NCBI RefSeq assembly: GCF_036373705.1
Contig: NC_089855.1
Span: 11,179,219 to 11,243,218, forward strand
From: Amia ocellicauda
Taxonomy: Eukaryota; Chordata; Actinopteri; Amiiformes; Amiidae
Length of the DNA stretch: 64,000 nt
Direction of reading: 5' to 3'
Every line of letters begins with the position of its first letter. Position 1 is the first letter of the stretch. The notes beneath the pieces were generated by a model, which saw only the letters and a list, made by a program, of their open reading frames with translations, was not told the origin of the DNA and ran no database searches. The position numbers and the translations under genes are program-made. Of the stretch, positions 1 through 64,000 are shown one piece after another.

Positions 1-922
1 CCCTAGTGGTTCGGACGCCTCTCCCTTTCTGTGGGACAATGGGGTGTGTTGAGTAAAGCTCAGGCAGACACTTCAGGAGCACAATTAGTGACTTCTGGCC
101 AGAGCAGCAGGAAAGTGACAACAGTGTGTTGGTGAAGACTGTTAAGTAGAGAGTCCAAAGAATAGAAATGTGAATGAGTCACTAAAATAATTTTAAAAAA
201 GGTGATCACTTAGAAATCCTTTCATCCCTCATAATCAGTTTGTTTGCATTACTTACCCTTTGCCTGCCTGCCTCCCTCGTGCTGAGATCAGGCATTCTCA
301 ACAACCAGACTTTCCTGTGTTTTATACACACGACAGTCAATTCTGCTCAAGCACTGAATTAAATCTGATCAGAGAAACGGGACTTATGAGTGTGTGTGAG
401 TCCCGACCTGATTGTGGTCAATTACACAGAACAGCCATTTCTTTGGAGGCCAACGTGAAACAAACTAATCTCATTGTGTGTGGTTCCTCCAAAATATGTG
501 GACATTTGAATAGACAAAACAATTGAATTGACCTACAGTGCCATTCAGGCTATAAGCTTTAACTTAAAAGTAAGCAGGATCTATCTGGAAGGGACTGGTC
601 ATTCACCACCATAGCCCTGCGTCTCCGTCACAGTTGGCTTCTGGCTTCGGGGGTCTGGGATAGGCGACTCCAGCGGGGGGCTTGTGCTCCTCCTTCTCCA
701 CAGACACTCACTCCTCTGTGTCCATGGCATCCAGGAACTCCTTCTGGGGTTCATCTGGGTGCTGCCATGGCAGAGGGACAGCACGCCAATACCGTGGAAG
801 GTGAAGTGGAGAGGAGGCAAACTTAATCTTCTGGCGCAGGAAGACCAGAGAGGTCTGGAGAGGATGTACAGAGAGATGAGATGAGGGTCTGAATGTAGCT
901 TGGTGCAGTCTGGTTGAGACAA
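1..922 (-). pseudogene. CCDC81-like gene copy, degenerate (inverted relative of the right-end gene)
   Basis: On the minus strand, about 854 down to 608 resembles the exon at 62443-62684. The peptide has a short FTFHGIGVLSLC stretch, like the second HU-type domain of CCDC81 proteins (family recognition from memory). After it the reading frame is lost relative to the right copy by small indels. A splice acceptor precedes it (AG at 855-856). Further along the minus strand, a 25-nt piece (281-257) with its GTAAGT donor matches the end of the right-hand second exon. The intron beyond it (about 250-120) also matches the right-hand intron (63049-63170), so this is a genomic duplicate and not a retrocopy. 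The rest of the gene would lie left of the window. It could still be expressed if it is spliced differently, but from this sequence it looks broken. Confidence 0.55.
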
Positions 923-3760
923 CGGTTCAAACAGAAATATACAAACACTCTAAGTACATAAAATACACATATATATTATTCATGTTTAAACATTCCACAT
1001 TTATTTAAAATAAAAACAACATACCCCCAACACAAAAGTAAATTAAGTGCACCTGTAGGTTTAAAACACGTGCAGATAAAATGTTATGCCTACATAAAAG
1101 GGCCTGTATATTGCTTGGTCTGTTCTAAATACATTTTTAAGTTTAATTGTAAAATATGTGCTGTAAGGCATTGTTAATGTGTCTTTCTATTCAAAATCTC
1201 ATCAGGGCAGAGAAAAGGCACTCATCCCTACATAGGCACTTGCAGTTATTCTACGGTAGACAAAATACAAAACATTACTGCAAACATTCCATATGGGCAC
1301 ATGAGTGTGAAGGGAAGTGGAAATTTCTGCTGCTTAGTCAATCTCTGCTATGTTTCTGGCAGTGATATGGCATTAATATCAAGTTATTTATGTGGACGTA
1401 GTACATATATAAACCACCCTCAACCTTAACCCTTCTTGTCTTGAATTATTTGTATTTAAGAGTGCGTATATTATTTGCTTACAGTTAGAGCAGCCATTAT
1501 TAAAGAAGTAGCTTTCCTAACTTTGTGTATTCCTTTGTTTACCCTTCAGTGATGGTTTGTATTTCATATTCGAAAGGGAACGTAAGGATATCTGTCATAA
1601 CCCTGGTTCCCTGAACTAGAAATATTAACCAACACTCCTTGTGGTCGCTGCGGTGCCGCACTGGCTTGAAGTAAAAAAGAGGAATAGCATCTGTTCCTAC
1701 ATAGTTTTATGTTTTCTGTTACATAGGAGTCAGTATCGTGAGATTTAGCATAGATGCTCAGAATTCTGAGTTCTTAAGGGGAATCATCCATTAGTGATGG
1801 TTCATATTTTGTACTTGAAAAGGAACTATCTAAAGGTTTTATTTTGTTATCAATTCATGTTATAATATCAGTCTAAATTCTGAATATAAATTCTGTATAT
1901 TTTTGTTTCAGAAACAAAATTTGCAATTTCCATGGATACAGGATAACTGCTGTAACACCCTGGTATAGCACTATCATTCCTAAAACCACTATGAAGATTC
2001 CAAAGCTATTCATTTGATATTTCTAAGTAAAGGTCATGATGACCACAAGTGATTGTAAGATATTTAACCACAACACACCCAGTTTTAGCCTTTAAATCAG
2101 ATGTGTATTCTTCCAAAAAGCAAAAGGTGTCCCCTAAAGAACTCCTCACTGTACTAACATCCCACTAAGGTTTCTATTATAAGAGGGCACATGCCTTTAT
2201 TAAAAATTTTCAAGCATCCTGCTCCCTTCAGTATGAGACCTTTTTTTTTTTTATCCCAAATTTAAATGCCAGTACCAGCACCATAACTTAACAAAAAGGG
2301 CTCTACATGTTCATGGTTGTAGGTCTGCTTTGATACTAACATTAAAAGCAGGAGCTGAAGTCATACAATTTTTAGAACTGTCACAATAATAGTATGAAAT
2401 CAGTAAATGTTAAGACCTGAAAATACATATTTTGGATGGCCACTAGGAGGGCTCCTAGATCTCAGAAACTAAATGCACCTGAAATATTATATTATATGGT
2501 TAATCATAGTTCCTCATAACTATCCTAAATACAAAATATGGAGGAATTTTGCTGACCTCCATTTTCCTGGTTTTCCAGATTGTGCCTGGTTTCTCATGCA
2601 GTAATACTTAATATTTACTCCATAGTAGGCCACTACTCCCACAAAAGATCTGTTATAAAAAGGAACCAATTTGTAAGACAAACAGTTTTTGAGAACAACG
2701 GAAAAAAGCAAGAGCACGATTAATAAACGAGTGAATTAAACAAATAAGTCATGAACAAATACGTAAAAAAACATAACTGAAACGAACACTGACACATTGC
2801 TGAACAAAACATCATATAAAATGGCATTCAATATGAACATATTTTCTCTCTGTGCACGAACAATAGCAACAAAAACAGTCTAAATGCCATAAAAACCGAG
2901 AAATAGATCAAAGGGGACACACTGTCCTGTGTTCAGTCCTGAGAGACAAGGTGTGTTTCTGATGGCACAGTCTGGGTGTGGTGGCCTGGAGAACACTTTG
3001 ATCCTCAGTTTATCGTCTCCATTGTTCAGTCTAGAGGCAGTCAGTGCTGTTTGGGGTCTGAATAAAGGCTGTTTTTTTGTTTGTGAATGGCACTTAAACC
3101 ACCACTAGGCCTATAAGGTGTTGACATTCTGGTGAGCACTGTCCTGCCTGTATCAGCACTGATGAAGTTTGATGGTGTACGCCTGTATGTCTGCATCACA
3201 CCATGAGTTGGGGGTGTAACACAATGGTTCAAAGAGAACAGACCAGAAAAACATGCCATGACCTTTTCAGTGTTCAGGCCACAATCCCCTAGAACATCTC
3301 CAGCCTGCTGTTGAAAGGTACTGGAGAGTATCCATTCAATAATTACAAAAGCCACTAACGCCAAAAGCATGGCCTATATCCTGTTAAATAGGCTATGCTG
3401 GGTGAATAGCTACTTTTTGTGAATTTAATATATATTGCCAGATCTGGTAACAGACAGGTAGATATTTTATTATCTTATTATCTTTATTATTATAGAACAA
3501 ATAAATATTACAGTACAGTAATTAGTCCTACATGATCTAATGAAGTATACCTTACATACCCTAGTCTATTTCAACTAAAGTATTTCAAGACTTTTACCTT
3601 GGGGTGGACAATAATAAAAAGTAATTTGTCAACATGATGTTAATGTGCTATAAATTGACAGGCCATCTATGTAGTGTATTATCACCTGCAGCAAATAAGC
3701 TGGAATCCCTAAAGAGAACAGCGCTGATTGCCTCCAAACCTTGTGTATTATAACCAGACC
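923..3760. other. AT-rich intergenic DNA, no gene seen
   Basis: I find no exon-like or conserved coding segment. Short ORFs here have no recognisable content. A motif recurs in direct orientation at 1549-1580 and 1795-1828 (GTGATGGTT followed by a CGAAAGGGAAC-like segment), which suggests an old interspersed element. A poly-T run lies near 2240. Confidence 0.5.
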
Positions 3761-3761
3761 T

Positions 3762-3895
3762 GGGTCAAATACTATTTGATGCATTTTCAATTACTTATAA
3801 ATATATATTTGAAAAGGTTTTTGAATTATTTCCCCATTTACAATTACAGTATTTGACAATGTTAAAGTATTTGGAAATACTTTGGAAAAGTGACG
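3762..3895. repeat. Short interspersed DNA repeat (AGACCTGGGTCAAATAC type)
   Basis: The start AGACCTGGGTCAAATAC followed by AT-rich sequence with recurring ATTTG/AAATAC words resembles a non-autonomous DNA-transposon repeat common in fish genomes (from memory). A possible partner piece (TATTTGTAGCAAATAC) lies just after the LINE at about 8437, so the LINE may have inserted into it. The boundaries are uncertain. Confidence 0.35.
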
Positions 3896-4081
3896 GTATG
3901 TAAACTAACATTTAGAAGCATGTAGCCAATACAGTGTCAGGTTTGCAGAATGATTGCCTTCCTGGATTAACTCATCCAAGAAGGTTTAATTTGTGAACGT
4001 TGTCAACAGGTTGAAATCCTAGAGATCAAGGTTCGTGATCTTGAGGCTCAACTTGTCGATCTGTGCTGTATTAGGGATATA

Positions 4082-5259
4082 CACTCACCTAAAGGATTAT
4101 TAGGAACACCTGTTCAATTTCTCATGAATGCAATTATCTAACCAACCAATCACATGGCAGTTGCTTCAATGCATTTAGGGGTGTGGTCCTGGTCAAGACA
4201 ATCTCCTGAACTCCAAACTGAATGTCTGAATGGGAAAGAAAGGTGATTTAAGCAATTTTGAGCGTGGCATGGTTGTTGGTGCCAGACGGGCCGGTCTGAG
4301 TATTTCACAATCTGCTCAGTTACTGGGATTTTCACGCACAACCATTTCTAGGGTTTACAAAGAATGGTGTGAAAAGGGAAAAACATCCAGTATGCGGCAG
4401 TCCTGTGGGCGAAAATGCCTTGTTGATGCTAGAGGTCAGAGGAGAATGGGCCGACTGATTCAAGCTGATTACAACTGAGGTATGCAGCAAAGCATTTGTG
4501 AAGCCACAACACGTACAACCTTGAGGCGGATGGGCTACAACAGCAGAAGACCCCACCGGGTACCACTCATCTCCACTACAAATAGGAAAAAGAGGCTACA
4601 ATTTGCACAAGCTCACCAAAATTGGACAGTTGAAGACTGGAAAAATGTTGCCTGGTCTGATGAGTCTCGATTTCTGTTGAGACATTCAGATGGTAGAGTC
4701 AGAATTTGGCGTAAACAGAATGAGAACATGGATCCATCATGCCTGTGCAGGCTGGTGGTGGTGGTGTAATGGTGTGGGGGATGTTTTCTTGGCACACTTT
4801 AGGCCCCTTAGTGCCAATTGGGCATCGTTTAAATGCCACGGCCTACCTGAGCATTGTTTCTGACCATGTCCATCCCTTTATGACCACCATGTACCCATCC
4901 TCTGATGGCTACTTCCAGCAGGATAATGCACCATGTCACAAAGGTCCAATCATTTCAAATTGGTTTCTTGAACATGACAATGAGTTCACTGTACTAAACT
5001 GGCCCCCACAGTCACCAGATCTCAACCCAATAGAGCATCTTTGGGATGTGGTGGAACGGGAGCTTCGTGCCCTGGATGTGCATCCCACAAATCTCCATCA
5101 ACTGCAAGATGCTATCCTATCAATATGGGCCAACATTTCTAAAGAATGCTTTCAGCACCTTGTTGAATCAATGCCACGTAGAATGAAGGCAGTTCTGAAG
5201 GCGAAAGGGGGTCAAACACAGTATTAGTATGGTGTTCCTAATAATCCTTTAGGTGAGTG
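4082..5259 (+). mobile_element. Tc1/mariner transposon, copy 1 (disabled)
   Basis: The inverted ends read CACTCACCTAAAGGATTATT and its complement, flanked by TA at 4080-4081 and 5260-5261. This is the Tc1 target duplication. The internal transposase ORF (from 4230) is broken. The element is nested in CR1 ORF1: reading across the TA joins the LINE frame on both sides, so the insertion was precise. Confidence 0.9.
4230..5227 (+). pseudogene. Tc1-like DDE transposase remnant (copy 1)
   Basis: The N-terminal paired-type helix-turn-helix (starts MGKKGDLSNFERG) and the catalytic DDE region are recognisable: WSDESRF, FQQDNAPCH and [12 protein letters not shown]. Compared with the copy at 33715, it has lost 33 nt in frame near 4469. 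An in-frame TGA follows at 4476-4478. It has also lost 10 nt near 4743, which shifts the frame. The last part (4739-5227) is intact through the terminal GGQTQY. It is non-functional. Confidence 0.85.
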
Positions 5260-6047
5260 TAGAAGAATTGGTCAATCAGACCATGAGAGAGATGATGTGC
5301 ATGCCAAAACCTAGGAGAGTTGAGACCTTAGAGCAGGACAGCGTAGAGAACTGCTGGGTTACAGTAGGTCGTAACCGCAGAAAAGGGCGTGCACAACCCC
5401 TAGAGACACCCCAAGAGCTAGAATTGCCCAACAGGTACCAACTGCTGGACACCGAGTTGGACAGTGACAGCTCAGAGGGTGATGGGGGGGCAGTTGAGCA
5501 CCAGAGCACCATGGTGCCCACTCCCCCCCAGAAGAGGGAGGTAGTTATAGTAGGAAACTCAATGCTTAGAGTTGTAGATCACACAGTGTGTTCTAGTGAC
5601 AAGGAGACCCTCATGATATCTTGCCTGCCTGGTCCTCAGGTTGCAGATCTCCCTAAACTAGTAGACGGGCTACTGGCCAAAGCCGGGGGGAATCCACTGG
5701 TCATGATCCACATTGTAACCAATGACATAGGAAAAGGTAGGACAGAGGTTCTGCAAGACAAATTTAAAGAGTTAGGAACAAAACTAAAGAGCAGAACCTC
5801 CATGGTACTTTTCTCTGAAACACTTCCGGTACCATGTGCCAGGCCAGGGAGACAGGCAGAGATTAGAAAGTTTAACACGTGGTTGAAAGCTTGGTGTAGG
5901 GAAGAGGGGTTTAGGTTTATGGAGCATTGGTCTTTCTTCTGGGATAGATGGGACCTGTACAAACCGGACGGTCTACATCTAAACAGAAGGGTGGCTAATG
6001 CATTGGGAGAGCTTATGTGCAGTGAAATTGAGAATCATTTAAACTAG
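5253..6047 (+). pseudogene. CR1 LINE ORF1, C-terminal esterase-like domain
   Basis: The long open frame encodes a low-complexity acidic region followed by an SGNH-type esterase domain, as in CR1-clade ORF1 proteins. Block I reads GNSMLR where GDS is expected, block III reads VTNDI where GTND is expected, and block V is DGLHLN with its Asp and His present. The active-site changes suggest decay. The N-terminal part, with a CERC pair and a heptad-like coiled coil, lies upstream of the Tc1 insertion at about 3990-4080. The first eight or so nucleotides of this open frame are Tc1 end sequence. Confidence 0.75.
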
Positions 6048-6133
6048 GAACCAAGGAAAGAAAACCAAGGGAAACTGCTAGTAGGAAAGTCCTGAAATGT
6101 GTGTAGCTCAATGCCAGGAGTACAAGGAACAAG

Positions 6134-8002
6134 ATGTTGGACTTGGAAGCCACAGTGCTAGCATGTGGCTATGATATTGTACGAGTGACAGAAACATGGC
6201 TTACAGAAAATGATAGAGATGAATACAAGTTGGAAGGATACACACAGTTTAGGAGAGACAGGCAAAATCGAAGAGGGGGTGGGGTAGCAATATATGTGAA
6301 AAATGACATTGAGGCAGAAGAACTCATATTAGATCCCAGTAATGAAATAGAATCTTTGTGGATGAAACTTCTGAACAAGAGATCTGGAGGATTAGTGGTA
6401 GGAGTGTGTTACAGACCACCCAACTCAGATATACAGAAAGATGTTGCATTGTACAATGTAATCAGGACTGCATGTAGCAAGGATGTGGCTGTTATCATGG
6501 GGGGTTTCAATTTCCCAAACATAGACTGGGAAAGCCCAGTGGGGACTACAGAAGCAGAAATAGAAATGGTTGAGATGGTAAATGACTGCTATCTAACTCA
6601 ATTTGTCAGGGAATCAACCAGGGAGAGTGCATGTATTGACTTGATCTTTTCAAATGACCAAGATAGAGTCAGGGGGACAGTAGTTAGAGAACCAATGGCA
6701 AATTGTGATCACAATATGGTTAGCTTTGAGGCATTCTTTCAAAAAACAAGTTCCAAGTCTAAAACAATGGTCTACAATTTTAGAAAAGCAAACCAAAGGT
6801 ATGAGGCATCACTTAGAAGAGGTAGACTGGAGCACATTGGATACAGAGTCAGTTGAAAATGGGTATATTTTAAGAATATACTACTTGAGGCTCAGGAGAA
6901 ATTTGTACCAACATTTAGCAAATTGAGGACCAAAAAACAGTGGCCAAAATGGTTTAATAGAGGTATGCAAAAAATATATAAAGAGGAAGAAAATGTTGTA
7001 TAGCACATAATAAAGGGATGGAGATGAAACAAAATACATAGAATATGTTGAGCTGCAAAGAGATCTTAAGAAAGGGATCAGGAAAGCACAGAGGGCAATG
7101 GAAAGAAACATAGCTCTTGGAGCTTAAACTAATGCAAAGAGCTTTTTTCAATATTACAGCAAGCGGTCAATAAAGGAGGAAGTGAAACAGATAAAGGGCA
7201 AAAATGGAGGTATCTTGGAAAACAAACAAGATGTGGCAAATGTTCTAAATGAGTATTTCACAGAGGTTTTTACAAAAGAAAAAACAGATAACATGCCACA
7301 GGTTAACAATCAGTCCAGTCAAATCCTAAGGGAGATCAGGATAAATGAGGAGGAGGTACTAAAGGGACTAGCAGAATTAAAAACCAACAAATCACCTGGG
7401 CCAGATGGGATATTTCCAACAGTACTTAAAGAAAAGAGGGTGTCGATTAGAGTAGTCGCTTCTAACTGGAGTGAGGTTGTTAGTGGAGTTCCACAGGGAT
7501 CAGTACAAGGGCCTTTGCTTTTTCTAATCTATATTAATGATCTGGACTCTGGGATAGTTAGCAACTTGTTAAATTTGCAGATGGTACTAAAATAGGTAGC
7601 TCAGCAGATACAATCTTGGCAGCACAGGCTATTCAGAGGGACTTAAATAATATTCAGTTGTGGGCCGACACCTGGCAGATGAAATTCAATGTGGACAAGT
7701 GCAAGGTAATACATGCAGGTAACAAAAATGTCCACTATAATTACACTATGGGAGGTACAGATCTAGATGAAGTAACGCATGAGAAAGACCTAGGAGTCTA
7801 TGTGGACTCCTCACTTTCTCCATCCAAACAGTGTGGGGAAGCAATAAAAAAGGCAAACAGAATGTTAGGGTATATTGTCAAAAGTGCAGAATTGAGAACA
7901 AGGGCAGTAATGTTCAGACTGTACAATGCACTAGTTAGAGCTCATCTGGATACTGTGGACAGTTCTGGGCTCCACACTTCAAGAAAGATATCGCTGCTCT
8001 AG
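6134..8002 (+). pseudogene. CR1 LINE ORF2: endonuclease and broken reverse transcriptase
   Basis: 6134-6856 encodes the AP-type endonuclease. ETWL, GGGVAIYVK, CYRPP and DHNMV are clear, but the catalytic GDFN reads GGFN. The reverse transcriptase follows in pieces: KSPGPDGI at about 7390-7410, then a large deletion, then SGVPQGSVQGPLLFLIYINDL at about 7480-7550. A frameshift leads into FADGTKI, where FADD is expected. A C-terminal region (7616-8002) follows. With the catalytic aspartates lost, the element is dead. Confidence 0.8.
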
Positions 8003-8469
8003 AGGCAGTTCAGAGGAGAGCAACCAGACTTATTCCAGGTCTGAAGGGAAAGTCCTACTGAGAGACTGAGGAACTGAACCTTTTCACCCTGGAACAGAGG
8101 AGACTACATGGGGACTTGATCCAAGTCTTCAAAATCATGAAAGGCATTGACCACATCAAACCAGAGGAGCTTTTCCAGATCAGCAGGGACACAAATGGAA
8201 ATTGGGCTTCAAGGCAATCAAAATGGAAAACAGGAGACACTTCTTTACACAGAGAGGCGTCACAATCTGGAATAAACTCCCCAGCGATGTGGCTGAAGCT
8301 GAAAGTTTGGGAACATTTAAAAATAGACTGGATAGGATCCTTGGATCACTTAGATATTAATGGACACCAAACGAGCACAATAGGTCGAATGGCCTCCTCT
8401 CATTTGTAAACTTTCTTATGTTCTAATGTTCTTATGTATTTGTAGCAAATACAAAATACGTTTATCGTG

Positions 8470-8900
8470 GATAAATAGGTTAACCGGCTAAATTTCAGGT
8501 TAACTTGCCATCAACACAGGATTTTCCGTCTCCGAGCGAGTTTAAAGTTCAGCCAGCTGTTATCACAGCAGCATGTCTAGCATCTCACACCTGCTGCCTG
8601 CCAGGTTAATTGAGCTGGATAAGACTCAATGTGTTTCATCTGCCCAATGAAATGACAGACACCGCCCAAGAATGACGGCACCGTTCTAGTTGTTAATAAG
8701 ACAATTTCCATCAATCATTAATTCTGACTGATTAAATATTCTTTAAATCACACAGATTATTAAACCAACCAAGACCAGACCCCACATGCTTTGCTCGTGT
8801 AATAATAAGTGTAATACATGTAAAGGGCTGATATTGGCCCCGCTGCCCTTTGAAAAGTGCTTTTTGAGCAGCGCTTATCACACGCACGAATTGTCACGCT
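8470..8900. promoter_or_regulatory. Repeat-free block, candidate conserved non-coding element
   Basis: This segment has balanced composition, no repeat signature and no ORF. It is dense in short motifs such as TTAATTGA, CAATCATTAATTCTGACTGATTAA and CAGCTG. Such blocks are often conserved enhancers, but conservation cannot be judged from one sequence. Low confidence. Confidence 0.25.
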
Positions 8901-8972
8901 GTTATATATGCAGTGCAGCTCCAGGTGCTCCCGGCTGTGCTCTGTCGTGTTAATAAAAGAGACGCTGCTGGC

Positions 8973-9042
8973 GGTGATGCCCGGAATCGAACCAGGGCCC
9001 AGTGAGCTTGAGGCACGCGCTCTGCCACTGAGCTACGTCACC
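8973..9042 (-). tRNA. tRNA-like gene (anticodon loop reads CAA; possibly a pseudogene)
   Basis: The 70-nt minus-strand segment folds as a tRNA. The acceptor stem GGTGACG/CATCACC pairs 6 of 7, the D arm is GCTC/GAGC, and the T arm is CCTGG-TTCGATT-CCGGG. The A box (TAGCTCAGTGG) and B box (GGTTCGATTCC) are perfect, and a TTTT run lies about 15 nt downstream. The anticodon stem pairs only in its central three positions, and the loop CTCAAGC would give anticodon CAA. Leucine tRNAs have a long variable arm, and this one does not. The body resembles alanine tRNA, so it is best read as a degenerate or tRNA-derived gene with an intact Pol III promoter. Confidence 0.5.
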
Positions 9043-9823
9043 GGACATGTGAGTGGCGCCGCGCGGCCTGATAACTGTCACCGCTCTGACTTCCGGGTTC
9101 GGCCTCACCGCCTCGGAGATGGACACTGCAGTTGAGACTGTAACACTGCTAGCTTTAAGACACATTCAGATTAAATAGATCACGTAGCTGCATGATTCAT
9201 CTGGCAAACTACACCAATAGAGTCATCAGGAGTTGCAGACAATGGCATTATCTACGACGAGAGGACAGGCCGTATAGAAATGTCCCCCAGAGTTCAGTAG
9301 AGATGAAGTCAAGTGTTGTCAGTGTTGAGAAATGTGTATTTTACAATACATGCACATAAATATCACCTTCTTATTTCAGCCATAGACTACAGGGAGTGAG
9401 ACGGTGATTTTAATGTGGTATTTTCGTGTAATCCGTGCTAGTTCATTAGAATTGATTAAAACATTTACAATCAAAAGTATTAAAATTTGTTTTTATCCTT
9501 GTGAATGTTACATACTTAATAAAAACAGTATAACATCTTAATTGATTTTTATAAAGAAATATTTTATATAAATGAGAGAGAAAAAAGCTAATGTGCCCTA
9601 CAAACACACTACCTGTCCAGGTAATTTGTTTTTAAATGTAGTCACCCAGTATAAATAATATGGGGAATACTCTGGGGTCTTGTATAGTATTTACAAATGT
9701 TTTGGCAAATAACTTGCTAGGTGTGGCCATAATCATAACCCTATATAAAGCAATTCAGAAATGTATATAGAGGTGGATTTTTCGGTATCAATGGTGTCCC
9801 AAAACAATGGTATCAGTTATAAA
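9043..9823. other. Intergenic / 3' flank of the minus-strand SH3-encoding gene
   Basis: AT-rich, with no exon seen. It would contain the 3' UTR of the minus-strand gene that ends at 9824. A minus-strand ATTAAA at 9408-9413 is a possible polyadenylation signal. Confidence 0.35.
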
Positions 9824-10217
9824 TTAGCATAAAAACATGTTCATTTCAGTCTTCATGTATTTTATATGTGTACTTTGATCGAATACAAGACAACAACAAA
9901 AAACACCTGAATGACAAGATGACATAGTCAACGTCAGTAAGTTTGCAGCAGAAACCCATCCCTCTTTGCTGGTGCTAAGGTTACGAACAAACCTGAAAAA
10001 ATAGATATAAAGGCATTAATTTACATTAAAAACCTTTTCAAAATGGTGGATAAGCTACTCTTCCATCGCTCTTGACACTTGTTTGTTTCATGAGCACCAC
10101 TCACCAGTGCCCATCTTCTCCCTCTCGAATCAGCTGCACCATTTCTCCACTCTTCACCATCAGCTGCTCCAACCCTCCTTTGTCGTAATCGGCCACCACA
10201 GTATACTTCCCAGGAGT
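9824..10217 (-). CDS. Last two exons of a Dbl-family RhoGEF-like gene (SH3 domain), partial
   Basis: Two minus-strand exons join to make an SH3 domain. The first (10217-10105, 113 nt) begins TPGKYTVVADYDKGG, contains VKSGEMVQLI and REGEDGH, and ends in phase 2 at a GTGAGT donor. The second (9992-9824) completes the Trp codon and reads WFVRNLSTSKEGWVSAANLL. About 35 residues of unrecognised tail then lead to TAA. SH3 landmarks are present: ALYDY-type start, EGEDGHW with W, and GWV. The sequence resembles the C-terminal SH3 of MCF2L/MCF2-type Rho guanine-nucleotide exchange factors (from memory, not searched). No further upstream exons were found between here and slc9a2 at 13324, which lies on the opposite strand. 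The 5' part is therefore either very distant or absent, in which case this is an orphan gene fragment. Both splice junctions are in frame. Confidence 0.65.
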
Positions 10218-10558
10218 CTGAAAGAAAGTCATTTGAAAGATCGATGGGCTGTGCTGTAGATTGAGAACTTTGAGCACCCTTCTCTGCTGATGTATCAGTG
10301 ATGAACTAGTTAAATTAGTTTAGTTTCGGAAGTCATTTAGTGGCAAAACTGGAGTCCTAATTAATATTCCCCTATAAATATCTCGGGATGATAGAGAAGG
10401 CTGATGCAAATTTGGCAGAAAAAAAATATAAATCTTCAGAAGGATAAAAAAAAAAAGAAAAAAAAAGAACACATTTCAAAATATAAATGGGGGGCAAAGC
10501 TGTCCGAAAATAAACCTGTAACCTGTGGCATGTTATCTGTTTTTTCTTTTTTAAAAAC

Positions 10559-10820
10559 CTGTGTGAAATACTCATTTAGAACATTTGCCACATCTTGTTA
10601 GTTTTCTAAGATATTTCCATTTTTAGCCTTTATCCGTTTCACTTCCTCCTTTATTGACCTCTTGCTGTTGTAGTATTGAAAAAAGCTCTTTGCATTAGTT
10701 TTAGCTCTGAGAGCTGTTTCTTTCTATTTCCCTCTTTGCTTTCATGATCCCTTTCTTAACATCTCTTTGCAATTCTATATATTCTTTGTATTTTGTTTTG
10801 TCTCTATCCCTTTCGTATCA
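10559..10820 (-). mobile_element. CR1 LINE fragment (ORF2 linker region)
   Basis: The reverse complement matches the CR1 copy here at about 7000-7260. Both contain the stretch encoding AFFQYYSKRSIKEE-like residues and the ATTTGCCACATCTTGTT sense/antisense match. It is a short, truncated, minus-strand piece. Confidence 0.7.
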
Positions 10821-10985
10821 GTTTTTACAATACAGGATGTAAAATATTGTTTACTGTATATCTTGTATACACTTTAATATTTAAATATGTAAAATGTATT
10901 ATGCCTTGAACTGCCCTGTATTATTGCACTTTGTATTGCACTTATTTTGTAAGTCGCCCTGGACAAGGGTGTCTGCTAAGAAATA

Positions 10986-11043
<58 letters not shown>
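10821..11043 (+). repeat. L2/SINE-type 3' tail followed by (TAA)n
   Basis: The end TAAGTCGCCCTGGACAAGGG, then TGTCTGCTAAGAAATAAATAA and about 18 TAA units, is the 3' tail shared by fish L2-type LINEs and SINEs (from memory). The TAA array runs from about 10987 to 11043. A decayed relative lies at about 11397-11450 (CTGTCCCGGATAAGGGCATG). Confidence 0.6.
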
Positions 11044-11045
<2 letters not shown>

Positions 11046-13234
11046 TTAAAACTCCTACTGTTTAAAATGATAAAAAAGCTCTTTATTATTCATTCAATTA
11101 AGTAATTGAGAGCTTGGTTGAAACAAAAACCAGCAGGGTAGGACAAGGTCCTCCAGGACCAGAGTTGGGAACCATTAATGTACAGTCTAAGAAATTATTA
11201 AATATGCTCAAGACAAAATTATATAATTTGTGCCATTAACAAAATAATGTATTTGATTATGTGTCTGAGGGGCTTAGAGGCACACAGGTTTCTATCAGGT
11301 CTGGAGAACAGGTTTTAGATGTTCCTATAACAGGAGGTTGAGCTTGTGCCCTTTGCCATGTCCAAAGTCAAATTATAACATCAAACAAATAAACTATAAG
11401 CTGTCCCGGATAAGGGCATGCACTACAAAAATAAATATATAAATAAAAATATTAAGTTACAAAACATCTCTCTTTAATCAATTCTTTTTTAATTTGCTAA
11501 AAGACACCAAAGAAGTTTCATTAGACGCAGGCAGATAAAGAGAAGGTGTTTAAGAATGGCCAATAAATAACATAGCAAAGCTGATTTTGCCTTCCGAGTA
11601 CTCTGGCATTTGTGGAGAAGTGCTGGTTCATGTTTGCAATCAAACACTTGAAATAAAAGCACGGCTTATCACGCCTTCACCCGAGAGAAACAATAGGGGC
11701 TTTAACAGTTGCAGGTGAAGGTAAAGTTTCGGTCTTGATAACAAATTTTCTTCCATCCGTGACCAAATAGAGAGCTATGGCTTGCAAAAGGCTAAATGTT
11801 CAAACAGTGTGTGTATGTGTGCGTGTCAATATTTCAGCCTGCATTTGCTGTAGTTTTTCTTTATACCTGGTATGTTTTCTGTTTTATTATTGTAATAGTA
11901 GTAGTACTACTGCATTAACAGGTTGAAAGCTAAATATGGAAATATCAGTAAAAGCAGACATAATAAGAGAGGATATTAGGCATAAATCAATTAAGAAATA
12001 AAATGATATGGGAAATGCCACTGCTGATCAGCTAATGATAGAACAGGAGTTCTCAGGAAAAGCAGAATATAAAATTTAGATTAAATTCACAGATGTCTGG
12101 TTTTAGAACAGTTTCTTTTTGCAGATTTGTCAAATAGCTAAACAGAGACATATGTTTTAAACTTAATATTCTGTTATTCTTAAATATTCCTATATTATTT
12201 CCTGTCCTTGTGTGTTTGTTCATGGGATGCTGTATGGGGAAAGCCTGTTGGAAAGGGAAAACATTTATAAATGGTTATGAGATCATTTACACTGAGTTTT
12301 ATAAAACTGTACATTCAAACTATTCTCTTTCTCAAACTAAATATAAATATATGAAAATATTGAATAAGATAATTAACTAGTTCCAGCATATATACACAGT
12401 ATCACTGGCTGTGCTGTCTTAATTAATCATAAAACAGAACAGATAATACAATTAATTAACTGATGTATAAATAGTGATAAATCACTATAGTTTATTTACA
12501 AGCCAAAAATATTCTATTCAAAAAGAAATTAAGCTAATCACTTTCACAGTAAGCAATAGAAAAGGGTAGAAGAAACCTTAGTACTATTTGGCATTACATG
12601 CTATTCATTATTGAGCAGTTATAATAATGTAAAGTAAAATAAAGTAAAATACCTACAAGAGAAGGGAGATGATTTGTGCCAAAAGTCCACCCGTCAAAGG
12701 GTAAGCCCAGGGTACAAATCTCATCTCCTTGACATATAAAAACATCTCATACAGCGACATGTACACAGACAAGCCTGATCTGAATTGTTTCCAAAGCAGG
12801 GACCAAAGTTCACTAAAGTACCACAAAACAGGCCTATTATTTTTTGAAATTATACCTATCTTCCACTTTGCTGAGGTGCACACATCGGATTCTGCAATTT
12901 GAAATGGAAACCCACTACAGGTGTACTGCAGGTTGAAGTAAATACTTTAAAGAAAAGGTATGGCCTTGGAGCAGATCATTTGACCATATCTGTGTTTATT
13001 GTGTAGAAGTAGCTGGCAAGGCGGTGTTCATATTGTATCAGTCCTTCATCTGACACACACCTTGGGCCCCACCCTCTATGGTGCGCATATGGTTCCTCTG
13101 AGTTAGCCTGGGAATGTAGTCACAAAGGTAACAGCAAGAGGAGGAATGCACCTGGGCTAATTGCTGCTTTGATATACAGTAACTTCTGTGATTTTTATAG
13201 TTGACTTTGAATCTTTTTTATAATACCCAAACAC

Positions 13235-13236
<2 letters not shown>
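11044..13236. other. Intergenic, upstream of slc9a2
   Basis: AT-rich, with no exon detected on either strand. A copy of the common fish repeat AGGTCCTCCAGGACCAGAGT lies at about 11145-11170. The minus-strand open frame at 12653-12883 has no domain and lacks splice context. Confidence 0.4.
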
Positions 13237-13286
<50 letters not shown>

Positions 13287-13287
13287 T
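13237..13287 (+). repeat. (ATT)n microsatellite just 5' of slc9a2
   Basis: About 17 ATT units end about 36 nt before the slc9a2 start codon, so the tract is probably in the 5' UTR or core promoter. Its length is likely to vary between individuals. Confidence 0.85.
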
Positions 13288-13323
13288 ATATTTTGATTTT
13301 GAAGGGTTCTGATGTTAGTATAG

Positions 13324-13896
13324 ATGGAATATTTATCTCATTGGAAATTGACAATGACTTCCCTGGCTTTCTGGATTGTCTTGTTGTCTCAAATCCATGG
13401 ATCCTGTGCAGAAGTTGGCAAAATGTCTACAATACCCAAACATCCACAAACGCAGTCGACAAATGAAGTCCAGGCCTTCCCTGATGAGGAGAAAAATAAC
13501 CTTCCAGTTTTCACCATGAACTACCCACGCATACAGGTGCCATTAGAAATAACGCTGTGGGTGCTTTTAGCGTCCTTTGCGAAAATTGGTAAGTTTATTA
13601 TTATTGATGAAATACATACACATCTTTTTGCGTTTAAACGGAAAAAAGGAAATAATATTTGAACTGGCAATTAATTAGGCTAAATGTAAACTCAAATGCA
13701 TTATGCCTAATTGTAGGTCACAACGCACGGATTAACAGAACATTGTAAGTATTCATTTTTTGTTTGTTTATACATTATAATAGGTAATAAAGGTAATAAT
13801 GATAATTATGATTAAAAAAGAGAGAGGAGTACTTGATACACCGGTTAATATAAAATCCTTACATTGTAGCAAAACATCATCATTATTATTATTATT

Positions 13897-13947
<51 letters not shown>

Positions 13948-16900
13948 CGTTTAAATTGTGTTATTGTAATGGTAAATAATCACTTTGAGTGTGTTTTCAG
14001 CCTATATAAGACCATAAGAAAGTTTATAAACGAGAGGAGGCCATTCGCCCCATCGTGCTCGTTTGGTGTCCATTAATTGGATCAATAAAGTGATGCAAGT
14101 ATCCTATACAGTCTATTTTTAAATATGATAGCTAATGACGCGTTGTCAGCTGAAATAATCTTGTTTGTCTATAAAACTAAATTGGATTAATTTAATTGTG
14201 TCATTGTTTTATCCACCTTCAAAAGCTTTTTATCTCAAGTCTCTGCTTTCATATTATAGCGGGTTCAATTATGGAAAAAAGGCTTGAAAAAACAGTTCTG
14301 AAATACAGTGCATTTAACGCAACGCCATTGTAAAGGCTACTTTTGAAATGTGAAAATCAGTGTTGTAGAGGGACTGGGAGGACATCTTTATTGTGTATTT
14401 CATCACTGTAACAGTTAGTTAAAAAAGGAATAAGTTTCTTTACCCATCCCTACCTCCCAATAACCTCACCCTTCCCTCCCATCCAAGACCGTCCGTGGCC
14501 AGGAGACAGACAACCAACAGAATAAACAAACAATTACATGAACAGGTGGACAATTAGACAGACGGACCGATGACACGTCGACAAACTAAGATATAAACAT
14601 AAAATTGTGCGCATATAGGGGACCAATTGGGATGTATCACTCATGTCCAAGCATAAAAAAATCAACACAAACATAAATAATAAATAAATACATACATACA
14701 TTTTTAACAGACTGTTTGGAGTTATGTGTGTGTGTGTGCGCGCACGCATGAAGCATTAGTTATAATGGTAAATGGAAAGAATTGAGAAATTGTGCCCAAG
14801 TTTCATTAAATACATTTTCCTGGTTATTGTTGGTGGTTTTGTTGTTTTCCTGTGTAATATAATCTGTTTACAGGTTTAGCCATTGTGTGATGCTATGTTT
14901 GTGTCTGCTTTTCCAATTCAGGAGTATAGACTTCTTGGCAATAGCTAACGCTGTGAGAACTGAGTTGGGTTTTGTTCAGGGAGGTTGAGTGTGGATAGGT
15001 CTCTGAGCAGACATGTGGATGGAGATGTGGGATGCTGCAGCCCAAAAAAGATGATGTTTTGTTTATCACTTCTTGTCAGAAGTGTTGAGTTGGTGAAAGT
15101 AATTGTCAGGGGTGTTCAGCGTACAGTGTGAACAAGTATCAGACTCTATGAAACCCATTGTAAACATTTTGTGCTGTGTAATGTGTGTTCTGAGAATGAC
15201 TTGTATCAGTTGTGTGAGGGTGTTATTACTCATTGTAAATATATTCTTACAGATTGGTGTCCAGAAGCTGGTATCAGTGTGGATTGCTAAATCTTTTTCC
15301 CAGTCGCAGTTGGAAGGGATATTGATGAGTCATTTTTGGATAAGAGATTATATAATTATGATAATGGTTTCTTGGAGAGGGTTAATTTGTCAATTGTTTT
15401 TGTAATGATACCAAACTTGTGTTCCAACCATTGAATGCGAGGAGGTTATTATTTTCAAATATATTATGTAAATGTGTGATACCTTTCCTTTTCCAAATGC
15501 TGAAGACTATTGGGCTTTTATTAATCAGGAAGTCAGGATTCGACCCTATTGGGGTGAATTTGCAGGGTGTCATGGTAGAATGAGTGATTCTGTTAATTTT
15601 CTACCAAGCTGTCAGGGTTGTGGAGATTACAGTGTTCTTAAATTGAAATTTCTTTGTATACAAACTGTTCAATTTCTATCCATGGTTTGATCTGTTTATT
15701 TGAGTATAGCCATTTTGTAATATATTGTAGTTGGTTAGCCAGGTAGTAATGATAAAGATTTGGTGCACCCAGACCTCCTTGTAGTTTACTTGTATGTAGT
15801 GTGGTTAACTTAATCCCAGGTTTTCTATTCTTCCTGTAAAATTTAGTAATTATTGAATGTAAATTTTGGAACCAATTGGTTGTAGGTTGTACTGGGACCA
15901 TAGTGACCATACCATATTTTGGGTAGAATAGACATTTTAACTGTTGTAATTCTGCCAATAATAGAGTGGTATGTTCAGATCATCTTCTATGATTTTTATA
16001 AGTGGCATGAAATTGAGAATTTATATTGTGAAGTTATTTTGACGTAGGTTGAATGAATGTACTGCAACAGATCTGTATTTTTTATACATATTAAAGGAGT
16101 CTAAGTATTCAATTTACAAACAAAAAGAAAATGAAAAGAGAGCAGAGATTTACCCGTTGGTATACTGTACAGCTACACCATGTCATGTTTCTGAAATTTA
16201 TATTTGTATAATTTATTGCAGTGGATCTCTTGCGGTTTTCGATTGATCTCCATATCAGACTCAAAGCCAGGCATGACGCTAAATACAGGTCTCATATTAT
16301 CTCGTATTAATTAAATACTATGTCATATGGACATAATTTTTTCCAACACTTGCTTTCCAAAGCTTCTGTACTTTTGTTTTCCAATTCATTGCACAGATTA
16401 GGAGGTGGAACTTTATATTCTGTGCACCAGTCCAGTTATTCAGACAGCCAACACCTCTAGAAAAGATCAGTTGTTGAAATCATGGTTATTGTAGGATGCT
16501 GCTGGATATTTACTTTATATTTTCACAGGTTTCCATGTTTACCACAAGATAACCATATGGATCCCGGAGTCCTGTCTTTTGATTTCCATTGGATTAATTG
16601 TAGGAGGAATCATGTACTCTGTGAAGGAAGTGCCTCCAGCTGTGCTGAGCTCGAATGCCTTTTTCCTGTACATGCTGCCCCCCATTGTACTTGATTCGGG
16701 CTATTTTATGCCCACCCGACCCTTCTTCCAGAACATTGGCACAGTGTTGTGGTTTGCTGTGATTGGCACCCTGTGGAACTCCATCGGAATCGGAATCTCC
16801 CTTTATGCCATCTGTCAGATTGAGGCCTTTGGTATCCAGGACATTAACCTGCAGGAGAATCTGCTCTTTGGCGCTATTATCTCAGCGGTGGACCCCGTGG

Positions 16901-19900
16901 CAGTGCTGACAGTGTTCGAAGATATTAACGTGAATGAGCAGCTTTATATCGTGGTATTTGGGGAGTGTCTCTTCAATGATGCTGTCACTGTGGTAAGTGT
17001 CCTTCAGATACCGTACCTGAAGTGGAATCAACTACTGCATGCACCTATATACACCCATATCCTTCCCAGAAAAATAGTTAATCAAGTGATGGCTTGAATG
17101 GGGTTTGTTGGTGGACAGCAATCTTCTAGTCTTTTCACGGATTCTCAATTAGAATAAAGTTCAGACATTGACTGTCTTTGGTCTTTTGTAAATTGAAGCA
17201 GGTTTTCCTAAAGGATTTGCCTGTATTGAGCGCCATCCATTTTGCCCCTCTACCCTGACAAGCTTCCCCATAACATGATGTTGCCCCCACCATGCTTCAC
17301 AGTTGGGATGGTGTTACCTAGGTGATGTACTGTGTTGGGCCAGACATAATTTGCATTTAGTTACAAGGTGGTGCTGTTTACCTTCCACTTCTAAATGATT
17401 GTCTTGACTCTGCTCTAAGATGTATTCAATGCCTTTGAAATCTGTTTATACCCCCGCTTGATCTGTGCCTTTGCACAACTTTATCCTGGAGTTGTTCATG
17501 GTAGTATATTTGCTACCTAACTGTGGGCCTTACAGAGACAGGTGTATTTAATCTGAAAACATGTGAACCACTTTTATTGTGCACAGACTCCATTCAACAT
17601 ATCGTATGAATTCTGAAGGCAATTGTTTGCACCTGAGCTTATTTAGGCGTGTCATAGCAAAGGGCATGAATATTCCTCTAATGAACACTTTTCATGGTTT
17701 TATTTTTAATTGATTTACTTTAATTAAAATTCAGAAACTATGCATTTGAAAAGAAGTGATACACTTTTTGTGGAATCCCATGGAAAAAGAAAACTGTTTG
17801 GTTCTGGTACTACATTTTACACATCATGTTTTGCATAGGGAGTAAAGTTTTTTGCAAACTTGTGTTTTTGGGGCAGTTTAACAAAGTAAAAAAAAAACAT
17901 AAATGTACTACCAGTAGATAAGTGCTTAATTGAAAGAACTTCAATTGATTGATGTTCTAGTGTTCAGGCACACACATTGTCAAAACCTTTATTGCTTCAA
18001 GAACATGTAGAGCAACTTCACGATAAACATATCTTTCCACAGATGTGCAGGATGATTTCTATTATTTTGTCTTGAAATGTTCTAGCAATTTGTTAATTCA
18101 ATTGTGACATTTTTAAGGTGCAAATCTAGCCAAAGAAAACTCAGGTATGGAATAGAGCAATTCAGATAATTTGTATTATATTTGTACTTAAATGTCTAAC
18201 ATTGAAAAATCAAGTTTGTTATGTTTGGAGTAAGCATTAATAATAAATGTTTTTTTTCCTGGAGCAATCCAATTTGAAAATGAGCCTGCATGCTAGTAGT
18301 GTTTAAAACAATGTAAAAAAACATCTAACTTGCAGAGTTAGTACTAAGTTGCGTACTAGCTAGTACAGTACTATCTCAAGATCATCCCCAGGTAGTACGC
18401 TGCATTCACTTTTTGCAATTGACCCATATGCAATTTCTGTGTTTTGATAGCTAATCAGTATTGACCAACATTCCTAAGATACTAAGATTCTGATTGGTTT
18501 CCACATAGTGACAGGTGTGGCTGTTAGGCTTTTCAGGTCTGATCATATGACTTACTTTTATCCTTATACCTTTTACAAGCCCTATAAGAGCATGCCAAAA
18601 TAACTGATTAGTTATGATTCAGGTCTGTTTTAATATTTTGCAGAGGAACATGATTTTTGCTAACCACCATTCTGTGTTTTCTCACAAGTCAATTAATTCT
18701 AGCTTTTTCTAGTTCAGAACATATATGGATATGGTTATACCTTCATACCTTCATAACTAAAAATAGTTAAATGAGACCCTAATAAATAAACATTTTTGTA
18801 GGATAATAGATTTAAACACTCAATAGTTTTTTTGCAATGTTATAATCTCGCTATTCAATCTCTAGCTAATTTACATCAACAGCAGATAATAAATGGATGA
18901 GGACTGGAAGTAATTCATGCTGATCCATTACCTTTTATTTTCCTTCATACATTAGAAAATCATTACTGGTATTTTAGTTATTGAACTTTTTAAAACTAAA
19001 CAAAACCTAAACAAAGGGGCTGTTAAAATGGAAAATATAGACTCCCTCACTCCCATAGGAATCTCTAAAATGAACGGAGACTGTGATTTGTATAGATGCC
19101 ATCAAACAGGTTTTGTAACTCCCTTGTTTTCTAAAAGTTGGCATCAGCAGTCTGCATGCAGGTGGGAGTGATCACAGACATGTGAGTCTCACGGAAACTA
19201 GCTATTGAAGCTACGAGCATTGTCATTTCAGAATATCAAGGACATTTCTTTGGATAATAAAGGGAAATATGATACTAAGATACTACTAAGATACTTGACA
19301 AACAATGTGGTCACTGTTGCGAGAGAACCTGAATTAACGTTTCTTTCCAACTTCCTTGAGGTTCTTTTGAGAATGAGTTCCACACCTCGACCCTTCTGTT
19401 GCTTCATTAGCAGTGATCTAAAATAAAGACCTCAGGCTAGAAAAAGAAAACCGTTCTGACAGACAGGGTTGAGAGACAGCAAATGCTCAGGTGTGGCCTC
19501 CATGCTGACCCTACAGAACATGAGTATCTTCATGCTCATTCCCTGAGGCAGCTGTTAAGTATAAAGGGGGGCAGGTGTAATGGAGCTCATTATTATCAGC
19601 CTTAAGATGATATCGCACCCCGCATCCTCCTCCTTTCATGGGATGACTTTATGATGTATTGGTTTATTTATGGTGTGCCATACCCACGTAAATCAATTAA
19701 CCAGTAATGCCAGTGCTAAATTATCTAAAAATAAAACAAAATAATTTTTACCTTTCTCAAACAATCTGTAGATTACCATTATTTCACCTTTAACCTGCTC
19801 TTTCTGTCATTCTCTCAGGCATTATACAACATGTTGACTTTTGTGGCAGAAATGCCTGAAGTGGAATCCATTGATGTCTTCCTTGGCTTTGGAAGGTTTT

Positions 19901-22900
19901 TCATTGTCGGCTTAGGAGGGGTGCTCTTTGGGTTTCTGTTCGGGTTCGTGGCAGCGTTTACCACCCGGTTCACCACAAATGTCAAAGAAATCGAGCCTCT
20001 CTTTGTCTTCATGTACAGCTACCTGGCCTATTTGATAGCTGAGCTGTTTTCCCTATCCAGCATCATGGCGTAAGTATTCATAAAAAGTAGAACAGAAGCT
20101 GTGTGTGTGTGTGTCTGTGTGAAAGTGTATGTATGTAAAAAAATAAAAATTAACCTTTTGAGTGCATGTGTATAATGCCGGAATATGATTTATCTGGATT
20201 AAACATGCACGTTTTTGTAAGTATCTATACATGCATTTCCCTCTAACTGTAAGTGATTTCCTTCATGTTTTATGACTTGAATATTATCACTGTGCAATGA
20301 TGTGCTCTGCTCCTTTTCAGCATTGTAACGTGTGCAGTGACCATGAAGTACTATGTAGAGGAGAACGTGTCTCAGAGGTCCTGTTCGACTGTCAGGCATG
20401 TCATCAAGATGTTTGGCACTGTCTCCGAGACCCTCATCTTCTTCTTCCTGGGAGTTGTGACCATTACAAGTGATCACGAATGGAACTGGGCTTACATTTG
20501 CTTCACCATCTTCTTCTGCTTCTTTTGGCGAGGCATAGGTAGGGAGTTCGAGTTCACTTTGTTTCTTTGTTGATGTGTTACTCCAATGTGCGTGGGTACG
20601 ACAGGTTTGGCTGTAGGCATGCCGGACTTCAGAAGTCTCTTGAATTAAATATACACGAGGAAGGCCACTACTTCCTGCTAGATTAATTGAATAAGGGTTT
20701 TGGATTACTTGACCTCAGAGAAGTGATCTGGGGTCACTCCTCTGTAGTTAGTAGAGGTGACATAAAATTGGTAGTAGGTAACATTTATGCACAGGTTATT
20801 TGATGATAGTTATGATATGCATCTGTAAAGATCTGATCTTATCTTATACTTTCATGTTATTCACTGTAATGTGGGAATGGCTTGATGTTACTGATGCTAT
20901 CCAGGTAATTTGGGGAATACTATATAATCCAACTTCTAAGGTTTAAGAGTGGATGAAGGAACCTGCTAAATTTTATCCAAGCTTTTTGTGATGGAGAGAG
21001 GGTGGTCTTTGTGTTACAGTTATTATATATACACCGATCAGCCATTACATTATGACCACTGACAGGTGAAGTGAATAACAGTGATAATCTCGTTATCATG
21101 GCACCTGTCAGTGGGTGGGATATATTCGGCAGCAAGTGAACATTTTGTCCTCAAAGTTGATGTGTTAGAAGCAGGAAAAATGGGCAAGCGTAAGGATCTG
21201 AGCGACTTTGACAAGGGCCAAATTGTGATAGCTAGACGACTGGGTCAGAGCATCTCCAAAACTGCAGCTCTTGTGGGGTGTTCCCGGTCTGCAGTGGTCA
21301 GTACCTATCAAAAGTGGTCCAAGGAAGGAAAAGCGGTGAACCGGCGACAGGGTCATGGTCGGCCATGACTCATTGATGCACGTGGAGAGCGAAGCCTGGC
21401 CCGTGTGGTCCGATCCAACAGACCAGTCAGGGTGCCCATGCTGACCCCTGTCCACTGCCGAAAGCACCTACAATGGGCACGTGAGCATCAGAACTGTACC
21501 ACAGAGCAATGAAGGAAGGTGGCCTGGTCTGATGAATCATGAGTTCAAGGTGTTGACTTGGCCTCCAAATTCTCCAGATCTCAATCCAATCGAGCATCTG
21601 TGGGATGTGCTGGACAAACAAGTCCGATCCATGGAGGTCCCACCTCGCAACTTACAGGACTTAAACGTCTTGGTGCCAGATACCTCAGCACACCTTCAGA
21701 GGTCTAGTGGAGTCCATGCCTCGATGGGTCAGGGCTATTTTGGTGGCAAAAGGGGGACCTACACAATTATAAGGTGGGTGGTCATAATATTATGGCTGAT
21801 CGGTGTAATAGTGAGTACAAATCCTTGGGTACAAATGTTTGATCCCATTCGGTTGTGTATTTTTTGTTTTTGGTATTTTGCTGGAGTTCATATGTGTGCC
21901 CCTAATTTGATTGTCATTATTATCTGATAGTACAGAAAGAACTATGCAGCTTCTGCTAAAAATATTATGCAAAGTTTAACTCTTTATTTTTCTCCTCCCC
22001 ACTGTCCAGGTGTCCTTGTCTTAACACAGATTATCAACCCTTTTCGCACCATACCCTTTAACTTCAAAGATCAGTTTGGCTTGGCGTATGGTGGTCTTCG
22101 GGGCGCTGTGTGCTTCGCTCTGGTCTTTTTGTTGCCTCACAGTATTGGACGAAGGAATTTGTTTCTCACTGCCACCATTGCCGTGATCTTATTTACTGTC
22201 TTCATTCAGGTAATGTACACCTTTTCTAAAATCCATGCTTTTACATGCTAGAGTTTTAAGCATTTTGTTAATATAGGTAACATATCAGTTGTCCTTTCAT
22301 TGACTGCAGCCATACAGGAGTTTGGAGGTGTTAAATTAGGAAATTATTCTAAACATTACAATCCTAGTAAAACCTTATTACTTACCTTTAGTTTAGGTCT
22401 TTAGAGAGTCATTGAAAACACAGTGTTGGACTGCAAAACCGGTGGCCCTACCACATTCCTGGTTTTCACTCTTTAGATGGGTATTAGTCTGCTCCCCCTG
22501 CTGACTATGGATGGGTGACAAAATGCCCAGTTGTTGGAGGAACATTGTGCATTAATCCACCCTGCCACAATAATGCTGCTAGAAGTTACTTTAGTGAGGA
22601 GTTGGTTATTGCTGGTTGTCATTAGAATTTCAGAAATTCCTCTTAAACTTAAACAATGTAGTCACAGCTTTTTGTACCAAAATAAGGGCCTTAAGTAATA
22701 TGCGATACAGACATTATTACTCTGCAGTATGTGATGCACAACCTCATTTCACTTGGACTTCAGCTTTAAAGACAATGATCTCTTCTTTTTTTTAATATGC
22801 AGGGTATAACCATTCGGCCTTTGATTGAGTACATGAATGTCAGGAGGACAAACAGGAAACTAAATACTATTAATTTTGAAATCCACAGTCGGGTAAGTGG

Positions 22901-25900
22901 CTACATGCTTCTTTACTATCAGTGCTCTCTCTGCATTCATTCAGAACATGCTGCAGGTTCATATGGTTAGTGAGCTTGCTGTTGTTACAATGTTTGGCTG
23001 CTGCTTGCAAGGATTGTGGAATATAAAACCTAGCCATGAATTGTGATGGACAAGATCTGTAAACTTGTTTGCATCTCAGGCCATCGGATTGGACATTTGC
23101 AATCAAATTTGAGGTGAATAAATTTGATTTCCACAGGTCATGGAGCACACAATAGTGGGTATTGAAGACCTGTGTGGGCAGTGGAGCCATTACTACTGGA
23201 AAGACAAGTAAGCCCAATCTGGTACTCCACTACAGGAATTCATAGCTTCAGATGTAGTAACTGCTCAACACCCCAACATGAAGTACAGTGTGTTAAACTA
23301 AATGCTGGTCATTTTATAATTTCTCTTTTTTTTCTCCTGCACCTATGCCACCCAACCTGTGGCCACAATAGATCCTCACCTTTTGTGGACTGCATCTTAT
23401 CTGTGGTCTGCCTCCTTCCACACTCGTTCACTTATATTTTACTCCCAGCATCCTTATTCCTCTTTTTTCTTTTCTTTTTTTATCCTCCACACATGTTCCT
23501 CACATACTTTACAAGCCACATTTAAATATTCCAAATCTTTTTCATCTGTAATTTTTTTTGTCATCTATTAATCTATTGATCTCTCTCTGGAAAACCTTGC
23601 TAGCTGTAGAAACAGAAACCTCTCCCATTTGGGAAAGAGATGACTGTTCAAAAAGAAAATACACAAAATGTCAGCTTGTCCAAACTTGGAGCTTAGAGCT
23701 AAAACATATGTTTGTATTTTTCATTCTCAGGTTTAAACGATTTAATGACAGATTTCTTAGGAAAATTCTCATCAGGGAGAACAAGGCCGAGTCCAGTATT
23801 GTTGCTCTGTACAAGAAGCTAGAACTGCAGAATGCGATGGAGCTTCTCGATACAACTGGAGACATTAGTGCTGCTCCTTCTATGACTTCTCTACAGTAAG
23901 TGTTTCTGTCCCTCCTGTTCTTCATAAGTGTATGAATTATAGAATTACAACATGTATACTTTTCTTCATTCAATCTTATAATGATTCCTTTTCCTAAATC
24001 TGCAGGGACCCTAAACCTCCCAAACCAAAGACATTCTTACCGGACGAGCTGAGGAAAATGCATGAACTGTTGTCCAAAAATATGTACAAAATTCATGAAA
24101 GGGTAAGCTTGTCACAAATTATATACTGAACGTATATAACGTAGCGTACAGGGTAAACTGTGTTTAGAAAAAAGTCAGATTGGCTGTAGCTAAAAAAATA
24201 CTCTTTTGCCTCTGATTGGAGAAATTGTTGTAATTGATATAATTTGTTTTTCAATTTTTTCCACCTCTAATCTTTACTACAGATGCTTATAAATATGTAC
24301 TTCATACTAAATACAATAAGATGTGTTACACTACTGGTCAGAAATGCTTTATTCAACCCATTAATCAAATAATTTGACTAATTGTGTTAATAATATTGAC
24401 AGATGTTTTAATTTATGTCCCTCCAGGAATTTAAACAATGTACATTTGAGGAGGTTGGTCCTGAGTATTATGTTAATCAACTGCAAGACACTGCCTGTGG
24501 TTTTTAAGTTTGTAGTCGGGTTCATGTTATCAGTTTCCATTCCTTTGCAGACCATTGCATACACAAACAAACGTGCGCTGCCCGACGACTCAAAGACTAA
24601 AGAAATTCTTATCCGTCGCCATCTCAGCCTTAGAAGAAGTATGAGAGGAGGAAGCTTCCGGAGAACTGTGAGTAAATGGGACTAATAAACTAAATATAAA
24701 GTGAAAAATTATAGCAAGGGTATGGGCCCCTTACTGTAGTGAAACATTTTCTGGATTGACCTATTATTCGATGGCACTGTATGATATTTATACCTATTTA
24801 GATGAAAATACTGGCAAAGTATTATAGGAAATGACAGCATATTAATGTAGATGTTTTAAACTACTTTCAGTATTCCCCACCCCCTTGGTAATTTTGTTTC
24901 TGATCGTAATGATTTTGTTATTGACCTCCTCCATGTATAATGTCAGTACTCTGTCCAATAGGTCCTCCAATAACATAATTTACTGATCTTGTTCTATTTC
25001 AAAATATGTCAGGTATTGTCTTGTTCCTTAGACAGCATATAAGCTAAAGACTTCATCCCCAAAACAAAAGGCGGGGTAGTTTAATGGCAACCATTTTGCA
25101 CAGTGCTATTTATTTTAATGTCATCTGTATGGAATGCACCTGTTAATTAGTTTCCTGGTAGGTAATACGAGAAGTACTCATTCTTAATCTTATCGCTCTG
25201 CAGGAGGTTGACCGGCCCCAAAAGTTCTTTTCCCTTCCCACTGGCCAGAGCCTTCACTCACAACTCAAACACAGAAAACCTAGTTTTACAGGTATGGCTT
25301 TCCACAGTGACTCAATTATCTTAGTATTTTGTTTAATCAATCAAGTGGTATCCAAATAATCTATATGCCTTTCAATCCCCTAGCACTAAAATTCAAGGAT
25401 CACATAGGATTTTACATACCAGGCTTGCTGTCCATAACAAAATACACAGATCAGCCATTACATTATGACCACTGACAGGTGAAGTGCTATCCAGGTAATT
25501 TGGGGAATACTATATAATCCAACTTCTAAGGTTTAAGAGTGGATGAAGGCACCTGCAAAATTTTATCCAAGCTTTTTGTGATGGAGAGAGGGTGGTCTTT
25601 GAGTTACAGTTATTATATATACACCGATCAGCCATTACATTATGACCACTGACAGGTGAAGTGAATAACAGTGATAATCTCGTTATCATGGCACCTGTCA
25701 GTGGGTGGGATATATTCGGCAGCAAGTGAACATTTTGTCCTCAAAGTTGATGTGTTAGAAGCAGGAGAAATTGGCAAGCGTAAGGATCTGAGCGACTTTG
25801 ACAAGGGCCAAATTGTGATAGCTAGACGACTGGGTCAGAGCATCTCCAAAACTGCAGCTCTTGTGGGGTGTTCCTGGTCTGCAGTGGTCAGTACCTATCA

Positions 25901-27301
25901 AAAGTGGTCCAAGGAAGGAAAAGCGGTGAACCGGCAACAGGGTCATGGTCGGCCAAGACTCATTGATGCACGTGGGGCTGGCCTGTGTGGTCTGATCCAA
26001 CAGACCAGTCAGGGTGCCCATGCTGACCCCTGTCCACTGCCGAAAGCACCTACAATGGGCACGTGAGCATCAGAACTGGACCACAGAGCAATGGAGGAAG
26101 GTGGCCTGGTCTGATGAATCATGAGTTCAAGGTGTTGACTTGGCCTCCAGATCCAGATCCAGATCCCCAGATCTCAATCCAATCGAGCATCTGTGGGATG
26201 TGCTGGACAAACAAGTCCGATCCATGGAGGCCCCACCTCGCAACTTACAGGACTTAAAGGATCTGCTGCTAACGTCTTGGTGCCAGATACCATAGCACAC
26301 CTTCAGAGGTCTAGTGGAGTCCATGCCTCGACGGGTCAGGGCTGTTTTGGCAGCAAAAGGGGGACCTACACAATATTGGGCAGGTGGTCATAATGTTATG
26401 GCTGATCGGTGTATTCACAGTATTGAATAGTTTATCCACTTTCAGTTCACTGTAACTGAAGTCTAAATAGTTACTGTTAACTTAATTACTCAATCCACAA
26501 TTGAAGGCAACTGAAGGCATTTATAAGGAGAATTTGTATTACAGGCCATGTAATCCTCTCAAATAAGCTGCTGTCACTTTATAAAGCATTCGAAAACATT
26601 GTAGTAGTGATTGCAAATAACTTTCAATGTACACTAAACAATTTGTTAATCAGTCAAAAGTAACTGCCATGGTTGAGGTGGCTGACTGCAAAGGTAGTTA
26701 AATAAAGGTAGTTGAAACAAATACCACTTTAAATAAAAATGGTAAAGTAATTTTTATCATAAAGGCTGGCTGCATAAGCATGACTGAGTTGTGAACACCA
26801 TCACAGCAGTAAGTGTTGGAAACCCATTTTATTTTTGGTTCCCCATTATATTTTGGTTCCCATTTTATTTTTGGTTCTGCAGGCAGCAACGCAGAATCGG
26901 AGATAGACTATCCTTCTGCCAGACCCACCGCGCTGCCGAGAAGGGTGCAGCCGGGCAGGACATTGTCCCATGCAGGTGCCATGATGCCGCTCCGAAGACT
27001 GGACACTTTGACGGAGGCGGCTGACTACAGCTCGTCATCACAAGTGGAAGTTATAAATGAGGGAGGAAGTCGGAGGAACAAGGGTGCCTACAGACAGGGG
27101 TCAAGCGTGAGTGATTCTATGGTGCATGTGCCAAGATGGCGGTTCGGCCCTCCTGCAGACAGAGCCTCCAATGCCAATGAAGACCAGGAAGAAGAGGACC
27201 CTCGGCCTCCAGCAGGCTGGACACCAGAGCCTCACAGCCGTCGGGACAGAGGGGCCGACAACCCCTTGCTGAGAAGACCCAGGGACCCTTACAATCATTG
27301 A
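13324..27301 (+). CDS. slc9a2: Sodium/hydrogen exchanger 2 (NHE2), 12 exons, complete
   Basis: Electroneutral Na+/H+ exchanger of the plasma membrane. The coding exons are 13324-13588, 16529-16992, 19819-20069, 20321-20538, 22010-22209, 22803-22892, 23137-23207, 23731-23895, 24006-24102, 24551-24667, 25204-25291 and 26883-27301. All introns are GT-AG with matching phases. The total is 814 residues, close to the 812 recalled for human NHE2. A hydrophobic N-terminal segment (about 10-28) is followed by the transport domain. [10 protein letters not shown] holds the ion-binding Asp210. FGECLFND has Glu234 and Asp239, with Cys235 and Phe237 where Ser and Leu are usual. AYGGLRGA has Arg430. The C-terminal regulatory region is basic and includes KSSI-like and [11 protein letters not shown] segments. 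Exon 12 encodes a Pro/Arg-rich, poorly conserved tail. SLC9A4 is the closest alternative; the C-terminal exons and the neighbours favour SLC9A2. The start is the first ATG before the hydrophobic segment. Confidence 0.9.
13877..13947 (+). repeat. (ATT)n/(AAT)n microsatellite in slc9a2 intron 1
   Basis: ATT units switch to AAT units at about 13900, making a self-complementary tract that could form a hairpin. Confidence 0.85.
14005..14127 (-). mobile_element. CR1 LINE 3' end, minus strand (intron 1)
   Basis: The reverse complement matches the 3' end of the CR1 at about 8340-8420: the GGTGTCCATTAATTGGATC side, the GAGAGGAGGCCATTCG core and CTTTCTTATG. It is a solo 3' fragment typical of truncated LINE insertion. 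Confidence 0.75.
14407..16050 (-). mobile_element. L1/Tx1-type LINE fragment (intron 1)
   Basis: The minus strand at 15958-15638 encodes the C-terminal part of an L1-like ORF2 protein. Recognisable parts are [25 protein letters not shown] and W-containing ends typical of this region. The AT-rich remainder, down to about 14407, is probably the element's 3' part or flanking sequence. The left boundary is uncertain. Confidence 0.55.
14719..14749. repeat. Alternating purine-pyrimidine tract (TG)n(CG)n
   Basis: GTTATGTGTGTGTGTGTGCG continuing CGCACGCATG is alternating purine/pyrimidine over about 27 nt, a sequence prone to left-handed DNA. Confidence 0.7.
17150..17735. mobile_element. Degenerate DNA-transposon remnant (slc9a2 intron 2)
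   Basis: Recognisable words include CCACCATGCTTCACAGTTGG, GCAGGTTTTCCTAAAGGATT, CAAGCTTCCCCATAACATGA and TGCACCTGAGCTTATTTAGG. Together they match an old fish interspersed repeat I know by sight but cannot name with certainty. There is no coding capacity left. Confidence 0.4.
17736..19818 (+). other. Rest of slc9a2 intron 2
   Basis: AT-rich intronic DNA with no exon or clear repeat. A perfect 14-bp palindrome GTACTAGCTAGTAC occurs at about 18354-18367. The open frame at 19205-19426 has no recognisable content. Confidence 0.5.
20895..21031 (+). repeat. Segment duplicated in slc9a2 intron 11 (source copy in intron 4)
   Basis: These 137 nt directly precede Tc1 family-B copy A. They recur, nearly identical, at 25485-25621 inside the composite element of intron 11. 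The offset is exactly 4590 for both the flank and the element start. Confidence 0.85.
21032..21805 (+). mobile_element. Tc1-like transposon family B, copy A (internally deleted)
   Basis: The ends are CACCGATCAGCCATTACATT and its complement, flanked by TA at 21030-21031 and 21806-21807. A transposase N terminus is readable from 21180 ([16 protein letters not shown], helix-turn-helix). The catalytic middle is missing: the text jumps from the WSDES region (about 21530) to [20 protein letters not shown] sequence (about 21540). The remaining frames are shifted, so it is non-autonomous. Confidence 0.9.
25445..26411 (+). mobile_element. Composite Tc1 family-B element with captured slc9a2 intron DNA (intron 11)
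   Basis: An outer 5' end (25445-25486, first 42 nt of the element) is followed by the 137-nt segment copied from intron 4 (25485-25621). A full internally deleted element (25622-26411) follows. TA flanks lie at 25443-25444 and 26412-26413. The inner element has the same deletion junction as copy A, plus a CCAGAT expansion near 26145-26165. Its broken transposase starts at about 25761. Confidence 0.85.
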
Positions 27302-27797
27302 GTGCACAGTCCTGTTGCCAGCCTTTGGAAGCTGCTCTCTCTGACCTCTGACTGGGTCTGTTCACAAAATCTCCGCCACGCAGATGGGAAGCAACAGATT
27401 TGACTTAGTTTTGAAGATGAACATTCTGTAACGTATATATTTGCAAGAAAGATTTCAGATTGCTACGTTTGGTTGAATTGCAGAGTTCTTAGCGCTTTTG
27501 AAATATTGTAAAGTTAATTTTGTTGAACGCAACATTAACATTCAAAATCTCTGCAGGTACTCCAATTAAAATCCAAACCACTTTGCATATTCCTCTTGAA
27601 CCATGAGCTAGACGGAAAAATGGACCTGAGACAACACTGCATATGAGCTGGAAATAGAAGCTGATTTTCAACTGAGATGCTTCAAAGTGCTTAAAGAAGA
27701 AGAGCTCTTTTAGGTTTAGGATAGTTCATGTAGTTTTATCCTTTACTGTTGAAGGGGTTTTGTCTTTTTTCTCATTGTTATATATATTTGTGAATGC

Positions 27798-27847
<50 letters not shown>

Positions 27848-29975
27848 CTAAGAATAAAAAGTGAATATTGTGTATACCCATAGAAAGCAGTATTTATCAT
27901 TCGACAACTTTACATATGTTCTTTGAGTTGCAAGTTTATATTTAAATTATTACCCAGTAGCATTAGTCCTATTCTATGCAATGTTTCTCTTTTGGGAAAA
28001 ACAAATAGGAATCAGATTACCCAGACCATGTTGCTAACACTTTATTATTGGCTGTTTGAAGACAGGGAGAAGAGTCCATAGCTGCCTTTGATTCTTGTAT
28101 AATACATAGATGTACGAACACAGACCAACACAAGAAGTATATTTGAACAGAAAATAATGAGAACAATCCAATGTCAGAGTTTAAAATAGACACAGATGGA
28201 ATTGTTTTTCATGTACTTATGAATTGCACTGGTCCTTTGTATTGCAAAAACATATTTTCGATGTAAATACATTTAACAGCCGATCAATAGTTAATAGATT
28301 TCTTCATGATGCCATAACCATCTAATATTAGGGCATATATTGATGACTATATGGAAATGGTATCAATAGACAAAATGCGTAGTAAATAAAACCTTAATTG
28401 AATTATATCAGTGACAGGATTGTAGAGAGGAGAGTTAAGTGTAATCTGGACATGATTTCAAAATATTTTTCCTCCCCTCTCATCAATTGCTAAAATGCAT
28501 GCTCTTAATGGAGGGACATTTTAAAAATAACACTTGTCCTTTCTTTTACCCCAGTTTTTGATATCTTAAATGGTAGCAGGAAATGTGGAATTTAAACATA
28601 CACAAAACCTCCTTCCCTTCCTCCACTGAGGATTCAACTGAATGTGATCCGGTGTCAAATTATAGAACTAAAAAAATAGTTCTGGTGTCACAATGGCAAA
28701 TCAAATAATTGGGAACTCAAAATAAACAGATTGATGGCTTTCTGTACCATGACATGCATGCATTGAAACATCCATCAGATTAATTCATGTACTGGTTAAT
28801 GCTCTGACACTGCCCTGGTTTAAACTCAGCAACATACTGTGTTTTCTTGTTCAGGGAGATTTCAATATCTTTAAAAGAGAGATGTACTGAAGATTGGTGC
28901 ATACTCATTATTTGCTTTCAAAGCTTTTGCTGCAGAGCTTGAATCCCTTAATAAAATAGCATCCCTCCTGGCATGTATATAATACTATTAGTTTTAAAAG
29001 AGGGCGATTTGTCTGTTAATGTTTAAGGAAAAGTAAAAGGACTTTGCATTTTGGATGGACTGCACCCTTTGTAAGCAAATAGTCATGCAAATAAAGAAAT
29101 GCATTGTGCTTACCAGCTCTGCTAGGAAAATCAAGATACCCAGAAACTCCTGAATAGCACATATTGATAATTGGACATCAGTTTGTCTTATCACTTATGA
29201 AGTGTGGCAAGTTATTTTTATTGCTTGCAATTACATATATAACTTACTTAAGTTAGAGTCTTTCCCCATTCCAAATGAGTGTGTAAACTGGTAATGTACA
29301 ATTCAGGAGCTTTTGCCGAACCCTAGTAAGACTTCGACGGATGGAGTGTAATAATAGATTTAGATTTGACTGGAACTTGCTTGGCTGAGGGAATGATTGG
29401 CAGGCCATAGGGAAAAGGCATCGGAAATCCCCCCACAGTGTGAAATCGACAGTTTGCTGCAAAGGTGCTGTTTGGGGAGGATGGAGGGATACGAAGCAAT
29501 GCAAGCTGGGAAAGTAGGCTTTGAGCCTGTTTTTATATGTGCTGTGGGCATGATTAGAGTCTGACTCCTCACCCGAAATGTAGTTTAAAAGTCCAACAGG
29601 CATATCCCACGGGTGCAGAACAATGGTTCCAGAGTTTTAGTCCTGCAGGCATTAAACATAGAGATCTCAACCAAATGCATAATGTTAAATAGTAAATAAT
29701 GAGAGACTCTCAAAGATTAGTGCTTTGCATAAACTGCCTCAGTATAAGATCTGTAATCACATCTTCAGTGGACAACCTTAACACTATGAACAAAAAAAAG
29801 TGTGTTTTACTCCTCAAAAACAAAATGCTTATGCTCAGTGTGATGTATGATTTTTTCTCATGATGTGTACTATTGTTTGACCATATTTAAGAATTGCTGT
29901 TAAAACAAGAAAAATGACCTTGCTTGTTAACCTGGATACTTCCTTACAGTTTTATACATTTGTCAAATAAAGAAT
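27302..29975 (+). other. slc9a2 3' UTR / flank
   Basis: Non-coding DNA after the slc9a2 stop, with a (TAA)n tract at about 27801-27850. Candidate polyadenylation signals AATAAA lie at 28385-28390 and 29966-29971; which one is used cannot be told from sequence. The minus-strand ORF at 29253-29603 has no domain. Confidence 0.4.
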
Positions 29976-31943
29976 ATACTTTTTGTAATAAACAAAAATA
30001 GTTCACTACAATCTTATTACACTGGATAAGGAAAATATGATATCTAATACAATTATGCCTCATCTAAATCTGTATCCACAAATGTTTATGATAAAGTTGG
30101 TAGAAATATTTTGGGAGATGGAAACCTTCCCAACACATTTTTTACTTTAGACAGTTTGACTTAATCTGAAACCAGGTTTTAAGAATTATATATATTTTTG
30201 CCTGGAAACAACCATAGGAAACCTGTTTTGCAATACACTAGAGACTTTGTCTTCTAATGATTGTGCTCAATTTCACTGATTACATCCACATGAAATAAAT
30301 GTCTGTTATAGACATAGATAGGAAAAAGCAATATCCATATGCATTATGCTATAAACACAGTATATTATTGTGTAAGCATTTCAATGTAGATTTACCCACA
30401 ATGTTTTACTGCCACCTAGTGGCATGGCTTTCACTTGAAGGACTTTCAACAGGTGGGTGAGGCTCATTTAGTATAAAGTTTTATTAGCTCACATTTCTCC
30501 ACCTATGAAAGCTAGCTAGCAAGCATTCCTTATTATTGGTCTCTTTGGAGAGAGATCCTGCTTAAAACATAAGTGGTTTATTTTTTGTTTTAATGTATTT
30601 ATCTACATTTACAAATTACTGCAAATGAGCTCCAGCTGATGTGAATTAACTAAGGAAATCACCAAACAGGATCTCTCAAGACACACTCTGAGCTGTCCTG
30701 AGTCACTGATAACAGCAGCGGCTTGTGCTTTTGTGTTTGGATGGGCGTGTGTCTGGTGTCATGGCCACAGCAAATATTCAGCACCGCGCTGAAAGAGTGT
30801 CCCATGACCTGTTATAAGTAAGTTTTGTTGTAGTTTAGCTTCCAATTGTGATAGGAGGCTAGTATATTTAAGAAACAAAATTATACTAATGTAAGTGGAG
30901 AGAAATGTACACACATAAATTGGTATTACAATAAAGATGTTTAAGGTAATTGTATGTAAGCTTATTACAATGCAAATATCAAGCCCGGAGCAACTCTGAA
31001 AATGAATGTAAAGTTCTCTAAAGAGGGGGTTTGTACAGCCCCATGACACAGGGCTATAATGGGGCATAAGGTACAAAACCAAACAAACAAAAACAACTGG
31101 AATAAAATTGTTAACAGGAACAAAGCAGGTTAGCAGCTGTTGAAGAATATCACTAATAAGTGCTTTTGTTAAGTTATATTAATACATACAAACAACATCT
31201 TGGGCAAGATGAAGCTAGTGACACAACAACTAACATATTAATAAATTACACATCATCCATACAATGCTTTGTTTTAGTTAACTGAGTCCAGCCTAGTGAT
31301 ATGCACATATTGTATATCTCCCATTTTAAAAATACTTTATTTTCTTTATTATTTATGATATTCCAGGCAGGATCCCATAACAAGAATCAATGTTTATATT
31401 TTTATTTGAAGATTTTTGTTCTCATTTTCTGATTATTTCTTTATTACATAAAGAAAAACAGTTTGACACAGTTCCTGCTTACAAGACTCCCCTGTTATAA
31501 GAGCAGTCTCCTTCCAAACAGACATGTTAAACTCAGGCAGGATATAGTGTTAAGTGCTACCCATGCCTATTTGATCATACATGGGAGTGGTTAACTGGGA
31601 CTACTGAGACTAGTTTGAACCCTAAAGTTTGAGGAAACACATACTGTATTGCTTAGTGCAATTTGTTTAAATGGGTACCTGGGTATAGATTGAAAGTTAA
31701 TTTAAATACCATGTTGTAATGCAGTGCACAGTTATTTAGTAAAAAACCTGAAACTATTGCCAGGGATTTGATATGTTTAGATATGCAAAACAAATTTCCA
31801 TTGACAATCCATTGGATATCCAGACAAAATTATTAAAATGAAGTTGTCATTGATGCTACTTATTTATGAAAAATAAAATGAGTATTTAAATATAGCAAAA
31901 TATGTCAAATAAATATGCATGTGGCTTAACATGTTTGTATATA
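29976..31943. other. Intergenic between the slc9a2 and mfsd9 3' ends
   Basis: AT-rich, with no gene or clear repeat apart from the CTCF-like site listed separately. The genes on the two sides are convergent, so no promoter is expected here. Confidence 0.4.
30409..30422 (-). promoter_or_regulatory. CTCF-like motif
   Basis: The minus strand reads CCACTAGGTGGCAG, a full match to the CTCF core consensus as I recall it. It lies in the intergenic region after slc9a2. A 14-bp match has modest chance value in 64 kb, so occupancy is unproven. Confidence 0.4.
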
Positions 31944-32172
31944 CAGCTCTGGAAAAAATTTAGACCACTGCAAAATTATCAATTTCTCTGGTTTTACTAT
32001 TTATAGGTATGTGTTTGGATAAAATTAACATTTTGGTTTTATTCTATAAACTACTGACAACATTTCTCCCAAATTCCAAATAAAAATATGAATGAATGGA
32101 ATGGCTGCCATACATGTAGAGATGCTGATTTAAGAAAAAATTGCAATGGTCTCTTATTTTTTCCCAGAGCTG
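31944..32172. mobile_element. Tc1-derived MITE, CAGCTCTGG ends (229 bp)
   Basis: The inverted ends CAGCTCTGGAAAAAATT and complement are flanked by TA at 31942-31943 and 32173-32174. There is no ORF inside. Confidence 0.75.
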
Positions 32173-32229
32173 TATTTATTTGAAAATGTAGATATTAGTT
32201 TACATTAAAAAAAAAAAAAAAAAAAAAAA

Positions 32230-32265
<36 letters not shown>

Positions 32266-33453
32266 TAACTTTGCAAATATATTAATAAATATTCCCAAAT
32301 GTATTTCAGCTTGTATGTACAGTTATAGTCCACAATATCCACAACCTTCTTTTAAAATAAATTGTATTAATTGATTAATAATAATTATAATAATAATAAT
32401 AATTTTTAGACTATTCATTTGTTGGAAACTTTTTCAGCCTAGAGAAAAGTAAAACACATCTTACTGGCACTCCATGCTTACTGGGGATTCAGGATTATAA
32501 TTAAGCTTTCATTACAGTCAATACTATATTCAAATATTTCATTTCCGCAAAGTTATGTATATATTTTAAAATAAATGTAATATAAATCTATTCATGACAT
32601 TCATGGCAATACTATTAAGTACTAATACATTACTAATTTCTATCTAACTAACTATCATTGACCCAAGTCTTGTAACAATAGACTTGCAGGAGATTTCATT
32701 GTTGTCAATATTGATATCCAAATATATGCCTACAATTATATAACTAAATTAAGTTTGAGTAATCTCTATTAAACAGTAACCCTGCAGTAGACATTAAAGG
32801 AATCCCCATCACTCTAGAACATAAATTAAACAATTATTAATTTCATTATATAAAGGTTAAAATCACATTCTTAATACTGGTCACATTTGCATTTAACTTT
32901 CAGGGTTTTTTGTGCAAGGATAGGTTTAGATGGCACTTTCTGTGGAGTTACTACAATTAGTTTTGCTCTACATCATACTGGTCGATCTCAAAGCATTGCA
33001 AAGTAATATTTAATATAACGGAGAGCCATAAGGAGAACTGTGCTGAACTGCAGAAATCTTTGCTATAATAAGAGAATCAAAGATCTTTGAAAGCAGTCGT
33101 GGGCAGAACTTTGAAAAAGAAGGTAAACGAACTTAAGATCACGCTGAAACTTGGATTCAGCAGGCAGTGTTGACTAATAAATCACCAAATCCAAGACAGC
33201 AACAACTGCTTCATTTTGTGTCGGTTATTTGATAACTACATGAAAAAAATTTTTTGAAGAGGGTGAACTTTATAAAGAAGCTTTTCTTGAAGCTGTGGAT
33301 GTGCTGTTAACGACAGTTTTAAAAACAAATCAGAAACAATGTCTGCGATCTGCTAGTACCACGGGACATCTGCTCTCACTGAACTTCAGCAAACTGGTTG
33401 ATGATATGTAATGCTAAGCCTCTTACCAATGGTAAGTTAAGTTTATATATATA
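32173..33453. other. Intergenic; poly-A/(ATA)n tract and AT-rich DNA
   Basis: A long poly-A run leads into (ATA)n at about 32204-32262, and (AAT)n follows at about 32377-32402. The rest is AT-rich with no gene, except the short ORF remnant at 33256-33411 listed separately. Confidence 0.5.
33256..33411 (+). pseudogene. Unassigned degenerate coding fragment (52 codons)
   Basis: The frame reads EEGELYKEAFLEAVDVLL and ends LSLNFSKLVDDM then TAA. The composition looks protein-like, resembling the alpha-helical region of hAT-type transposase-derived proteins. I found no start codon and no other exons. It could be chance. Confidence 0.25.
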
Positions 33454-33455
33454 TA

Positions 33456-33530
33456 CAGCTCTGGAAAAAAATAAGAGACTTAACATTGATTTCTGAACTT
33501 GGAGTGGTCTCTTAATTTTTTCCAGAGCTG
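33456..33530. mobile_element. 75-bp mini Tc1-type element (CAGCTCTGG ends)
   Basis: About 25-bp inverted ends are flanked by TA at 33454-33455 and 33531-33532. They enclose a 27-bp core (33480-33506) that recurs in two other elements of the window. Confidence 0.8.
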
Positions 33531-33566
33531 TATATGTTTTGCAATCTACCTACAGGGTCTCATATA

Positions 33567-34787
33567 CACTCACCTAAAGGATTATTAGGAACACCTGTTC
33601 AATTTCTCATTAATGCAATTATCTAATCAACCAATCAAATGGCAGTTGCTTCAATGCATTTAGGGGTGTGGTCCTGGTCAAGACAATCTCCTGAACTCCA
33701 AACTGAATGTCTGAATGGGAAAGAAAGGTGATTTAAGCAATTTTGAGCGTGGCATGGTTGTTGGTGCCAGACGGGCCGGTCTGAGTATTTCACAATCTGC
33801 TCAGTTACTGGGATTTTCACGCACAACCATTTCTAGGGTTTACAAAGAATGGTGTGAAAAGGGAAAAACATCCAGTATGCGGCAGCCCTGTGGGCGAAAA
33901 TGCCTTGTTGATGCTAGAGGTCAGAGGAGAATGGGCCGACTGATTCAAGCTGATAGAAGAGCAACTTTGACTGAAATAACCACTCGTTACAACCGAGGTA
34001 TGCAGCAAAGCATTTGTGAAGCCACAACATGTACAACCTTGAGGCGGATGGGCTACAACAGCAGAAGACCCCACCAGGTACCACTCATCTCCACTACAAA
34101 TAGGAAAAAGAGGCTACAATTTGCACAAGCTCACCAAAATTGGACAGTTGAAGACTGGAAAAATGTTGCCTGGTCTGATGAGTCTCGATTTCTGTTGAGA
34201 CATTCAGATGGTAGAGTCAGAATTTGGTGTAAACAGAATGAGAACATGGATCCATCATGCCTTGTTACCACTGTGCAGGCTGGTGGTGGTGGTGTAATGG
34301 TGTGGGGGATGTTTTCTTGGCACACTTTAGGCCCCTTAGTGCCAATTGGGCATCGTTTAAATGCCACGGCCTACCTGAGCATTGTTTCTGACCATGTCCA
34401 TCCCTTTATGACCACCATGTACCCATCCTCTGATGGCTACTTCCAGCAGGATAATGCACCATGTCACAAAGGTCGAATCATTTCAAATTGGTTTCTTGAA
34501 CATGACAATGAGTTCACTGTACTAAACTGGCCCCCACAGTCACCAGATCTCAACCCAATAGAGCATCTTTAGGATGTGGTGGAACGGGAGCTTCGTGCCC
34601 TGGATGTGCATCCCACAAATCTCCATCAACTGCAAGATGCTATCCTATCAATATGGGCCAACATTTCTAAAGAATGCTTTCAGCACCTTGTTGAATCAAT
34701 GCCACGTAGAATGAAGGCAGTTCTGAAGGCGAAAGGGGGTCAAACACAGTATTAGTATGGTGTTCCTAATAATCCTTTAGGTGAGTG
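33567..34787 (+). mobile_element. Tc1/mariner transposon, copy 2 (nearly intact)
   Basis: Same family as the element at 4082, with CACTCACCTAAAGG ends and TA flanks at 33565-33566 and 34788-34789. It is 1221 bp long, and its transposase frame is open except for one stop codon. Confidence 0.95.
33715..34755 (+). pseudogene. Tc1-like DDE transposase with one nonsense codon
   Basis: The frame has about 346 codons, the usual Tc1 length. It contains a helix-turn-helix (residues about 1-60), then WSDESRF with the first catalytic Asp, FQQDNAPCH with the second, and [10 protein letters not shown] with the Glu 34 residues later. The codon after EHL is TAG (34570-34572), where copy 1 has TGG (Trp). 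Translation would stop just after the DDE Glu, losing about 60 C-terminal residues. Otherwise it is undamaged, which implies a recent insertion. Confidence 0.85.
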
Positions 34788-34789
34788 TA

Positions 34790-35364
34790 TATAAGCTCTA
34801 ATATATATACATACATACATATATTGGCTGATATATATTGTAGTGTCTCAGGCGGGTTCCCCCTCATCTAGAGCTACATGAGGTGTTAGAGAAAACAGGA
34901 TTATTCCTGTTGGGAACTAGTTCCTCTCACATATCGGCGTAGTAATACTCTATGCAACAGGAGTGCTATGGCACTTTGTACTAAGAGGGGTCCCTACTAA
35001 ATAAAGTCCCCATCATGCATTTATGTTATTGGTTGTGGTGGGTCATCATGTAGGGTGCACGTGTGGGGATAGGTGGACTAGTGGCACGATGGTTGGACCT
35101 GCACTGTAGTCACGCATTGGTGGGATATATATAGGGGGATTTGGCGGGGTATTGTTTAGTTGGTGCCCTAAAAGATTGGAGCTACCTCAGCGACCATTTT
35201 CCCTTTTACTTTGCTAAACTTCGTAGACTTAACAAACCCCCTATTTTTTCCTAATTATAGCCTGATTTGCATTATTGTTACAGTATATTAGAGCCTGTAG
35301 TTAGATTGCAAAAGTTTGGGTATACATAAAGTAGCTCCTCATCAGAAAAAAGTTGGGGACCCCT
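34790..35364. other. Intergenic, AT-rich, no gene seen
   Basis: AT-rich sequence containing a GTGGGATATATATAGGGGGAT-type stretch near 35120. I see no gene, splice site or repeat with clear ends. Confidence 0.4.
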
Positions 35365-36299
35365 TAGGGCTGTGCAATATGGCCAAAATACAATATCACT
35401 GTATTTTTCACATTTTTGACGGTATGGCGGTATTTTTTGACGGCCATTTTATACTGTTCGTAAAGCAAAAATAATAGGACACAACTGACATTGAATAACG
35501 TTTTCCTGTTCTGTGTCAGTTGTCTTGAAACCAAATCATGTCCACACTATCAACTACGCACCTTTCTTCAAGACAGATTCACTGGGGTCACTTTGCTGTG
35601 AAGTTTCACCCACACCACTCTCCTCCATCTCGTCTTCATTCATTGTGCATTGATCACGTTTGTTTGTTTATGTCAACACACAATACACATGGAATTTATT
35701 TTCGATATTTGGCAGCATTCATTCCAAAACAAGAGTCGTGCTGAGAAGCGCAGTTCTGCGCAGAGATTCAGAGATGTGCGTTACTGCAGTGTTTCTGCTT
35801 GATGCCACTAAGCCCCGCCCACAGAAATCTGCACAGAATCGCACAGCCCAGCGCAGCTCTGAGACGCTGCTGCGGGAGGCAAGCTGTCCGACAAACGATT
35901 ATGCAGAAATCAAGAGGGATGTGTTAAGCTGAATGAAAACTACTGCTGCCCACTTGTTAGCGGAGGGGGCTTCATTACACAATGAAGCCGTGAACAGCAT
36001 TGTCAAAACCATAGATATAGAATTCTAGATCGACACTTTAGCATTGCATCAATTATTTAAAAAAATATAATATAAATCTATGAGATACATTTCATGTCAG
36101 CCAGCGCAGCAAGTTGTGGGATACACGAACGAGATTTATTTGTAGCCGAATGCTATGACTGAATGACACGGTAATTAGTAAATTATTCAATTTAGCATAG
36201 AAAACTTTAAAATACCAATATGAAGGTATAGTAAATGTCCAAACCGATCTGTAAATGAATACTGGTATATAGTTTTTTATGGTATACCGCCCAGCCCTA
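35365..36299. mobile_element. hAT-like non-autonomous element (TAGGGCTG ends)
   Basis: It starts TAGGGCTGTGCAATAT and ends ATACCGCCCAGCCCTA. The flanks GGACCCCT and TGACCCCT form an 8-bp target duplication with one mismatch, as expected of hAT elements. The interior has GC-richer GCGCAGTTCTGCGCAG sequence but no long transposase frame. Confidence 0.6.
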
Positions 36300-36668
36300 T
36301 GACCCCTTTGAATACATGCAAATTCAATCTGAAAACAAAAGACTGAGCTCCCCTGTTTTCGTAAATGTTGGAATATATAAAGCTTTTGTTTGTTTGTTTA
36401 GAGACACCTCTTGATACCAGGGCAATATGTTTTTCACATTTATGAAGCTGATACACATTTCAATACCAGTAGGTGAGGTCATGACTTAAAATTTAGGATT
36501 TAAGTACAAATAACAGTGTAATGCTGGTGTTGATCATCTGGGTGAACACAATCGATGTCTCTCGAGAAGATCCTGTGAGCACGCCAAGATGAGCTGCACA
36601 GTTAAATCTGGAAGATACCGTTGACCAAACAGCAAAATGCCCAACCCTCAGCCACCTCCTTCCGGTTT

Positions 36669-41622
<4,954 letters not shown>

Positions 41623-43996
41623 GCGGAAATGCGCAGCGCGCTGCGGCACTGTTTACTGGACTGGCAGCGACAGGGTCCTAATAACGTCAGCGATTTGAAG
41701 GGGGTGCTCACATATATCTCAATTGAAATATAACATGTGTGTATATATTTAATAGCATTTATAAAATCTATTTCAATTTCAATACATTACAAGACTGGGT
41801 TGTATAGATGTTAGTTGTTCAAATTGCCGAGAAGCAGTCTTAACTGTTTTTTACAAATACTGATAAGATGGTACAGTCCGTTTGTGCTTGTTTACGTCTG
41901 ACATCACAGGCTGCGGAAGCGGCGCATTTGAAAAAAGTGCTGCCGTACAGCTGATCGTGTTGTTAGTTATCTTATGTTTTATTTCTTTGCACTTCTTTGA
42001 CAGACATCTTTTATTGTATTGTAGATGTGTCTTCGTTTTCAACAGACTAACTTTTTAGCTGAAAGTAGTCTTCTTGCATGTCTGTAACGAAACGTATTGT
42101 AAACTAGCTACCTTTAATGTAAATTGGAAAGGAGATTCACCAAATATAAAACAGTATGGGAAATAGTATTAATCGAATGAGATATATGTATGTGTTTTAA
42201 TGATTACAGTAATAATACACCCTTTATGAAAACGAAGTAGGCCTATAGTATCACTTTCACAGACCTTGATGATCACCTATCTAGACAAGTAATAATATGA
42301 TGCTGTGATAGCAGACCCTATTCTGTGTAAGTATACGTAGTATACCAAAACATATTTATCCACATTTTCCAAAGACCTGATACTATTTTACTAATAGTGA
42401 TATTTATGTTTGTGTTGTTTTTTAAATCCAATTTGAAGCACTTCTGGGCTTGATATGCAGACCCTGTAAAGAATTAAAATATTACATCTGCTATCTTCCT
42501 TCTAACTACAAAAGCTGCTTCAGGAAATATCCTTTGATGATGTAAATATAACTTTCCAAATTCAAATTTACAAGCAATGTGTTTTACTTGCAAACTTGTA
42601 AATATGTTGGCACCTCCACTAAAAGGCCTACAATTGATCACAAAGCTTTCATTAAGATGCACAGATTTAGGTAAAGATCTGAGAAACACTAGTACTTTAC
42701 TACTCTCTAAAAATGCATACAGGTTATGCAATACTTAAAGACAATGCTTTAACAGCATAACTGTAATATTTACTTACTAAGTATATTCATTAGATTTAAA
42801 CTAAATGAAATAATTCGATTTTGGGTACTAGTCATTTATTGTATTGTTTTCATTAACAAAATTACTACATCTCAATATGTCAGATGTTTTTAGTTGTTAA
42901 AAAATTCTGCACAGTTTGCTGTATTTAATGCATTTTACATTAGCTACAGAAGGCTGTGTTTAGTAGATATGAATGTGTGAAGATAAGTAGTTATTTTGTA
43001 AATGTTTGAGGCATTAAGGAACATATTATAATTTGTATGTTGTTAATAAATGTAACAATAAACAGAAGGGGAGGTGTAAACATTATTAAATGTGTGGTTA
43101 CTTTCAGATATTCACTTTAAGTCAGTCCTTCACCTGAATCAGTGCCCTCTGCCTTTCAGATCTGGGCATGTCTGTCTATTGCCTTACCACCCCAAGAAAG
43201 GAGTGCTGTGTGCTGTTTTTTTTCCCTCCTATGGTAGCTTCATATTGCATTTACCTACCTCTGCTTTTAAGCATTTTGAATGAGCACCTTTCTGGACTTT
43301 CTTCCTTCTGCCCCAACAGAGCCTCCCACAGCATGCTGCCTCTTCTGCTTCTCCCTGAGAGGGGGAGGGCTTTAGCAGAAGGCGTGAGCTCTGAGTAGCT
43401 GTGGAATGGGTTGGCACTGGGTTGTTACAATTAGGCCATGATGTTAAATGCAGTAGACACTGAGGACAGTAGATGAGAGGTGTTGGCATGGGCAGGAGGG
43501 ATTGGCTTTGTGTAAGGAGAGGCGTGGCATTGCAGTGGTTAGAGTGGTATGGATCAAAGAAGTTGAGGCAGGACTTACAGTGGGAAAGGAGGGGTATGTC
43601 TCTAAAGGAAGTTCTTCTTGATGAGATGGGGAGGGAGAAAGGGCTTCTGTGGCAATCAAAATATTGTGACTTGACTTATTTTTAAACAAGCAATTGCTTC
43701 CCGTTCATTCTTTCTAAAGACCAATCAGCTGCTCTTGAAGGTGTCAGGTAAGATACAAGTTCTCATGGGGGAAGACACCAGCAGTCTTTGAAACTTTGTA
43801 TTGTATAGTACTATTTTTCAAATTCATATCAATTATCAACATATTACTGAAAATAAAGGTCAAGTGATGCTCAGGGTATGTTTCCAACAGCACCCTCATG
43901 TGGTTTACTTATATACAATACTTTGAATAATTTGTAATGATTAGTTTCCTGAAGTAGTCAGAAACGACTTGGCTATTTTGCTGAGGTTCACATGAA

Positions 43997-43998
<2 letters not shown>
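41623..43998. other. Intergenic between the divergent mfsd9 and tmem182
   Basis: The two genes are divergent, so this region holds the mfsd9 promoter. The part next to mfsd9 (41625-41700) is CpG-richer and includes AACGTCAG, a CRE-like half site. Further on, 43150-43650 is GC-richer, with GGGGGAGGGC and GAGGCGTGGC, but has no exon I recognise. Confidence 0.4.

Positions 43999-44052
<54 letters not shown>
43999..44052 (+). repeat. (TTA)n microsatellite
   Basis: About 18 units, upstream of tmem182. Confidence 0.9.
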
Positions 44053-44054
<2 letters not shown>

Positions 44055-44628
44055 GTTTTATGTTCTCTAGGAAAATGGAGGGGAAGCTTACCAGATCCGG
44101 TAGAGAGAACTCTCACACAACTGTGTTAATTAACTTTGTTCTTCTTTACCCAGCTGTAAAATGTGCCACTGTATTGATAATTAGTTTTTAATTAAAGAAG
44201 GGTTGTAACTTATTCACTTATGAGGGCTTTCAAAATGTATTTCATGGATTTTACACAAAATTGAACCTAGTGTATTTATGAAAGATTGTGAATTACTTTC
44301 AGGTTAAAAATAAATAAATATAAATCCATTAACTGAAAATGTAATGTGCTTGGGAAGAAAACAAAATAACGAAAATATATTTGGATCATTGATGCCAGAA
44401 CATCTTTTTCTTAATTATCTGGGTAACATGGCCAAAAAATAATGCTTTGCAATAAGATTATGTACACAAATGTAAAATAAATGTACAATATTTTTATTTA
44501 CAGCAGTTTAGCACATTTTTAATATATGGAAGTAACAATGTATTTTACCTACATTTTATATAACCATAGATACTTAAACAAATTACATGTATTTTTACCT
44601 GTTCATCTTACCCACTCCTTGGTAGGTC

Positions 44629-44774
44629 TATTTAAAAGAGTGTAACTTCTGTGCTCCTACCAACTTATTTTAGTGTCACCCTTCCTTGTGCTGTCTGTGG
44701 AGGCCAGTTGCCAGTTATTTTTGCTTGGCCACACCTCTGAGCAGTTAGGATCTTCCATCAATATCCAAAAATAG
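44629..44774 (+). promoter_or_regulatory. Putative tmem182 promoter: TATA-like box and MEF2/CArG-like site
   Basis: TATTTAAAAG (44629-44638) could serve as a TATA box. CCAAAAATAG (44765-44774) is one base from the MEF2 consensus read on the minus strand. Muscle expression is known for TMEM182, so a MEF2-like site is plausible, but a single AT-rich match is weak evidence. Confidence 0.3.
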
Positions 44775-44899
44775 ATGGACAGTTCCATTTGGCAGTTCAA
44801 TGTGTTTGGAGAGACCAGCACACGAAAGCCAACTGTGACAAGAACTCAGAACTCCTTCCAGCTGAAGACAGAAAGCAGTGCAGGGCAAAGCCAACAGAT

Positions 44900-45585
44900 A
44901 TGAAGCTTAGTGTTGCATTGTTCTTTGCGGGGTTTTTTGGAGCTCTGGGAACCGTGTTTTTCTTGGTGTCATTTGGGACGGATTACTGGCTCTTGGTGTC
45001 TGAAACTTGTTCACCTAATGAGACAGCAAGCAAAACAGTAACTGAGGTGTGTTTTTGGGGGGGGGGATTACTAAGCTGTCTGTTCGTTTGGGCCAAGATC
45101 ACTAACTATTTTCTAAAATTTTAACAATTTAAGCTAAGTTATTAAAAATATACAAGTGTGTATGTTTGTGTCTATATAGTAATATATACTGTACTATAAA
45201 CTGTACAGGATTATCATTATTTTTTATTAATACCATATTTTATATATATTTTTAACTCTATAGTAAGAATAAGAAGTAATGTAGTCTATAAGAAAAAAAA
45301 TTGAAAAACAATTAACATATTTTGGCCATTATTTGACAGGGGTTGGTACAATTCATAAGCTCATAATTCTTTAATTATTAGTAATTAAGTACTATATTGA
45401 TTTGTGACCTTTTTTATGAAATACCTTCTTGCAGAAATTTCCAGAAGCTTATTATGGTTTATGTTATTAAGTTTGTATTCATTTTACCAAACTATAGTAC
45501 ATACATATTATTAAGGAGTATTTACTATGTATTACCCTTAGATAATTGATAAAAACAATTATGTAAGTTGAATAATAATAGAGAG

Positions 45586-45630
<45 letters not shown>

Positions 45631-48600
45631 TTACATATTGGTTGGGAAACTTCAGTGTGGATATATGGTTCAACGTCATTGTGCAGTAAGTGTAAAATGA
45701 AAAGTTATTCAGGGGATGTACAGTAACTCGGTAAGAGCACATGAAAAAAAGAAAGAATCGGCAGCAGCTGTTATCTGTGGAGCTTACTGTGCAGCTGGGC
45801 TAGCTGATTCAATGTGATGGATATAGAATCGACTGACACCCAGATATTCGTTTTGCCTTTCCTGTCTCAGATCATTGAAAGTATCTACACCCTTCATTTG
45901 TCGACCTCTGGTGAACACTAGAACAGAAAGGTTATGGACAAGGAAAGTCAAACATCTGGTGATGATAAAGCAGGGTTCTCACAGTTCTTGCAACATCCAA
46001 ATGCCTTTGCTTAACAAACGCCTACAGAAACAGCCATTGAATTCTAGCTTGTCGACAACTGGAGGTGATCTGCTTAAGACAATGAATCTGAGGTTGTGTG
46101 ATGCATTTTATTCTTTTTTTTTAGCGTGGAGATGGGGTATTGTCACAAAAGGACACTGATACGACCTTTTACCACGAGGGCCTCTTTTGGAGATGCACTT
46201 TTGGTGGAAAAATGGGAGAGGACAGCATGTGGAAGTTCTGGTTCAGTAAGTAATCTCTAACACATATTCAGTTAAACATACTGAGTTTGCATTAAAAAGC
46301 ATATTTAATTTTCACACAAGTAACTACAAAAAACATGAAAAGAGACAAGGAAGAGGAAGGAAACAACCAGCACTTTCACCCAAAGTGATTATCTTGTGAA
46401 TCACCTAATTCCAGAGAGGCTAGTCAACTCTACCATGTTATATTTTATATCCCTCCTGCTTTCCATGCACTGATGTTACACAGGAGCATTTTAAGAAGGA
46501 CATTGTTTTAGCTGGAAAAATAATGACTCCAATGGAAACATTCTTGCCCCAAACTGCTGACACATTCTGTTAGATTTGTAGAATGTCCACCTCTTAAACC
46601 ATGGGTTAACTTTTACCTGGACCAAGTTGGCTATACCTTCTTAAGTTTTTCTTTTCTTAATCTTAATTAAAAAAAGCCTTTCAACACTTTAAAAACACAC
46701 TGGTATCATAACCACTACAAAGATAGGTGTGGTTGTCTTGCATTATAAGCAAGTGCACCACTGGCAAGAAAATCCAATAAAGCTGCAATTGCAAAGCCAT
46801 GTGCATCTAGGGCCTTGAAGTCAGCATCTTTAAATGAAACAGATAAGTGGGAGGATACAAACCCAGTAATCCCAAATTTGGAAAAATTCACATGATATAT
46901 TTTGGAAAGCTGGCTCTTGTACTCTCTCATTCCCATGCCAAGACTAATGCAATATGGCTTAGGCTTGATTCAATGGTTGAAATTAGTGCTGTACTGAATG
47001 ATTTTTAAATAAAATAAAATACAATAAAAATATTTTTTTTTCGATTAATCGATTTACTTGATTTTTATTGTTTTCATTTAATAATGGCTTCCTTACTGGA
47101 TGATATTCTGTAATATCAACTCTACAGTATTAATTTGGTCCTCTCACTCTGTTCATGTTCTGTATCCAAATAGCAAGTATGAACTAAACAAAACACATGA
47201 CATTGAGAGTTCATTTACCTCTGATAAGTTAAAAGTTTGCTTTGGCATTTACTGTCCAAAGGAATTGACTTCTTCAGGATCACCAGCTGCTTAGCTATCC
47301 CCATTATGTTGGCTTAAGCAATGCTATGAGCTTTATTGCATTAAACCTTACATCCTGGTATCACATAAATGAATGTTCTTCTTTTTTTTAGCCAACCAGC
47401 CACCATCAAAGGTCTGCTCACATGCCTATCTCTTTCCATTCCCAACTTCAGCAGAGACTAACAATTCCACGGCCTATTCTCCTGTCAGTAAGTACTGCCT
47501 GCTGGCCAGTGTGCTCTGCAATTACTCACACACAGGAAAGGTATTTTATCCAGACACAGTCAGAAATACTGATATACAAAATGCTAGGGTTTTCTTTAAG
47601 ATACTTCTTATTTTTTTCAACTGCTCTGTTGTCATTTATAATCTACAGAACTTATTTTAAAATAAGTATATGTTATGCAGTGGATCCAGTCCAAGAGACA
47701 ACCCAAGCATGCTGTTGGTGTTGTGTGAAGCAGCAGGAGTCTGCAGTTTGAAGGGTCATTTGCAGCTCAGCTGGGATCAGTCTTAGCAAACCTACTGCAT
47801 CGCATGCTTACGTGCAGCTGCCCTGGTCTTTCCCATTCAGTGCAGGGGATAAAAATATTTTAAAAAGCCACATTGTAAAAGTAATTTTGACTTATGAATA
47901 GAGAGTAAATCATATAGTAAATGAAACCACCATGCAAATGGCATCCTAATGTAGCAACAGAACACCTCAGCACATACTACTGAGCACAGAGCGCTATTTC
48001 AATAGAAGTCATTGAGATAGAACAGTATGAAAAACATCTAGGGGTTTTCACACATATAGTAAAAAAACAGCATTTTTTCACACCATGGCCATGTTTGTCC
48101 TTGTTCAGGTGTTTCTTTCTTTTTTTTTTTACCACAAAATGAATTAATGTATATGTATTTGTATTTAAATTAAGTATACATTTTCTTAATACAACACCAT
48201 GGGGAACAAATCCATTGTTATACAGCAATATGGTGTGTGTAAATTCTAGAAATGAAATGCTTGAGGTTTAGATGTTTGTAGAAAGTTAACTGCATGTTAG
48301 TTAAGGACACAGACTCTTCAGAAGTTGTGCTAATGGGCGGGCTGAGCTGAGACGTCTTGGCTTTTCATGAAAGCAACTGTGAAATCATACTTGGTACAGA
48401 TACCCTAATGGGCAGTAGTCTTTGACATCCTGGTTGCCATATCAAGATCATCAGTGCGGGATGCTTTTTGTTTTGCAGTCTACCGAGGGTTTTGGAGTAT
48501 CTTCATGCTTATCGGAGTGGCCGCTGTAGTCATAGGTGGATTCGTCATCATCTGTGCTGCTCCATTTGCCAGCCATAAGCTTTATAAAGCAGGTGGAGGG

Positions 48601-49526
48601 CTATTCTTAACCTCTGGTAAGTCACAGTACTTGTGTGATTAAGTAAGTTCCATTTCACTTTAAAACATTTGATAAATCTACTTGCCTCCAAGCTGTGATC
48701 AACTTAAACAGACATGGATTAATTTTAAAGAGGTATTCATCATTTTGTGTGTCCGTTACGTGAAGAGAAATGATGTGCATGACAACAAAATCATTTCAAT
48801 AGTAAGTCTAGGTGTTCTTTCAGAGTATGGATTTCATAACATCCTTTTTTTCTGTGACAACATGGCATTAAAACCTGCCATTGGAAAAAAATAGAAGTTG
48901 TTGATTGATTTAGTGATCAGTAGGGCTACATAGTAAAGCACATCCAGAGTACTGTTGTTAAGTAGCAGACTTGACAAAAGCTGCCCTCTGATCAACCTCT
49001 ATGTTTAGTACATTCTATCACTTTATTGTGGACCCTAGCACGATGACGTAGTATATTTTGGAGCAGTTCCACTTGCCATGGTGAAGATTGTGTTGTAATT
49101 TGATACCACAACCTTTAAAACAAGGATTACTTGTGCTGGTTGGAAGGAAGCAGAGTGTACAGTGTCAGTTCTATGCAGATCAGGCCACATGAAATGAAAT
49201 TAATCATCATTAAACCACATTTCTGGGGCCATTCTAAGTTAGGTATTGTATAGGTTGTTTACAGCAATAAAATGGATCTTGTTTTGTACTCTCTTTTTGC
49301 AGGGCTGTTCTTCCTTGCAGTCATCGTCATGTATGTCATCTGGGTCCATGTCTTAGATGGGCTGACTGAGTACACCATTCAAAAGCAGTCCCAGTGTAAA
49401 GACTTCACCGTCAACGTCAGATATGGCTTGTCCTTCATGTTTGCACCTGTGGGAGTCTTCTTTTGTCTGCTGGCTGGCTTGCTCTTCCTTTTAATAGGAC
49501 GTACAGTGCAGTTGCATTACAATTAA
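44900..49526 (+). CDS. tmem182: Transmembrane protein 182, 5 exons, complete
   Basis: A four-pass claudin-superfamily protein expressed in skeletal muscle and fat (family knowledge). The exons are 44900-45046, 46125-46245, 47392-47487, 48479-48616 and 49303-49526, all GT-AG with matching phases, giving 241 residues (about 229 recalled for human). The first membrane segment is residues 6-26, followed by a large extracellular loop. Trp30, the GLFWRC motif (residues 68-73) and Cys98 fit the claudin W-GLW-C-C signature. NET (residue 40) and NST are possible glycosylation sites. Exon 4 holds the second helix ([19 protein letters not shown]) followed by [17 protein letters not shown]. Exon 5 holds the third and fourth helices. 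An in-frame ATG at 44789 would add 37 residues; I prefer 44900 because the hydrophobic helix starts there. Confidence 0.9.
45589..45628 (+). repeat. (GA)n microsatellite in tmem182 intron 1
   Basis: About 20 GA units. Confidence 0.9.
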
Positions 49527-50880
49527 ACACAAAGGCCATCGAGCAACGTGCACATTGGAACAGAGACTGGATGTTTTATGCTTGCCAAAAAAAATGTGCA
49601 TATAAAATCAACATCATGGATATACGACAGGAGAATGATCATCAGATAGTTGTAGCGATACATGTACAGGTCCCAACTGAGTATTGTGAGTTAGTTCAAA
49701 ACACAAATGTTTATTAGTTTCAATATTGAATGTTCATTCATACCTATGTTCCATTAAAATTACTTTTTTGTCTGATGTTGATACACACAGCACTTTTATA
49801 GCATGAAATTGAAGCATAACTGTTAATCTAAGGATGATACACCAGTTTTTTTGCTCTAACCAAATGGTTATTTTCAGTCAGTCAGTTGTGCTGTTGCTCC
49901 CTGATACAGTAGAATATACTGTATATTAAGTATATTATGTTTAGTCGTATTTAATTCATAACATAGCATAGCATTATTAGTTTGATTTACACAGAGCACT
50001 TGTGCTCTAACAATATTTTTAGTAGGTTTGTCACTTTCAGATACATTTCAGTCTTTCCTCTTAGTGTTCTGGGTTTGGGTGGGATTTGCAATGAAATTAC
50101 ATCATTTTACCAGGTGGATCCACTATAATCTTGATCGTTTTAGCATCCCAGTGCATTAACCCTTGGGCTGCCAGTGACTTGCCCATATATGTGAGTGCTG
50201 CTGTTTGAATGCAATTATTTTTTAATGTTTCTTATTTGTGTTTAGTTTGGCTTCATTTTAATTTAAAATCAGTTTCAGAAAATTACATTACATTATTATG
50301 AATTATGAATGATTTCAATTAATTGTATAATGTACAACTGCAATACACAGTGCCTTCTTTGAAGAAGGATATATAGGATGAAGAACCAAAGACAATTTGT
50401 TTTTCAATTGACACAGAGGAAATTATGAAATGTATATTTTATGCTTTGTAGTTTTTATTTTTATTTGGCAATAAATGCCAACCAGCCTGTGGTTTAAATA
50501 AATACAATTCCATAATTAACAAACATACAGTGCTTTAAGAAAATGTAGTTATGTTATATTATAATATTATAATAATTATTATTTTTTGTAATTTAATTAT
50601 TCAGTTTGCTGTATAGTAAATTGTACAAATAGGATCAGGTCCTGGAAAAAAATGTTTTTTTCCTTTTCTGTATAAAGAATTGTAATGCTTCTGTATTAAA
50701 ACCATCATTTAAAAATAGGATTTGATAAACAAATACTGTAAGCTTATTTTCTATTTGTGTATTACTGATAGTTTAGGTATATATTGTTTTCCACATTGAT
50801 TTTGTAGCAATTCAAGATCAATTTTAACGTTTAAATATGCATGGCTGTACAGTTAAAGCAATAAAGAAAAAAATAAAGTA
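49527..50880 (+). other. tmem182 3' UTR
   Basis: AT-rich sequence after the stop codon. Two close AATAAA signals at 50860-50865 and 50872-50877 are the best candidates for the 3' end. Confidence 0.45.
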
Positions 50881-53800
50881 TACATGTACATACCTATTTT
50901 GCAGTTTTACATTTCCAGTTTGAGGTAGTAGATTTAAACATTGTTCAGTGTTTTGCCTTTCACATTGAAAATGCTTTTCTTAAGGTACATGGGAAAAGAT
51001 ATATATGTAACCTCTTATGTTAATTATATATATATATATATGTATATGTATGTATGTGTGTGTTTTGAGTAGACTTTATTAAATATTGACAGTGCTGACT
51101 ACTTACCTACAGTATTTGGTTAAGATATTCATCTACAGAGGTACGGTAAATGGAAAAATATTTCTAAAGCCTTCTAAAAGTTAAACTTCATTTCTTAATT
51201 TGGCTGAAATATAGACAGTGGGTAAATGGTAATCCATTTAATGTAACAATCTCAGAGATATATAAGGGATTTAGGATGTTTGATAATTGCCTAATTTAAG
51301 GTTATAGTTTTTTGTTTTCATATTCTATGTCGCTTTGTAAATTTGCTCATTTTTGGAAAGGTTAGAAATAATGATTCTGAATAATATAATGGTCTCTGGG
51401 GAAAAATTAAGGCATATAACACAGGGAATAACCCCTGTTTAATATTTATTAAACTAATAATTGAACTACATTGTAGTTTTATTTGTATGAAGATTAACAA
51501 GCCTCTCTGCCCTTTCCCTTCTCCTAAAATAGCCTTGTTCTCTCTGTCCTGGAAGAACATCAAAAAGTTTTGCTTCCTCATGAGCCCAGGTTTCAAACCC
51601 CAGATCATCAAAGTCCTGACACGGCCTCCCAAAATCTCCCACTGTGTAGGCCTACTACTGGGATGCCCCACTGATGAAAACATCCAGGCCCTTACTTTAT
51701 GACTCTCTGATCGTCTGCCAAAGAGAGAGAGACATGCAGATGGCAAAGGAAGAATTCCACACATAGCCAAGTGTCTCTGTTGCAGGGTGGGAAGACGTTG
51801 GCCTTGGGTCCACCTTCATACTGACGATGGGAGTGCCGGTACTACCCTCAGGAATAGTTTGAGTTATCTTATGCAGTTAAGACGGGCCAGAATTGTACAA
51901 CTGTGCTGGAGTATCATCTGTGTTACACAAATAACCCCTCTCAGTGGATTGCTACCAGGCGTGGCTGTTGTATGTAGTTGTGAGAAAATATACTGTACTA
52001 TAATTGATTGACAGGCTTGTGATGCTGGCAAGACATTTGTAGGACATTCAGTACATCTTCATGCTGAGAACTTTGTAATTGTGATACCTGTCCATTATTC
52101 AGGGCTCTCGTCAAAGGAAATATGTGACATAAAGAGAAATGTTAAGTTTGGAAAGAGAAGGTTGAATGGCAAAGCAATCTAGGCTGGCTTCACAGAGTGG
52201 TTTAAAACAACTGAATGCCATGAAGCAGCTGGCAGGATTTCTGACCATAGCTATAGTGTTACACATTACTGCCAGAGATCTTGTGCTGGCTTGGCAGCTA
52301 TTTTAAAGTCCATTCATATCAAGTTACCTTGTAGCTAAACTAAGTTAAGCAAATAGTCATAGGACTCATAAGATTTTTATTATATATAATTTATTTCCCC
52401 ACTAAATCAATTTAAAAACATTAATTTGGACTTGGGATGTTCTAGTTCATATTGGTTGATAGGTTGTAGTAATAGTTTATTTTCATCTCTGCTAATCCCG
52501 ACTTCATCTATTTTCATCAGCTTTCTCCTGCTTTTTAAAGAAAATCTTGATTGAAATATTAAATCTATTCAGGCACTCATTTGCCCAATACGGCCACTGT
52601 TTACAGACGGTATATACAACTTCAAGAATGAGATGATATGTCTACAGAGAGATTAATTGAATATATGGCAATGTTTAGTTTGTCCACTAGGGGATAATAA
52701 TATTCTGTAATAAGAGGATTAGTGTCCTCTCCTTCAACCTGGGAGTATGTGAAGCAAGGTAGTGAGTGAAGAAGCCAGAATAGACCATTCATGTCAGATC
52801 CTATAGAATGGATACATCTTATTCACAGTCAACTGGATGTAGGACATTTCTCCCATCCCAGGCTTACACATCATTCACACAGGAACTACCAGACCCTTAA
52901 AACTGCAGGGGTTCAATACAGGTACAGGTGAGTCTTATTTAAAGGCTACAGAAATGAAAACTAAACCCAGGTAGATCCCAAACCCAAACTATGATCATTG
53001 CAGTGACAGGCATCATTCATAATACTGATCCGCATAAACTAAACGTGGGGACACACACATGAGGATCATCACAGATGCGATTGGTGATGCACATAATGCT
53101 CCTTTATGTGCTTGACATACAAATAAGATTGTCAGTGATCGTAACTACTTCCTTTTAAGTAATGAGCTGATCCAGTAATTGTTTAGCTAAAAGATTGAGC
53201 ATCGAACACAATAACTACTAGATTATAAACAAATAGCATTTACTTCAACTGACAATTGTTTGATTTTGTTATGGTGGTGGTTAAATCTATTCTCTGCAAA
53301 GAATGACTGATACGCTGAATATAAGCAGACTTTTCCTTAGCTGATGGTTGGTATTTAAAACGAAAGAAAAAACAAAATATGAAAATTGAAATTGAAATCG
53401 TTCTGCATTGAAGCTCTAGAGTTGTTGAGAAATCAAATTCTCCAGGCTTTTCAAAGTAATCAAAACCATCATAAACAGATGTAGGGATTTCACCTTTTCT
53501 ATGGCCTATTTCTTGCTAGATAATTGTGAAAACTTGAAATGATTCAGCATCTTAAGTCTTTTGCAGTTGGACATGTTACTTCTTATAGTTTCACTCACAA
53601 CATCTGTTCCTAATCTACCCCAGCAAATATCTATTTAGAAAATGGTTAATGAAAGTGATACTTCATAAAAGATCTTGTGAAATATAATCTGGATATTTTT
53701 CAAATGTTCTTTACTTATAGTATCCTGTTCTATACCTACAATCATAAATGACTCACTTTCATACATTACAGTTAGCAAAGGACAGTCAGCAGTGTGTTTA

Positions 53801-53950
53801 AATATATAGTTTAGATCAGACTTACATCAAATACATTTGTCAATTGCTCCAAGTGTGAAACTACTATCCTTTCTTGAAAAAAATCTTGAAAGGCATTTGC
53901 AATTTCAACCCAGCTGAATTCTTCTAGGTTGTCTCAAGTGATTTGCTGGA
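50881..53950. other. Gene-poor intergenic DNA
   Basis: An (AT)n-type tract lies at about 51026-51050. Minus-strand ORF 51318-51770 and the overlapping plus-strand ORF have no recognisable domain. No transposon ends were recognised. Confidence 0.4.
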
Positions 53951-53954
53951 CATA

Positions 53955-54024
53955 CAGCTCTGGAAAAAGAGCCCACTCCAAGTTCAGAAATCAAAGTTAA
54001 GTGGTCTCCTTTTTTCCACAGCTG
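53955..54024. mobile_element. 70-bp mini Tc1-type element (CAGCTCTGG ends)
   Basis: Decayed CAGCTCTGGAAAAA ends are flanked by TA at 53953-53954 and 54025-54026. The core at 53974-54000 is the reverse complement of the 27-bp core at 33480-33506, with one mismatch. Confidence 0.7.
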
Positions 54025-54238
54025 TATTTAGATTCTGGTGCTATGCAGATCAGAAATGTAGTACAAATATTTGTTTATTGTCTTTGAGGTTATACATATT
54101 GTTACTTTACTATTGTGTCAGTGGCAACACAGTGCTGTGTGATATGGTGCAATAGCCATGCTTATGTATAGTAATTGAAAAAGCCAGAAAAAGGTGTGAA
54201 TAGTCCAGAAGGAGAAGTCCCTTTCTACCTAGAAACAA

Positions 54239-54239
<1 letters not shown>

Positions 54240-54291
<52 letters not shown>
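54240..54291 (+). repeat. (ATT)n microsatellite
   Basis: About 17 units. A (TTTC)n tract follows at about 54420-54461. Confidence 0.9.
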
Positions 54292-54356
54292 GCTTTTACA
54301 TTCATTGTCATTTAATTTGACTTTAAATTTCTAAAATCCATGCAATATGCACTTCC

Positions 54357-54370
54357 CCACTAGGGGGCAG
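54357..54370 (+). promoter_or_regulatory. CTCF-like motif
   Basis: CCACTAGGGGGCAG matches the CTCF core consensus on the plus strand. It lies after tmem182, in the opposite orientation to the site at 30409. Confidence 0.4.
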
Positions 54371-55479
54371 TCTTGTTTTACCAGTAAAATAAAGTCAAGC
54401 AATGCCTGTTAGTCTTTTTCTTTCTTTCTCCTTTTTCTTTCTTTCTTTCTTTCTTTCTTTCACCAGTACTAACATTGAACAAAATACAGAAATCAATATA
54501 TACCTATTGACATATTTTAAAATTACATATTCATCGACTATTTCTATTTACAAGCATTGAGATCAATCAATCAAGTCTCTGAGACTTTCCAAATGTTGTC
54601 TACTATAGCTTTTTTGGAGAACCTGTTTCACACCAAATTACTATATGACTGCCCTTACTTTTCAAAAGGCAAATCTAACAATGTATCTCAATAACATGTG
54701 AGTGTGGCTGTTTGACATCACCTTCCTAGAGGCCAACTAGCCCACCTTGAAGAAGCAGGTAGCATAGTCTGAGAACAGGCTTAACAAAAAAAAGGTTATA
54801 TAGTTTTTAATACAAGCATGTTCTGAGACTAATACAAAAGGAAACACCAGAGACCAATGCTGTTGCAGTCTATGGTGAGACATGAATATTTCAAATGCCC
54901 AATACACAATGAAATTAGCAAGTACTGAGTTATCATGAGATTCAATTGATAGACGAGTTGAAAACTTTAATGAATTAATACTAAAATTGTTATATATGTG
55001 CATTTATTTATATTTATATATACATATACATGTATATAAATGATGGAACTATCACAGTTTGATGATTAAATATGTAAAGCATGACTACAGGTGTAGTTAT
55101 ACATTTTATAACTATATTTCTGTTTGTTTTAATGCGTAATATACTATTCACCCCTTTTTAATCTCAACAGTGTACAAGGTAAGCATAATTACATTTCTGT
55201 GTCACATTTGTTGCTGTAATGAAACACAGCTTAAATATCTTTGTCATTCAGCACAGAAGGCATCTAACCCCCTTGAAAGCATTGGAATAAATTGATATTT
55301 TAAGGTAGATTTTAATGAATACTGTGGCTTATTCAATCATAACTTCCAGTTAAGTTTGATCTTTTGGCAGATTCATTACCATTGTATTGCCCCCTGAATT
55401 TCATATGAAACTAGTCGTACTGCTCAGCCTTACACATTCTCACTATTTTTCTTTCTCTTAATCTAATTCTTTGTCTCTG

Positions 55480-55860
55480 GGAGACGAGAGTGTCCATTGC
55501 AATTACAGGATGAACATTAAATCCATGTGCGGTGAGGCATTTTAATCTTTTCTGGTGAAAATGTCATTAAAAGAGAGCCCGTAATTTTGAAGTACAGTGT
55601 CGTTTGCTAGAGGTTTTTCAGACTAAGAAAAAAAAATCTTGTTTCCAATGAAGCTAAACGTCAAACTGAGCTGGTAATCACTTTGCAATTCAGTGGGAAA
55701 CATAAAGGAGCTTGCAGCTGGCCCCATATCATAAAACGCACTAGCTTTGGACGGCCTCTTTTGTATGTGATGTCCAAGCCACTTGTTAATTTTAATGCTA
55801 CTCAAGGTGCCTGAATCCACCCGTTACGTGTGATTAAACTGCAGGATCCTGTAAGGTTTC
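55480..55860. promoter_or_regulatory. Candidate conserved non-coding element
   Basis: This block is repeat-free and of even composition. It contains homeodomain-type TAATT/ATTAA words and a run such as AAACTGCAGGATCCTGTAAG. It sits in the gene-poor region beyond tmem182, where vertebrate genomes have many enhancers near POU3F3 (from memory). Conservation is untested. Confidence 0.25.
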
Positions 55861-56318
55861 CTTTGCAGAGTGTGCTCTACCAATTTCCTTTACTGTTGAT
55901 AGGAATTTTACGATAGTGTTTCAATCTAAAAACACAACAACCCGGCAAACAAAAAACCTGAACAAAAACAGAAGGTCCTATTCTGAAACCATGGAGGCAA
56001 ATTAAACAATTCCGAAGGCCACCAAACAGTAAGTTACTGCTCTGCACAGAAAATGAAACACTATTTCCTTCAATTTCATTCAGTCATGCTAGGTTTAGGC
56101 CTTCCCATCTGGGGTAACTTGTGAACGTTTACTGCAGCTTAAGTGCTGGTCGAAAAACACAAAAGAGACTTTCTGCTGATACACTTTACATGCCATAGTA
56201 TTACATTTTATATCAATTTTAACATCCATAGATGCTGTGACATTTTAAAATTCACCATCTTTTACATTGCTTTGATCTTCCCATCTGACTTATTTGATTA
56301 CTGTTTACTATTTCTTTA

Positions 56319-56319
<1 letters not shown>

Positions 56320-56357
<38 letters not shown>

Positions 56358-56410
56358 TATATAAAGAGAGAGACAGAGTGCATGTATGCAAGAAAGAGAG
56401 AGAGAGATGC
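56320..56410. repeat. (AT)n, (AC)n and (GA)n simple repeats
   Basis: A compound microsatellite of about 13 AT units, a short ACAC run, then GAGAGA segments. Confidence 0.8.
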
Positions 56411-57089
56411 CTATTTATAACCCAAGGATACACATTAATAAGATTTGTGATTAATTGAATCAGTTTAGAACAACTTCACTAGCCCAGGGATCTCATAAAG
56501 CACAACTGAACTGAAACAACCTGGGACTATTACATTTATACAATGGATCATGTTTTGCAAATATTAAAATGGAACACTTTCTCAGGGAAATACAGCTGTT
56601 TAGGAGCAATTTAATGATCTCGTATTGACGACTGCCCCACACATTTTTGTCAGTCTTCTTGGCAGCTCTCTCAGGAAATCACATCCAAAACAAACAACAT
56701 GACCCCACACGAAGCGGTCAGTGAAAGCATCTTGCAGTTGACTGCCTCTACAGCCCTGCCATCATCTGGAGATGAGATTAGAAACTCTGAAAGAAAAAAA
56801 AATATATATTCCATTTTAGAAGTAACTCCCTCAAACTAACACTGCCTTGATGCTGTAATAATCTCAAAACTAGTACAACAATTAATCGAGCATGACTCTA
56901 AGAATAAATATAATTAATATAGAGGCAGATATAGTTAAAAGCCACAGTCAGGCACAATATATAAAATAGAGTATGTAGGATACACTCAAAGTGACAATAG
57001 AATTGTCTACTTTCTGCTTATAAGGCTTCACAGTGTGGTTTAAACATTTTAAACCATTTATGTGGGCAATGGAAGAAAACTGCAGATGT

Positions 57090-57580
57090 GCAAAAGCTGC
57101 AGAGAAAGAAAGGGCCAACCCTAATTGGCTTTAACGTGGGGCCAGCTAAAAACAAAGCGGAGAAAAGACACTTGGTAGAATCTTCTGCCTTTGTGCTGGA
57201 CAGGACAAGTGTCTCCGGCGCAGCGGAGAGCGACTCTCCTGATTGTGCCTCGTATCAGTTCTGATTAACCTGAGTGATGCTTTCAGCTGGCTGTGCCGTT
57301 AAACAGCTGTCAATCGCCCCCCAACCCATTGATCGGCCTCCCTCTCCATCGCCACTGTCCTCTCATCTCTTCTGGCTGACCCGCTCTGTCCGCATAATGA
57401 GGCCCTGATTGCTCCCTGCTCTGCACTGTCCCCGCTCACGCCTCCGAGGGTTAATGAAGATCTGAGAGATCAACAAGCGCCTGTTAAACATGTCATTAAT
57501 GTGACTCCAGCTGCAAATGAAACTCCAGCGCCGGGATTACTCTCTGAGCGCAGGCTGAGGGATGAGCTTTGTCAATCTTG
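57090..57580. promoter_or_regulatory. GC-richer repeat-free block, candidate conserved element
   Basis: It stands out from the AT-rich surroundings. Motifs include CAGCTGTCAATC, CATTAATGTGACTCC and TTAATGAAGATC. The open frame at 57501-57782 has no domain and does not look like an exon. The regulatory reading is inference only. Confidence 0.3.
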
Positions 57581-58099
57581 GCTGACCTGCTGTGTACAGA
57601 ATGAAACTCATATTATCTCCTTCTCTCTCCCCCCCCCCCCATCTCTAGGCTCTTGTCATCCTTCCCTAAGAATTACCATTCAGCTCTCAGAAAGATTGAT
57701 TACTTGCACAAATAAGAGATTCTGGGACACTAATCATATAAAGAAGACTAGGAAGATGCAACGAGGGCTTTCCTTTATCTGAAAATGGTAACTTTCTTTA
57801 CCTTCCATTGCCATGATTATATTAGGAACTGTGTACATTAGGAATGGCCATCTGATTATTTTTAACTAGTTTTTCTTTTCCCTCCTCCGTGACGAAAATG
57901 AGCTTAAGCCTCTTTTTTCTTTCTTTTTTTTTTCTCCCCTCTAAAGAAAATGATCAACATAGTGTGTTGGATGAGAGAACGAAAAAAGATTAAATCCAGC
58001 TTTCTTTCATCCATGAATGCTTTCATCTCTTTTTCAAACACAAGGAATTATCACTGCCGCTACCAGATTCAGTCCGTATGAGTGAGAAAAGGATAAGAA

Positions 58100-58330
58100 T
58101 ATATTGAAAGTTTTCGAGCTGGTGATTGGATATGTTATTTATCGGGCACCTGCTGGGTGACTCATAATGTCATTTGTTTCTGCGGCCTTGGATTTTGAAT
58201 TCTTAAGGCTTGAATCCAGAATCCACAGGGAGGGACCCCAAATGTAGGAGCTCTTCATTCACTTTCTGAGATTGCCCTTCAAAAAAATCTTCATTGGCTC
58301 ATATCGCCAAATGTGAAGAACAACATAATT
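58100..58330. promoter_or_regulatory. Candidate conserved non-coding element
   Basis: Repeat-free, with GGTGACTCATAATGTCATTT (AP-1-like TGACTCA) and GCTGGTGATTGG. Inference only. Confidence 0.2.
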
Positions 58331-59362
58331 CAAAATGATATGTATTGTGCAGGACTTTTTACTATTTGCACCTTCGGGTCGGTATAGGGAAAAGTAATCA
58401 AATGTTGCAACTACCTTTTTGTTTGAAAATTAAATTTCTCTGCATACATGGCATGCATCCAAGCATAACAAGGTGTAAAACAATAAGTGAATTAAATGCA
58501 GTGGGAGAAAATAATCTTATCATGAAAATAATTGGGAGCAATCCACTGTTTTTCCCTCGCTTTCTGGACTACACTCACCAGCGTATATTTAGTTAGTGAA
58601 GATAGGGACATGTCCCTACCAATGTCAAGGGGACGTTGAATTGTCCCTAACAATAATTGTGATAAATCTGAAATGTTGAGTAATTTTATGCGCACCAGAA
58701 AGAGTTAACTCTATCCAGATCATTACTCCTACAGCCTGAAAACCAAAACGCTAATTTGATTGTCTTAGACTTTAGGTTCTGAAGCCGGGGCACAGTGAAC
58801 AATTCAATAGCAAATTGCTCCCGATTTCACCTGTGAGTACAGAGTTTAAAGAGAAAACAAAATCCTGGCGCATTACATTTAATGGCACCCTGGGATTTGT
58901 AGGTGTTTGGAGTTTCTGTAACTTACTCTTGCTTGAGATTTTTGGTATGTGTAAAAAGCAAACTTGAACAGTGTATCATGTGTATTGCTTGAATGGACAG
59001 TGTGACTGTTCGGGGTGCTGAATAAACGTGTAGCACAACCCCCAATTAAGCGGGTTGCCCTCTCAGGTTCGTAATTAAAGCTGCTACCAACAAAGGTAGT
59101 GGGGTAGCGTGAATGCTGCCACCACCTTTTGCAACCCAGTATGGTCTGAGAGGTAAGTGACCAGGAGGAGGCTTTCAGAGACAATAACCAGGATTAAAGG
59201 AATTGATCTTTATATTAAAATAGATAAAAGACACATACAGTTAAAAACCAGGTTATCACAAATCATATCCTTCCCAATAAAACCAAACTATAACAATTAC
59301 CACCATTCAATAGATTTATAAACACCCCACCCTCCCCTATTGTACATTTAATTATTATAGAC
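58331..59362. other. Intergenic, no gene or repeat recognised
   Basis: AT-rich, and no transposon ends were seen. The minus-strand ORF at 58879-59184 (101 codons) has no domain I recognise and no splice context. Confidence 0.4.
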
Positions 59363-59370
59363 CATATAAC

Positions 59371-61101
59371 CAGTGTTGGGGGTAACGCGTTACAACAAAC
59401 GCGTTATGTAAGAATATTACTTTTCTGAAGTTACGAGTAAAGTAAGGCATTAATGTATACATTTACACATTCATATTTGAGTTACTTTAAAAAAAGTTTA
59501 ATTTAATTAATTTAATTAATTAGTTTAAGTTCAGTTTAATTATTTTTTATTATCCTTTTTTTTTACACTAGAAGCGCCAACATTTCGAACTACCTACAAG
59601 CGCCAAAGCCGGTCATTATAGCCGAAAGCTCGAACAGCTGCGATATGACAATCAAAGGCAAACCATCGTATAAAACTCAGAAGTTTTATTCATGAACATC
59701 AAATCCAACATTTACATAGGACAAATGTAGTATTTAAATTGAAATATGATCATAAAACATTAATATTATTGCTATAATTAAAAAAGCACTTTTTTCTAAA
59801 CGCACACACTGCAGTCAAAACATAAATAACGATATAGCCTACAATATGCAAAAAGCTCTAAAACGGCATACAATAAGATAATGAAACAAGTGTAAACATA
59901 AATATTGGACTATTGCTAAAAAGCAATATTTACTAGTTAAAAAATAACTGCATTTATATTGCATTTATCAAAACATAACTGTACACTAAAGTAAACATTC
60001 TCAACATCGTGTAAACTTTGTTTTCAACATATACTGCTTGTATTCACTGTAGCTTCGTATTTCAATAAACGATTTATTATATATTTATCCTGCATAACTG
60101 TCAGCTTAACAGTCCACACAGGACATGTTTCTGCACTTTCCCTGCATGAGCTCGTCCCTCACACTGCATTTTGACAGCCCTTTCGAGGTGAACACTTTTA
60201 CTCCACAAAATATAGCATCGCAATAAATGCTCCTCCGCTGATAATGTCCGTGAATCATTATTTTGGTGGATGTGCTGTGCTATTGCACTCTGTACTGTGC
60301 AGTAGCAATCGCATATTGATCAGTACAGTAAAAGCACTCGGTGCCATTTGGACCTGGCGTTTCACTCGCAGTGTTTTCACAGCACTGGCACAAACCCACG
60401 AATGATCTGTCATTGCCAGTATCACTGATGCCCCTAAATCAGTCATGTCCATATAAACAGAATGTCCAAAATGAGCTCTCTTCAATCTTCGTTTCCAATC
60501 CACGCGTGTTGTTTTTTTTTTGCATACATTGCAGAAATGATCTGGACTTTTTTGCATAAAAATTATTTTGGTTTGAGGACACTTGATAAACTTAATAGAA
60601 AACTCAAAAAGAGTTTTGGCTTGTTGGAATCAACTTATACATTTGTTTAGAAGGCCATTTGAAAGCTGAGAGATTTATGTTTAATTTGTGATGTAGTTTG
60701 TTCTCTATTGTTTTAAGTTATTAAACACTTTAAATGTTTAAGATATGTCTTTTGCCTTATTTTGTCAAACATAACCTCATTAAATGTGTTTAGCTGTGCT
60801 AATAATTATGCACAAAATATTAAATCTATCTGTTATTATAAACTAGAAGAAATGGATTCTAATTTAAAAGAAAATGAAGGTGTATGTTATATAGTCTGTT
60901 GTTCAATGCATTTTGCATTAGTGCAAAAAATAACTTCTCAGTCAAAAAACACCTGCAAGATCAAGCCTCAGCCAGGTAAGAAAGTACCGCAAAAGTAACG
61001 TAACACATTACTTTCCATAAAAAGTAACTAAGTAAGGCAATTCGTTTCTTTTTTAGGGAGTACCTCAATATTGTAAAGCATTACTTTTAAAAGTAACACT
61101 G
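59371..61101. mobile_element. hAT-like element with exact 8-bp target duplication
   Basis: The ends are CAGTGTTGGGGGTAACGCG and a right end ...AGTAACACTG. They are flanked by identical 8-bp CATATAAC at 59363-59370 and 61102-61109, the hallmark of hAT insertion. No full transposase is seen. The interior carries a 99-codon minus-strand ORF (60557-60258) with a CNVC pair and Arg/Lys-rich start, of unknown nature. Confidence 0.85.
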
Positions 61102-61435
61102 CATATAACTATTTAGCAGCCTTTATCCCAATATGAAAAATACTTGCAGGATAAAACAGATCACAACAGCTCCCCCTATATGCAGTACCACACTCCATGC
61201 CAAGTATAACCACAGATGCATAACTTAATCCACACAATATAAAACTCCAATATTTAACTCCATATGATACACACAACAGTAAGTGCTAATTATAAATATA
61301 ACAGGAACATAAAATATAAAATACAAATCAAACTAGACCGCAATATAGGTTAGCTACTCATCACAGCACTGTCTTAATTGCTAGATAACTTAGGGAAATC
61401 ATTCATGGATCTCTTGAATAAAAGTGTATAGCATA

Positions 61436-61509
61436 CTGCTCAAAATAATTAAGGGAACACTTAACATTGATGTCTGAACTTGGAGTGTTCCCTTCATTTT
61501 TTTGAGCAG
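61436..61509. mobile_element. 74-bp mini Tc1-type element (CTGCTCAAAA ends)
   Basis: Inverted ends CTGCTCAAAA/TTTTTTGAGCAG are flanked by TA at 61434-61435 and 61510-61511. The core at 61461-61487 matches that of the CAGCTCTGG elements with one mismatch. Confidence 0.75.
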
Positions 61510-61511
61510 TA

Positions 61512-62442
61512 TATAATATATAATAAAGGGGGAGGGGGAGCTGATATAAAGAATGGGGTTTATCAGAGGGAAGGAAGTAAGACTAAAACAATGTAACCCA
61601 TAAAACCTTAAAACAGCAGGAATAAGAAGGAGGACACTGCACAGTCAGGAGGCGGTCTTACAGTAGTCATTCAATGCAGCGTCTTTCAAATCACTTTTCT
61701 CCACAGCAAAGACCACTATTTTCTACAGTCCAATAATCCGTTGAGCCCGTTCTCGGTGCCCATGTTTAACTGAGCTCTCTCTCAGAGCTACGCGTCTCCA
61801 CACGCACTCAGCCCCTCGGTCTGTGCAGTCTCTCCCTCTTTATTCCCCACTCGCCTTCTGGCAAACATCACCCTAATTACATACCAATTATCACCCATAC
61901 ATTTCCACGAAGACATATCAATTCAGTTTGGACATTACAAACGCAGTATATTTTATAGGCCAGGCCTTTTTTATTTAAACATTCATTTAAAAAGTGGGGG
62001 TAGATATTAAAATACATTTCAGTGTGGGTATGTCTTTGGTGACTTTGGTGAGCAACCTTGGTTGTAAAAACAAGCCCAAAACAAGCCCAACCTCCCATGA
62101 GCGTAATTTGCGGTCACATGGACAATAAATTCGGTAAAGATGGTTTACTGTCAAAAGTCATACATCATGGCAAGACTGAGCACAGCAACAAGACACAAGG
62201 TAGTTTTAATGCATCAGCAAGGTCTCTCCCAGGCAGAAATTTCAAGGCAGACAGGGGTTGTCCAGCAGTGTCTGTGAAAAAATAAATACAATAGTCACTC
62301 TTCAGTATCATGGTCTCCTGTCTTGCCCAACCAGAGAGAGGAATTGAGTACCCTGGAGGAAATCAAGAAGCACAATGTAAAACCATGTTTTTTCTGCCCA
62401 ATCTATGGAGCGGGTTGTTGATGTGTGCCTTCCCATCTGCAG
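61512..62442. other. Upstream flank of the CCDC81-like gene
   Basis: No exon is recognised before the acceptor at 62441-62442. The plus-strand open frame from 62310 reaches the exon without splicing, but its first 40 or so codons do not look conserved. Confidence 0.35.
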
Positions 62443-63993
62443 GCGATGTGCAGGTCGTCCCTGGGAATTTCACAGAGCTGCTCCTCCGAGGCATGGCCGC
62501 CCAGGGCAGCATCTTCACCCTCGCCGGGATTGGCGTGCTGTCCCTGTGCAACGGAAAAGTCCTGATGAACTTCAGGAAGGAGTTCCTGGATGCCGTGTCC
62601 ACAGTGGAGCGAGGGACCGTGCAGAAGGAGGAGCACAAGACCCCGCTGGAGTCGCCTCCCACAGACCCCTGCAGCCGGCTGTGACGGAGGCGCAGGGCCA
62701 AGGAGGTGACTGACGAGCCCCTTCATTGTTCATTGCTCATTGTTTAATTAAGGCTAATTAACTGAATGGCACTGCAGGTCAATTCCATTTTTTTTTTGCG
62801 TCTGATTGAACTCAGTTCTCTTGTTTGTAATGCTGCCTGTGTGAGAAGATGTCTGATCTAGGCTGCATCGATGAGTGCAGGGGTGGAATATGCCTTTTAC
62901 ACAAGCTTTGTGTTCATGTCTCAGAGCCCCAGGATGCGAGGCAGGTCCTCCGCTCACAGGCACTGCTGCCAGGAGAGACTGGAGTGAGCGAGGAGCCGGA
63001 CAGGAGCCTGAAGCCCACCACAGCACGAGGGAGGCAGGCAGGCAAAGGGTAAGTAATGCTGACAGACTGATTACAAGGGATGAAAGGATTTCTAAGTGAT
63101 CACTCCTTTTTTTATTTTCGTTCACATTTCTATTCTTTGGACTCTCTGCCCAACAGTCTTCAATTCCCAATAACAGGCCCCTTAAACATGCAGGAGCCAC
63201 CTGTGGGACACGGAGTGAGCAGCCATGACTAAGTCACATTTAAACACTCCATTTAAATATTCGTTTTTTTCAATCCACCTCAAACAGTGCTTGAATAATG
63301 TCTCCCTGATGTCTGGAGCAAGATGAAGTCTTTCTCTGAGTCATCTGTAACCTTCTCCTGCTCAGTTTACTCTCTCTCCCTTTTTACTCTTACTGAATCT
63401 CCCCACACAGTGAGATGAAAGGCATTAAAATTCCTTCTCCTCTCTCCCGGCAAAGACTGGACTATTCCTTGCCATCTCGGTGTCATGTCCCTGGGCTGGA
63501 GCAGAAGGCACAGACACTGGCGTCCAGTCCTCCCGTCCCCCTGGGCTCTGAATGTGCCGGCCATGAGCGTGCAGGACAGGTGCGTACCGGTGCCAGTACG
63601 GGGGGTGTGCACAATAATAAGTTGTTGTTGGAGAGGAAGAGGCAGGAGAAGAGAACCCTGACACCTGCTGGTGTCTGGAATCGACTCTTCCTTATCTGAG
63701 CCTGTGACCCTGCATGCCGTCCTTTAGGTGAGGGAGAGACCAGCAGGTCTGCAGGACCAGAGAAGGCCCATGGATCAGCCAGGCCAGAGAAGGCCCATGG
63801 ATCAGCCAGGCCAGAGAAGGCCCACAGACCAGCCAGGCCAGAGAAGGCCCACAGACCAGCCGGGCCAAAGCAGGCCCACAGACCAGCCGCACCAGGAGCC
63901 ACGCAAGAGAGTAACCCTCATAAGAGGATCTCTCTTTAACAGCATTCTTGTTCAGATTCAGGAGCAGGAGGCGCTCAGGAAGACCAGGAAGGA
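62443..63993 (+). CDS. CCDC81-like gene, partial: HU-type domain and repeat-containing tail
   Basis: Four candidate exons: A 62443-about 62684, B 62925-63048, C 63411-63579 and D 63728-63993. B-C and C-D have compatible phases, and D ends in phase 2 at a GTGAGT donor, so the gene continues past the window. Exon A encodes VVPGNF, then FTLAGIGVLSLCNGK and MNFRKEFLDA, which I match to the HU-like domain of CCDC81 proteins from memory. Its donor is unclear: the frame stops at 62682, so A may be spliced earlier or be a terminal exon. Exon B gives EPQDARQVLRSQ and exon C GEMKGIKIPSPL. Exon D has five 9-residue repeats and then RVTLIRGSLFNSILVQIQEQEALR. An inverted relative lies at 1-922. Confidence 0.5.
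63756..63890 (+). repeat. Coding 27-bp minisatellite, five units
   Basis: Five tandem copies of a 27-bp unit encode QRRPMDQPG or QRRPTDQPG. The period is a multiple of three, so the reading frame is kept. Units 1-2 have Met and units 3-5 Thr, and the fifth unit is the most diverged. Confidence 0.9.
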
Positions 63994-64000
63994 GTGAGTG

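Follow-up and report, generated by a model that had tools for sequence, protein, structure and literature searches.

The 64,000-nucleotide stretch of Amia ocellicauda (bowfin) DNA considered here, which we call the window, begins and ends with sequence resembling CCDC81, and the two pieces lie in opposite orientation on either side of a block comprising slc9a2, mfsd9 and tmem182. This arrangement raises the question whether the pieces are each other's duplicates. An earlier note had taken them for a fairly recent inverted duplication that brackets the block and could promote inversion of the intervening 60 kb. We designate the piece at the window start LEFT and that at the window end RIGHT. 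Our sequence comparisons point to a different answer: with a probability of roughly 90%, LEFT and RIGHT would be separate, decayed members of a CCDC81-like family dispersed through the bowfin genome, and their inverted arrangement around the three genes would be incidental.

The block itself was examined for protein domains. Exons of a Na+/H+ exchanger (slc9a2 by the name given in the note) lie at 16495-22251 on the plus strand, where all three exon ORFs scanned match PF00999. The mfsd9 exons occupy 36669-38572 on the minus strand; both ORFs match MFS_1, one of them under the cut-off, and for 88% of its length the ORF at 36669-37556 shows 100% identity to Amia calva MFSD9. Claudin-like exons (named tmem182 in the note) are located at 44741-49526 on the plus strand, with PF13903 in both exon ORFs, one under the cut-off. 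The order and strands of these genes presumably agree with human 2q12.

The inverted, collinear similarity of the window ends was confirmed by self-BLAST. Positions 62513-62794 (+) matched 806-516 (-) with 77.1% identity in an alignment of 293 columns (E 4.2e-56); a second match, with 85.6% identity in 153 columns (E 1.3e-43), joins 63021-63162 (+) to 284-133 (-). The sequence words that had been quoted for both ends are present in the LEFT/RIGHT pairwise alignment, in the order given. When flanks of 30 kb and 40 kb were added to the window, the collinear series proved to extend beyond it and to span roughly 3 kb altogether at either end, a match above chance and longer than first described. 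Outside the window, LEFT positions of about -4 to -73 pair with RIGHT 63172-63241 (97% over 70) and about -191 to -404 with 63425-63648 (83% over 226), and beyond these, small matches continue to about -2.2 kb versus 65.1-65.2 kb. Introns are present in both pieces in the alignment, which bears out the proposed copying at the DNA level and rules out that LEFT and RIGHT are retrocopies. The similarity is thus real but, as the family context reveals, ordinary.

The assignment to a CCDC81-like family is suggested by a PF18289 match of RIGHT under the cut-off and was borne out by matches to P0001, a protein designated "coiled-coil domain-containing protein 81-like [Amia ocellicauda]" that was the sole hit among 416 candidates and whose best genomic fit is a locus on C7 (9.716-9.718 Mb, 91-97%). 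The PF18289 profile exceeded its cut-off at 23 places in the genome, 12 of them in C6:12.11-12.25 Mb, and the DNA kinship of LEFT and RIGHT with copies passing this cut-off is clear. Outside the window, the family occupies at least 13 neighbourhoods on seven contigs according to the DNA, profile and P0001 searches (103 rows in the protein search): C1 (25.45 Mb), C2 (33.99), C3 (36.05-36.07), C6 (5.71, 6.01, 12.1-12.25, 15.29-15.31 and 32.95), C7 (9.72), C10 (11.58 and 28.66) and C19 (19.86-19.89 and 27.17). The window's own chromosome harbours seven family neighbourhoods when LEFT and RIGHT are counted, and on such a chromosome it is nothing unusual for two relics of the family to face opposite ways. 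Many genomic copies, named in the note itself as a finding that would tell against a pair, were what both ends returned: RIGHT (62443-63170) gave 47 genome match rows, including itself and LEFT, and LEFT (1-900) at least 61 among the 40 of 585 candidates scored, including itself, RIGHT and nine rows of a dispersed repeat described below.

One of these neighbourhoods is a tandem array of CCDC81-like units around C6:12.10-12.26 Mb, 0.87 Mb downstream of RIGHT on the same chromosome. Seven RIGHT-like copies were observed there at a spacing of 20.5-23.9 kb, and array stretches longer than 2 kb are 96.7-99.3% alike. Two HU2 exons lie 2,086 bp apart in five of the seven units, and HU2 is open at all 12 array places. 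In each of the seven units the match to P0001 residues 169-296 contains one TGA, which is possibly intronic. Gene arrays that have expanded in tandem and are accompanied by dispersed pseudogene fragments are a general kind of genomic arrangement, and the bowfin case resembles them in its spaced, near-identical units and its relatives elsewhere; nothing stands out as different, the bowfin members being found on six contigs besides that of the array.

RIGHT is a CCDC81-like copy at 62271-64000 (+) that extends past the window end as far as about 65981. Its HU2 exon (62443-62705, limits by eye) matches PF18289 (HU-CCDC81_euk_2) with E 4.3e-5 and 23.9 bits, under the cut-off of 26.1, and at profile positions 40-72 only. 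Exon B follows at 62925-63048 (limits likewise by eye) and ends at a GTAAGT donor. A further exon match at 63451-63585 (+) is 80% identical to P0001 residues 170-214, and another exon with a repeated RRPxDQPGQ motif at 63728-63996 (+) is 68% identical to residues 213-296, the protein match reaching 64003, past the likely donor. In total, the P0001 pieces on RIGHT span HU2 to the last residue, which falls beyond the window at 64675. Two lesions are evident. Relative to the array copies, HU2 of RIGHT is without 63 bp (21 codons) at about 62478-62480, seen against P0001 as a gap of 21 residues, and the BLAST rows place three to five shared bases at the deletion joint. Moreover, in a search from 58001 onwards RIGHT is array-like only from 62271, past the position of the HU1 exon. 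Several further gaps, from gain or loss on either side, separate RIGHT from the array up to 65981.

LEFT is likewise decayed. It occupies 1-806 (-), with matches that extend some 2.2 kb beyond the window's left edge, and comprises an HU2-exon remnant at about 806-600 followed by intron, and the end of exon B at about 284-257 with its GTAAGT donor and a short intron (limits by eye, all on the minus strand). Within its HU2 exon the reading frame shifts and a TGA stop occurs. P0001 aligns to LEFT as two overlapping segments that differ in frame, one of which contains a stop, and also to a further exon. Neither of the two frames tried for the LEFT exon yielded a Pfam match at E 1. The family similarity of the HU2 exon stops at about 806, where the exon edge is truncated at a dispersed repeat at 796-900 (-). 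In the genome match rows for query positions 1-105, this repeat has at least nine copies at 85-91% identity, on C1, C5, C7, C9, C18, C26, C28 and C29, among the 40 of 585 candidates scored.

The HU1 profile (PF14908, HU-CCDC81_euk_1) exceeded its cut-off at 15 genome places, all outside the window, and not one of 21 whole-genome matches at E 10 fell within the window. No HU1 domain being found there, LEFT and RIGHT are family relics and not full members. As in CCDC81, array copies contain the HU1-end and HU2 exons in this order, whereas LEFT and RIGHT are fragments, with the HU1 exon found in neither and HU2 truncated or deleted. From these lesions we infer that both are probably dead. RIGHT, whose later exons are well kept and match well, could still be transcribed.

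To place the two pieces among their relatives, part A (the HU2 exon and the following intron, 23 rows) and part B (the end of exon B, the short intron and beyond, 17 rows) were compared on fetched DNA, which covered nine of the 12 array HU2 exons and six of the seven array B pieces. The copies at C3:36.05, C19:19.886, C6:5.71, 6.01 and 32.95 and C10:28.66 were excluded from the trees. In part A, RIGHT is 95.7-97.8% identical to the nine array rows and 78.5% to LEFT; in part B, the values are 95.0-95.8% (six rows) and 89.1%. The trees agree: RIGHT groups with the array with support of 96/99 (A) and 89/90 (B), and LEFT stands outside without a firm sister. Joining LEFT and RIGHT in a clade lowers lnL by 64.3 in part A, where such a clade is rejected (p-AU 2.8e-5), and by 15.1 in part B, where rejection at 0.05 is narrowly missed (p-AU 0.059). 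All pairs were also ranked by likeness, the array being represented by a single row; a required overlap of at least 100 columns removed 19 of 105 pairs in A and 8 of 66 in B. The LEFT-RIGHT pair came 65th of 86 in part A, with 50 of 70 interchromosomal pairs closer. In part B it came 15th of 58; 12 of the 47 interchromosomal pairs were closer and 35 less alike. The shorter part B carries less weight than part A. Both parts combined, LEFT and RIGHT look like two among many cousins.

These comparisons bear directly on the reading put forward in the note. A recent inverted duplication of one piece from the other, bracketing the 60-kb block, would fit a similarity that is inverted, collinear and intron-containing. 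It is nevertheless very improbable, with RIGHT closest to the array, the joint clade rejected in part A and many pairs from different chromosomes more alike. Identities of 78.5% and 89.1%, together with lesions in both pieces, also do not suit the label "fairly recent". What survives of the earlier interpretation is the family name and the copying at the DNA level; that LEFT and RIGHT form their own pair, that it is recent and that it is likely to promote inversion does not.

A second alternative would be an old local inverted duplication whose sisterhood was masked later, either because RIGHT was gene-converted by the array or because RIGHT founded it. The position of LEFT outside the array group without a firm sister would be expected, RIGHT is array-like along its length, and the p-AU of part B is 0.059. 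On the other hand, each of parts A and B of RIGHT, taken as a whole, is nearer to the array than to LEFT, an extra event would be required, and dispersal on seven contigs plainly supplies two copies on one chromosome. We therefore regard this alternative as improbable, albeit somewhat less so than a recent duplication.

If LEFT and RIGHT are separate members of a dispersed family, as we prefer to think, the family would have spread through the bowfin genome by segmental duplication, a mode suggested, in place of retrocopying, by the kept introns. RIGHT would derive from the gene unit that also builds the C6 array, with descent probably leading from an array-like unit to RIGHT, and would afterwards have been truncated at its 5' end and suffered the deletion in HU2. 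LEFT would be an older member, cut at the dispersed repeat and frameshifted.

An inverted pair that recombines is expected to be nearly identical over some hundreds of base pairs. The longest exact run common to LEFT and RIGHT is 40 bp, which also argues against a recent pair, and the trees do not make the two closest relatives. The region contains far more similar inverted sequences, in the form of Tc1-like copies of about 1.2 kb at 96-99%. The copy at 33562-34792, whose ORF at 33715-34572 contains transposase domains, matches 67457-66227 in inverted orientation with 99.0% identity over 1,231 bp, and that at 4077-5261 matches 67457-66230, again inverted, with 95.8% over 1,228 bp; in both cases the second partner lies outside the window. 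If anything recombines here, these copies would be better rearrangement substrates than the CCDC81-like fragments. Altogether, five Tc1-like copies (4077-5261 and 33562-34792 in the window, and about 66225-67461, 77163-78398 and 84344-85576 outside it) are 95.5-99.4% alike; they are spread over about 82 kb and occur in either orientation.

The window ends may be debris of a larger process. Counting seven array units, five of them with a doubled HU1-HU2 exon pair, and at least a dozen scattered relatives, we tentatively suggest a lineage-specific, still homogenising CCDC81-like expansion in bowfin, perhaps with a role in cilia, the centrosome or the germ line; we hold this to be possible without favouring it. 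Out of 1,712 candidates, a protein search with P0001 returned only P0001 itself and a single protein from gar, with eligibility limited to 0.55-1.75 times its length and E 1e-5, limits by which longer or more distant relatives are missed, so that this search does not establish lineage specificity. A protein of gar that bears the name CCDC81 shares just 45% identity with P0001, in an alignment covering 46% of P0001. In the open-licence literature we found no earlier report of a CCDC81 family expansion in bowfin, and the main text of the bowfin genome paper (PMC8423624) does not contain "CCDC81", "slc9a2" or "tandem dupl". The expansion could be of use for work on HU-domain proteins or for bowfin annotation, the latter because RIGHT-like fragments can be mistaken for genes.

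Some further observations concern individual stretches. The part represented by 133-284 and 63021-63162, with the end of exon B and the short intron, is better conserved among family members than the HU2 exon part: LEFT is about 92% identical to the array in the former, versus 77-81% in the latter. Part B was considered as a dispersed repeat and dismissed, its listed matches sitting at family loci, unlike those of 796-900. The ORF at 5253-6047 (264 aa) matches GDSL lipase/acylhydrolase with 35.8 bits, above the cut-off. The ORFs after it look LINE-like by eye, but a Pfam scan of one of them (7562-8002) gave no match. Part B is not a known non-coding RNA either: the single window match of Rfam at gathering scores is a tRNA at 8972-9042 (50.4 bits), predicted by ARAGORN as tRNA-Leu (CAA) at 8969-9042 (-), which is either a gene or a tRNA-derived element.
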